A stretch of DNA of 64,000 nucleotides from Enchytraeus crypticus (taxonomy: Eukaryota; Annelida; Clitellata; Enchytraeida; Enchytraeidae), in the NCBI GenBank assembly GCA_905160935.1, contig CAJHZI010000422.1, forward strand, positions 646,001-710,000, read 5' to 3'. The notes beneath the pieces were generated by a model. The model saw nothing but the letters and a program-made list of their open reading frames with translations, did no database searches and was not told the DNA's origin. A program made the translations under genes and the position numbers. How positions within the stretch are numbered: the stretch's first letter is position 1; each line of letters opens with the position of its first letter. Shown here piece by piece: positions 1-64,000 of this stretch.

Positions 1-229
1 CATCGTCATCGTCATCATCAATATCATCGTCATTGTCATCATCTTCATCGTCATCATCATCATCAATATCATCGTCATCGTCATCATCAATATCATCATC
101 ATCGTCATCATCATCGTCGTCGTGGTCGTCATCATCATCATCAGTAGCGTCGTCGTCGTCATCATCATCATCGTCATCATCATCATCGTCGTCGTCGTCA
201 TCATCATCATCATCGTCATCATCATCACA
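1..229. repeat. TCA/TCG trinucleotide microsatellite
   Basis: Imperfect array of tca, tcg and occasional aat triplets. The serine-only reading frame through it is a by-product of the repeat and is not a gene. Confidence 0.95.
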
Positions 230-865
230 CATACACCTCGTCAGCAGTCTCGTATATATTAAAACTACTTAAAACAAGCCGTATAAAATTACTGAGACCT
301 CGTTAAATATCGATTAATGGAAAAGCTTGGAGAGCATAGCAAACAGAATTAATACAGTAGCCACCCCGACCATCACCGGCCCGGCATCGTTTAGGATCTT
401 ACTTCTTATTAGCATACATGTATATCCGCGTAGATCAGTTTGGATGAATTAAATTGTAGTGATATGTGATGGGGGGGACGACCCTGACAACATCTTTACG
501 TGACGAAACGAACGTTAGAAATAATAATTAAGCGGAATTTTACATTAAATTTTCTACAGATGAAAGTTAATTAGAATATTTAGGCCATACTGCACACATT
601 AACAACAGATCCGTTAGAACTGGTGAGGTCCCACTGATGTAGAATAAGTAATACATCCTTGTCCATATTTGTATTCAAAATTACTTAATGCAATAATTAG
701 AATACTTTTACTCGTGTTGTGTCCGGGTTTCTGAAGAAAAGACCCACCGTAGACTGCACGTATCGTAAAAAGTGATAAAGCATTAAAATCCAAACAAAGT
801 CACAAAGGGCATTCGGTTGTTGAGCGCTATATGAACATGTATTAGAGTTAGCAGAGCAGTAAAAG

Positions 866-1000
866 CTGGTAAAGCTAACGTTAACGTCAGTTTCCTCACT
901 CGAAAGCGATGTCAGTGACGGGCGAGCCCAGGATTTGAACCCACACCTACTGATCCGCGGTCGAGTAACTTACCGACTTCGCCACTGGCTCCAGCAGTAC
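866..1000 (-). mobile_element. tRNA-derived SINE, family A
   Basis: Read on the minus strand it has a tRNA-Ser-like head (an A-box-like ggcgaagtcggtaag, then a B-box-like gggttcaaatcc), followed by a body containing gacatcgctttcgagtgagg and ctgacgttaac. The same unit recurs at about 7419, 8150, 9229, 17690, 38117, 38251, 51145, 53195 and 60057. It lies in the intron after the last visible exon of the calponin-like gene. Confidence 0.8.
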
Positions 1001-1052
1001 ATCTAAGACTGTTGTTGATATATTTATAAATTCGACCAATAAGAGCACACAC

Positions 1053-3808
1053 CTTACGACCCAGGGCATAGATTCCTAGCACGACCTGCCAGAGATTCTG
1101 ATTCTCATAGAGATCAACTGTTTGGAAGAGATCAGTCTTGTTCACTCCGTACTTCTCACAGGCTGTCAGGTAGTTGTTGATGTTCTCCATCTGCTTGAAT
1201 GGCACCTTCATGTTGTTGTACTTCACTTTACCTATTATCTTGTCTGCCAGTCTAAACCGAAAACAGGATATATACATGTACACAGTTCTCCCTAAGCGAT
1301 TCAAGAATAAAGAAGGGACGTCCCTGACATCATCCTTGGAAACGGACGTTAAACCTTTATAATTATAACGAGTTTGGTAAGAAATATTCATACAAAACAT
1401 GAGATTAGCATCACTAATGTAATTATCAATTTCTTAAATTAAATAAATACTAATTTTACTGATATTCTACAGATAATCAATTAAGCATTATAATCAACGG
1501 TACAATTTAATTTTACAATCATCAACATCATCATTATCTTACCTTTCATCCCAGTTCGGGACAAGAATACATCTTCTCCACTCTTCTCTGTCTCTTGTTT
1601 AATTTAATATTTTTTAAATTAACAGTATAATAATATTAAAATTTCTTCTCCTTCAGTGCACTGCCAAATTCAAGGTTCAAGGTACATATTCATACTCCAA
1701 GTCGGTTCTCTTTAATTATTATATTAAAGTATAATAATCTAATTTAATAAAAAATACATTTAATTAATAGTTGTTTATCTCAGAGAGTGTAATGAGAGGT
1801 TTCACTAGGGGGCGGGGCTTACTTGCAGAGTATGATCCCGTCCTTGAGAGCCTCGTGGAATCTATCAGGTCCCAAAATCTCTTCATCCGGTACATTCTGC
1901 GCAATATCAATCAATCAAACACTCAACCATTCAATCAATCGACCGATCATATCAATCGATTTACCGCCCACTCGATCGATCATTTAACCAGATTCGATCA
2001 GTCAATAGATCAATCAGTGGAGGCGGATTTGGCGTATTTGGTTAAGTGTACGCTTCATAAACTAAGTTAAGCGACATCGAGCTCGGTTAGTCTATGGATG
2101 GGTCACCACCTAGGAAGAGGAATGAACAGATATCTCAGGATGTTGGAAGGTTATTCATAATCGGCGCTGACTGTAAGGTACAGCAATGTGACGTACTGTA
2201 ATAGTTATATAGGCAACGAATACTAATTCTGGTGCATTTGGATTTATTGAGCGCTCGTCAGCTCTGCTCACTGATTTTGGTTCCATGGTACTCAATATTG
2301 TCGTGTGGCACACTGGTAGTCCAATTGTGTGTTGTTGTTTCTTCTCTTCTGCAAATGCATTTAAACCGGTATGCTCTGGTCTTTTAGTGCTTGATGCAGT
2401 CATGGACGTCTGCTCTGATGTTATACAACTGTTGAATACTCTGGTATTTCAAGACATCACCCTGGGGTGAAGAACCGGCCGTTAAATCTTCATCATACTG
2501 TACGGTAATGAAGAAGAGTAATTAATCTGAAGTAGTTTTCCGATGCTTTCATACAACACTAGCTATAGACTAGTACTAACAGGATTGTAAAATCTTCATT
2601 ATACTGTACGGCAATGAAAAGGGTAATTTATCTGAAGTAGTTTTCCGTTGTTTTCATACAACTCTAGAGTACTAACAGGATTGAGGGGCTCTCCAATGAC
2701 GTCCTGTATCCACAGTCTCGCCTCCTGCTCCTTCTCCACCTCGTACTTAGCTGCCAACTGCGCTCACACAACAACAACATCCACTATAGACCTAGCTACT
2801 CTGTGGTGCCCGGGACACGGAAGAATCGACCAACCGTCATCTGCACGCGTCGTACGAGGCGACTAAACATAAACTGAAGTAGTATTTTTCTCATGCTATA
2901 CATATAGGGTACACAAAGTATGGATAAGGCATTGCCTTCAATTGTGAAAGGATTAACTTGTTGATCTAAGGAATGCTCTCTATGAAGCGTGAAAGCAGAC
3001 TCTGTGCATGAATATGTACCTTGGACCTGCCAGTGCACTAGAAAGTAAACGTTCGGGTAATTTTGTTGAGCAATTCTGTTTAACAATAATAATATTTAGC
3101 CTCAATAAAAATATTAAATATTTCACCTCAAAAACTGTTAGAAAAACTGATCAAAACAATAGACCCTCTGGAGTAATATTATAACAAGTCACAATAATAG
3201 AATAACATATCAGAATAACAGATCACAATAACAGAATAACAGATCACAATAACATATCAGAATAACAGATTACAATAACATAATAACAGTTCACAATAAC
3301 ATATCAGAACAACAGATCACAATAACAGAATAACAGCTCACAATAACATAGCAGAATAACAGATCACAATAACATATCAGGACAACAGATCAAAATCAGA
3401 ACAGACTAGCAGATCAGAATAACAGATTATAATAACTGAATAACAGATCAGAATAACACAATAATAGAACATATAAGCATAATAACAGATGAGAATACAG
3501 ATGAGAATAAGATATGAGAATAACAGATGAGAATAACAGATGAGAATAACAGATGAGAATAACAGATGAGAATAACAGATGACCGCAACAGCAGATCATG
3601 AGATAACGTCATAAGATGTAGCGGAAGAAGCCCATGCAGCATTCTCATGCTTCTACACAGTGACGACGATGAGCTGTAGTTCTTGAAGGAGACTGAAAGA
3701 TCTAGTTCTAACCTCATATATACGTAAGACTCAGTACAACATAACAGCAAAGCTCACCTTTCCCTTGATCTCTGCAGTCAATCCATAGCCTTTAGGTCTG
3801 GAAGCCAT
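1053..3808 (-). CDS. calponin/transgelin-like protein, 5' part (four exons, runs off left edge)
   Basis: Four coding exons on the minus strand, in transcription order 3808-3758, 2757-2677, 1896-1823 and 1251-1053. All have GT/AG junctions and compatible phases. They encode MASRPKGYGLTAEIKGK, then a helix ending in ARLWIQDVIGEPLNP, then a segment containing FHEALKDGIILCK, then KLADKIIGKV through VPFKQMENINNYL, a CEKYGV segment, DLFQTVDLYE and ALGRK. This is the N-terminal tail and single calponin-homology domain of the transgelin/Mp20 family, which binds actin and modulates smooth or striated muscle. The family's C-terminal calponin-like repeat (GLQMG type) is not visible, so it should lie left of position 1. 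The start was chosen because family members begin at this point and the exon ends in phase 0 at a good donor (gtgagc). Exon 3's acceptor directly follows a GATT tract, and exon 2's donor is tandemly duplicated. It could be transgelin, Mp20 or a short calponin; the missing 3' end decides. Confidence 0.9.
1900..1995. repeat. TCAA/GATT tract upstream of calponin-like exon 3
   Basis: Degenerate atcaatcaat repeats. On the sense (minus) strand they read gattgattgat and end a few bases before the acceptor at 1896. Confidence 0.75.
2480..2680. repeat. tandem duplication (~97 bp) carrying the exon 2 donor of the calponin-like gene
   Basis: Two copies of a unit containing atactgtacgg, aatgaa, ctgaagtagttttccg and tttcatacaac, each ending in agtactaacaggattg. 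Reverse-complemented, that end is the exon 2 donor CAATCCT|gttagtact. The real donor is at 2677 and the second copy is near 2586. Confidence 0.8.
3181..3600. repeat. minisatellite of AATAACAGATCA-type units
   Basis: About 3181-3440 is built of degenerate 24-28 bp units (cacaataacatatcagaataacagat). From about 3490 to 3580 a 13-bp derivative (gatgagaataaca) dominates. It lies in intron 1 of the calponin-like gene, about 160 bases from exon 1. Confidence 0.85.
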
Positions 3809-4007
3809 TGTGAAGTTACGTTCTGTTTAAATTTAGCTCCTGAAAGAAAGAAAGACAGAAATATAGAGCATCAAGAGTTGCTGACTCTTTACAATATGTG
3901 TCAACACCTGTGGCTTGTCTAGAGCCTGGAGACGAGATGAGAGGATCAGCAAGAAACCTTTAAAACCAAACATCCCGTATTACCAATGGTACACGTACCT
4001 GCCTGCT

Positions 4008-4300
4008 ACTTGCTGGTCAGCTTGCTGACCGCTGTTACGCGCTGATCAGCTTGCTGAAGGCTGCTACGTGCTGATCAGCTTGCTGAAGGCTGCTACGTGC
4101 TCATCAGCTTGCTGAAGGCTGCTACGTGATGGTAAGCTTGCTGAAGGCTGCTACGTGCTGATCAGCTTGCTGAAGGCTGCTACGTGCTGGTCAGCTTACT
4201 GAAGGCTGCTACATGCTGGTCAGCTTGCTGTAGGCTGCTACATGCTGGTAAGCTTGCTGAAGCTGCTACGTGCCGGTCAGCAAGCGTAGCAGCCTTCAGA
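4008..4300. repeat. 29-bp minisatellite
   Basis: About ten copies of a 29-bp unit (ctgaaggctgctacgtgctg followed by atcagcttg). Scattered substitutions alternate gatcagc, ggtcagc and ggtaagc. It is about 200 bases upstream of the calponin-like start codon, so it could sit in its promoter or 5' UTR. Confidence 0.9.
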
Positions 4301-5430
4301 TCGTGATCAGCTCAAAAAGTGATCACTCAAAAAGTGATAACTTTTTGTGACGTTCCAATAGCTAGCAATCGATAACTTTATCCACTGGCCATAGCCAATT
4401 TTGGATTTTATGAACTTTGCAATGCGCTAATATCCGCTGATTTGGCAGTTGATTTATCGTAATATTGGCTGTTAAGTTGACCGCTTGCTCGCTAAATTCC
4501 AAGTTAACGACTCTGGGAAATTTTTTCTGTGACAGTTTAACCGCGCACATCCAACTATCCAATAGCAGAGCTCAATGATCTTCAATCGCTTCGAATTCTT
4601 AATTCTTAAAAAAAATCTAACGTGTATTGAGTTAGGCTGGAGTTGTGTTCAAGATTGTTTCATAAAACGCAGAACGTGAATATTTAAGTTATCAGGGCAA
4701 CTAAGACCAAATCTATAACTACTTAAAAGTTACTTTTATCGCTTACACATAAAATGGGCCATTAATCGCGTGTGCATGAAACAAGCTGTCGATTGGCCAC
4801 TAAGATTTAACAGCCCAGGTGGCGCTGGCCAATAGCAGAGCACTGTAGCTTACAGTTATTGGAATAATTTTACCGACTTGACCTGAAGTTTATGAGTTGA
4901 AAAATGCTCATAAAATCCGAAGTCGAATATTAAGTTATAATACAAGCAATAAGGACCCTGTCCATAACTAATAATTGCCATCTAATATCGATGTGCTGTA
5001 AAATTGTGCGCTAGAGAACAAGCAGCAAACAGGATGAGCTTGGTTAGAACAGGATCTCGCATCGTAATTAACTCATTTAACTGTGTATCTGCATTGCTAG
5101 GTCTCTGTCACTCTATCACAGACAAGACTACCTGTGAAACAGTGCAGCAGACCACAATGTGTCGAGATCTACAAGCGGCTGCTGTATTTTTATATTTGTG
5201 AAACATTTCGAAGGGAGGGCGAAGGCATGCCAACGAAAGTGATCAGGGCTTTGTCATAGGGGGAAGTTAAAAACCCAAAAAAGGGCATCACACGTCTGAC
5301 AAGGAAAGATCAACCCCCCCCCCCCCCCCCAACTCCATCAGCAAACATAATCCTAGTTTTAAGCAACGACTGTTTACCACGTTCAGCAGGAATGTATCTG
5401 AATGAATAAGATGCTCTACTGGGTGACTGG

Positions 5431-5492
5431 GGTGAGGATTCAAATCTCAAGTCGGTGGAGAATGCTGCACCGACTTTAGATTTGAATCCTCA
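5431..5492. repeat. short inverted repeat (hairpin)
   Basis: Arms of about 25 bases (ggtgaggattcaaatctcaa... and its near-complement ending in gatttgaatcctca) are separated by a loop of about 12 bases. The arms carry a degenerate tRNA B-box-like gattcaaatc, suggesting SINE ends in head-to-head orientation. Confidence 0.7.
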
Positions 5493-6601
5493 ATGACCCG
5501 GTTATTCGTGTATGGGAGCGCTCTGCAATATAACTCTATATAGCGCAGAGCTACGACTAATATAACAATTCTTACATATCACCAGAAATAAGGTGTGTAA
5601 AGTAGTTTCGAAGACAGGTTTAAGGGCTACGCAATACGTCTAGATCAAGCATCGACACAAGCTGATAGGCCTATTAGTAAAATCTCAACTGACTCTTGCA
5701 TTAAAATCAATTACTACATGTCGTTATTATATCAGTGAACAAAATAAATAATCCCGTTATAGTTTTTCGTTGTCTTCTCCGTACCTAAGTAATAGTCTCC
5801 TTGTGCGAATACCTTCTGTGAACGGCGGATTTATTTTAAATCATACACAAAGTAATAATACTAAAGTACGTTTGGATCAGTAGGATTGCCGAATAGATAG
5901 CACACTGGCTAGAGAAGCTGGATGTCATACGTTCTAATCTCAACCAGGCCGGCTCTGACAGTATCTCTTGTAGTAATTCGCAGACGTTAAACTTTTAGCC
6001 AAGGTTTATTCAAAAGTAATGAAGTATTTTCAAGATTATAGCGTCGAACTTACTGTAAGTGATACAAAATAATACGATTTAGTTTAAGTCTTGAGCGGTG
6101 ACGATAACAGAACGAAATAGAACGAAAAAGAACGACAGAGATTCACTTTATACTTCAGACACTTTCTACGTCGTAATATATAAGTAAACCTTACGCAGGA
6201 GAGATTCAAGCAGCCTATGACTCTGTATGTACACACAGAGCGCTGTCTGCCGTTGTTTATATTCAAACTGTCACCGAACAGCCCGGGCACAAGGGCCAGC
6301 CACTCAACTCGTGTGAGAGGCCGCTAGGCTGCATCGCTGGAATGTCGCACAGAGCTTGCTAGAGTGGGGTGATCACAGCTTATAAGATCTGGGGAGCACA
6401 AGCTGGGAAACGTTTTAATTTGTAAGGAATTCGTTCCCCCAGTTGGCGCGATTTGCCCTCTAACCCAGCGGTTGCTCCCTGCAGGTATAAATAAATCTTT
6501 TAGTAGAGTGTGTAAGACAAAGAAAGTATCCTGTCTATTTTTAAACAAACCATTCCTGGCGTGGCTTATACAATATGGAATACGCACACACGGAGAGAGA
6601 G

Positions 6602-6646
<45 letters not shown>

Positions 6647-6991
6647 GCGAGAGACATCTTTTCTTTGGCAAAGGCTTTCCATGACTTTGCAAAGATTTCA
6701 TGCAGTCTGCTTCAACAATTCTTTTAAGCCGATTGATGACCTCGAGTAGCCGGGCGGCGATTCAGCACGTATTGCTTGAATCGTTTTTATCAAACCCCAG
6801 GTTCTTTATACCGGGGTAAATAAAATAAAAAATAGAATAAAAAAATAAAATAATAATAATAATAATAACCTCCGACGATTTTTATAGCGGAGTCATGGCC
6901 GGTTCCGGTCTTCGAGACTGCTTTACAGATTCCTGGCAGGTTATTATTAATCCTTTCCATGGTTAATCATATCTTTGCTGTTGAATGAGAT

Positions 6992-7054
<63 letters not shown>

Positions 7055-7418
7055 GAGAGAGAGAGATTGACCAATTCCGTAAATAAATTGTTTACGTACT
7101 GTTATGAACGTTAAAGTTATGTAGGGCCTATCCACTTCCAGGAAATGTTACCATAGTGTGCCCTTACCTAATTAAAACATTCCAAATGGAGCAGTAAGGC
7201 TGTCGGGGGCTAAATTCGCCCCCGGCCCCTTTTCAGAATTCGGGGGTGTTATCTGTGACTTTAAAGTTTAAACCAAGCATTGTTGAGATTAACAGGTTTG
7301 CTGTGGAATAACTCTGCCCGGATATGCGTCATACACATGAATATGTGAGATCTAATGGGCGATCTGCCAGTGCCATCAGCCAGCAATCAGTCTGTATATG
7401 AGCCTTTTTATAAATGTA

Positions 7419-7545
7419 AAAGCTAATTTTCACGTCAGTTTCCTCAGTCGAAAGCGATGTCAGTGACGGGCGAGCCCAGGATTTGAACCCCACAATACTG
7501 GTCCGCGGTCGAATATCTTACCGATATCGCCACTGGCTCCAGCCA
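7419..7545 (-). mobile_element. tRNA-derived SINE, family A
   Basis: Minus-strand copy with the head (gccagtggcgatatcggtaa), a B-box-like ggggttcaaatcc and the gacatcgctttcga body. Closely matches the copy at 866-1000. Confidence 0.8.
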
Positions 7546-8934
7546 ATCAATACCAATCAATCAATCGTTGATTATGTCAGTGATACACAATTCAGAATTT
7601 CATTAAATCCATAGATCGCTCTCTTTCTCAGGCAAACACTAAACGAGTTCTATCTAATCATAATAATAATTGCCCATAATATAACACTATAATTAGTTCA
7701 CTCAACGACTCTATCTATATCTGGTTATAATATAAGACCAATTAGCTCATTCACCGAATTCTATCTAATCGTATACTCATAACATAAACTAATTAGCTCT
7801 TCATTATTCAGGTATTTACTATTTACAATTAACAGTTACTGCAATCTGTAGGCTAGTGTCGCTATTTACTGTGTAATTGTGTTAAGCGATGAATTGATGC
7901 TGATGACATTATTTTGATCAGACTGGACCCTGATTCATTGAACCTTATCCATTGTTTACGATGTCAATCGTCTACAACTATAGCCACTTGTGGACATGAA
8001 GAGGAAAGCGGAAGACGGAGAAGAGTGGATGCGTTATATATCATGAACCTGCCAGTAGGCAGTGCACTAAGAGAGAGAGAGAAAGAGAGAGAGAGAGAAA
8101 GAGAGAGCAGCCTTTAAGTCTTACTCTTATAATTGCATACCAAGAACAATAAAAAAGCTAAAAGCTGATAAAGCTAATGTCAGCATCACTTTCCTCACTC
8201 GAAAGCGATGTTAGTGACGGGCGAGCCCAGGATTTGAATCCCGCACATACTGAAGTGAAAGATATCAACATACTTGATCATTTCACTATAATACGTGTTT
8301 ACTTTACACGTTTTGCTAGTGTTTTTATTGAATCATATTACTCCTATCGAGGTTGAAGTAGATCACACCCCTCATAAGTTCCTAGACCTAAAACAAGACA
8401 GCTTTCATTTCTCACAGAGTTTGTCCCAGTGATAAATTTGTCTTATCTGTCTGTCACAGTGTCACCACATCGATTGGAAAACTGGTATGACTTTCTCAGG
8501 TATTTACGAGTTATGACAATCATACGTATACGCTGATACTGTTTACTACAACAAGACAATAAACTAATCAGCGTTTCTTGTGAATATTTAGATACGATAG
8601 CAAGAAGTATTTGTGGAATGACGTCTCTACATTAGCATGCCTATAGTCATCAGTAAATCCTAAACAAAGAATGTCGTATGCACAAATGAATCACGAAGAC
8701 CTGCATGTTAGATTTACTACAAGAGCACTCAATGTACATTCAGTGTAAAACATTTCCTCATTGCTCGGCCTACACCGCTAGATAAGCCCACATCAAGGTA
8801 CCAGCAGAACGCTACGTTGTTGACATATCGAGGCTGAGAGGCTATACTTTGTTATCTACATGTAGTTACTACTCTCTCCCAGCCTCTCACAGCCATTGCT
8901 ATCCCGAGAGCGACAGGCTGTGTCCTACAATATT

Positions 8935-9075
8935 AATCAATCAATCAATAAGAATTTAAAGTCCGGTTCCTCTCCATAAAGCAATGTCAGGGACGTCTCT
9001 TGCAGACACTACATAAACAGGCGCCAAAGCACTACACGATGACGACTGAGTACACAGAGACCACAAGAGAAAGCA
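8935..9075 (-). mobile_element. SINE, family D, with ATTG tail
   Basis: On the minus strand it reads gtgtactcagtcgtcatcg, ggcgcctgtttatg, gagacgtccctgacattgc, then gaaccggac and an (ATTG)n tail. The same element in the opposite orientation lies at about 40905-41040, with tail-end fragments near 10490, 11825, 12117 and 20203. Confidence 0.7.
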
Positions 9076-9228
9076 AGATCAAAACAGTGCTTAGCAATTG
9101 AGTGCTAACAGTGCTAAACAATTTATCAAAATTAGCTGCAACTTCTACAATTATACACGCCAGCATCAGCATACTGTACAACGCCTACTAATACATGTGT
9201 ACTTATCTATAAATTGAAGCCGTAAAGC

Positions 9229-9350
9229 AGATGTTAACGTCAGTTTCCTCACTCGAAAGCGTTATCAGTGGCGGGAGAGCCCAGGATTTGAATCTCGCAT
9301 ATACTGATCCGCGGTCGAATATTTTACCGACATCGCCACTTTCTCCAGCC
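9229..9350 (-). mobile_element. tRNA-derived SINE, family A
   Basis: Minus-strand copy with the same head, B-box region and ctgacgttaac body as the other family A copies. A further truncated copy lies at about 8150-8255. Confidence 0.75.
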
Positions 9351-10136
9351 CATAGTATATTGCAATAGTATCCTAGCAGGTTCTAACATCTGTAAGTTTA
9401 TGTTGCAAGACATTAGCAAATAAGCGAATGCAGGTCAGAGTCCTTTCATTTATTTTTATCTTTAAACTATCCATCAGTCAGATCAACTCACGTTCTACAT
9501 TCATGTAGGCGTAGAGTAGGCGTAGAGTAGGCGTAGAGTAGGCGTAGAGTAGGCCTACTGTGCCCGACTACTTTATCGATTATTCGTCAATCACGTGCTA
9601 AAATTAACTCATAGGCCTATAAGAAAGTAAGAAAGACTCCACACATGAAATAATTAGTTAAATCGCAATTGTTTGCCCGGTTCTTTAGATAAATTGGCTA
9701 AGAAATACATGTAAAAGTGCGCATCGACTGAATAATAACAATTTCATAATAACTTAGCTTTACTAAAATCTACAGTTATACTAGAATATACATGTATAGG
9801 CCTAATAATATGCTAATGTATATTTTCATAGAAGACATACCCTTCCTAGGACTGAATTTTCGGGATTTTGATTCTCACCGTATATTGGACCTCACATTCG
9901 GCTCATCGTTTGGATTTAGTTCCACAGTGATTGTTTTTATAAGTCGTTGTTTTTATTAACAACCATATAACAAGCTACATGTAATTTGTTTTAGCTGTTG
10001 CTGTTGTTGACTTTATGGCGCCTGTTCAATGCGCTTTTACTCACAGTAATTTTTATACGCTTTTACTCACACTTGTTTACATTTGAATAGTTTTCATTTC
10101 TTGAACTTTGGAACTTTAACTTAAATTTTGCCTAAA

Positions 10137-10632
10137 ATGGATTCGAAATATGACAAGGTATTTATGTGACTGGTACAGATAACTTATATTTACTATTTCT
10201 GAATGGCAGAAATTTGTTCCGTATTTGGTTACTGTGAAATTGTTTAACGATATTTAGGTCTACTGAAAGGCCAATCATGATCTTGTCGAAACCATGTTGT
10301 GAAACCACCCACCGATCTAATTACAGATTCTGTGTATTTTGTAACGTGTTAGCTCAGTAGGCCCGGCTGCATATAGGTAAGGTATACGACTGCGTATGGG
10401 TATGTGCATGGTTCAAATCCATTGCTCGCCCCGTGTCTGAAACATTTTTGAAATGGAATTGTTGATTCTACTGCCAGTAAAGCACCACTATCAATCAATC
10501 AATCAATAAGAATGTAGCGCCGTTTTAATCACTATATGGAAATATCAGGGACGTAACCGTCTTATTCTTTATCAGCGGCATAAAATTTTACTAAATATAT
10601 ATGTATCTTATATGTATATATATTATATATTT

Positions 10633-10714
<82 letters not shown>

Positions 10715-13700
10715 ACTCTTTAAAATCAATGTATTTACGTATCAAACCCTAATTTTATTGCGACTCATTGCGTAATAAAAGTTTTGACGGTAAATCTGAT
10801 AATTGTATTGATTCTAGGAGCATCCTCGTAATCTCATCCCTGCTCTGTGCAGACAACTCTATGACCTCGGGTGGGTGACTGGCACAGGAGGTGGGATCAG
10901 CATAAAACATGGGTGGGGATTACTTGTTCTTTTAATTATTGTTATTAATTATTACTATTATTGTTATTAATTTTTATTGTTAATATTGTTATTTCCCCGT
11001 GTTGGGTCCGGGTCGTTTGAAGAATTTGACCAACCGGTGACTGCACATGTCGTAGAAGGTGACTAATGCACTACCAACGTCAGAAAGGGCATTTGGTTGG
11101 TGAGCGCCTAGGCTCCAGTAATTGCCACAAAACTTAATCGAATGGATAAACTTTGAAAGTCTATTCGTATCCCGACCCTGGTTAAACTGGGATTTAAGGG
11201 AAGATGATGATGATGATGTTATTATTATTGTTATTAATTATTACTATACTTTGAATATTAATGAACTGATTTGATCAAGAAATTTGCATTCGTAATAATT
11301 AGATCAGTTTTCATAATTTAGGACCTTTGTCTAGTAAATTTTAGCAATTAAATTTAGCAGGTCCTTCACCGTTGTGTAAACTACAGGAAATAAATAAACT
11401 TGTTTCTAGGTGCTGGATGTTGTCTTGAGCATGACTAGTGGTATATGTAGAATGTCTTGGTAGCGTAGGGTAACATCATAACGTTTTAAATGACAGATTC
11501 TGAGGTGAATTGAACCCTCATGGGTTCGAATCCCATCCGCGCTGATCTGAGAGTAAAATCTCGGGTATTCACTGGACTGGCTACATGGAAAATTGACAAA
11601 ATGGCTTAATGGATTTAACATGAGGTATTAAAAGTGATAGATATCAACATAGTTAATCATTTCACAATAATATGTGTTTACTTTTTATATCTTTATTGAC
11701 ACTAGTATATCGTATGTTGCAGGGACGACATCTACATTGCTCCCTCTGGGGTCCAGAAAGAACGTATTCAGGTAACTGCATTGATTCACTCGTTCAAGTC
11801 TCTATATATTGCGTATCAAACAAATCAGTCAATAAGAATTTAATGACTGGTTTCTCACCGTAAGACAATGTCAGGGACGTCATACATTATTAGTATCTAA
11901 CTATTATTATCCTACATGTCCATTTCTTGTTTTTTTCGTGTGACGACAGAGTCGAAGTGGTTATAGTTTTGAAAGGGCATTGAAAACTCTGTACTCTGAG
12001 TTATAGCCACCTCTTGGGCTCACTGTGTTGCTCCTGGATTTGATGAAATGGTAGAAAGCAAGTCAGTAGGTGACGCTAAGTAGTTGTTGGTTGACAGAAG
12101 TATGAGTCAATATAATCAATCAATCAAAAGAAATTAACGTCCGGTTCTTCGCCATAAGGCAATGTCAAAGACGTCTCATGCAGACTCTACACAAACTGTG
12201 TTTCGAATCTTCTGTGTTTCTAATTTCTATTATTCAGGTAAAACTAACAGACATTTATGTTGAGAGTGTCCTACTTATTATTCTGCCGGTGTAAACCATT
12301 GATCAGAAATATAATAAAAAAGAATGTGCTTGAGATTTTTAAGACTAAAACTTTTTTGAAAGTGTAGATTCTTTTGAAAATCCAAGTGAGTTTCTGGCTC
12401 CATGGCATGTCAGTGGCGGGGAGAGCTCTGGATTTGAACCCTCTGCCTACTGATATGATCTGTTAACAACATGTCAACAAGCCACCGGCTCAGCCCAAAC
12501 CAGAGGGCATGGCTTGAATGGGCTGTGGCTTCTCTCTCTTAGTGCACTGCCTACTGGCTGGTCCATAGTATATAATGCCACCACTCTTCTCTGTCTTCCG
12601 TTTTACCTTCATTTCCACATGCTGCGGCTTATGCGTCATTAAAGTCACTCTCTCTCTTCAGTGCACTGCCAAGTGGCAGGTTCAAGGTACATATTAATAC
12701 TCAAAGTCTGCTTTCTCGTTCCATAAGAGCACTCCTTAGATCAGCAAGTTAATCCCTTCACAAAGTCTGTTCCTTATCCATACCTTATGTAGCCTATAGC
12801 CTGGGAAAATAAAGTCACTAATATTAGCAATACTTGAGTTGATGTTTAATATAAACTGCCTGTCATATTACATCGTATGTTGCCCGCAGCCTGAGGATTT
12901 ATTTGTCCAGACGTTGGGGGGTGAGGACCTAGAAAGCCCCCCCACAGAGAAGCGACTGAAGAAGAGTCAGTGCACCCCGCTGTTCATGAACGCCTACAGG
13001 ATGAGGGGGGCGGGTGCAGTGATCCACAGCCACTCTAAGGAGGCTGTCACTGCCACACTGCTCAATGCTGATAGCAGAGAATTCAAGATCTCTCACATAG
13101 AAATGATCAAAGGCATCAAGAAAGATTCCACGGGTATTTTGTGCTCTTGTATATATATACAGAGATATTTAAACAAGTCAATAATTGTATGATATTGAAT
13201 TTATCTAGACTTTCTACATGTGGTAAGCCGATTTACACAGCTTTTTTTTTATTTATTTTAATTTTATTTATTTAAATGGTTCAATCATTTCACACAATAG
13301 AGATATAAAAGTCTCACAAAATACAGCAATTCACATGAAATGAAAAGGACACAAAGGTCCGAAGACTCTAACATGTGCCCTGATAAGAAAATAAATAATA
13401 CATGATTTAAGCATCATTACATTATAAAAGCCTTTACACCATTACAGTGATCACAATATTTACAGTAAAATACGTGTATATGCTGGGCTATAAAATCAAA
13501 TATTTACTAAAATCAATTTTATCTATATTGCGTTTAAATGAACTAACACTATTCGTCGTGACCACGGAGTCTGGCAGTGAGTTCCAAGGTTCACAGACTC
13601 TAATAGAGAAAAATATCTTCTAGCGTTGACTCTGGATTGGTCAGTATATAACTTCAGTGAGTGACCACGAGATCGCCTACTAGACAGTAGCAATCCATAG

Positions 13701-16700
13701 TCCTCCGGTTTACCTCCAATGAGCCCATTTAAAATTTTAAAACAAAATACCAAATCAGAATGTAACCGTCTACGTTCAAGGGTTTTCAAATTCAAAAATG
13801 TTAACCTGTCTTTATAGGGCATGTTTTCTAGCTGTGGTATTCGCCTAGTGAAGTTCCGTTGCACCATTTCAATTTTTAAAATATCACCTACCAGATGCGG
13901 TGACCAGATAGGAGAGCAATAATCTAGTATAGGCAGAATATACGATTTATATGCAAAAAGTAACAGTCTGGTATCACAAGTTTTGAAGGCTCGAAATAAA
14001 AAGGAAATACGTTGTTGAGCCAAAGACACTATCTTAGCTATATGTGATGAAAAATTAAGTTTAGAATCAACCACAGTACCTAAATCCCACAACTGATCAA
14101 CAGAATTGATTTCAATATTTTCTACTTTATTAAGTTTATCCAAATTTGAAACGTCTTTATTAGTGATATTCATCGTACAACATTTTTTGATTGATATTCC
14201 TAATTGCCAATTCTTTGCCCAAATTGACAGTTGGTCTAGACTCTTTTGAAAACTTTCCAAATCTGCATTACATATAATTACAGAGTATAATTTTACATCG
14301 TCTGCAAAGTATTTTGTTTTAACTGATTCTAGAAAGACATAAGCAAGGTCGTTTATATATACTACGAAAAGGATAGGTCCTAGAACACTACCCTGTGGGA
14401 CTCCGCTGTCAATATTTATGATATCAGATAAAGTATGACATATTTTGACTTGTTGGGACCGGTTTTCTAAGTATGATGTTAGTATATCTAGTAGTGATCC
14501 ACTAATGCCCATCATGGAGAGCTTATAAATTAATTTTGGATGGCTCACAGAATCAAATGCTTTAGCAAAATCAATATATGCTACTCTGGTAAAAAGGCCA
14601 TCCTTCAGACTAAGCGTCCAATGATTTAAAGATTGCATTAGATTCGTACATGTGGAATGCTTAGCCATGAAACCATGTTGAGCATTTGTAATCATGTTAT
14701 TTTCAATAAAAAAAATTATCAGATCCAATTTGATTACACTCTCAAAAATTTTACAGACCACCACACAAGTTAATGATATTGGTCTGTAATTGTCTACTAA
14801 GCAAAATTTGCCGCCTTTAAATACCGGGGTGACATAAGCATGTTTTCACATGCTTGGGATTTTTCTGCTAGCAAATATACATTTAAACAGCTTGCATAGT
14901 GGATCTGCTAAGCTTGGAGCCAATTTCTTAAAGAAAATGGAAGGTATGCCATCAGACCCTGAAGCGAAGGATTTTATTAGTTTTTTCAAGATTCCAAATA
15001 GGTACTCTATTATTTGTAAAAGTTACTTCTGATTGGCTATTTAAATCCTATGCATGTATTTGCTCTGGTGTAAACGTGATTGATTAATTGTAATTTTGCG
15101 TGTGTGTACACAGGTGAGAAATGACTGATTAATTGTACCTGTACCTGTGTGTACACAGGTGTTAACTACCGCTATGATGAGACGCTGGTTGTGCCGATCA
15201 TTGAGAACACCCCAGAGGAGTCTGAGCTGACTGTAAGTCACTCTTATTTCTAGATCTCGTGTAGAATTCGATATAGTCGTGACGAGAATTGTTAGGCCTA
15301 GCAAGTGATCCAGTGGATCCACCAGAGACTCTCTGGCTAGGATAGAAACCTGTGAGCACCAGATTATCAGGTGTTCTCTGTTATCCTATCTCCCCCCCCC
15401 TCCTTTCCGTCCTGAGAGATGATAGTAAAGAAATAGTAGACGAAGAAATAGTGAAGTTGATCCTATTTTAATTCATGTTTACTTGCACTATGGAGGCTGT
15501 ATGGAGGCTGCTATAAGCAATGAGAGGCTACTACTACACGTGTTGTCATGTGTTATCATGTGTATTTATGTGCCCTGTGCAGGAGACTATGGCACAAGCA
15601 AAGAGTGACTACCCTGACACATGATTTTTTAAATCATGTGTATTTATGTGTATTTATGTGCACTGTACAGGAGTCTATGGCTCAAGCAATGAATGACTAC
15701 CCTGACACATGATCTTTTAAATCATGTGTATTGATGTATAACATGATCTTTTAAATCATGTGTATTTATGTGTACTGTACAGGAAGCTATGGCACAAGCG
15801 AAGACTGACTACCCTGCCACATGATCTTTTAAATCATGTGTATTTATGTATAACATGATCTTTTAAATCATGTGTATTTATGTATAACATGATCTTTTAA
15901 ATCATGTGTATTTATGTGCACTGTACAGGAGTCTATGGCACAAGCAAAGAGTGACTAACCTGACACATGATCTTTTAACTCATGTGTATTTATGTATAAC
16001 ATTATCTTTTAAATCATGTGTATTTATGTGTACTGTACAGGAAGCTATGGCTCAAGCAATGAGTGACTACCCTGACACATGTGCTGTGCTAGTGAGGCGA
16101 CACGGCGTGTATGTGTGGGGCAAGAACTGGGAGCAAGCCAAGACCATGTGAGTCCTTCAGTCTTTTACATTACGTGTGACTGGTGCTGAAACAACTGACA
16201 CAGTTTTAGATTTTCTTACAGTTTACAAGATCTGCTGTAGAAAGAAAGTAAGCACGTACTATAGTGAAATGATCAACTATGTTGATATCTATCACTTTAC
16301 TACCACATGTTTAATTCGTTGGGCAATTTAGAACATTTTCCGCGTAACCAGTCCAGTGAATGTCCAAGATTTTATTCTCAGATCAGCGCGGCTGAGATTC
16401 GAACCCACGAGAGTTCAATTCACCTCAGGATCTGTCATGTAGAACTTCGTGACATTACCCCTACGCTATTGGGACATTCTAGAACTGTGTAGGCCTGATT
16501 TAGAAGTAGAAACGTGGTTGAAATTATCTTCTAAGCCTGTTGCTGATGTGTACTATAGATTGAACAACAACTATAAACCTTTTCATGTTTAATATTTTTC
16601 TTAATGGCTCCGTGGTGAATGGATGTATTCTGTGCTATAAATAGCAATGTAAGTTTAACATTAGGTTATGATTCATAAGTTTTTAATCTCAAGATTTGAG

Positions 16701-17026
16701 TATGGCACAAAAACAAAAGAGAAACTGATCCAATCGTGAGTCCATAGACTTTCTGATTTATTATAATTATCTATTATCCACAGGTCGGAGTGCTACGACT
16801 ATATGTTGTCTCTTATGAATGCTACGACTATCTGTTCTCTATTATGAATGCTGCGACTATCTGATATCTATTATCTATTATCCTCAGGTCTGAATGCTAT
16901 GACTATCTGTTCTCTATACACAATGAGATGAGGGGGAGGGGTATTGACCCCACCGCCCCTCCCACGTTCTTCAAGGGGGCCTACACCTCGGCAGTTCATC
17001 GTAATGAGCAGAATGGAGAGAGCTGA
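10137..17026 (+). CDS. APIP: APIP, methylthioribulose-1-phosphate dehydratase (7 exons, complete)
   Basis: Exons: 10137-10157, 10818-10912, 11723-11771, 12890-13133, 15159-15232, 16041-16147, 16888-17026. They total 729 nt and encode 242 residues, the length of human APIP. All junctions are GT/AG and phases match. The enzyme dehydrates 5-methylthioribulose-1-phosphate in the cytosolic methionine salvage pathway; in vertebrates it also binds Apaf-1. It belongs to the class II aldolase/MtnB fold. Diagnostic segments are [68 protein letters not shown] and [14 protein letters not shown]. Expected zinc ligands are His101, His103 and His182, with catalytic Glu126 and the conserved Cys83. Exon 1 is only seven codons (MDSKYDK) and is the least certain; it was chosen for its ATG, phase-0 donor and position. 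Acceptors of exons 5, 6 and 7 are preceded by duplicated partial exons. Intron 4 carries an antisense LINE. Confidence 0.96.
10345..10436 (+). mobile_element. tRNA-like SINE head
   Basis: Contains an A-box-like gttagctcagtaggcccgg and a B-box-like tggttcaaatccattg about 60 bases apart, followed by a short tail with (TCAA)n and a family D 3' end on the opposite strand. It is not a clean tRNA: the stems do not pair well. It lies in APIP intron 1. Confidence 0.45.
10590..10711. repeat. TA dinucleotide microsatellite
   Basis: A long (TA)n run with a degenerate left end. It sits about 100 bases upstream of the APIP exon 2 acceptor. Confidence 0.95.
11449..11690 (+). mobile_element. tRNA-derived SINE, family B
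   Basis: Begins gaatgtcttggtagcgtaggg (tRNA A-box-like), has a B-box-like gggttcgaatccc, then gctgatctgagagtaaaatc, and ends with gtgatagatatcaacat and catttcacaataatatgtg. Other copies are at about 16250, 24641, 46575, 54430, 56362 and 58095. It lies in APIP intron 2, just upstream of exon 3. Confidence 0.8.
13210..15012 (-). mobile_element. non-LTR retrotransposon (LINE) fragment with reverse transcriptase
   Basis: Antisense insertion in APIP intron 4. The open frame 14764-13523 has reverse-transcriptase blocks in order: [18 protein letters not shown] core, [14 protein letters not shown], and the catalytic [10 protein letters not shown], followed by a CR1/jockey-type C-terminal region ([14 protein letters not shown]). 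The same frame extends upstream to about 15012 ([14 protein letters not shown]) but is interrupted by a TGA at 14848-14846, where related elements usually have Trp. The 5' half (endonuclease, ORF1) is missing, and the 3' end falls in an A/T-rich run near 13230. It is therefore a dead, 5'-truncated copy, though most of the RT frame is intact, which suggests fairly recent insertion. Confidence 0.9.
15080..15158 (+). repeat. duplicated acceptor region of APIP exon 5
   Basis: The stretch gattgattaattgta...tgtgtacacaggtg occurs at about 15078-15116 and again at 15124-15163. The second acag is the real exon 5 acceptor; the first is followed by gtgagaaatgactga, so its copy would stop quickly. Confidence 0.65.
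15580..16040 (+). repeat. tandem decoy copies of the APIP exon 6 acceptor and exon start
   Basis: Four upstream copies of the exon 6 beginning (acag then GAAGCTATGGCACAAGC... GACTACCCTGACACA) start near 15592, 15671, 15782 and 15929. The real exon starts at 16041. Each decoy keeps the AG and about 40 bases of exon, then runs into TGA in frame (ACA TGA) because the copied segment ends there and continues into tcttttaaatcatgtgtatt. The spacer itself is repeated extra times without the exon piece. Confidence 0.85.
16250..16487 (-). mobile_element. tRNA-derived SINE, family B
   Basis: Reverse-orientation copy in APIP intron 6, with the gatcaactatgttgatatc end at the left and the tRNA-like head (gggattcgaacccacga in this orientation) at the right. 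Confidence 0.8.
16784..16887 (+). repeat. tandem partial copies of APIP exon 7 start
   Basis: A decoy acceptor (tatccacag) at about 16776-16784 is followed by GTCGGAGTGCTACGACTAT, nearly identical to the true exon 7 start at 16888. Two further fragments (aatgctacgactatctgttc and aatgctgcgactatctgata) lie between them. Confidence 0.8.
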
Positions 17027-19024
17027 AGACAGGCTGCTCGAGTTAGATGTGACCGTATCTCTGATCTGCCTTACTATATGTATTCAGAATTATTTCAGTG
17101 GTGGACTGATTCCTTGCTATATGTATTCATAATTATTAATTCAGTGGTGGGCTGACACAGTGATTGCATTAAGTAATGTTTGTATGTATGCTTCTTTTAC
17201 TTTCTTTAAGCTGAATATTTAATTCTACTAAAACAATAACAACAGAATTAGAGTGCTACTGTCGTCCATGACAACATTGACCACTATGGTACCAATTCCA
17301 ATCCGATGAGCACAGTGTTGGTTCTAAAAGCAGTGCAAGCCAAAATACGGGAAGTCAGTCCGAGGAAGGGTACTTGCTGAATAGAGGTTTACGTGTTGGT
17401 CTCAGTTCCTGTGCAATGATTGATTAGGAGAGGTGAAAGAGAAAAAGAGAAAAAAGTGATAAAATACTAAATAGCAATATAAATGCTAAATGGTGTTGGT
17501 ATGGATTGACTGATGGAAAATGTGTTGAGAAATGAAGAGAACTGGATGGGGCTTGGTCTTAGATGGGATGTTTTGTTAAACAGACGTGATAGACAGAAAA
17601 ATGAAGCAGAATATAGTTAGGGGAAGACCGAGCCTTGAAAGTTAGATGATTGCCTATGTTGTTATGCAAGAAGACAGATTTGCGTTGATAGCTCAGCAGT
17701 CTCATCTCCTATAAATATCCTGGGCTCGCCCGTCACTGACAACGCTTTCGAGTGAGGAAACTGACGTTAACCTTAGCTATACCAGCTTATCCTATAAATG
17801 TAGTTCATTTGTGAGTCTCACTCTAGTGCGTATAATCTTGTAAATTTCTTGTACAACTTGAGGATGTAAACGTTTCACTAGTGTTATATAATCACGTGCT
17901 CATATTATAATTTATAACCTCTCTCATAGATCTGTTTACATAATTACGTCTACTGTTTAATCATTGAACGGTATCAATTAATAAACATTTATCATTTAAA
18001 CATTTAGCATTGCACGTTTGTGTTACTGACTCCTTGTAGGCTCTCATAGTTGTAGCATAGACTCTTTAGAGTCTGTTAACTGACGGGCAGCTAGTGACAT
18101 CTGGTAAATAATTGTAAAAAGCGTTACAATTATTTATCAGATAGCACTAGCAGCCCGTCAGTTTTCAGTTTCCTTGCTTATTCATATGTTGTATTTGTTT
18201 AGTCAACTTGTCCTCTTGTTTTGTTAACAAGTATTTTTAAGCCCATGGAGACAGAAGAGCTTGTGGTCATGTGCTATAATGTTTTGATATGCCATAATGT
18301 ATCTTCTGATCAAGAACACGTTCAAATTTCTTTAAAATCTATTGCAATAGGACGAGCCTTTTGCCTTTTTACAAACTATATCAGTCAGTCATGTCATGAA
18401 CCTAGTTATAATCTAGAAACAGCTCTATGTTAACAAACAACTCCTCGGATGGCATAAATGTCAAAAACAACTATGAACAAGTTCTATAATTAGACACAAC
18501 TAAGAACAAGAGACATGAACTATGAACCAGCTCTATGATAATAAGAACAAGGAACAAGTTTTATGATAACAAGAACAAGGAATAAGTTTTATGATAACAA
18601 GAACTAGGAACAAGCTCTATGATAATCAGAACAGGTAACAAGCTCTATGATAATAAGAACAAGGAACAAGTTCTATGCTAATAAGAACTAGAAACAACAA
18701 GCTCTATGATAATAAGAACAAGGAACAAGTTCTATGATAATAAGAACAAGGAACAAGTTCTATGATAATAAGAACTAGGAACAAGTTCTATGCTAATAAG
18801 AACTAGGAACAAGCTCTATGCTAATAAGAACTAGGAACAAATTCTATGCTAATAAGAACTAGGAACAAGCTCTATGATAATAAGAACTAGGAACAAGTTC
18901 TATGCTAATAAGAACTAGGAACAAGCTCTATGATAATAAGAACTAGGAACAAGTTCTATGCTAATAAGAACTAGAAACAAGCTCTATGATAATAAGAACT
19001 AGGAACAAGTTCTATGATAAGGAA
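17027..19024. other. interval between APIP and laminin beta (convergent 3' ends)
   Basis: Both genes point into this interval, so it holds both 3' UTRs. I see a family C repeat at about 17230-17400, a partial family A SINE at 17690-17790, an inverted repeat at 18078-18163 and a minisatellite from about 18480. No coding exon is recognised. Confidence 0.6.
18078..18163. repeat. near-perfect inverted repeat, ~40-base arms
   Basis: The left arm begins aactgacgggcagctagtga and the right arm ends cactagcagcccgtcagtt, with a six-base loop (aaagcg). It could be a small foldback element. Confidence 0.8.
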
Positions 19025-19055
19025 CTATGAACAAGTTCTATGCAAGATGGTCGCT
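18480..19055. repeat. 28-bp minisatellite overlapping the laminin beta stop codon
   Basis: About twenty degenerate copies of a 28-bp unit (aacaagttctatgataataa followed by gaactagg). On the minus strand the rightmost unit reads CATAGAACTTGTTCATAG, which encodes the last residues HRTCS and the stop of laminin beta at 19025. Confidence 0.9.
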
Positions 19056-22000
19056 GTTTTGATATCTGATACAAGAGAGCTGATATTTGACGTCAGTTTC
19101 TCAGCCTCTCTTGTTTTCTCTATAAACTCTTGCTCCGCTGTCAGCAGTCTAGAGTTCAAATCTGCGCCGCAGAAAACAACATATAATTAATCTCATTTAA
19201 TAATAAAATCAACTTCATCTACTGGGCCGAAATAAATTCCCTTCAGGGTCAGTAAAACTTGTATTAAATCAATCGAGAACTGCAGCTGTATCAAAGAGCT
19301 GAATTGACCTATTGCAGATACTGTGAGAGGCTATGAAATTCACTTTCATTTTAAAAACTATATTTCTTCTTGTAATTATCATTTTTTCATATAAATTACC
19401 TGAGTTGTTACAAGGGCACTATGTTTGGAGCTATGGGATGCTCAGTGGTGAGCGAGATAGAGGGCTTCAGTAATAAAATCATTCCACGTGTATCTCATCT
19501 CTCTGATTCTGTGGCTCATGGGCAAGCGTCTAGACCATCACAGTGGCGTGATCATGACAGCTAGGTTGAAATAACAGCAGTAAAGCTGTCACCTACCTTC
19601 AATTGATATAACAGCAGTAATAATAATAACAACAGTTAGAGTGCTACAGTCATCAATGACAATATCGAGCACTATTGAGAGAACATCAAGCCGGCGAGCA
19701 AAAAAGAAAGTCCAAAAACGGTGCAAATTCCAAAATCAAGTTAATCAGTCCAGAGGTTTCAGTAAAGCTAAGCAGTTTACCTTCAGCTTGAGCTCTGTAT
19801 GTAAACATTCTTTGCAGCAGCTGCTCAGCTGTCTGGCTCAGCTGCTCAGCTGCTGCTCTCCTCACTGCTGTCTCGCTGTGTGACGTGTTCACAGCAGCTG
19901 TCAGCTGCTCTAGACTAGCTGTCAGCTGCTGTGCCTCCTACGTCAATCAATCAATCAATCAGTCAATCAATCAAGCAATCAGCCTGTCAAACAATCAATC
20001 AATCAACCAGTCAACCAATCAGTCAGTCAATCAACAATTAGTCGATCAATCAATCAGTCAATCAATCAAACAGTCAATCAATCAATCAATCAATCAATTG
20101 CTACTTATTGTAAGACTTAGTGTAAAACAAAGCCGACCATATATTTTCCTTAACGGTCAATAGTTTATACAATTCTCTTAACACTGATCTACAATGATCT
20201 TAACGTAAATCAATCAATAACATTTTAAAGTCCGGCTCCTCGCCATAAGACAATGTCATAGACATAATTATAAGCTAGATATATCTATAAGCTATATTAT
20301 AAAAGAGATATTGGCTGTATTACAAGCAGGCTATAAACAAAATTATAAGCTATATATATTATATAGGAGCTCTAGATAGCTATAATATAGGAGAGCTAGT
20401 ATAAACAGAGGATGTTAGAACCTGCATGGCTTGCTCTGTCAGAACCTCTGCTTGTCCCACTACCTGTATTGCTCTCTCCTTGTTTATCTCATTCTCTATT
20501 TGTCTCTCTCTCACTGCATGCAGTCTACTCTTCAATCCATCCAGTGTCTCCAATGTACTGTTCTCACTCGTAGCAGAGCTTACCTGAGCAACATTCCAGT
20601 TGTTCGTGATAACATCAAGTACTGTGCACCCTGTGATAAACAACTCGCATAACCTTTGAGCTAGGAGCATATCCTATAGAGCTGTGTGTATAAAGCAACT
20701 GTATCCAGCTGCTGCTGCAGTTATATTTCTTAGAGTATAAATCAGCTGCTACAGCTGTTTCTTAGAGTATAAATCAACTGCTGTAGTTATTACTTAGAGT
20801 ATAAATCAGCTGCTGTAGCTGTTTACCTGCGCATCGAGCTGCTGCTGCAGCTGCTCTATGACGTCACTAGTCTGTGAGATCCCGGCCTGTGATTGGTCGT
20901 TGATGATAGCTGCTGAGCTCAGAGCCTCCTTAGCTCTCCTAGCCATAGTGTAGACCTTCTCAGCCTCCAATCTGTTAAACAAATATCAGCCATAGTGCAC
21001 TCGTCATCCATGATGTACTCTGTCCCTTACATCCTGTACTTGACCCAATAGGTGGTGTTAGATAAGATATACTAGATGTGGGCCTACTACATATGATATA
21101 CTTAGTGTGTTAGGTTGGTAGGTTGTAGTGTGTTTAACGTCAAGGTCAGAAGCACAAGGATTCTCTTCAAGAAGACTCGATACACTCGAGCTACCGTCAC
21201 AAAGATAAATGTAAAAGAAAGTAGCAAATGTTACTTATGAATTAAGTTACCTAAAACAGGTAAAACAGATACTTGGTGTGGGCGGTCCGTTGTTTCCACA
21301 GCTCTAGGGCAGCTCGACGGTTGTCTGCCTCGTTGACTATCGACTGAACATTTGTCAACTGAGCGACCACAGAGCTGATCTCATCAGCCACTTGTTCTAT
21401 CATCTCAGGTCTTACAGATATGTTGAGAGGTAGCGTCGTGCTGATCAACTGTAATATAGTTAAATACAGTAGAATAGAGGTATTAAGTTTTCTTAAATAC
21501 AGTAAAATAGAAGCTTTCATCATCATCATCATCATCATCATCAGTTCCTTGAGTTTTGTACAGAATATAGGGCGGCGACATTCCTCCATTCGTTTCTATC
21601 ACCAGCAAACTTCAGAGCGTCTTTCCATGAAATGTTTAATGCTCTCAAATCCTTGTTGATCGTATTTAGCCAAGTACTTCTAGGTCTTCCTCACTTCCTT
21701 TTTCCTTGAGTTGGCTTCCAGTTAACTGCAGTCTTTGCGTATCTATCCTCAGACATTCTCAGTAAATTACCTAAAAACCTCAACCTTCTCTCAGAAACTA
21801 TTTCATCTTATTTTCTTTGTCCACTCCTTTCAAGTACTGTTTCATTTTTGACATGGTCCCAGTAGTGGATATTTAAAATTCTTCTGAGGCATCTTTGTTG
21901 AAAACAGTTTAATTTGTGCTTTATTTTACTAGAACTTTCTCAGATTTCACATGCATACAATAAAATTGGTTGAATAATTGTTGAATATATTTTATCTTTA

Positions 22001-25000
22001 ATATATAAATATTTATAGAAATTTAATGCCTCTATTTTTAAAATAGAGGCGTTAAGTTCTCCAAAATACAGTAAAATAGAGGTGTTAAGTTCTCTCCACT
22101 ATACAACACCATCAGTGCTCATGTGCATAGTTAAACTTAAATACTAGATATCCAGTAAAATTAAAATATCCAGTTCTATTCACTTCATTACACTATTAGT
22201 GCTCAAAAACTGATCATATTGCGCGAGTTAAATACTAGAAATACAATAAAATAGTGGTATTAACTTCCCTTAACTAGATAGCAATACTAGTGCTCTTACA
22301 AGCCAATGTCCTTCAGCCACCAATATGTAATCAGTACTGTGATGGTTTAATCTTTCTTTTTATCTGCAATAAACCGCTACTCGAGACAGAATTAATCTTC
22401 TGTGAAGTGCAAGAAAGTATTAATTCAAAATATTTATTCAAATAACAATTAAAATTAATTAATATACTTCTTATGATGTCACCGTTACAGTTAGAGATAA
22501 GACAGTATTTAAGGAATTTGTTCTAGGATCTGTCATTTGATAGAGCACTGGTACTCACCTCTTTGATGTCACTGTTTACTCCTCCATCACTCCGCTCATA
22601 TTCAGCTCCCACTATAAATTCTGTTATTTCGCTCAGCATGTCAGTCAACCCAATCAACACTTGACTGACAGTTGAGTTCAGACTTCTAGTCATAGTGTAG
22701 GCGGAGTCTGGGGCGGAATCTGACAGGTCGTTGTTTACAATGTCTGAGCAGTGCTGCGTGACGTCACTCAACTGTCAACATGGCGGCAAATGATGAGTCA
22801 TCAAGTACACAACAGATGAGTCAACAAATACTCAGTAGATGAGTCAACAAGTACTCAGTAGATGAGTCAATAAGTACTCAACAGATGAGTCATCAGACAA
22901 TAACATAAGCAACTACGTCATCAAATAATCTTTAAAAATTTAAAAATGTCACGAAATTTGTCATTATATTCAAGTATTGCTCTGCTTTATGATAGACGAT
23001 CTATTTCACTTTACTTATTTGTATATTGCTCTAACAATATTCGTTAAAAATATGTTTTTGATGCGTTTGCCTTTTGTGTGCTGTATAAACAGTTCTTAGA
23101 GCCATCGTTGTCAAAACCTGATTACATTAATTAATATTACAATTTTATTTAGTAGAAGTATGCTAACAGCGCTACTGTTAGCAATATAAATACCCATAGA
23201 GAGAGACATACATGTAAACATACTGACAGACAAAGAGATTGTAAGAAAACTTAAAATATAAAGGTTTTGACAATGATGGCTCTAAGAACTGATTATTCAG
23301 CACACAAAACGCATCAAAAACATATTTTTAACGAATATTGTTAGAACAATATACAAATAAAGAGGAAAAGTGAAATAGATCGTCTATCATAAAGCAGAGC
23401 AATACTTGTAATAATGATAGAGAAAGCTTTGTATCAGCTATACAGTGGCTCACCTGTTTGTGGGTGAGATCAGCTAGGCTAGAGAGAGCTGAGATGATAG
23501 AGAAAGCTTTGTATCAAGCTATACAGTGGCTCACCTATTTGTGACTGAGATCAGCTAGGCTAGAGAGAGCTGAGATGATAGAGAAAGCTTTGTATCAAGC
23601 TATACAGTGGCTCACCTGTTTGTGACTGAGATCAGCTAGGCTAGAGAGAGATGAGATGTTGGAGAAAGCTTTGTTTGAAATATCCAGAGCATCCAGACTT
23701 CTACTGACCACGCCCCTTCTACAGCTAGCTCCACCCCCACACCTTCTACACCCCACCCCCCCGCACTGCTCATCACAGTCTCTATAAGGGGGAGGGGCTT
23801 CATCAGCTCCTGAACAAATCTGTCAAGTATATAAGAGATTCATCATCATCATCATCCTCATCATCATCATCATCTTCCCTTAAATCCCAGTTTAACTGGG
23901 ATCGGGAAAAGAATAGACATTCCCCTCCAATCCTCTCTTTCATCTAATCATCAGTCAATCCCCTATTTGAGACTTATATGTATATCAGAGATTAGCTATC
24001 GTAATACTCAATCTTCAGTACTGCCTGTCCAAGGTACATATTCCACTTATATTCTGCTCTCACGTTCCATGGATCAACGAGTTAATTCCTTCACAATAGG
24101 CTATGCCTTATCCACACCTTAATGTAGTCTCTAGCTTGGAAATGGCTTTCAATATTCTGTCTTGGCCCGGACACAACACGGAAAATCATACTAGTATTTA
24201 ACAAGTAATGTTCGATTTACAATGTTTATTTGCGTAACTGACTCACTGGTGGATTAGCAAACAATCATTATTATTATCTGAGATGACACAACTGTCGATC
24301 ATGCTTGATGGACAGCTCACCTGGCTGCTGATTCGCCAGAGATTCTCTTCAAGCCACACCCCTCGCGCCAACAGCTCATCTACCTCGTAGACCACGCCTC
24401 TATGATAGACCACACCTCTCTGGTGCTCATTGATGACGTCCTGAAGGCTGATCCTCGAGAGCTCAGAGTCCAGGAGTAGGGATCTACTGGCGAGATCTAT
24501 CCGGGAGCTCGCGCTCTCGCTACGTACAGCGCTCTGCTTAGTGCTCGACATGGCTCCTGCCGTCACACAGACAAATTCTTACAAAAAATATTTCGTCAAC
24601 AAATACACAGAAGTTTATTCTACATGCTCATCAAGAGCTTTGGTAGCTACTTACTAGGTATTCTCGTGGGTTCGAATCCCAGTCGCGCTGATCTGAGAGT
24701 AAAATCTCGGATATTCACTAGACTGATTAGACGGAAAATAGTCTAATTTGCTTAACGGTTTAAACATGTGGTATTAAAAGTGACAGTTATCAACTTGGTT
24801 GATCATTTCACTATAATGAGTGCTATTACACTAATTAATTACTTAATTAATTCAGTATTACACTAATTAATTAATTAATTTAATTAATTAAGTATTATGC
24901 TAATTATTAATTATGCTAATGTGACATGAAAATAAACAGAAGAATAGCCATGGCTAAGGAGGCATACAACAGAATGTCAAAGATTTTCAGAAGCCATAAA

Positions 25001-28000
25001 TTATCAATTGATACCAAAAATATACTTCTTCATTGCTATATTCAATCAATGTTGTTATATGGAAGTCAAGTTTGGACAATCTATTCTGCAATGGAATCGA
25101 AACTTGAGGCAACAGAGATGTGGTTCTATAGAAGAATGCTACGTATATCTTATAAAGACCACGTTAAAAATGAAGATGTTTTACAAAGAATATCAACTTG
25201 TTGTGACCTTTTGAACCGAATACGACGACAACAGATGAAATTTTTCGGACACATTATGCGGAACAAAATAGTTGAAAATACCGTAGTGACAGGAATAATA
25301 GATGGAAAAAGATGCCAGGGTCGACAACGAATGACGTTTATTAAGAATCTTCGCAAACGGATGCAGTTAACTGAAACAGAGATGATCAGAGCAACAATGA
25401 ACATATGGAGGAATATGACCATGACCGCCCAGGCTTGGAACAGGCACGACACATAGAGAAGAAGAAGATTATGCTAATTAATTAATTAAGTATTACACTA
25501 ATAAGTTAGGTTCTCTCACCTGAAGCTGTCGACTCTGCCAGAGCTGTGGCGTTACCTCTCAGCCAATCAGAGAGTTCTGTCACGTGATTGGCTAGATTCT
25601 GCTTGTCATTCAGAGCAAGCTCCGCCCCTATCAGTCTCTCAGTTGTTCTGTCCAATCCTGAGCTCAAGTCACTCACAGACTCATCGGCTGACGTTAGGTT
25701 AAACCTGCATAGCATAATCTATCAATCAGTCAATCAATCAATAAATTAATAAATCCAAGAATCTTCAAATCAATCAATCAGTTCATGAATCTTCCAGTCA
25801 GTCAATCAATCAATCAATAAGTAAATCAATCAGATACTAAATTAGTGAATGTTACAAGATACAAAGCAGAATCAACAATGACAACCTTCTAGTACTCAAT
25901 AAATTCAACAAACCTTGTATTCTTTAAGTCTTGGACTAGAGACTGAGCGAGAGAGAGCTCTGCACTGAGCTCACCATTGATCATTTGATTGATCTCAGTC
26001 AGCTTACTGTCTAGATCCTGCAGCATTGCTCCATCACCCCCCACCCCCAGTTCTGACATCTCCCCCACTCCAGTTCTTAACATCTCTCCCACCTCAGCTA
26101 AATCAGTCGATAAATCAATCATTCAGTCAATCAAGCAATCAATCAGTCTGTCAATCGATAAATCAATCATTCAGTAAATCAAGCAATCAATCAGACTCTC
26201 AATCAGTAAATCAATCAATCAATAAAGTCATCATTTATTCATATATTAGACATTTTACTGGCAGATTGTAAGATGACTAGGAGGTGAATGTAAGATTTCC
26301 TGCAACCACTGAAAAACTACAGGCCATTATGCCATCTAAGATATCAGGAAACTAGAGGCATTGGAAATGTTTTTAGCGAGAATGATGGAAAAGATTGGTT
26401 GGACTGACAAAATTACAATTGAAAAAGTTCTTGAAAGAGTCGATGAAGATAGACAGTTAATAATGTGATAAGAAATATGTCAAAAAGCTGTATAGGACAT
26501 ACTATAAGGGGATGGTATGCCAAAGGATGTAATAGAAGGAAGAATACAAGGGAAAGGAGTTGGAGGAAGACCGAGACCAGTGATGCTCTGAGGATAGAAG
26601 TGGCTGGAAGTTATAAGCCACTAGAAGAAGAAGAGGAGAAGTATATACCATCAAACCTGCTAAAAGATTTGTTGCTTTATCCCAGGAATGATAGCACTGA
26701 CCACAGGGAAGGCACTGAGGTACTTGCCCCTTTAATCCTCTGCCGCACTGGTCACACCTCTCACCCACCACTCCCTCCAGGCACAGGCAGCGACCCGTCG
26801 CTCTGTCACATCGCCCCTCCTGAGTGCCTACAGGCTCGCAGTCACAGGCTGTGACACAACAACAACAGTGCCTACACAACAGTGTCTACACAACAGTGCC
26901 TACACAACAGTGCCTACACAACAGTGCCTACACAACAGTGCCTACACAACATTGCCTACACAACATTGCCTACACAACATTGCCTATACAGACTCACTGT
27001 TGTTACTACATGCTGCAGTAACAACAACAACAACAGTGCCTGCAGACCTACAGCCGTACGCCGCCAACAACAACAACAAAATCACCAGTAAGACAACAAC
27101 AACAACAAAGTCACCAGTAAGACAACAACAACAACAAAATCACCAGTAAGACAACAACAACAACAAAGTCACCAGTAAGACAACAACAACAACAAAATCA
27201 CCAGTAAGACAACAAGGGTTATGCACCAGTACAAGTAAGAATAGAACTACAAAAAGAAATACAAGTGTGAAAATTTCAGCATAATAATCTGAATTGTTTC
27301 AAAGAAAAAATATTTTTAAAAATTAAATTGCAAAGCTTTTAAAAAACTCAAAAATAATTGAAAATATTAGAAACGTATAACACTAGAACGCAATGAAAAC
27401 GTTGATTGTAGGAATAGACGGCCTAAGGACAGCTGCTAAAAAATAATCTGTTTAGTGTCAGATATGCAATTCCTGCAACGTATATATCAAATTTAAAACA
27501 TAAAATAAGAGAAGAAAAACTACCGAAAGCATCTACAAGGAGTTTCATACTATATAACAAACAAAAAAGTTAGGTTTGAGTTTAGAAAATAATCAAACAG
27601 ATAGAACAATACCGCAGTTCTGAAATATACTGTCACTAACTATAGTAGTGTATCAGTAACTATTGTTAAAAGACTTGAAGATGATGAGGATACTGACGAG
27701 CACAGAGCTGTTGTGGGGAGCCCCAGTGGTTGATAGGACACTCCCTACAGGTCCTACCTCCTCTATCTGATCTACAGCTACACTGTCCATCAAACTGTAC
27801 AATCAATCAATCAATCGATCGATCAACAATCAATCATTCAATCAATCAATTAATCAATCAATTAGTCAATAATTAATATAATCGATCATTCAACCAATCA
27901 AGCAATCAATCAAACAAGCAATCAATCAAACGATCAATCAATTAGTCAATCAATCAATTATTCAGTCAATCAATCAGTCAATCGATCAATCCATCAACCG

Positions 28001-31000
28001 ACAAATCAATCAATCAATCGATCAACTAATAAAGCAATCCAATAGATAATTTTTCGAACAAGAAGCAAGAAGAATTTAAAAAACAGCGAAGAGTCAGCTC
28101 GATGAGTAGTAACCTGTTAGTTCACTGATCAATCAAATAGAACAACCAATCACCTGATTGATTAGTAAACCATTCAGTCAGAGAATTTAATCGAAAAATC
28201 AATCAATAAATCCAACAATCAATCTGTCAATAAATAAAATCAATCAATTAGTGTATTTATAAAGCTCCGCTCTATGCTAAATGCCACAGTAGCGCTGAAT
28301 GAATAGTGATGGTCGAGTAGCCTGATGGTAATGATAAACATCTGATGAACTAACCTGATTGCATTGAGCACTCAGTGACCACGTGACGTCACAGTCACAT
28401 GACACACAGCCCCGCCCACTAGCAAGTCTCCAATGACCAGGGGCACACTCATCACAGGCCACGCCCACAACATTGGGTAAACAGGGGCACTGCCCCGTGA
28501 GCCTGTCACAGCTAGTCAGGGCCCTTCTTATCCCCGTGCTAATCAGGGCCCTTCTCTCTGCTGGGCTAGTCAGGGCCCTTCTTTCTGCTGGGCTTGTCAG
28601 GGCCCTTCGTATACCCAGGCTAGTAGGGGCCCTTCTTTCTGCTTGGCTTCTCGCGGCCCTTCTTTTCCAGGGACGAGACCTCATACGGGCATTGTGATCC
28701 AACAAGAAGGCTGTGCGGTTAGTTCCGAGCACATTACATACGCACTCTGCAAACACACAAATATCTGACTAGCTTACACACAACATCACATCTCTATAGA
28801 GATCAGTTTAAAGCTCTGATATCATATAGGAACATCTCTACAGAGATAAGTTTCTAGCTCTAATATCATATATGATCATCTCTGTAGAGATCAGTTTTTT
28901 TAAAGCTCTGATATCATAGAGGAAAATCTCTTCAGAGATCAGATTAAGGAGCTAATATCTTACATGAACATCTCTACAGAGATCAGTTTATAGCTTTAAT
29001 ATCATATAGGCATATCTCTACAGAGACAAGTTTATAAACTGAAAAAAAGCTGTTATAAATCACTACGTACGTAACATAACTACAAAACTTAAAGCAAGGA
29101 AGACTATTATCTAGAACACAGTCTTCAGAGTGAAACAGAGACTACTACGAATAGAGCCGAGGAGTTGTAACCAACAGGCAAACAATTAAAGTAGAAAGCG
29201 AGAGAGGGAGAGAGAGAGAGAAAATATATATAGAGAGAGAAGTTTTCGTTATCTGGGGGTTTAAAATACAAGAGATATTTGGGGTTTACCCTTGCAGTTT
29301 TGTTGTTTGGCATTTCCATGGTAACCAGGCCTGCAGACTTCACAGTGGTCACCCATGGTGTTGTGTAAACATTGCAGACATCTGCCTGTCAGCTGATCGC
29401 AGGCTCCGCCCACTGACTCATCGATGTTACCACTGCACTCACATTTCTTACATCCACCAGCAACAGCGTTACCATAGTAGTTCTCAGAACACTCGTCACA
29501 TCTCAGGCCTGAAATATAAAAAGCTCAAGAGTGATGCCAGATATAAACAAAGTTAAGCTGTCAATCATCAGCCACTGACAGATCATCTCAGTTATTCTAA
29601 ACAAAGATAAGCTGTCAATCATCAGCCACTGACACTGATCATCCAAGTTATTATAAACAAAGATAAGCTGTCAATCATCAGCCACTGACAGTTCATCCAA
29701 GTTATTATAAACAAAGATAAGCTGTCAATCATCAGCCACTGACAGATCATCCAAGTTATTATAAACAAAGATAAGCTGTCAATCATCAGCCACTGACAGT
29801 TCATCCAAGTTATTATAAACAAAGATAAGCTGTCAATCATCAGCCCCTGACAGTTCATCCAAGTTATTATAAACAAAGATAAGCTGTCAATCATAAGCCA
29901 CTGACAGATCATCTCAGTTATTCTAAACAAAGAAAAGTATCATCAGCCACTGACAGATAGTCTGAGTTATTATAAACAAAGATTGTTTAAATGTGTTAAA
30001 GTAATCAAATACTTAAAATTTTAAACATCTCGTTAGGAACGGGATTTGAATAACCATCTACCAAATAGGCAGTTACTATGATGTACGTTTGACATACCAG
30101 TATAGCCTGGCTTGCAGTAGCAGAGTACGTCATTATTCCTGGGATCCACACGGCACGACTGGGCGTGGTTAACTCCTGCCACTCCAGGACAGGGGCAGGG
30201 CTTACATTCTAGGTCCCGCCCATTTCCTGTCTGTAGAGAGAAGTCGTAAAACCCATCAGCGCACCTGATAGCAAATAAACTATAGAGGTGTACATGTCAA
30301 TCAAAGACTCCGGCGACACCAGGCAGCGCTCTTATAAACATGTCTTACAGCAGGTCTAAAGCATACAATTTCTTGGTCTACTACTGGATGACTCGTTTTG
30401 TCCAACTCAATAGATTGATTTCATAAAAGTTACAACATCTGAAACATATGACGTCATAACCCATCAATGAACTCTGAGGTGAGTTATCAGTGACTTCTCT
30501 CTGGCTGATCTAATCTGATCATGATACGAGAGTTTACCTTTAGAGTATAACAATTTATCTGTGAACAAGATACCGGTAGACCTATATAAAAGGAAACGTC
30601 ATCCATTTTTGAAACCATCTTTTCTGCAGCAGCATCGCTGACAGTGACTGGTCTTCAAGACTGCTTTACATGTTCTTAGCATGTTCCTTAAACATGATTA
30701 AATTTATCTTTGCTATTGATATTGCCAATTGGCAGCAAGCTCCAATACATGAGCAACCTTCCCGGAGCCCTAGTGGATATCCGTTTGGTTCATCGATGGT
30801 TTAGTGTCTCAAATTTGGCAAATCCATTAAAAGCAATATGTCCTGTGTAACGATGCACTTTTAATGTACTGCATACATGTAGTACTCGAATAATCAGTAA
30901 ACTTAATTTTTGTGACGGTAGCTCGAGGGAGTCTAGTCATCTATAAGAGAAGGTTTGTACTTCAGAGAATTGACGTTAAGCGCACTACAACCTACCTCTC

Positions 31001-31694
31001 GCAGTGTGGACCTGCCGTGTGGCGCAGACAGTTAACACAGCGACCAGTCTCTCCATCACAAGCCTCGGCTCTCTCTCCACACAAACATGGCCGACAGGCG
31101 GGGTAGCCGAACGTGTTATCAGCGCATTGGTCACACTGCCGACCAATCACAGAGCTCGTACGACACGAACACTGGCCTGTGATTGGATGGCATCTATTAT
31201 CCAGTGCTCCTACTAGGCTGCAGGAACATTCTGCTCAACCGTAGAAAATACACTGTAGTTTTTATAACTGATACCCATATATTATTTTAACAATAAAGTC
31301 ATAAGGAGTTGGCTGATGCTCTTGAAATTTACAGTACTTGACCAGCAGCCAATTCTACCAAACGCAGAGAAATTTCGTTTTAATATCTTTAATAACGTGA
31401 AAGTTATAGCTTTGCGAATAGGAGTGGGGTCAGATAAGAAATTTCCAATACAGGATTAGGGGCGTGTTACATGCAGCGTAAAATTATCTCTTACTAAATT
31501 AACATAAAATTTCTGCTAATCCTATTTGAAGAGAAATCATTTATTTTCAAAACGAAGTAAAATACGTGCTGATATGTCTCCTAGCAGATAAAAAGAGAGC
31601 TAGAGGAGCTGAATTGCGTTCACCCTCACTTTAACCGCTGATTAAAATATAATTACTTCCATAGTAGGTCTATACACTGTATACGGCATAAACA

Positions 31695-31730
<36 letters not shown>

Positions 31731-34700
31731 GGTACATTTATATCTTATACAGTGGCGTAGCCAGGATTTAATCTTGGGGGAGGCATTTTAATCTTGGGGG
31801 AGGCACTTTGGGGAGGTGCACACTTTATACAATGTTTTCTCTTATATTTTGGCCTTAATAAAACTTTTACAGGACATCTTGGAGGGGGCACATACCCCTC
31901 CCTGCCTCCCCCTCGCTACGTCACTGATCTTATACGTTTCTTGATTGAGCAGATTTCATCACAACTACAGAAGATTACTTTATCGACATTCAGATGGCGC
32001 CTCATAAACAAATATAATTGAAAATGAATAAAATAATATGTAAATAAATAAAGTAGGCCTATGGGGCCTATTAATAGAGTGTGAATATAGAATAGTGCAC
32101 GATGATATAATGGACAAGTAAGCAGACCTTTGCAGCCAGTTTCACTGAATCCATATGACCCCACGAGACATACGTCACACCTCCTACCCCCCACCCCTCT
32201 TTTACAGGTGCACTGACCCCCCTCAGGGTCACAAAGGTCACTCTCCGTGCCTGTGACGTCACAGTCACACGCTGTAACAAATCACACATAGGCCTATTAT
32301 TAGTAATAATCATATCTTTATTATTATTATTGTTTTAATTTATCACTCTAATTTTTTTGCATTAGGCTGTAAGCCCAAATTGAAAGAAAGGTTTAAAATA
32401 AATCCTCTACACTCCGGGAGGCCGCATTCGCCAATGTGCCACGAACGCAAAGAGTATTAAGGCGCTGAAGTGTATTGGACAGGCGCTGCCATTGAAAGGC
32501 TTCTCGAGTTGGTCGCCTGTAATGGCACTGGTTCTCCTGCCTAATTCGTTAATGAAGTCAGACGCGGCGGAGTTGTTGGGCCCAATGGCTCAAAAGCAAT
32601 TGGCAGGAAGATGTAGCTGCTAGAGACTGTAGTATATTTAAGGGACTTCCTATTGGCAGCGGCTTCAGCAGCTGAGCCAACAGTAGAGCATGAAAGGCTG
32701 AGATTGCTTTGCTGAGAATGTGTACGTCATAGTGACATCCCAGCTGATACACTTGCCCAAGGAATTTGTGGTACACCGTCCGGTCGTTTCCCATCTGAGC
32801 GGCTCAATCCCTGGGGCTCTTTTATAGCCGTATTATTTGCAAGATGAAGATGTTGATGAATATTCATCATCAACATTTTCGTCTTCCATTGAATCCCAAT
32901 TTAACCAGGGTCATGATACAAATGGACTGTCTCAAATCCTCTCTGTCCTACACCAGCCAATCCCCTATTTGAGACTATGATGATGAGTATTAATAATATT
33001 ATTAATACTAATACTGTTTTTATTTAGAATGAATATTATATTGAGAGAACATACGGAGAACATGATAAAGAGAGAACATACGGAAGGCTCTTCCATACAC
33101 AGCCGTAGCCAGGCTGTAGAGCAGCTCGTCACAGCGGGGGTTGATGTGGGAGCTCTGAGGTACACTGAGATATGATCTGTAGCACTCCAGCCTCTCTATC
33201 TTATCCGCAATCCCTACTCCTTCCTCTCTCATCCTCAACTCCTCCACGTCTCCAGCGCTTGGCATCAGCACTATCTGATTATCAATCAATCAAATCAATC
33301 AATCAGTCAAATCATCGGTCAATTAGTCGAACAGTCAATCAGTCAATCAATCAATCAAATCATCAGTCAGTTAGTCGAACAGTCAATCAATCAATAAGTC
33401 ATTCGTCCATAAGTTATAAACTTTTGAAAACATTTAACCCTTAATTTTTATAATAACTGATATATCTACAAATGCATGTCATTTAAACACACAGGCAGCT
33501 TTTATATTACTAACACAGTCGATGAATATAGACGGATACGGGTCTGTTGTCACGTGATGCGCTGTGTAGAAGTCCAGAGTGATGCTGTATGTGGCTCCCT
33601 CCTCCAAACAAATCCTTCGCTCTATCACGTGACTTCTCTCTCCTCGTGAACAACAACAACAACAGCAACAGCAAATCTTAATCAGATACATCACGCTATT
33701 TTTGTGTTTACTTGTATGCTTGTATTGTATTTATTTCTTGTCTTGCTACCTGAGTGGTGAAATAAAGCTATATATTACAACAGTGTGGTAACACTGTAAT
33801 TACAACAACAACAAAATTTAGAGTGCTACTGTCGTCAATGACAACATTGAGCACTGTGGTACCAAATCAAATCCGATGAGCAGAGTGTGGGGTTCAGAAA
33901 CGGTGCGATCCAAAATCCGGGAGGTCGGTCCGACACTGGTTTGATGGTACATCAAACAAAGACTAAACAGCCACATGTGATTATCAAACACGTGTAATGT
34001 ACGACTTGTAATTATCTAACACGTGTAATGTACGACTTGTAATTATCTAACACATGCAATTTAATACATGTAATTATCTAACACATTTCATATGTTTAAT
34101 TTTAATAATAACATAAATGAATAAATAACAAACACACATCGTAAGCAGATGCATGAAAAGTTATAACGCAGCAAAATATAAACAAACAGAATCAAACGCT
34201 AGGCCACCAAAGAGGACGCAAAGCAGCCTATCTAGTTGACACCCGGCTGTCATACACTATCAGTCTCAAAGAACCCTATCTAGTTGACCACCCAGCTCTC
34301 ATACACTATCAGTCTCAAAGCACCCTATCTAGTTGATCACCCAGCTGTTATACAATATCAGTCTCAAAGAACCCTATCTAGTTGACATCCAGCTGTCATA
34401 CACCATTATTCTCAAAGCACTCTATCTAGTTGACCACCCAGCTCTCATACACTATCAGTCTCAAAGCACCCTATCTAGTTGACACCCAGCTCTCATACAC
34501 TATCAGTCTCAAAGCACCCTATCTAGTTGATCACTCAGCTATCATACACTATCAGTCTCAAAGCAACCTATCTAGTTGACACCCAGCTGTCATACAATAT
34601 CAGTAATAGTAGATAATAAACCTGGAGGTAGATAGGTAATGGATAATAAACCTGGAGGTAGATAGGTAATGGATAATAAACCTGGAGGTAGATAGGTAAT

Positions 34701-35710
34701 AGATAATAAACCTGGAGGTAGATAGGTAATAGATAATAAACCTGGAGGTAGATAGGTAATAGATAATAAACCTGGAGGTAGATTGGTAGATAGGTAGTAG
34801 TCAGTATTATCACACTTTGTTTTGTTGCTGAACACAGAGGGGTTGACAACAGCAACAGTAACTCTCACATCATGCCAGCCACTCAGGTCCTACAAGCACA
34901 TCAGCAGAACTGATTGATCAAAGAGTTAGGAGGTTTCACTCAAATATCGTTAGTTGCTGATAACTTAAAGTCTGACATAAAACCATGCAGCTAGCGAAAG
35001 TAAAGATTAGAAGGCACAACAGGATTCATATCCAAAGAAATGGTATATACCGATTATTTGATCATGCGCGAAAACAGCAATATCAGCGACACAAGAGCAT
35101 ATTGCATAGAGCGGCAATTTTATAAATTCCTTAATTATTATTTGACCAGGATATAAGCGTCAAGTGAAAAGCATTATCACGAAATACAAAATGAACCTCC
35201 TGCTGCTTGTCATTTATCACCAAATCAGAAATTTACAATAAATCTTCAGTTCACACAACGTCGTCTCATGTCTGATGTTCTAGCAACTAAGCGGTCAAAC
35301 AGCCACATACTTAACACTCTCCTGTTGTTGCTATGACAACTCTCACCTGTTGTTGCTATGACAACTCTCACCTGTTGTTGCTATGACAACTCTCACCTGT
35401 TGTTGCTATGACAACTCTCACCTGTTGTTGTTATGACAACACTCACCTTTTGTTGCTATGACAACACTCACCTGTGGCTCATATCTGATGTTAAGCAGGT
35501 AGTTCATGGTGACAGGAAGTCCGGAGACGATGAATTCAATGGACCCTCTCTCTACAGTGCGTACAAATCCTGTGCCAGTCCATCCAATCCAACCATCTAT
35601 GTATGGATCCCTAACGACTGGTTCAACTCCCTATAACATAGAGCAATCAATCAGCTAGTCAATCAATCAATTCGCCAGTTAATCAATCAATCAATCAATC
35701 AGCCAGCCAG

Positions 35711-35741
<31 letters not shown>

Positions 35742-36240
35742 GACAGCCAATCAATCAATCAGTCAATTAGTCAAACAGCCAATCAATCAATCGGTCAGTC
35801 AATCAATCAATCAGTCAAATAGCCAATCAATAGAGGTAAAATGGAAGGGGAAAGAGGCAGGGGCAGGCCGAGATTTGGTATGTTAGAAGATTTAAAGATC
35901 CACCCATATGTGGAAATGAAGAGGAAAGCGGAATATAGAAAAGAGTGGAGGCGTTATATACCATGGACCTGTCAGTAGGCAGTGTACTAATGGAGAGAGA
36001 GAGATATCACATATTAAGAGACCTCAGATAGTTTTCCAGACTCTGCCTCATAGAGTAAATAATCCGGGTTTGGCAGGAAGTAGCCCTGCATGACGTGATC
36101 ACAGGTTCGACCAATCAGATAGGGTTTGCAGAAGCACCGCCCACTGAACAAGTCACATCCACTTCCATAGGCTCCTCCTACCACACAGTCACATGATTGA
36201 CAGCCCTGAGGTGAACGACTGAGGTTCCAGTAACCATTCT

Positions 36241-36274
<34 letters not shown>

Positions 36275-36319
36275 AGAATCAATCAATAAATCAATCAATC
36301 AATTAATCAATTTATCAAA

Positions 36320-36351
<32 letters not shown>

Positions 36352-36932
36352 CAACCTGTCAATCAATCAACCCAGCAATCCATCTATCAATAAATCAATA
36401 AACCAAGAAATCAATTAAGAAATGAATCAATAATTGAATAAATATCAATAATAGGACTATCATCAACAAATTAATCAATAAAATAATGGAAAAATTAGAA
36501 CATCAGTCTGTTAAAAAAAATTAATTAAAGAAAATTAAGAAATAGATATCTATGGCAAATAGGCTATCTATCAAATTCTAAGTAATAAATAAACCTTAAA
36601 TAACTAAATCACACAGTAGAAATTTTAAATTAATATTAAAATTAATATTTATTTCATTATTAATTTAATTTCATAAATAATTGCTCTTTAATTTAATATT
36701 TAGAGTAATTATTTATGAAATTAAATTAGTAACAGATTAAATATAAAATTGTTAATAAATTAGAGTAGATCATATCGAATGATTCATTAGGCAGAGATTG
36801 GTTGTTACGCTGCATACATGACATCTGTTGCACTGCCTCCCTGTCACGTATCTCTTACACAGGCACTGACCAGAGGCAGGGTGGCAGTCTATCCCTCCAT
36901 CAGCTGAACCAATAGTGTCGCAGTAACATGCT

Positions 36933-36984
<52 letters not shown>

Positions 36985-39900
36985 GCAGTCAATCAATCAA
37001 TCAATCAAACAAGCAATCAATATATCAATCAATCAATCAATCAATGTGGATAAAATAATTAATTATTACCTCAAGGCAAAAATAAGATCTATCATGGACA
37101 GAAAAATGACAAACAGTCGATCTATCTAATACTGAACAAAGCTGTAAGGCTGAATTTAACGTCTGTTTCTGTGTCATACGAGACTCTCATAGATGATCTG
37201 GCTGAGATTCTCACCAATGGCCTGCTATTTACCTAGCAAGCTTGCTATAGAATCAGCCATCCAACTATACAATTAATTTTAGCATATACTGCAAGTAATG
37301 AAAAGACGTTTTTAAAAAATAAAATAAAAATTATACATCAATATAGAAAATATTTTAACATAAATGAGTGATTCATTATTAAAAACCATTTAATCATTGC
37401 TATAATAGGTTGATTGATAGATCAGTTGGTCGTCTCTTACCTTGACACCCGTCCTCGTTGTCTTTGTTTAGGTTCCAGTAACCAGGCTTACACATGTCAC
37501 ACCTGCGACCCTCGACAAACCTCTTACACAGGCATGTGCCCGCCTCCACACCATGAGACCCCGCCTGCACACCATTAGCCCCCGCCTCCTTGCCATTAAA
37601 CCCCGCCTCCCTGTCATTAAACTCCGCCTCCACACCATTAGACCCCGCCTCCCTACCACTAGGCCCCGCCTCCACACCACTCGACCAATCAGCAGCACTA
37701 GCACACTCTCCACCGAGTTCTGACCCCGCGGGGTCACAGTCACAGGCTGTCAACAGAGCAGTGATTGATCAATGATGTGCTCAGTTTTCAATACTGATAA
37801 TAATTAATGATTTAATGTACAATTTTATGATTTAATGTACAATTTTATGATTTAATGTACAATTTTATGATTTAATGTACAATTTTATGATTTAATGTAC
37901 AATTTTATGATTTAATGTACAATTTTATGATTTAATGTACAATTTTATGATTTAATGTACAATTTTATGATTTAATGTACTACAATGTAGACAATATGAA
38001 GTATGCTTTAGATTATTGATGGTAGAGAGGAAACTCATTGAGAATGCTGAGCTAGAGAGGTGCAGTAGAGAGAGGTTCATTATTATAAATCGTTTTGGTA
38101 AAAGCAAAGCTACATGTAAGAGCAGGTAAAGCTAATGTTGACGTCAGTTTCCTCACTCGAAAGCGATGTCAGTGACGGGCGAGCCCAGGATTTGAACCCC
38201 ACACATACTGATCCGCGGTCGAGTATCTTATCGACATCACCACTGACTCCAGCCAGTGGCGATGTCGATAAGATACTCGACCACGGATCAGTATGTGCGG
38301 GTTCAAATCCTGGGCTCGACCGTCACTGACATCGCTTTCGAGTGAGAAAATGTCGTTACCATTAGCTTTATCAACTTTTACTCGTAAAAGTAACGATGTT
38401 CTGTAACGACTCGGTTACAGAACATCTCAGCTTGAGATTACGTCAATTGCCGCTCTTGGCTGTTCTAGTGTAAACTGGACCGATTTTTAACTGGACTGAT
38501 TTTTAACTATTTTTAACTGGACTGACTTTTAACTGGATTTTTAACTGGACTGATTTTTAACTGGATTTTTAAACTGGACTGATTTTTAACTGGACTGATT
38601 TTTAACTGGATTTTTAACTGGACTGATTTCTAATTGGACTGATTTTTAACTGGATTTTTAACTGGACTGATTTTTAACTGGATTTTTAACTGGACTGATT
38701 TTTAACTGGATTTTTAACTGGACTCACGCAGACAAGCGTCCCAGTCGCTAATGGATCGTTGAGGGGAGAGATAGAAGTGCGGCAGGCACTCCTGACACCG
38801 GCTTCCTCTTGTGTTGTGCTGACATTCGTCACATACACCTCCACTAGAGCGTCCTGTAGCCTCGTACACTGCTGGGTCAAAGTGGCACCTAGTGGAGTGG
38901 TTGTTACACTCACATTCTGCAGCAATCAATCACTTAATCAGCTGATAAATCTATCAACTCTTCAATCAAACAGCGGATCAATCTATTAATCAGTTCATCA
39001 ATCAATCAATCAGTCAACGAATCAATCAATCAATCAATCAATTAATCAGCTAGTCAATCAATCAGCTGAAGCATCTTAGCTCCAGATGCTGAGATGCCTC
39101 TTAGCTTCTTCATCTATATGCGGGATGAAGATACTAAGAAGCATCTTAGTATCACGTTAGTATCGCGGTCTAGTATTTTACCGACGTCGCCACTGGCTAG
39201 AGCCTGTGGCGACGTCGGTAACATACTCGATAAAAAATCGAAGTCGGTAAAAAACCACTGTCACTGGCTCGCACATCCCAATAGACCAGTTGTGTTAGAA
39301 TTACAAGATAACGAATGGGAAAATGAAAGGGAGAGAAAGAGAGAGAATAGAGAGAAAGAGAGAGACTAAGAGAGATAGGCTGATAGAGTTCTGGGCTCAC
39401 TCTTGCAGGCGTTAGACAAATTCTTGCTAGCTGGTCTCCAGGGTAGATCATTGTAGAAGTCCTCACACAGTTCACAGTTCAAACCCTGGGTGTGGTGCAC
39501 GCACTCACACTTACCATGCACCTGTGCAGCATAGTCAGGTCGGCAATATAAATCAATAAACAGATCCTGATAGAGCCATGATTTTATTTGTTTCATTTCA
39601 CCCAAAAGTATTTCATAAAGGATTCGACAATAAAAATCACCATCATCATCATCATCATCATAATCATCATCATCATCTTCCGTTAAATCCCAGCTTCACC
39701 GGGTTCGGGATACGAATAGACTTTCTCCAGTCCACTCTGTCATATACCATATTATCAGACAATCCTCCATTATTATATAATAAAAAGTATCATGAAATAA
39801 ATTTAAATGTGTGTGAATGAGCATATTTATCTGCAATTACCGTGAAACAGTAATTTACGGCAAAATCCAGCAACAATATCTAAACCTTCAATATATTTCA

Positions 39901-42900
39901 CAGAGATAGGCCAAATGATAGGCCCAACCATTTAGGCAAAGACATCCATATTATCGAGCTGGTACAGCATTAGGCATTTACCAGCGTTGGATTTGATGTA
40001 GGCCTAAAGACCAGTGTGTGTGTGGACTTAAATGGTCCAAAACAAAATCAAAATTATACAAGCAGAAACAATTAAGGGGAACCGGGGGACTTTTGTCCCC
40101 CACCGAGTCCAGGGGAGAGCCCTGGTAGGGGGTCTGGGGGACAAAGTCTTAGAAGTTAGGATCATGTTCTTTAATATGTCTTTAGGATAATTATAATACT
40201 GAAATTCTGAATTTATAATAGATCCCGATTTAATGAATGCGATAGATTTATAGGCGTTTAATCAATTTAGCAATTAATTCGTACCATATTCTCTCTTTCT
40301 CTCTCTCTTCAGTGCACTGCCAAGTGGCAGGTTCAAGGTACATATTCACACTCAAAGTCTGCTTTCTCGCTCCATAAGAGCACTCATTAGATCAACAAGT
40401 TAATCCCTTCATAAAGTCTCAGCCTTATCCATACCATATGTAGCCTATAGCTTGGGAAAGGTATCTCTCCTGAAGGGTTTCCCGTTGCCTTCCTCATTCT
40501 TACCATATTATCAGGAGATAGTTCGTTGCTAGATGCCGCATCACTCAGGGGGAGGGGCACACAACGAGAGGCGTGTCCATAGCATGAGCAGCTTCCTCTG
40601 ACCACGCCCCTGTACAGCGCGTAGTAATACTTCTCTGAACTACTTGCACGACCGCTTAACCCAGAACCAGCGGAGCCATCCAACAGATTGTCACCTGCAC
40701 AGCACACAGGTACAGCAACAACAACATGTACAACAACAACAACATGTTCAACAACAACAGCATGTACAGCAACAACAACAAGACGCGTAGTAATACTTCT
40801 GCGCATTACTTGCACGACCTCTTAACCCAGAGCCAGCTGATCCAAGAGGTTGTCGCCTGATCAATATTCAGATACAGCGACAACAACAGGTACAACAACA
40901 ACAACATGTATTTCTCTTGTTGTCTCTGTGTACTCAGTCGTCATCGTGTGGTTCTTTGGCGCCTGTTTGTGAAGAGTCTGAAAGAGACGTCCCTGACATT
41001 GCCTTAGGGCGAAGAACCGGACGTTAAATATTGATTGATTGAATTTGGGCATTAATTAGCGTTACAGTACCGAGCGTGTGCAGGCGAGTAAAGTTTATCC
41101 TGAGATTAGTGACGGACAATAAGCCTTGAACTCTCTCGTCATAGGGGTCCTCTACCTGAACACTAGCGGGAAGCACCTGGAAAATTACCTGGAATACAAT
41201 CAAAGCATTGTAACAGATTGGAATCACTCGACGCAGATTGGTTGTGCTGTTCAACAAAACAGCACAACCAGGTCTTCGTATAGCAGATACCAGTAGAATT
41301 TATATCACAAGGTTAAAAAAGATAGAGGCAGAGGCAGGCCGAGATTAGGTATGTTCGATGATCTAAAGACCCACTCATATGTGGAAATGAAGAGGATAGC
41401 GGAAGACAGAGAATAGTGGAGGCGTTATATACCATGGACCTGCCAGTAGGCAGTGCACTAAGAGAGAGAAAGAGAGAGAGAGAAAATCAAGTGTCGTTAA
41501 ATAATGCCTGATTGAATGATGAACTATAATTCAAAACAAAACCCTATAGACTAATTGATTGATTGACTGATTGCTCTAATCACCCCCACCCCCCACTCAC
41601 CTCTCCCTCTGTCGTAGGCTCTACGTCAGAATATCTAGAGTCACAGATGACGTCATCGAGTGACGTCACAGGTCCAGGGTTGACCCCTGGGAAGTCCTCG
41701 GCGCAGTCCTGGGTGAAGTACCGGTAGACCCGCCAGGTCCTGCCCCAGTCACGTGACCTCTCGATCAACATGGCGGCTGGGCGGAATGTTTTGAACTGGA
41801 GAATGATGTGTGTGATGTGGAACTCTGCCTCCAGGTCGAGACTGAGTGAGACTTGCTGAACTCCAGGCTGGGCCTGCCACCAATGAGCCCTCCAGTCCCA
41901 GCGGTACGTCGTCGAGATTATCTGCGGCCATGAGAAAAATAATGAACCACTCTTCATGGCCATGCATCTTCTCTTGAATCCAGTGACTAGAGTGAGAATT
42001 GAGAGATAGGGGAGAGGTCAGAAATTTTCGGGCCTCCCTTGTATTGTATTTAAAGAACTCCTAGTATCTAATATGGGCCACTAGCAGGGGAACGCACCTC
42101 AGGCAAAAATAGAGAGCTAAGGGGACGAATTTCCCTTGCGTTCCATCCCACTTTAACCACTGCTTGAATCTCACTTTAACTGTGATCAGTACTATAATGA
42201 AGATTAATAAATTAATTAAATAAATAAATTAATAAATTAATTAATAAATTAATTTATCACTATGGAACACATTTAATATATAAGCCATTAAAAACAGCTG
42301 ATTAAACAAAAGAATTTTCGTTGCTATAATTCGCGGCACATTTACACTTGAAGATTTCGCTCATCCCACCTGATCGACCCTGTGGCTGTTGCCCCACCCC
42401 TCCCACCCCCTCGAGTCACATAGGAAGCAGTTAGACCCCCTCCCGTCCTCCAAGTGTCCCACCAGGCAAAACCGCTCTGGTCCGTTCAGGCCGCACGTTG
42501 ATGATGCCTTCAGGCGCGAGGCTCTGCCAATCAGCAGGTCACCAGTGGCGGGGTAGCAGCTGCCCTCCTCACAGGCTAGCCTGGAGGCATCATCAGCGAC
42601 TGGCTGTCGAGATATTGAAGCTGATGGTAGAGGGTGGAAGGCTACTTGTGAATCTGTTAGATAAAACTAATCAGTAGAATCATTAGGTCAATCAATGAAG
42701 TAATCAATCACCCAATCAATCAATCAGTTATCAATAAATCAATCCCTGTCAATAAATCAGTCAATCAATCAATCACACTATCCATCAGCCAATCAAATAA
42801 TAAATCAAGCAATCAATCATCCTATCAAGCATCTAGTTAATCAATCAATCAATCAATCAATCAGTCAGCTAATCCACCGATCAATTCAATCGTATAAAAT

Positions 42901-43236
42901 CATTTTAGGAATAATCACACAATTAATAAGTCATAATCTTGTATTGTATTCATTCAAACAATTGACCTAGGCTTATCGATTAATCAATCACTCAATCAAT
43001 CACATGAAGCCCTTGATTAACCTAGATCTGTGGTCTGTATTGTAGCCTAATTGATCAAGGACGAATTGAAGTCGTTGAGATGCGTGAAGTGCTACTATTA
43101 AAGCGTTCTGAAATAGCTCTTAAGTTATACATGTAGAGTAGCACACACCAAGCATCAAGACTACTAATACACTGCCGTATACACATAGTACACTATCACT
43201 GTAAACATCTCTCTCTTACACACTCACACTCTCTCT

Positions 43237-43311
<75 letters not shown>

Positions 43312-44031
43312 CTGTTTTAATAAATGACAGACTCAAGGTAAATATTGCTATCCAGATTCTGCTATCTCGTTCAGTACTAGAGCACATCATTGACCAAGAA
43401 TTTAGTCCTAAAGCAAAAAGCTGCTAAAGCTAATGTTAACGTCAGTTTCCTCACTCCTATCAGAAATCACAGGTTAAGCAATAAATTACCAAATCTATAT
43501 CATATCTTCAGGATTCACAAAATATGGTTTTAAAGATGGTTCGCCATTGGCTTCTTTAGATTTAGGCATACTCATAGATATATCGTCTTCACACTTGATC
43601 CGTAAGTACAAGGCGTCTGACACATTCACATAGAATTACAGGAACAACTTTACTGAAGCCAGTGAAGCCTATACATATTGGCTTCTGTAAAGCTAATTTT
43701 AGTGCAAATCCTGCATTCAAATTTACCTGAAGAGTGGTTTAAATGTAAGCTTAATCCGACAAATGTTAATGGATTTAAATCTAAAAATGATTCCTCTTCA
43801 GAAACTGATATCATGGACGTCCCTGACATATCACTACAAACTAAAACACGCAAAGTGACTTAAAATAGATATGAAGAGAATAAAGCATAAAATAGCGCCT
43901 AGTCTGCCTGCTTGCAGAATGTTCTATAGAGATTATAAGAAGAAGAAGAAGAATAACAAACCGCTTAGTGTTGAGAATAGGAACAAGAACAAGCCCTGAA
44001 CCAGGAACAAGATCAATTTCCTGCGTGACAT
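19025..44031 (-). CDS. LAMB1: laminin subunit beta (31 exons, complete, ~1919 aa)
   Basis: Exons in transcription order: 44031-43962, 42653-42370, 41921-41601, 41176-41071, 40694-40504, 39521-39401, 38916-38728, 37746-37441, 36930-36818, 36238-36023, 35630-35472, 34889-34772, 33642-33515, 33274-33082, 32271-32128, 31230-30996, 30264-30098, 29508-29290, 28746-28355, 27794-27698, 26848-26657, 26097-25914, 25704-25520, 24556-24321, 23819-23616, 22771-22559, 21448-21273, 20971-20827, 20583-20422, 19937-19781, 19161-19025. The sum is 5760 nt with all phases compatible. This is the beta chain of a secreted basement-membrane laminin trimer. Signal peptide (1-24, hydrophobic [15 protein letters not shown]); LN domain ([49 protein letters not shown]); LE modules; LF/domain IV (about 625-840); more LE modules; coiled coil; Cys-rich beta-knob in exon 25 (1523-1590), which marks it as beta; C-terminal RTCS, whose Cys normally disulphide-bonds the gamma chain. 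It is longer than vertebrate LAMB1 partly because of two in-frame repeat insertions (exons 8 and 19). LAMB1 versus LAMB2 is not resolved. Confidence 0.97.
19618..19760. repeat. dispersed repeat, family C
   Basis: Contains agagtgctacagtcatcaat, gacaatatcgagcactattg and gccggcgagcaaaaaagaaa. Related copies lie at about 17230, 33810, 46290, 54895, 55745 (reversed), 55965 (reversed), 61985 and 62125-62395 (reversed). Probably a short interspersed or non-autonomous element; ends not resolved. Confidence 0.6.
19943..20098. repeat. TCAA/GATT tract abutting laminin exon 30 acceptor
   Basis: Degenerate (TCAA)n on the plus strand, i.e. (TTGA)n on the sense strand. It ends at the exon 30 acceptor (gattgacgtag| at 19937). 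Confidence 0.9.
21545..22030 (-). mobile_element. LINE reverse-transcriptase C-terminal fragment
   Basis: On the minus strand this stretch encodes, with frameshifts, segments like [31 protein letters not shown] and a RNVAAL-like end, the C-terminal tail of a non-LTR retrotransposon polyprotein. It lies in laminin intron 26, between exons 26 and 27. Confidence 0.65.
22790..22890. repeat. ~23-bp tandem repeat next to laminin exon 26 acceptor
   Basis: Four to five copies of gatgagtcaacaagtactca plus a variable end. It starts about 15 bases from the acceptor at 22771. Confidence 0.8.
22961..23417. repeat. foldback element, ~150-base inverted arms
   Basis: The arms 22961-23115 and about 23265-23417 are near-perfect reverse complements (left: gctctgctttatgatagacg; right: cgtctatcataaagcagagc). 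They flank about 150 bases of unrelated sequence. No coding capacity, and no clear target-site duplication. It lies in laminin intron 25. Confidence 0.85.
23430..23650. repeat. three tandem copies of the laminin exon 25 end with its donor
   Basis: An 81-bp unit repeats the last exon bases (agcctagctgatctcagtca on the minus strand), CACAAACAG|gtgagcc and the first part of the intron. The functional donor is at 23616; downstream copies are near 23535 and 23454. Reading past the first donor meets TGA within eight codons, so only the first can continue the frame. Confidence 0.85.
24641..24820 (+). mobile_element. tRNA-derived SINE, family B, 5'-truncated
   Basis: Starts within the B-box part (gtgggttcgaatcccagtcg) and continues through gctgatctgagagtaaaatc to the tail gatcatttcactataatgag. 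Confidence 0.75.
24926..25456 (+). mobile_element. LINE ORF2 C-terminal fragment (176-codon open frame)
   Basis: Opposite in strand to laminin, inside intron 23. The translation includes [47 protein letters not shown] and [15 protein letters not shown]. This order is typical of the region after the reverse transcriptase in endonuclease-type non-LTR elements. The catalytic FADD block is absent, so it is a 5'-truncated, non-functional copy. It is flanked by attaattaatta runs, probably the target or tail. Confidence 0.85.
26100..26225. repeat. TCAA/GATT tract abutting laminin exon 22 acceptor
   Basis: Degenerate aatcaatcag/aatcaatcat units on the plus strand, GATT on the sense strand, running up to the acceptor at 26097. 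Confidence 0.8.
26330..26660 (+). mobile_element. degenerate LINE C-terminal fragment
   Basis: Frameshifted plus-strand coding remains resembling [20 protein letters not shown], then SCIGHTIRG and [16 protein letters not shown]. These belong to the same part of a non-LTR retrotransposon as 24926-25456. The right end overlaps laminin exon 21's donor region. Confidence 0.65.
26858..27000. repeat. 14-bp tandem repeat next to laminin exon 21 acceptor
   Basis: About nine copies of cctacacaacagtg (later cctacacaacattg), starting about ten bases from the acceptor at 26848. A second array of acaacaacaacaacaaaatc plus accagtaag follows at about 27060-27210. Confidence 0.9.
27798..28030. repeat. TCAA/GATT tract abutting laminin exon 20 acceptor
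   Basis: Degenerate (TCAA)n. On the sense strand it reads gattgattgattgtacag| directly into exon 20 at 27794. Confidence 0.9.
28511..28663 (-). repeat. in-frame 27-bp tandem repeat inside laminin exon 19
   Basis: Five full units plus two thirds of a sixth, encoding [13 protein letters not shown] nonapeptides ([51 protein letters not shown]) at residues about 1122-1172. It is inserted in an LE module between [10 protein letters not shown] and [11 protein letters not shown]. The reading frame is maintained throughout. Confidence 0.9.
28780..29035. repeat. ~46-bp tandem repeat in laminin intron 18
   Basis: About six copies of a unit containing catctctacagagatcagtt and agctctaatatcatatagga. It starts about 35 bases from the exon 19 acceptor. 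Confidence 0.85.
29540..29990. repeat. 54-bp minisatellite next to laminin exon 18 acceptor
   Basis: About eight copies of a 54-bp unit (aaagataagctgtcaatcat, cagccactgacag, atcatccaagttattataaac). It begins about 30 bases from the acceptor at 29508. The minus-strand frame through it is open only because 54 is divisible by three. Confidence 0.9.
31750..31926. mobile_element. non-autonomous hAT-like element (MITE), 177 bp
   Basis: Terminal inverted repeats CAGTGGCGTAGCCAGG and (reversed) CAGTGACGTAGCGAGG, flanked by a perfect 8-bp target duplication atcttata at 31742-31749 and 31927-31934. The CAGTGGCG start and 8-bp duplication are typical of hAT transposons. No transposase. It lies in laminin intron 15. 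Confidence 0.88.
32400..32794 (-). mobile_element. degraded retroelement polyprotein C-terminus
   Basis: The minus strand encodes, with frame breaks, [15 protein letters not shown], then [20 protein letters not shown] and IAFEPLGPN with [16 protein letters not shown] recognise this as the C-terminal region common in mobile-element polyproteins of invertebrate genomes, but cannot assign a clade. It is relatively GC-rich and lies in laminin intron 14. Confidence 0.55.
33283..33395. repeat. TCAA/GATT tract abutting laminin exon 14 acceptor
   Basis: Degenerate aatcaatcag and agtcaatcaa units. On the sense strand GATT runs into gattgataatcag| at 33274. Confidence 0.85.
34200..34605. repeat. ~48-bp minisatellite in laminin intron 12
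   Basis: About eight copies of a unit containing ccctatctagttgaccaccc, agctctcatacactatcagt and ctcaaagca. It continues directly into the 30-bp array that carries the exon 12 donor. Confidence 0.9.
34621..34800 (-). repeat. 30-bp tandem array carrying six copies of the laminin exon 12 donor
   Basis: The unit, on the minus strand, reads CTACCTCCAG|gtttattatc followed by (t/c)attacctat. Donor-type CAG|gt occurs at 34772, 34742, 34712, 34682, 34652 and 34622. The first (34772) gives the protein expected from family alignment (NLPPG joined to [15 protein letters not shown]). The unit is 30 bp and stop-free in the reading frame ([10 protein letters not shown]), so each later donor would add ten residues without changing phase. 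Confidence 0.9.
35325..35480 (-). repeat. ~25-bp tandem array carrying the laminin exon 11 donor
   Basis: Five to six copies of a unit that reads acaacag|gtgagagttgtca plus tagca on the minus strand. The true donor is CCACAG|gtgagtg at 35472; each downstream copy repeats a consensus-like AG|gtgag. Confidence 0.88.
35640..35832. repeat. TCAA/GATT tract near laminin exon 11 acceptor
   Basis: (TCAA)n with cagccagtc interruptions, GATT on the sense strand, ending about ten bases before the acceptor at 35630. Confidence 0.9.
35835..35995 (+). mobile_element. LINE 3'-end fragment
   Basis: Plus-strand remains encode [30 protein letters not shown] and YIPWTCQ followed by a stop, then a GA-rich tail. 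The same C-terminal relic occurs at 7960-8110, 41320-41490, about 12535-12620 (reversed) and 57825-57960 (reversed). Confidence 0.7.
36241..36420. repeat. TCAA/GATT tract abutting laminin exon 10 acceptor
   Basis: On the sense strand (GATT)n runs directly into gattgattag|AATGG; the acceptor AG is part of the repeat-like sequence. Confidence 0.92.
36931..37046. repeat. TCAA/GATT tract abutting laminin exon 9 acceptor
   Basis: Nearly pure (TCAA)n on the plus strand. On the sense strand it ends gattgattgtag| at 36931. Confidence 0.92.
37538..37684 (-). repeat. in-frame 21-bp tandem repeat inside laminin exon 8
   Basis: Exactly seven 21-bp units encode [42 protein letters not shown] and SHGVEAG (residues about 449-497). 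The first unit corresponds to the usual STGLIAG-like loop of this LE module, so six units are extra. The frame stays open and the flanking Cys residues ([10 protein letters not shown] and [10 protein letters not shown]) are retained. Confidence 0.93.
37800..37980. repeat. 20-bp minisatellite in laminin intron 7
   Basis: Nine near-identical copies of aattttatgatttaatgtac, starting about 55 bases from the exon 8 acceptor. Low divergence suggests recent expansion. Confidence 0.95.
38110..38385. mobile_element. two family A SINEs joined head-to-head (palindrome)
   Basis: A minus-strand copy (38117-38252) and a plus-strand copy (38251-38380) meet at their 5' heads (gccactgactccagccagtggcgatg). 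Each has a B-box-like gggttcaaatcc and the gacatcgctttcgagtgag body. Any read-through transcript could form a long hairpin. Confidence 0.88.
38470..38727. repeat. minisatellite abutting laminin exon 7 donor
   Basis: Degenerate alternation of actggactgatttttaact and ggatttttaactgg. On the sense strand the array begins inside the donor (gtgagtccagttaaaaatcc), at 38727. Confidence 0.9.
39000..39070. repeat. TCAA/GATT tract upstream of laminin exon 7
   Basis: (TCAA)n on the plus strand; with weaker repeats it extends to the acceptor at 38916. Confidence 0.75.
40785..40866 (-). pseudogene. partial duplicate of laminin exon 5
   Basis: On the minus strand it copies the exon 5 start (CGACAACCTCTTGGAT, then CCAGCTGGCTCTGGGTTAAG, AAGTATTACTACGCG) including an upstream cag. 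A deletion shifts the frame, giving TAA within about a dozen codons. It lies about 90 bases upstream of the true exon 5 acceptor at 40694, separated by acaacaacaac runs. Confidence 0.8.
40905..41040 (+). mobile_element. SINE, family D, with ATTG tail
   Basis: Reads gtgtactcagtcgtcatcgt, ggcgcctgtttgtgaagagt, gacgtccctgacattgcctt, gaaccggacgttaaat and then attgattgattg. Same element as 8935-9075 in the opposite orientation, so its 3' end is a GATT-type repeat. Confidence 0.75.
41320..41490 (+). mobile_element. LINE 3'-end fragment
   Basis: Plus-strand remains of [20 protein letters not shown] and MKRIAEDRE with a terminal IPWTCQ-stop-like end, followed by agagagagaaag. Best preserved of this group in the window. 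Confidence 0.72.
42690..42880. repeat. TCAA/GATT tract in laminin intron 1
   Basis: Degenerate (TCAA)n on the plus strand, lying 35-230 bases before the exon 2 acceptor. Confidence 0.8.
43200..43312. repeat. CT dinucleotide microsatellite
   Basis: (CT)n with cactca interruptions in laminin intron 1. A second long (CT)n run lies at about 45040-45130, upstream of laminin. Confidence 0.95.
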
Positions 44032-45036
44032 GATCTAATTCATTAGATTGATATCCGCATGTGATTCGAGATATAATACACAGTATAGCGTTTATAGGCT
44101 TTTAGATCACCGTGTTAATCAATCTATCAATGAAAATCAAAATCAATCGGTCAAACAGTGTATCTATCGATGTAAAGATCAATCAATCAAATAGTTCTTG
44201 ATCAAGACTAAAGGCAAAGCCTATTGTAAAGTCAGTATCCTGTCTTGAAGGCGATGTCAGTGACAGCGCGAGCACTTGATTTAATTCCAGCACCATTCCT
44301 TTAACTCAGCTTCTTATGGACTCATCATAAAATGCTTTTCGAATTGATTATATAAAACTTAATGCTTAAAACTAAATTATTATATTAACTTAATTTATGG
44401 GGAGGGGATTTAGCACAGTCGGTTAAGCTGGGCGTCAATTGAACGAAGTGAAGCCGTGTTGGGCGCGGTTAGTACTTTGCAGGCGACCATTCTTGAAGAC
44501 CGAGTGTCTACAGCTTTGAATGTAAATAATCCCCAGGGTGTTGTAGGTTATTCTTAAATCTGCACCGGCTGCTATTGGAGCGCCAACAAAAGGCAACGAT
44601 TACTAATAACCATGGAGAGAAATTGAGGAAATAACGAAAACTTCAAAATCAGCATCTATAAGAAAAGAAACTCTACTGCAAATGTGTATGACTTGTGTTT
44701 AACTATAGGCCTACGGAATCATACAAACTACAATTAAATAATCAAGAACTGAACGTGCTGTTAGTTTACATTATAACGTGAATTACATGAGGTCCATGCA
44801 GCTGCATGTAACTCAGCATTGACACTATTCTTACAACACTTTACAATCTGTCTGCAACCACAACCCAAGCACTTCTGTGTTGCCGAAGCTCTTCAAAAGT
44901 GCTTGATCGATTGTCTCTAGAGCTACTCTTGTTTTAGCTGTGGCCTAGGTGCTAGCAATTAAATTACGATTGATGGCCCATTAATAAATTCAATTTAAAT
45001 CTATATACTGCTATATATAAACCTATATGCTATTAG

Positions 45037-45112
<76 letters not shown>

Positions 45113-46834
45113 AACTTTCTCTCTCTCTCCATGCAGTGTTCGATTGAGTTGTTAAATTTGAACTCGTAATTTGGAAGCGGGGGTCAGATGAAGGCTTGTT
45201 AGCGGGGTAGGATGGCACGCGTGTGTGGGGGAAAGTAATCCAAGGATGATGGGACGGGGGGGGGGGGGGCAACTGAAGGGGACTGAACATTTTTTTCTAT
45301 TCCATTTCCTGCATCTGCATGAAAATCTATATATAATTTTGAATAACAAATATGAGAGAAGAAAATAATGAATGTATCGTTATGTATCGTTAATAATCAA
45401 TGGGCAGCCTGGATTTGCTGAAACTTCACTGGTTAAAACATAATTAAGACAATGTGCTTATATATATTATTAAGCTTAGGCCCCTTTGAAATCTTGAGAT
45501 AGGCTAGTTTTCAACCGCGGAGCATTTAAATTGATGCACTCTAAATTAAATTCTTAAACATAATTTAAACTCTTAAATTATGCAACAAATGCGAATTTTG
45601 TGATGTCAAGATTCAGAAGCATAAAACTCCTTATCTAGACGCCAAGGCTCACTCGAGCTACTATCCCAAATATTAAGCTAACTTCAGATAGCAATTTACA
45701 TATTTAGTGAAATTTAAAATTTAAAACTTTAAATGTGTATGAATCATCGAGTTACAAAAACTTGCTTTGCTCAGAGTTGAGTTGAGTTGAGGTCCAGTGT
45801 TTATATAGTTCAATGTTGACAAACTTTGAGGTGTAAACATATGGATTATTAAAATAAGCATAGACAGAACAATTTCTCGTATATTAAGTGTTCTCTTAAT
45901 AGTTTAGAACTAAGAATGCTGTATAATTTCACAAATGAAACGAATAACATTAATTATGAATATTTATAATATAGTGCGGTACATCTAAGCGAGAATACAA
46001 CATTAATTGTCGAGATTTATAAAACAGTATCATCGATTTTTGAAACTCTGTACAAAACGGTTAGAAATCTTCCTCACGACAACATCGAACACATGTTAGT
46101 CCTTAAATATTAGCTCTTAAATTCTAGTGTATTTTTCATTTCCATATTTTGTATTGTAGAATTTGTGTTTTTAAAAAGTTATTCAGATTTTTGTATGCAT
46201 AATTCTGAAACCTCTCCAAATGAATACGTTAGTATCATGACCATCGCATTTCATCATCTTCAGAAAATCTTACATAACATAATATAGGGTTTAGAGTGCT
46301 ACGTACTGTCATCTATAACAATATCGAGCACTTTTGAGACTATCTAAGCTGGTGAGCAAAAATAACTACCTCTATGTTAGAGTCCTGGTCTTGTTATGTT
46401 AAAATGATAACTAAAATTTCTTCTTTTCTTCTGTCTATTCTAGCAAGAAGCTTCTTCATAGAAGTCCCAACTCTCAGTGTTAAGATCTTGATATACGGCC
46501 AGTATGTTAGGTAGCATTAATATTTGTAACATTATCTTGTTCATGTTTTGTATAACTTAGAATGTTGTAATAGTGTCCCTAGGGGTAACGTCATGAAATT
46601 TTAAATGACAGAAACTGAGCTGAATTGAACTCTCGTGGGTTCGAATTCCAGCCGCGCTAAACTACGAGTAAAATCTCAGACATTCACAGGACTGGTTATC
46701 CGGAAAGTGGACTAAATTGCCTAACTGTTTAAACATGTGGTATTAAAAAGTGATAGATATCAACATAGTTGATCATTTCTCTATAATGCGTGTTTACTTT
46801 TCTATAGATTTTTATCAGAATTTTACACTAAGCC
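44032..46834. other. divergent intergenic region between laminin beta and TRABD
   Basis: Both promoters should lie here. It contains a tRNA-like A-box motif (tttagcacagtcggttaagc) at about 44410 within a repeat-like stretch to 44590, a (CT)n run at 45040-45130, a poly-G run near 45257, a family C repeat at 46290 and a family B SINE ending just before the TRABD start. No coding exon or clear core promoter is seen. Confidence 0.55.
46575..46808 (+). mobile_element. tRNA-derived SINE, family B
   Basis: Full-length-looking copy: cctaggggtaacgtcatgaa, B-box-like gggttcgaattcc, gtggtattaaaaagtgatag and a gatcatttctctataatgcg tail. It ends about 25 bases before the TRABD start codon, so it would lie in the 5' UTR or the last part of a leader intron (tttctatag at 46800-46807 resembles an acceptor). 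Confidence 0.8.
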
Positions 46835-49800
46835 ATGAATCATATTTCCGATAACATCCCTGCTCAATCAGAGAAAGAAATGACAACATCTGCGCTAACA
46901 GAACATCATAAAGAAAACGGACTGGAGACGGGCTCTAGAAGTGACCAAGAAGAAGAAGAAGAAGAGTTAGGCTTGGATGAAGAAGAAGAAAATGAAGAAG
47001 AAGACCTGGAGAATGGTTTAGGTGCTATACCTGGAATTCACTTTGATGAAGATCTGGCTTTTTCAAATCACCGGCAGCGGCTAGCCGGTCGCACGGCTGA
47101 GCCGGAGCTGCCGAGCACAGTGGAGGTTTTGAAGACGAGAGATGGCAGCACTGTTTATCTCGTGGGCACCGCACACTTCAGTGAGAGCAGTCAACAAGAT
47201 GTCTGCCGTGTGAGTCGAGAAATAATCTTAGTAATTAAAATAATCTCATCATTAATTTTCACACTTCGCAGTTCGTTAAGACCTCCTCGTGTTGTGTACG
47301 GGTTGTTTGAAGAGTTGACCAGCCAGTGACTCCGCGTGTCGTAGAAGGCGACTAAAGCACTAACATCCATACCAGAGTCAGAAAAGGTATTAGGTTGGGG
47401 AGCGCCTAGGCTTCAGAAATTGCTACAAAAATTTATCTGAATGGATAAGTCTCAAATAGTGGATTGGCTGGTGATTGATTGATTGATTGATTGATTGACA
47501 GATAATGCAGTCGACACAGCGTGACGTAGTTCTAGTAGAGCTGTGTAGTAGTAGGATTAACCTCTCTATTGATTGATTGATTGAGTTATTGATTGATTGA
47601 CTGATTGATTGACTGATTGATTGATTGATTGACTGATTGATTGATTGATTGATTGACGTACAGATAATGCAGTCTACACAGCCTGATGTGGTTCTTCTAG
47701 AGTTGTGTAGCAGCAGGATTAACCTATCTATTGATTGATTGATTGATTGACTGACTGATTGATTGATTGATTTATTGATTGATGTACAGATAATGCAGGC
47801 CACTCAGCCTGATGTGGTTCTACTAGAGTTGTGTAGCAGTAGGATTAATGTACTCAGCTTGGATGAAGAGACACTGATGAGAGAGGCTGGAAATATCAAC
47901 ATGGAAAAAATCAGACTAACCATTCAACAGGTCTCACTAACTCACTGACTAATTGAAAGATTGATTGATTGACAAAATGGTTGATTGACAGATTGATTGA
48001 TTGATTGAATAACTGATGGATAGATTGAATGACTGATAGAATGACTGACGGATAGATTGACTGACTGATTGATTGACTGACAGGTAGATTAATTGACTGA
48101 CTGATTGATTGAGTGAGAGGTAGATTGATTGACTGACAGATTGATTGATTGATTTATTGAATGACTGTCAGATCGATTGACTGATTGATTGATTGACTGA
48201 TCGTTAGATTAATAACTGACTGACAGATAGATTGATTGACTTGTTGATTGATTGATTGACTTGTTGATTGATTGATTGACTTGTTGATTGATTAGTTGAC
48301 TGATAGATAGATTGATTGATTTGTTGATTGATTGATTGACTTGTTGATTGATTGACTGACAGATAGATGGATTGACTTGTTGATTGATTGATTGACTGAC
48401 AGATTGATTGATTGATTGACTGATTTATTTATTTATTGATTGATTACTGACAAGACTGGTACCTGGAGTGCTGCACATACTGTTTATTGATTGATAGATT
48501 GATTGATTGATTGATAGATTGATGGATTGATTGATTGATTACAGACAGGACTAGTACCTGGTGTTCTACACGTATTACTGCTCAACATGACTGCGCACAT
48601 CACTAGACAGCACTGTTGATTGATTGACTGATTGATTGATTGATTGATTGATTGACTGCAGACAGGACTGGTACCTGGAGTACTGCACAACATACTGTTG
48701 ATTGACAGATTGATTGATGGATTACAGACAGGTCTGGTACCTGGAGTGCTGCACATACTGCTGCTCAGCATGACGGCTCATATCACTAAACAGCTGGGCA
48801 TGGCGCCGGGGGGAGAGTTCAGGACAGCGTTCAGAGAGGCCAAGCTCATCCCAGGCTGCAGGGTTCACCTGGGTGACCGGCCCATCAGCATCACCCTGGG
48901 CAGGGCCCTGGGGTCATTAACCTGGCTGCAGAAACTGAGACTTGCCTGGCATCTCCTTACTACCAATGATACCATCAGGTGAGCTGATTGATTGATTGGC
49001 TGATTGATTGATTGGTTGATTGATTGATAGATTGATTAGCTGATTGATTGATTGATTGATTGATTGGCTGATTGACTGATTGATTGATTGGTGTAGTGAT
49101 TGACTAAATGATACATTTGAATATTATTCACGATACAGTTGATTAATTCATGTATTCATTTGTGGGTATAGATATTGTTCTTTTGCTTAGTCAGCTATCC
49201 TGTTGAGTAATTGTTCATAATAATTTATGGATTACTGATCAATCAAAAAACTAGTCTGTGACTGATTAATTGGCCTATTGATTGATTGATAATTGGTCAG
49301 TTAATTTATTGATTGATATATTCACTTACAGATCGATCTGGGTGAATTGATCTGCAGTGATGTGTGCTGTGGGGACGTCCTTGACATCATCCCTGGATGA
49401 GAAAACGGACGTTAAGCCTTTAGTATTGTTATAGTAATTATTATTATTGATTGATTGGTTGGCAGACTGATTGATTGATTGACTGCAGTAAGGAGGACGT
49501 GGAGAAATGTAAACAGAAGGACTTGCTGGAGGAGATGTTGAAAGAGATGACGGGAGAATTTCCTGCGCTTAGTCGCGTGTTTGTTGCTGAGAGAGATCTG
49601 TATCTAGCCAACTCTCTCCAGCAAGCAGCTCAGCGTCTCATTGACCCTCAGACCAGATCACGTGAGTTCTGTATACTAGGTCACACGTGATGACGTGAGC
49701 TTTGTTTACTAGATCACACGTGATGACGTGAGCTTTGTTTACTAGATCACACGTGATGACGTGAGCTTTGTTTACTAGGTCACACGTGATGACGTGAGCT

Positions 49801-50300
49801 TTGTTTACTAGGTCACACGTGATGACGTGAGCTTTGTTTACTAAGTCACACGTGATCACGTGAGCTTTGTTAACACACGTGATCACGTGAGCTTTGTTTA
49901 CTAGGTCACACGTGATGACGTGAGCTTTGTTTACTAGTCACACGTGATGACGTGAGCTTTGTAGATCACACGTGATGACGTGAGCTTTGTTTACTAGGTC
50001 ACACGTGATGACGTGAGCTTTGTTTACTAGGTCACACGTGATGACGTGAGCTTTGTTTACTAGTCACACGTGATCACGTGAGCTTTGTTTACTGTAACAC
50101 ACGTGATAGCTCAATAGCGCAGTCAGTAGATCGAGTGGCTGAAAATTGTATGATATATTTCCCGGCTAATCTTGTAGTGAGTTAGTCCAGTTGATTTATA
50201 TTTCTATGGATTTGTGGTTCAGTGGATTCTTTTTAATTGTAGATTATAAATACTTGTAATAATTAGCAGCTATAAGCTATCATAGAATGGTAGCACAGTC

Positions 50301-50342
<42 letters not shown>

Positions 50343-51935
50343 CATGTGTCTAGGATTCATTCCGTCAGTGATTGTTGGAGTGGTTGGTATCGGTCACGTG
50401 GCTGGCATCAAAGAGAACTGGAACAAGACTGCCGATATTAAATCACTACTCACGTATGTACTCGTGTATCCCCCGTTGTATTGCATTGTATTGAAACAAT
50501 GGTATTGTACTTGATTGCAGTGGAATGAATTGTATTGTATTGTATTGTAGTATGTTGTATTTTATTGTATTGTATTTTATTATATTGCATTGTTTTGTAC
50601 TGTATTGAACAGTATTATAATATATTATCTTGCATTGTTTTGCATTATGCTGTATTGTTTTGTATCGTATCATAGCATATCATATAACATTGTATTATAA
50701 TGTATTTTATTGAATTGTATTGCTTTGTATTGCCTTGCATTGTATATAATTATTAGCTAGTGGTCTAATTTAAAATTATTTACAAATTAATTACCTAATT
50801 ATTTCTTTACATTGACAGGATTTAATATGATTTCTCTAGATACTGAATTGTTAGACTTTAAAAATACGCAAGATTAAGTGCGTGATTATTTGTCATTATT
50901 TTATTATTTTTCTGTATTTTAACTGCGTGATACACCCCATTAGCTACTGCGGAATAGGCGAAACGTATACTGTGTAATTCGTAATACAAAACTGGGCAAG
51001 AACTGCAGAACTGCTGAGGAATGCAATTGGAAACCATATCAGGGCCATACGTTTCTTCCAAGCCTAGGACATTAGTGGTATTGATAAAGGCTTGTTTGTT
51101 GTCCTGGGTTAATTGGTTAGATCGATGAAGCATTTAAAGCGAACTGGTAAAGCTGGTAAAGCTAATGTTAACGTCAGTTTTCTCACTCGAAGCGACTCAG
51201 TGACGAGCGAGCCCAGGATTGTAGTAGAATATATGCTTTGGATCTGCTGATCATAGCAACATTGGAGAGAGCGAGAGACAAGCATATTCCTGCCTGATCA
51301 TCCTTTGTAATATGTGTGGCAGGTAATCGACTGTGAAATTTTCTTTAATTAAAGTTCAGACTTTACAAAGTATTGAATATATAATGAGTATTTAATATGG
51401 CATCTCTACTTAATTAGGAAGTGTTGAGGTTTTTATTTATGTTCACTCTACTGTCATACACTTTGTGAGAATAGTTTGATGTTTGTAATTTTTGTTCACG
51501 TTATGCTTTGTAAAGGTGATTGATTTATTACTTTATTATTTGATTGATTGACTGGTTGATTGATTGACTGATTGATAGATTAAGTGATTGATTGACTGAT
51601 TGATTGATTGGTAGATTGTTTGACTGATTGATTGACTGATTAATTGATTGATTGATTGACTGCTTGATTGACTGATTGAATGATTGATTAATTCAGTGAT
51701 TGACTAATTGATTGATTGATAGATTAACTGATTGATTGATTGACTGATTGATTGATTGATTGACTGATTGATTGATTGATTCAGAGTACCACCACCTAGC
51801 ACAGTAAGCACATGTGCCAGGTACTTGGTAAGAGGTGCCGCTGTAGGCACAGTGCTTTACGGCTGCTACAAGATCTGCAAGTTCCTCACGTTCACTTGTG
51901 CCTCTGATCTTCTGCCTGCAGCCTCTAGTAGATGA
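46835..51935 (+). CDS. TRABD: TRABD, TraB domain-containing protein (6 exons, complete)
   Basis: Exons: 46835-47209, 47790-47930, 48728-48978, 49489-49661, 50354-50453, 51785-51935. They total 1191 nt and encode 396 residues, with GT/AG junctions and compatible phases. It is a TraB/PrgY family protein. These carry two GxxH motifs and are related to Tiki-type putative metalloproteases; the exact role of TRABD is unsettled. Residues 1-90 are acidic and low-complexity (DQEEEEEELGLDEEEENEEE), then VYLVGTAHFS with the first GxxH at 111-114, QPDVVLLELC, HITKQLGMAPGGEFRTAF, HLGDRPISITL, CKQKDLLEEM, GEFPALSRVFVAERDLYL, and IVGVVGIGHVAGIKENW with the second GxxH at 325-328. Exon 6 encodes a hydrophobic segment ([14 protein letters not shown]) as expected for the C-terminal membrane anchor. 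All five acceptors follow GATT tracts. Exons 2 and 3 have upstream decoy copies, the exon 4 donor seeds a minisatellite, and exon 6 has a second copy at 58843. Confidence 0.95.
47460..47789 (+). repeat. GATT tract with two decoy copies of TRABD exon 2
   Basis: (GATT)n alternates with two exon-2-like segments starting at about 47503 and 47664, each preceded by acag and reading ATAATGCAGTC... through AGGATTAACCT. Each encodes IMQSTQ(R/P)DVVL(V/L)ELC and SSRINLSID, then stops at the TGA of the following GATT repeat. The true exon starts at 47790. Confidence 0.9.
47950..48440 (+). repeat. long degenerate GATT tract in TRABD intron 2
   Basis: About 490 bases of gattgattgac, gattgatagattg and gacttgttgattg variants on the sense strand, upstream of the exon 3 decoys. 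Confidence 0.92.
48438..48727 (+). repeat. three decoy copies of TRABD exon 3 start within GATT repeats
   Basis: Partial copies start near 48450, 48547 and 48664. The second is longest and encodes TGLVPGVLHVLLLNMTAHI plus TRQHC before TGA. The true exon 3 starts at 48728 with ACAGGTCTGGTACCTGGAG. Differences between the longest copy and the real exon are mostly at third codon positions. Confidence 0.88.
48985..49100 (+). repeat. GATT tract after TRABD exon 3
   Basis: gattgattggctgattgatt units directly after the exon 3 donor. A further short tract precedes exon 4. Confidence 0.9.
49370..49445 (+). mobile_element. short SINE-like 3' module
   Basis: ggggacgtccttgacatcat, then gagaaaacggacgttaagcc and an ATT-rich tail. 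The same module is at about 59435-59515 and, less complete, at about 470-540, 1310-1365 and 43815. It shares gacgtcc...gacgttaa with families A and D. Confidence 0.55.
49662..50105 (+). repeat. 33-bp minisatellite seeded on the TRABD exon 4 donor
   Basis: About 13 copies of a 33-bp unit (gtgagctttgtttactaggt plus cacacgtgatgac). The array starts at the donor itself (AGATCAC|gtgagttctg) and each unit repeats a (t)gac|gtgagc donor-like site and a palindromic cacgtg. Confidence 0.92.
50300..50343 (+). repeat. GATT tract abutting TRABD exon 5 acceptor
   Basis: Pure (GATT)n about ten bases before the acceptor atgtgtctag| at 50353. Confidence 0.95.
51530..51784 (+). repeat. GATT tract abutting TRABD exon 6 acceptor
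   Basis: Degenerate (GATT)n with gactgattg variants runs directly into gattgattcag|AGTACC. Confidence 0.95.
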
Positions 51936-51990
51936 TAGTAGAGGACCTTGCTGTTGATCTGTTGCCTGCAGCCTATAGTAGATGATTGTA
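51905..51990 (+). repeat. tandem duplication around the TRABD stop codon
   Basis: gatcttctgcctgcagcctctagtagatga is repeated as gatctgttgcctgcagcctatagtagatga about 50 bases later, after the stop at 51935. The downstream terminal-exon copy (58843) has only one such segment, so the duplication is probably younger than that copy. Confidence 0.75.
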
Positions 51991-52079
51991 GCTGTAGTGC
52001 TCTCTACGGCGCTTCTGTCGTTGTTGTTAAGTACTGAGTGATAACTGATAGGTCTAGACTGTAGTACGCCCCTCTACAA

Positions 52080-52350
52080 TCAGTCAATTAATTAATCAGT
52101 CAGTGTCAATCAATCAATCAGTCAGTGTCAATCAATCAGTCGGTGTCAATCAATCAATCACGTGTATATAATCAAGTATTAGATGGTGTCTATGACAACA
52201 TCTAGTGCTGTGTGTCTATGACAACATCTAGTGCAGTTCTATGACAACATCTAGTGCTGTGTGTCTATGACAACATCTAGTGCCGTGTGTCTATGACAAC
52301 ATCAAGTGCTGTGTGTCTATGACAACATCTAGTGCTGTGTGTCTATGACA
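52080..52350. repeat. TCAA tract and 24-bp minisatellite downstream of TRABD
   Basis: (TCAA)n at 52080-52160, then six copies of gtgtctatgacaacatctag plus tgct at about 52180-52350. No gene. Confidence 0.9.
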
Positions 52351-54420
52351 CATCCAGATATTATAAAGAGTTCAGCTCATTGACATTAAACTTAATTTGT
52401 TTTAACTTTTACATGTCAATAAATCCGTTAAAGCCAAAACAATATGCGAAACAATATGTAATGGAGAGTCGCGAGATCTTAAACGGTGCCGATCCAGTCA
52501 TTTATGACACGCTTGAACCACTACTGTAAGCTAGCTCCTACTCGTACGGTAGGGTCAGTGCACAATCGTGCAATACAGTATAACAATGATTAGAATTCAA
52601 ATAATCATCAACATCATTGTACCTTTAATCCCAGTTTAACTAGGGCCGGGTAGGAATAGGAGCTCTTGGACAGCTTTCAACGCGAACATTATATGAAAAC
52701 GCTATTTTCTGTCAACAACCTAAAATATAGAGTAACAACAATAATAATAGGCCTAATATCGCAACTTACACAGCCATAATGGAATAAGTTTTACTATATG
52801 ATTTGGAAAGCTTGGATGCTGAAACAATATAGAAGGACTCAATAACGGATGTGACCGAACCATTATGGATTGAAGCTATAAATGAGATATTAGGTGCAGG
52901 AGCTTGTATCTTGCAGGATGTGATTTTGTCAGAATGGATTCAGGGATAGGAGGTAGATGGGAGCGCAGGCAACGATTTGAAACCTTCCAGTGCAAGAGGA
53001 TTGCTTCCGTGTCTTTGCATAAGTTATGTATGGAATAGTACACACTGCAAGCTCCAAGTCTTACGTCCCATATTTGACCGCAAGATAGCGTCTCGGTGAT
53101 AGAGTTTTGTGGAGCCCGACAAGGTTATTCCGTAATCTGGATTGTGTCTAGGCCTATGTACTGTATATCTTATATATGGCAGGAGCAAGTGGAAATTTAG
53201 CTAAGATATTCGACCGATTTTCAGTATGTGATGGATTCAAATCCTGGGCTCGCCCGTCACTGAGATTTTACATTTACATTCACTGACATTGGAAACTGAC
53301 GTTTACATTAGCTTATCATTAGCGTGTTTGACAAAGGAACAAGTTCCAGAGTGAAGCCTTTACAGAATTATCGCTACGAGCTTGAAGGATTGAAAGATGT
53401 GTGAGATGTTTGCACCAATGAATAAATATGACCTAAGATGTTTTGCGTTTGAGTTGAATGATGATGTGATGTAATTGTTTCAAGATACTCTTTGATAAGA
53501 TGGTTGCATCATGTGGCATTAATCTGTGATATCTTTCTTGTATTTTATTTTGTTTCTAATATACCAGGTTGCTTTAAAAGGGGACCAGCATATTTAGGAA
53601 TGATAGCGAATTAATCATACGAATAAAAATGAATAGAGGGTCTATAATATTAGGCCTATAGGGCCTATATAATAGCCTACACTAAATGTTATGAGAATTG
53701 AAAACACAAACAAGAGCCACGTTTGCAGTGACGCCAAAAATAGAATTGTACACTGCGTAATACTATTTTTAGCAACATAAGAATTCCTCTGCTTTGGTGC
53801 TACAAGTACATGTGTACGTATGATCGTGCGTTGGATCTGCACAATGGAACATGGGCACCTCAGCGCAAGCATTCTTTTACCCTTATGTGTTCTAAGAACT
53901 TGCAGTGAAGCCTTCACCTCTTCTCGATGACCATCATCTGGTAGATGAGAAGGATATATTCGTATAGTCTTCCTGGGTTCTTGTACTTGATGCGTTTGCG
54001 AGGAAGCAATCGTGCATACGATTAGTATGGTAGCGTTGAGTATGTCAATACATATATGTATGCCTATTATAGGCTATGTGAATGCTATTTCATTTTATAT
54101 ACGTAAAATTTATTTACAATCATGTACTAAACTTCATAATCTCAATGGAGTGAAATAATAATTTGTTTCTATGAGGTAACTAACGAATTTGTTTCTATGA
54201 GATAACTAACGAATTTGTCTCTATGAGATAATTAGCCTACTGGGATTCAGTTTCTTCTGTTGAGAATCTCGGTGCTAGCTGTCCTTGACCACCATATTAC
54301 AGTCCATGAACACATTTTTGCAAAATATTTAATTCTTTATTAATATACTGTTAGACGAAGAGCCATTCTGTAGGCCTACAGTCCTTAAGCAGGTAAAGCT
54401 AATGTTAATGTCAGTTTCCT
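52351..54420. other. unannotated interval
   Basis: No recognisable coding exon. Contains a degraded family A SINE at about 53195-53310, short TCA runs near 52605 and a three-copy 26-bp repeat (gaatttgtttctatgagata) at about 54160-54235. Confidence 0.5.
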
Positions 54421-54424
54421 CGCT

Positions 54425-54660
54425 TAATTTTTTCAAATCGTCACAGGCATATTTCTTTTATATTCGTGATCTTTGTCCGTTTGATCTCTAAACCGTTAGG
54501 CAATTTATTCCATTTTCCCTGTAACCAGTCCAGTGAATGTCCGAGATTTTGCACTCAGATCAGCGCGGCTGGGATTCGAACCCATGAGGGTTCAATTCAC
54601 CTCAGGAACTGTCATTTAAAACTTCATGACGTTACCCCTACGCCATTGAGACATTCTAAT
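54425..54660 (-). mobile_element. tRNA-derived SINE, family B
   Basis: Reverse-orientation copy: aaccgttaggcaatttattc, gattttgcactcagatcagc, gggattcgaacccatgag and cgttacccctacgccattga at the head. Confidence 0.78.
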
Positions 54661-55034
54661 GGTGCTGCTCTCGTGCCGTACAAGCTGGACTGCGCTACTG
54701 CAACTCCTTGTTTCTGACTCTTCCCTGCTGCGAGATTAACAGATAGCAGTTCATCTAGAATTGTCCCGCGCGCGCATTCCTCCGTAGCAATACGGAAGAA
54801 TGCTATATACTATTTGCGAGTTACTCCAATTAACAATTCCTTGCATTGGCACAAATTTGGAGAACGCATTATTTACAGGACAGTTTCTCTGATAATAATA
54901 ACAACAATTAGAGTGCTACAGTCATCAATGACAACATCGAGCATTATTGAGACAAAATCAAGCCGGCGAGCGAAAAGAAGTCCAAAAACGGTGAAAATTC
55001 CAAAATCCGGAAATTCAGTCCAAAGTAAAGGGAG

Positions 55035-55580
55035 TCAAAGGAAAGGTGGTTTAGGCGCAGGTCGCTGCTCATGGACACTGGGTGGAAAAGAGAGATGGAA
55101 AAGATAGGTCTTCAACTGCCTATGGAACAGCTCATAGGAAAGCAAAGGCCGATGTGATTCAAATGAAGATTTCCGAAGATTGGATGGAAGAGAATTCCAG
55201 ATCTGAGGTGCAGCATGCTGGAAAGAACGATTAGATAGCTTAGAGCGTGAAGGTAAGCTAGGTCTCACAAGAGTAATTAACTTAGAAGACCGAGTAATAG
55301 CAGGCTGCATCACTTTAATCAAGTGAGACATACAAGTTTGTCCAGGGATGGTGATGGACTTGTAGGTTAACGAAGCTGTTTTGTAAATGATACGCTCTTT
55401 AATCTTTAGCCAGTGCAAAGACTTTAAAATAGGCGTAACATGTGAGTACTTGGAACTACAAAAAATTGCTCGCGCAAGAGAATTCTGAACAAACTGCAAC
55501 CGATCAATCTCACAGCCAGGGAGATTTAAAAACAGGGAATTGCGGTAGTCCAACTTCGATTGCACAAGAGCACTTGTAGC
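55035..55580 (-). mobile_element. LINE (CR1/L2/jockey-like) reverse-transcriptase C-terminus
   Basis: A 176-codon minus-strand frame includes SKLDYRNSLFLNLPGCEIDR, LQFVQNSLARAIF, THVTPILKSLHWL-type (SHVTPILKSLHWLKIKERI), a RSFQHAAPQIWNSLPSNLR block and FHRQLKTYLF. This is the region after the RT catalytic core in CR1/L2-type elements. It is 5'-truncated and flanked by family C repeats. Confidence 0.85.
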
Positions 55581-56361
55581 CTACATGATATACATGTAGG
55601 CTACAAGTCCGTCAAGTTAATAACTCTATAGATAGACCAAGCTTTCCTTCTCGCAGCAAACTGTCCATGCCGTTCCTTCTCGCGCACTGCTCCACAGATC
55701 AGGAATTCTCTTCCTTCCACTTTGCGACCCTCTCAACTTCCATTCGTCAGCCTTTCCTTCTTTGTGTTTTTGGACCTTTCTTTTTTGCTGTTTTTGGACC
55801 TTTCTTTTTTGCTCGCCGGCTTGATTTGTCTCATTAGTGCTCAATGTTGTCATTGACGACTGTAGCACACTAATTGTTGTTATTTTTATTATTATTATTA
55901 TTTCATAAGCTGTTTATAAGCTGGCCTATAAGTAGCAGGCTAAATAAGTATTCATTCGAGTCTTTGCACCGTTTTGGACCTTTCTTTTGCTCGACAGCTT
56001 GATTTTGTCTCAATAGTGCTCGATGTTGTCATTGATGACAGTATTACTCTAATTGTCATTATTATTATTATTATTAGGATTATGATAAAATTTGCTATAT
56101 TTGATCTTCAAAAATCTTTGATTACGTCATCTTTGCAAATGTTTATATATGACGTTTAATTTAAATTTTTGTTGTTAAAGCGTAAACAACAATATTAAGT
56201 AGAATCTTACAATACTTCATATACGTAATCTTTAATTCACCATTTCTTGGTAGAAAACATAAACATATACATTTCAAAATAAGACGCAACAGCATAGCCT
56301 ACATGTAAAACTTTTAAATTGAAAATATAAATTGTATCAAGCATGCATAGGCTACAATACA

Positions 56362-56600
56362 TAGAATGTCTAAATAGCGTAGGGATAACGTCATGAAGTT
56401 TTAAATGACAAATCCAGAGGTGAATTAAACCCTCGTGGGTTCGAATCCCGGCCGCTCTGATCTGAGAGTAAAATCTCGGACATTCACTGGACGGGCTACA
56501 CGGAAAATGGTCTAAATTGCCTAACGGTTTAAACATGTGGTTTTAAAATTGATAGATATCGACACGGTTGATTATTCACTGTAATGCGTGTTTACTTTTT
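56362..56600 (+). mobile_element. tRNA-derived SINE, family B
   Basis: agaatgtctaaatagcgtag head, B-box-like gggttcgaatccc, gctctgatctgagagtaaaa, and a tgattattcactgtaatgcg tail. Confidence 0.8.
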
Positions 56601-56784
56601 TTACATAGGCCTACAACATTCATAGTCTATAGGCCTAAACAATGCATATAAAAGTTTAACAGTCTAAATATATTCACAAACTGTGTAATAATTAAAATAT
56701 AGTATTTTTAAATAAATGCAAAAATTTAACGAGTACTCGACAAAGAGTCATTAATTGCTATCCATTGCAAATTTAGGCTACTTT

Positions 56785-56865
56785 TGTACTCTGTACTCTG
56801 GTACTTTTGTACTCTGTACTCTGGTACTTTTGTACTCTGTACTCTGGTACTTTTGTACTCTGGAG
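56785..56865. repeat. 23-bp tandem repeat
   Basis: Three to four copies of tactctgtactctggtactt plus ttg. Confidence 0.9.
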
Positions 56866-57151
56866 ATTCCAAATTCTGCTTAGCATTTAACTTTTAATTA
56901 ATTATTAGATTATGTAAGAATGCAAATCTATGGTATTTATATAATAAATCAAATGGTAAAAAACCGCAATACCACTGAAAATATAGGCTAGAACATTATT
57001 TTTGGCAAATGTACGGAAAATCTTTGAAAAGATACAACTGTAAGCCCTACACCTTAGAAAAGCTTTCCATTTCAGATTTATTCTGTTGTAGGCTACCGCT
57101 GGAATACCATAAAGTGGAACTGGCACAGCTTTCATACGAATTAGCTTCAAG

Positions 57152-57498
57152 CAGGGGCGGATCCAGGAATTTTTTAAGGGGGGGCCGAATTTTTTTTGAG
57201 AGTGTAAATTTTTTTGCTTAGGCCTACTCCCCGCCTTCTTCGGGACATGTGACGCAACCAGACAAATTTCTGTGAGGGGGGGGCTCAAAATTTGTTCACT
57301 ACAGCGTTCGGCTCATAGAGTGAGTGTATCCCCGTACCTTACCTCACCCCGCCCGCCCCCCTTACCACTGCCACTACTAACATGTTTACACATCGAAATT
57401 TCCATAGAAACAATGAAAATATAGTTTAAAATTGTTATCGTCAGACCTAAGGGGGGGCCCGGGCCCCCTGCATGGGCCCCCCCCTGGATCCGCCACGG
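57152..57498. mobile_element. non-autonomous hAT-like element (MITE), 347 bp
   Basis: The left end CAGGGGCGGATCCAGGAATT and the right end (reversed) CCGTGGCGGATCCAGGGGGG are inverted repeats. They are flanked by gcttcaag (57144-57151) and gcttcaaa (57499-57506), a 7/8 match for an 8-bp target duplication. Interior has poly-G/C runs and no transposase. Confidence 0.82.
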
Positions 57499-57824
57499 GC
57501 TTCAAAGGAACATCGATTGAAGCTTTCGTTCCCAGTCTGCCTAATATAATATAATGTTAGCCGCAGTGTAAAATTTCCCCCTGGTTTCGTGCCATTCACA
57601 CTTGAAATATTTTTCACTTTAATAGGGTTTTCACTTCACAGTTCGTTGAGACCATTGCAATGAAATTGTGATGCCTCATTCGGTAACGTGGTGTCGACAC
57701 TCGTTTTGGCAGTGCGCCTGTCAAGCTGTAGGTCAGAGGTGAGTAATTTTGCTTGACTAATTTAAATTTTACAGTACATTCGTGATTTAGGTAAACACAC
57801 ACACACACACACTCTCTCTCTCTC

Positions 57825-57960
57825 TCCCTCTCTTAGTGCACTGCCTACTGGCAGGTCCATGGAAAATAGCGTCTCCACTCTTCTCTGTCTTGCGCTTTCC
57901 TCTTCATGTCCACATATGCTTGGGTGTTTTAATCATCTAACATTCCTAATCTCGGCCTGT
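57825..57960 (-). mobile_element. LINE 3'-end fragment
   Basis: Reverse complement of the GRPRLGML...EMKRKAQDREEWRRYF-type relic seen at 41320 and 35835. Confidence 0.6.
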
Positions 57961-58094
57961 CTATGTCGAGTCAAGTAAACACTACTAGATTTTAAAATAA
58001 AATTTCTTTATGATTGTAAGAGTATGAAGTCTCAGCCACTTGCTTGAGGTTAAAATCTAATCAATGAAATTTCGAAATCAAATTTCGAAATCAA

Positions 58095-58250
58095 ATTTCG
58101 AATCTCAGCCGCGCTGATCTGAGAGTAAAATCTCGGATATTCACTGGACTGGCTACAGGGAAAATGGACAAAATTTCTCAATGGATTTATCATGTGGTAT
58201 TAAAAGTGATAGACATCAACGTAGTTGATCATTTCACTATAATATTATTA
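58095..58250 (+). mobile_element. tRNA-derived SINE, family B, 5'-truncated
   Basis: Begins near gaatctcagccgcgctgatc, continues gagagtaaaatctcggatat and ends with gatcatttcactataatatt. Confidence 0.75.
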
Positions 58251-58589
58251 TAAAATATATCTCTGTTGTTGCTGTTGTCGAGTGAAATTGACAATAAGAC
58301 TCTTGCTTTCAATGTTACTTACAACAGTGACTTACAATGCGTGTACACTCTAAGTCTCTACAAAGCTTGATACTAAGCCGCTTAATATTATCTTTATTGA
58401 TTGATAGAGTTTGTTTTGATTTCATTTAAATTACAATTGATAATTTATAGTTATCAAATATTACAGTAGTAAGTCCAACTTAATGACTATTGATTGATGT
58501 ATTGTTTGATTGATTGATATTTATACTTAGCAATTTCAGATGGGCTTGGTATTGTTTAGTAGTAGGATCAGCATAATGATTGATTGACT

Positions 58590-58760
58590 GTTAATGCAGC
58601 CGACACAACCTGATGTCGTTGAACTGGAGCTATGTAGCTGTTGGATTAACATATAGTGATTGATAGATTGATTCATTGATTCATTGATTGACAGATGATG
58701 CAGTCCACCCAGCCTGATGTTGTTCTACTAGAGTTGTGTAGCAGCAGAATTAACCTATCA
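58590..58760 (+). pseudogene. two copies of TRABD exon 2 start, downstream duplicate
   Basis: Copies at about 58593 and 58694 read ATGCAGCCGACACAACCTGA and ATGCAGTCCACCCAGCCTGA. The first has lost the acceptor AG (gactgttaatg). The second keeps acag and encodes MMQSTQPDVVLLELC plus SSRINLSID before TGA. GATT repeats surround both. Confidence 0.85.
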
Positions 58761-58791
<31 letters not shown>

Positions 58792-58842
58792 TTATTATAG
58801 AATGATTGATTAACTAATCGATTGATTGATTGATTAATTCAG

Positions 58843-58993
58843 AGTACCACCACCTAGCACAGTAAGCACATGTGCTAGGTACTTGGTGACAGGTGCTGCT
58901 GCAGGCACAGTGCTGTACGGCTGCTACAAGATCTGCAAGTTTCTCGCGTTCACTTGTGCCTCTGATCTTCTGCCTAGAGCCTCCAGTAGATGA
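58843..58993 (+). pseudogene. second copy of TRABD terminal exon (intact frame)
   Basis: The copy has the same length as exon 6 (151 nt), the same acceptor context (gattgattaattcag|AG) and the same stop. It encodes [20 protein letters not shown] and [20 protein letters not shown] followed by DLLPRASSR. By eye it has four amino-acid changes and about five silent ones against exon 6. Homology continues to about 59085. Exons 3-5 are absent in between, so it is either a partial duplicate or an alternative last exon reached by a long intron from exon 5. Confidence 0.8.
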
Positions 58994-59084
58994 TTGTAGC
59001 TGTACTGCTCTGTACGGCGCTTCTGTCATTGTTGTTAAATACTGAGTGATAACTGATAGGTCTAGACTGTAGTGCGCCTCTCTG

Positions 59085-59147
<63 letters not shown>

Positions 59148-59203
59148 TTGTTATATGTAATACAATTCATATGTATAAATATACATATATTTATACATAG
59201 GCC

Positions 59204-59256
<53 letters not shown>

Positions 59257-59261
59257 GTATG

Positions 59262-59325
<64 letters not shown>
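59085..59325. repeat. TA dinucleotide microsatellites
   Basis: Two long (TA)n runs (about 59085-59140 and 59210-59325) separated by tatgtataaatatacat-type sequence. Confidence 0.95.
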
Positions 59326-59329
<4 letters not shown>

Positions 59330-60056
59330 CCTGACCGTTTTTGATCACCGGACCGGCTTTCGTTTAGGACCTTACTTCTCAGCACATTTCTTTTGCAAAT
59401 TGGTCTTGGTGAATTGATGTGTAGTGATGTGTGCTGTGGGGACGTCCCTGACATCTTCCTTGGATAAGGAAACGGACGTTAAACCTTTGTTATTATTATT
59501 ATTATCATAATTATTATAGTGAGATGCAGCAGCTGGATTCACTGCAGAGTTTGTAGATTCATTCTAATAACCTCTAAACAATTGCATTGATTGGCCAGGC
59601 TGGGTTTGAATTCAACCTGTCCGGTGTCAAATTTGAAGCCGCTGTCCACCGAATCGTTTGCTAAGATATTTATTCTTGATTAATTAATTAATTCTTGAAT
59701 TTTTGAATGATTAAATTTATAGATTTATTGATGAATTGATTGATTAATTGTCTGATTGATTGATCCCTGGGTTAATTGATTTATTGATTTACTATTAAAT
59801 TTTTGATTGATTGATACTGTATGTCTCGTAATCTGGTTAAGCGCCAGTAAACGGGTTGAACTTTTACTGGATCATTTGATTTTGCTTAAAATTATTATTT
59901 TGATGAACCCATCTAAGTAATGTTTATCAATCAATAGTTTATATTTTCCAATCAATCAGCAATGCTGTAAGATTGCTTAAATTAAACTAAGAGTAACTGT
60001 GTGACGAGTTACTATGAGATATAACTATACGTGTAACTATACATGTATATTTGGTT

Positions 60057-60185
60057 GAAGCCAGTGGCTATGTCGGTAAGATACTCGACCTCGGATAAAT
60101 ATGTGCGGGATTCCTATTCTGGGCTCTCCCGACACTGACATCGCTTTCGAGTGAGTAAACTGACGTTAACATTAGCTTTACTAGC
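60057..60185 (+). mobile_element. tRNA-derived SINE, family A
   Basis: gaagccagtggctatgtcgg head, a degraded B-box (gcgggattcctattctggg), then gacatcgctttcgagtgagt and actgacgttaacattagctt. Confidence 0.78.
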
Positions 60186-60399
60186 TTTTTTATATGATGG
60201 TAACGCTAGGACCCATCAACCTCGTCGCTGCTGTGGTTTGTTGTGTGGTAACGCTGTTAGGTGATTCTAGCTGATTAAGTTTCTCGTTCAGTCATGTGCT
60301 TGATTGGTACTTATGCTTATACTGTTGCCAATAAAGAACTGTGAAAGAGACTTAAATAAACACAATGTTGACTTCATTCTCTTATACTTGTAAAAATAT

Positions 60400-60404
60400 C
60401 TATA

Positions 60405-60449
<45 letters not shown>

Positions 60450-60865
60450 AGTTGTTTGCTATTAAAATGCTAGTTAATAAAATATTTGTTAGTGTTAGTT
60501 GTTGTAAATGTGCAGCTCTTTAGATTTGGGAGAAAAAAAATTATATAATACGATATTATTATTGATTGCCATTGATCTCAGCTGATCGATTGATTGATTC
60601 ACTCTATGACATGGAAATGCGAGATCGATGAATGAGGAATCGATGAGGCGAGACGATTGATCGGCTGATGATATAATGAGAGCGTGTGATCTGCTGCCTA
60701 TATACCAGCCTGCAATGAATGTAATGAGAACACGTACAGACCCCTACATCTCTCTCCCTCTCTCTGTCTGTCACTCTGCCTCTCTCTCTCTTTCTCGCTG
60801 TCTCTCTGTCTCTATCTCTCTCTCTCTCTGTATCTCTCTGTCTATCTCGGTATCTTTATAGCTCC

Positions 60866-60922
<57 letters not shown>

Positions 60923-61440
60923 AACAAGCAATTTCTAGTAGTGTAACGTACCTTAAATGAAGGGAGGGGCAGATCTTTCAAAAACTGGCATTCGTTTCTA
61001 TAATTCTTTTCTTTCTCAATATATTTTCACCGGACTTGACTTTGTCGTTGCATTGCACTTATTCACGTGCTGCCACCCGTCCAAGCTGTGACGAACTAGT
61101 GAGATAGGTAGGTAGGTTGTAGTGTGTTTAACGTCAAGGTTCAGAAGCACAATGCTTCTCTTCAAGACGACTCGACACAGTCGAGCTACCGTCACAAAGA
61201 TTAAGGTAACATTAAGTTACTGTATTTCTGAATTCTGTTTTCTGAATACTGTTGAGAGTGGGAGGTCGGCACACCAAGTCCTAATGGATCTGCTGTGACA
61301 CCCCCAACAAACAACACACACACACACACACACACAGACACACACACACCGACACCGACATACACAGACACACAGACACACACACAGACACACACACAGA
61401 CACACACACACAGACACACGGGCACTCACACACACACCTG
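60400..61440. repeat. cluster of microsatellites
   Basis: (TCTG)n at about 60405-60448, CT-rich at about 60750-60920, and (CA)n with cagaca interruptions at about 61313-61435. Between them a dispersed repeat (ggtaggttgtagtgtgttta, at 61110-61205) matches one in laminin intron 27 at about 21110-21215. Confidence 0.9.
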
Positions 61441-61974
61441 ACTGTTGGACTGCCTTTTCCGATATAGGCGAGTGGACTGAGTCTTCAATGATTGAAGACT
61501 TTAGAAGTCACTCAGTCTGAGAAACGTAGTACACTAATTAGAAACCCTAGTTATTAATAGTATAATGAGTAATGATAAATTAAAAGTTAATATTATCTAA
61601 ATACTTTTAATTTAATTTATTTTTATTTAAACAGTTTATAGGCCTATCAGTGATCACGTCTTTACAATGTATAGGCATATTGCGTTTGTTTAAAATATCT
61701 ATCTCTTATCTTTATTGCCTATTTTCACGAGCTAGTAAAGCATTATGCTACTGAAGAACGCACAAGATGGCTAGCACAGATACACGACCATTCAGCTAGA
61801 AATCGCTGTACGCAATCTATAGGCCTATCAATATTATATTATTGAATGTGTTGGTCGCTGCTATTCGAGTATATCTTGCTCGTCAAGCAGGATTTGAACT
61901 TGAGACTCTCTAAATAATGAACATAAGCTTGTCACTCTATGTAATGTACCTTTCACTTAATTACAGAAATAACA

Positions 61975-62395
61975 ACAACAACACAATTAGAACACTACTG
62001 TCGTCCATGACAACATTGAGCACTATGGAACCAAATCCAACCGATGAGTAGAGTGTTGGGTCCATAATGGTGCGAGCAAACATGTAGGCCTAAGACCAAC
62101 ACGTAAACTTTTATTCCGCTAGTAGCCTACCCTTCCTTGGACTGATTACCCAGATTTTGACACGCACCGTTTATGGACCACTCACTCTGTTCATCGGTTT
62201 TAATTTGGTTCCACAATGTTCGATTTTGTCATGGACAACTTTAGCACTCTAATCGTATTAATAGTACCCTTCCTTGGACTGACCACCCGGATTTTGGTTC
62301 GCACCGTTTATGGACCCCTCACTCTGCTCATCGACTTTGATTTGGTATCACAGTGCTCAATGTTGTCATGGACAACTTTAGCACTCTAATCGTAT
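61975..62395. repeat. family C repeats in inverted arrangement
   Basis: A plus-oriented copy (about 61985-62100; ctactgtcgtccatgacaac) is followed by two reversed copies (about 62125-62260 and 62265-62395), each with cttggactgaccacccggat-type and catggacaactttagcactc motifs. Confidence 0.75.
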
Positions 62396-62399
62396 GGTT

Positions 62400-63427
62400 T
62401 TTGTTGATATTGTTAAGAATTCAGTCCTAGTGGAATGGAAAATATATCTGACTAGACGTTGTTAATGTGATATCTAATCGAGCACTGATGACTATTTTAT
62501 TTATTTACTGAACTAGTTAATCATAATGAGAATTATTGTACAACTGATTCACCCGTCATAATCCCACAACGATAATACGCTAAATGCACTCAGTGTTTAG
62601 TTTGGATTGTTTGTCTAAAGCTCAATGTACTATCAGAATTAGGATTACTATAGGCATCTTAACTGTGCAATCATCAGCGATCACATGGTAAATTAAAAGT
62701 GATTCTCTACGATCAACTCTAAGCTTTATTACCGTTCAGTTTATTATAGCAGTGCAACAATAGTACAAGTTCTGAAATTTCTACAAGAATATTTAGAACA
62801 CTTTTAACTGTGCTATATTGAAATAAAAGAATTTTTTGCTGATAGGCCCTAATTAAAATTTTCTTTAGTAGATTTTTGAAAATTTGGCGGTCCTAACGCC
62901 ACGGTGTCTGAGGTTTTGAGGAGCGCTGTCTGCTTACATAAACCAAACAATAGTTTTAAAAGCTGCACAACTTTCAGGTCACACTCTTAATTAATTGTAG
63001 TTATAGGTCCACTATAGCAAGGCTGATCTCCTTTGCTATATTATCCTCTATCTCATTTCGATCAGGAACACTACAGGGCTCATTCATGGGTAAGTTTTGT
63101 TTTATTTCAGTCGCATTTTCAATTACGTAACTGCTCATTATAGTTATTAATATCTAATTGATATTTTATTGAATTAAAGTGTAGGCGATTGAGCCATAGA
63201 TTAGCCGATCAAGCATTGATTTGCAAAGTATTGCACGTTACAATGGCAGCTGTCTTTTCATTCAATTTCTCTCTCGTTTCCCTTTCTCTCTCTCTCTCTT
63301 TCTCTCTTTCTCTTTCTATGTTTCACTCTATATTCCTTCAATTTATTTCTCGCTTCTCTATCTCCATCTCTCTTTCTCTATATATCTCCTTCCATAGGTT
63401 CCCTTTCTTACTATGTTTCTCTCTCTC

Positions 63428-63458
<31 letters not shown>

Positions 63459-64000
63459 TTCAGGCTCTAGCTAGTAGGCCTAGGACTCACATCCTCTGTA
63501 GGCTGGAAAGTTTCCAGGCTTCTGGAAACACTTCACGGACTTCCTGTGGATATGAACACAGACAGACGAGCAAGCGAACAAATAGACAAACACATAGCTC
63601 ACAAGACCCCGACACACACGCATAACGAGGCATACAAACACAGATACACAGATATTAACAGATACTCACATCCTGTAAGCAAACTAAAGTGAAAGTGGTG
63701 GAAAGATTTTAAATTTGAGAAATACTAGACAACCTGAATGTCAGCCATCTTGGAAATGTGATAAGTAGCGAATGTCTTGCGGGTTAATTTTTTTTATGCT
63801 ATTGACTCTGTAACCACGTAATAAACAATTGTGATGTGCTCTAAGCGAAAGATAACCTCCCGAGTCTCAGCAGATATCTTCTCCGTGACATGTAGCTGAA
63901 ATCAGCTCAGATATCGAGCGAAATTTCGTTCATAATATGCAAAAGCAATTTTCGGCGACGATATCGTGCGGAGTGGCAGATATCATTCCTTTATAATATC
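62400..64000. other. no gene seen
   Basis: A/T-rich sequence with a CT-rich low-complexity stretch at about 63265-63465. I see no conserved coding segment, RNA gene or full repeat element. Confidence 0.5.

What the first reader, a model, noticed from the sequence alone, without database searches (positions are those of the whole stretch)
2480..58993. Tandem duplication repeatedly anchored on splice junctions in four unrelated genes
Seen directly: tandem repeat units contain the splice site, usually with an edge of exon, at calponin-like exon 2 donor, APIP exon 5, 6 and 7 acceptors, laminin exon 7, 11, 12 and 25 donors, laminin exon 5 acceptor (partial copy), laminin stop codon, TRABD exon 2 and 3 acceptors and TRABD exon 4 donor. 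Further minisatellites begin within about 60 bases of laminin exon 8, 18, 19, 21 and 26 acceptors. Random minisatellites in about 45 kb of gene sequence should rarely include junctions. Inference: either a mutational process targets splice junctions (for example R-loop or spliceosome-linked DNA breaks, or copying from partly spliced RNA) or such repeats are tolerated or selected there.
Basis: partly seen in the sequence, partly recalled or inferred. Interest (0 to 1): 0.88.

Follow-up and report, generated by a model that had tools for sequence, protein, structure and literature searches.

The report
Branch-point-like repeats abut splice acceptors
In this animal genome ordinary tandem duplications avoid exon-intron borders, but one short repeat, TTGA read in the direction of the gene, sits right against the end of about three in ten of the introns examined, where it resembles a row of copies of the splicing branch site.

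Summary
I modelled four genes (calponin-like, APIP, laminin beta, TRABD; 43 introns, 86 junctions). Eight of 40 minisatellites, plus four weaker duplications, include a junction. This is not more than chance: uniform placement gives 12.3 +- 2.6 arrays, and a finer duplication track covers 9 of 86 junctions against 16.4 +- 3.3 expected (P of so few = 0.011). Junctions are avoided, as purifying selection predicts.

A narrower signal is very strong. Sense-strand (TTGA)n microsatellites end 0-25 nt before the acceptor in 15 of 15 window introns that carry them, and in 12 of 14 in 13 kinesin loci picked without regard to TTGA (combined 27 of 29, 9.4 expected, P = 4e-14). (TTG)n does the same (7 of 8). 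CT, AT, TGA and TTAA arrays do not. Genome-wide, GCAG follows a TTGA array within 12 nt at 1396 places and precedes one at 291. In 65 introns without a nearby array, YTGAY is enriched 2.2-fold at 15-45 nt, the branch-point zone. I read (TTGA)n as head-to-tail branch sites kept by splicing. That function is inferred.

The parts
1905..1940 (-). sense (TTGA)n array at the calponin-like exon 3 acceptor (1896)
   Evidence: 8 nt from acceptor
19941..20100 (-). sense (TTGA)n array at laminin acceptor 19937
   Evidence: 3 nt from acceptor
25716..25822 (-). sense (TTGA)n array at laminin acceptor 25704
   Evidence: 11 nt
26110..26227 (-). sense (TTGA)n array at laminin acceptor 26097
   Evidence: 12 nt
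27798..28026 (-). sense (TTGA)n array at laminin acceptor 27794
   Evidence: 3 nt
33292..33401 (-). sense (TTGA)n array at laminin acceptor 33274
   Evidence: 17 nt
35656..35819 (-). sense (TTGA)n array at laminin acceptor 35630
   Evidence: 25 nt
36239..36402 (-). sense (TTGA)n array at laminin acceptor 36238
   Evidence: 0 nt
36932..37047 (-). sense (TTGA)n array at laminin acceptor 36930
   Evidence: 1 nt
38923..39049 (-). sense (TTGA)n array at laminin acceptor 38916
   Evidence: 6 nt
47470..47784 (+). sense (TTGA)n arrays, interleaved with partial exon 2 copies, at TRABD acceptor 47790
   Evidence: 5 nt
47952..48724 (+). sense (TTGA)n arrays through most of the TRABD intron before acceptor 48728
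   Evidence: 3 nt
48983..49486 (+). sense (TTGA)n arrays in the TRABD intron before acceptor 49489
   Evidence: 2 nt
50297..50344 (+). sense (TTGA)n array at TRABD acceptor 50354
   Evidence: 9 nt
51535..51784 (+). sense (TTGA)n array at TRABD acceptor 51785
   Evidence: 0 nt
2470..2690 (-). two-copy duplication of about 104 bp spanning the calponin-like exon 2 donor (2677)
15546..16081 (+). tandem array spanning APIP exon 6 acceptor (16041), 41 bp of exon
16791..16874 (+). copies of the APIP exon 7 5' edge just upstream of its acceptor (16888)
23414..23674 (-). 81-bp array spanning laminin donor 23616
34610..34793 (-). 30-bp array spanning laminin donor 34772
35313..35475 (-). 25-bp array spanning laminin donor 35472
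20703..20850 (-).
18517..19042 (-). 28-bp array overlapping the end of the laminin coding sequence
47472..47848 (+). array of units made of TTGA repeat + AG + exon 2 edge, spanning TRABD acceptor 47790
48627..48755 (+). 66-bp array spanning TRABD acceptor 48728
49656..50107 (+). 33-bp array spanning TRABD donor 49661

Best explanation
There are two separate things here. (1) Junction-spanning minisatellites are ordinary tandem duplications in a repeat-rich genome. They fall at random and are thinned by selection in exons and at junctions. Those that span a junction survive because one copy still gives the right mRNA. (2) Sense-strand (TTGA)n arrays belong to the 3' splice site itself. The species' branch site is inferred to be YTGAY, so (UUGA)n is a head-to-tail row of UUGAU branch sites that also stands where the pyrimidine tract would be. 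Arrays probably start from a branch site by replication slippage. They are kept, or are harmless, mainly at the 3' end of introns and in sense orientation, because every unit can serve as branch site and any length change leaves a usable site. Once there, they act as breakpoints for secondary duplications that carry AG and exon edge along (TRABD exons 2 and 3). Shown: position, strand, unit specificity, YTGAY enrichment. Inferred: branch-site use, slippage origin, selection.
For: Window: sense arrays in 15 of 43 introns, all 15 within 25 nt of the acceptor; 2411 sense against 86 antisense bases in gene bodies. Independent kinesin set: 12 of 14 introns with sense arrays within 13 nt of the acceptor. 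Both sets: 27 of 29, 9.4 expected, P = 3.6e-14; (TTG)n 7 of 8, P = 1.1e-5; controls within 25 nt: CT 0 of 9, AT 1 of 6, TGA 1 of 7, TTAA 0 of 11, TTGT 0 of 2 introns. Of 964 units of 1-6 bp, TTGA (636) and TTG (123) have the most exact-array bases in the last 80 nt of 91 introns. YTGAY at 15-45 nt in 65 introns without a nearby array: 29 seen, 13.0 expected, back to background beyond 40 nt. At least one YTGAY in that zone: 27 of 27 array introns against 22 of 65 others. Flanking 200 kb, no homology used: beside 50 coding-like segments, 11 sense arrays on the 5' side, 0 antisense. Genome-wide: TTGA5-N0-12-GCAG 1396 places, GCAG-N0-12-TTGA5 291, TTGA5-N0-12-CGGA 200. Three of the five distinct array places first listed precede an exon resembling FCP1 phosphatase, an importin-alpha-like armadillo protein and MAPKAPK2. 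Kinesin introns at matching profile positions occur with and without an array (L029 and L032 at 242; L031 and L036 at 233/234), so arrays look later than the introns.
Against: No transcript or lariat data: all junctions are computed, my exon alignment scores acceptors itself, and branch-site use is untested. Arrays reach several hundred bp, far more than a branch site needs. A pure slippage model does not explain why antisense or mid-intron arrays are so rare. Five of 8 antisense (TCAA)n arrays lie within 30 nt of a donor (P = 0.0015), which a branch-site model does not predict. (TTG)n arrays have the same placement but are not YTGAY. The cruder genome-wide count gives only a 1.24-fold excess (TTGA5-N0-12-YAG 8076, TCAA5-N0-12-YAG 6536); decay of TCAA to TCAG probably inflates that control. 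A gene-free test of array flanks was weak outside the window: first YAG nearer downstream than upstream p = 0.022 window, 0.096 left, 0.23 right; coding score after it p = 0.0006, 0.007, 0.31. Two of the five genome places had no recognisable exon (L003 by Pfam; L004 by coding score only). In the introns without a nearby array TGTTG is enriched more strongly than YTGAY (41 against 8.3), and in the 27 window introns alone TTGAT was only 6 against 2.5 (uncorrected p = 0.03).
Confidence: 0.55

Rival explanations
1. The arrays are made at the 3' splice site by a splicing- or RNA-linked process (for example reverse transcription of intron lariats across the branch, or breaks at R-loops), and selection plays little part.
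For: Extreme strand and position bias, with few arrays mid-intron or antisense, which neutral slippage alone would not give. Arrays are longer than function needs.
Against: CT, AT, TGA and TTAA arrays in the same introns show no acceptor bias, so the process would have to be specific to TTGA and TTG. Ordinary duplications avoid junctions. Antisense arrays at donors are unexplained.
Confidence: 0.15
2. Intron elements: the arrays are the tails of a mobile element or introner that created or entered these introns.
For: Some retroelements end in short tandem repeats (recalled, no call). Dispersed repeats are common in the window.
Against: Among 27 array introns masked for TTGA only two pairs share any other sequence at E 1e-4. 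Kinesin introns at matching positions occur with and without arrays. Arrays end at the AG, not at random distances.
Confidence: 0.07
3. One reading: tandem duplication in general is targeted to splice junctions.
For: About a dozen junction-spanning duplications exist in four genes.
Against: 8 of 40 arrays against 12.3 expected; 9 of 86 junctions against 16.4 expected. Arrays also occur within exons, in frame (37539-37686; 28511-28665 if no intron lies there) and mid-intron.
Confidence: 0.05
4. The arrays are tolerated rather than favoured: a T-rich, AG-free repeat is one of the few expansions that does not break a 3' splice site, and expansions elsewhere are lost for other reasons.
For: Neither TTGA nor TTG contains AG. 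Array introns show fewer AG at -45 to -4 (none in 14 of 27 against 16 of 65).
Against: CT arrays are also AG-free and pyrimidine-rich yet none lies within 25 nt of an acceptor (0 of 9). Antisense TCAA is AG-free too.
Confidence: 0.18

Closest known systems
CFTR c.744-33 GATT(5-7) repeat, human intron 6 (PMC4449874, passages read)
   Same: A sense (GATT)n = (TTGA)n tetranucleotide repeat just upstream of an acceptor; alleles differ in length.
   Different: One locus with 5-7 units. The paper reports minor exon 7 skipping with both tested alleles, and the word 'branch' does not occur in its main text. Here the arrangement recurs in about 3 of 10 introns sampled, up to hundreds of bp.
Gomafu/MIAT tandem UACUAAC repeats (PMC3116199, search listing only)
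   Same: Tandem branch-site-like repeats in an RNA that, by its title, associates with splicing factor 1.
   Different: In a noncoding exon of a noncoding RNA, said to compete with introns; not at 3' splice sites.
Intron gain by tandem duplication (PMC4974935, PMC2891723, search listing only) and dual-specific AG-GT sites in UBC (PMC10809524, abstract read)
   Same: Duplicated splice-site sequence within tandem repeats, as in the laminin donor arrays with AG-GT in most units.
   Different: No new intron is shown here; the arrays lengthen introns.
Introner-like elements (PMC4457414, search listing only)
   Same: A recurrent sequence feature shared by many introns.
   Different: Only the 3' end repeat is shared, not an element body.

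Membership tests
Branch-point sequence (yUnAy, recalled consensus) | Motif enriched at about 15-45 nt upstream of the AG | tested here: met
   YTGAY 29 against 13.0 expected in 65 introns without a nearby array; all 27 array introns have it
Branch-point sequence (yUnAy, recalled consensus) | Lariat formed at that A | not testable with these tools
   needs RNA-seq lariat reads or RT-PCR
Introner-like element | Similar sequence over most of many introns | tested here: not met
   2 sharing pairs among 27 masked array introns
Intron gain by tandem duplication | Intron absent in relatives, flanked by duplicated exon sequence | not tested
   no related species' DNA available; kinesin introns at matching profile positions suggest arrays entered existing introns
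Junction-targeted tandem duplication | More junctions inside duplications than random placement gives | tested here: not met
   9 of 86 against 16.4 +- 3.3; 8 of 40 arrays against 12.3 +- 2.6
Acceptor-anchored microsatellite | Sense arrays end at the acceptor more often than after circular shifting within the same introns | tested here: met
   27 of 29, 9.4 expected, P = 3.6e-14; the kinesin set alone 12 of 14, P = 1.9e-7

The most novel reading that the evidence does not exclude
In this lineage a large share of introns use a distinct class of 3' splice site, a sense (UUGA)n or (UUG)n microsatellite that replaces the single branch site and pyrimidine tract, and the arrays are generated at the branch site by a splicing-linked process such as lariat reverse transcription, so that splicing itself writes repeats into the genome.
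Probability: 0.12. Interest if true: 0.92.

Novelty: new variant of a known kind. Interest (0 to 1): 0.7.

Why it matters
Microsatellites are usually treated as noise in introns. A repeat that marks about three in ten sampled acceptors, nearly always in one orientation, and whose unit matches the inferred branch site, would be a natural test of how flexible the branch site and pyrimidine tract are, and of whether splicing shapes where repeats arise. It is checkable with RNA-seq of the species. It also bears on gene annotation and on genome instability: a downstream partial TRABD copy joins exon 2 copies to the last exon inside such an array.

Tried and rejected
Pfam on one whole frame gave nothing, so I scanned 300 of 663 filtered ORFs, the 150 longest per strand. 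An ab initio exon chain was too permissive and was replaced by homolog profiles. By hand I dropped zero-length exons produced by that program, merged laminin 37441-37746 and 28355-28746 (split by the program at in-frame repeats), used 22771 rather than 22753 as one laminin acceptor, and extended the last TRABD and APIP exons to their stops. Unmodelled first exons of laminin and TRABD are not in the counts. In the kinesin set, exons under 30 nt were dropped before counting. The stop-codon array was left out of the 40-array test because it runs out of the gene (1 of 41). In one search locus L003 was read in the wrong orientation; one search repeats it on the right strand.

Rejected: junction-targeted duplication; introner or element tails; selection on AG-free repeats as a full account (CT arrays). 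The antisense genome control TCAA5-N0-12-GCAG did not complete. The reading that the motif is fixed at the U of yUnAy (0 of 34 single-substitution units change it, among the 20 commonest forms shown) is only suggestive, since such changes would make CpG or AG. Literature: ten searches showed no report of TTGA arrays at acceptors genome-wide, but I saw at most the best 10-25 titles of each list (one search listed none), and most subscription papers are not held. PMC11310860 and PMC6387519 were searched for terms only; the passages shown do not describe it. The species was not identified.


Full report
What the window is. The window is part of an unnamed animal genome of 524 Mb in 802 contigs. 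Profile alignment of homologs to the DNA gave laminin beta on the minus strand with about 30 exons, APIP and TRABD on the plus strand, and a calponin-like gene on the minus strand. All junctions are computed; there are no transcripts. The set used has 43 introns and 86 junctions in 38,108 bp of gene body, one junction per 443 bp.

Most of the listed arrays are present. Eight of 40 minisatellites within gene bodies include a junction: APIP 16041 acceptor; laminin donors 20827, 23616, 34772, 35472; TRABD acceptors 47790 and 48728; TRABD donor 49661. Weaker duplications cover the calponin-like donor 2677, the APIP acceptors 15159 and 16888, and in part the laminin acceptor 40694. The array near laminin donor 38728 lies just inside the intron and does not include the junction.

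Is it more than chance? No. Uniform placement of the same 40 arrays gives 12.26 +- 2.62 that cover a junction. Capping exon overlap at 60 bp gives 7.43 +- 2.43, at 30 bp 4.99 +- 2.02; observed 8. A null that allows no extra exon overlap gives 1.89, but it excludes junction cover by construction. A finer track of local duplications, with simple repeats masked, covers 9 of 86 junctions against 16.43 +- 3.25 after circular shifting, P of so few 0.011; that track misses two of the cases above (2677 and 20827). Duplication coverage rises from exon to intron across the border, as expected if selection removes duplications from exons. Unit anatomy is that of plain tandem duplication.

What does stand out. 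Listing microsatellites by the strand of the gene showed that (TTGA)n is nearly always sense: 2411 sense and 86 antisense bases in gene bodies, although laminin and TRABD lie on opposite strands. All 15 introns with a sense array have it within 25 nt of the acceptor, at 0, 0, 1, 2, 3, 3, 3, 5, 6, 8, 9, 11, 12, 17 and 25 nt. Circular shifting inside the same introns expects 6.0 (P = 8e-8). The 25-nt limit was set after seeing the window, so the next set is the fair test.

Independent test. In 49 introns, 14 have sense arrays and 12 of these lie within 13 nt of the acceptor; 3.4 expected within 25 nt, P = 1.9e-7. The two exceptions, both in L034, are 16-17 nt long. Three arrays that looked mid-intron turned out to sit before exons the first search had missed (L031, L036, L041); those three exons rest on my own alignment.

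Specificity. Over all 92 introns TTGA gives 27 of 29 (P = 3.6e-14) and TTG gives 7 of 8 (P = 1e-5). CT gives 0 of 9, AT 1 of 6, TGA 1 of 7, TTAA 0 of 11, TTGT 0 of 2. Of 964 units tested in 91 introns, TTGA and TTG have the most bases in the last 80 nt; AAC, the reverse complement of TTG, makes no array there at all.

Genome scale. GCAG follows a five-unit TTGA array within 12 nt at 1396 places and precedes one at 291; the permuted CGGA follows at 200, and it contains CpG. A looser YAG count favours sense by only 1.24 (8076 against 6536), a weak control because TCAA decays to TCAG. Places are overlapping matches, so one array can count more than once, and the antisense GCAG control did not complete. 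Of the five distinct array places that happened to list first, three precede an exon: FCP1-type phosphatase (Pfam NIF 9.4e-9; E 5e-11), an importin-alpha-like armadillo protein (Pfam Arm 0.0016, below its cut-off) and MAPKAPK2 (E 1.4e-16; here the exon follows the last of three array + AG + exon-edge units). In 200 kb beside the window, 50 coding-like segments have 11 sense arrays on the 5' side, 0 antisense on the 5' side, 2 sense on the 3' side and 4 antisense on the 3' side. One of the last four seems to be a wrong-strand shadow of a BAX-inhibitor-like exon (name from my reading). A gene-free test of the same 200 kb was weak: coding score after the first YAG p = 0.007 left and 0.31 right, YAG distance p = 0.096 and 0.23.

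What the repeat may be. In 65 introns without an array near the acceptor, YTGAY is enriched at 15-45 nt before the acceptor (29 against 13.0), falling to background beyond 40 nt. That is where a branch point lies, and YTGAY fits the recalled animal consensus yUnAy. (UUGA)n is therefore a row of branch-site-like units. Array introns have 4.4 such motifs in the zone against 0.45, and a lower pyrimidine fraction before the AG (0.50 against 0.61). TGTTG is enriched even more strongly in the other introns, which fits the (TTG)n class and shows that branch-site resemblance is not the whole story.

Origin. Array introns do not share an element body. Kinesin introns at matching profile positions occur with and without arrays (L029 and L032; L031 and L036), so arrays seem to have been added to existing introns. 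Slippage at a branch site with retention by splicing is the simplest account, but the scarcity of antisense and mid-intron arrays is more extreme than I can explain, and five of eight antisense arrays lie just after donors.

At TRABD exons 2 and 3, and at the MAPKAPK2-like exon, the repeated unit holds TTGA repeats, the AG and the exon edge. The partial TRABD copy at 58577-59088 joins exon 2 copies to the last exon inside a TTGA array. So acceptor arrays seem to act as breakpoints for some junction-spanning duplications. This is inference from three loci and one copy.

Known relatives. The closest is the human CFTR c.744-33 GATT repeat, a sense (TTGA)n array near one acceptor (PMC4449874, passages). 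None of the titles listed by ten searches describes the pattern genome-wide; the lists were capped.

Noticed in passing
37539-37686 and 28511-28665: Minisatellites inside laminin EGF-like exons with periods of 21 and 27 bp and no stops: in-frame coding repeats in domain loops. For the second, an intron with weak sites is an alternative.
   Followed up: partly
58577-59088: Partial TRABD copy: two exon 2 copies joined to a copy of the last exon inside a (TTGA)n array, lacking the exons between.
   Followed up: partly
L031, L035, L036 and window 41029-41045, 41549-41575: Antisense (TCAA)n arrays within 30 nt downstream of donors, 5 of 8 antisense arrays (P = 0.0015); arrays tend to point towards the exon on both sides.
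   Followed up: partly
L005:1420-1620: A MAPKAPK2-like exon whose TTGA array, AG and first 20-odd exon bases occur three times in tandem.
   Followed up: partly
11448-11689, 16241-16481, 46555-46801, 56359-56603 and others: A dispersed repeat family of about 240 bp, 82-90% alike, on both strands, plus several shorter families.
   Followed up: no
13526-14845 (-): A 440-aa open frame that reads as reverse transcriptase inside an APIP intron (one RVT_1 match; the assignment to this frame is by reading). Described only.
   Followed up: no
4003-4281: A 29-bp array ending 4 bp from a strong donor-like site at 3999, in a possible 5' untranslated exon of the calponin-like gene.
   Followed up: no
array introns of both sets: Units with one substitution between perfect TTGA units change the first T (16), G (9) or A (9) but never the second T (0 of 34 among the 20 commonest forms shown); this could be branch-site constraint, CpG decay or AG avoidance.
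   Followed up: no
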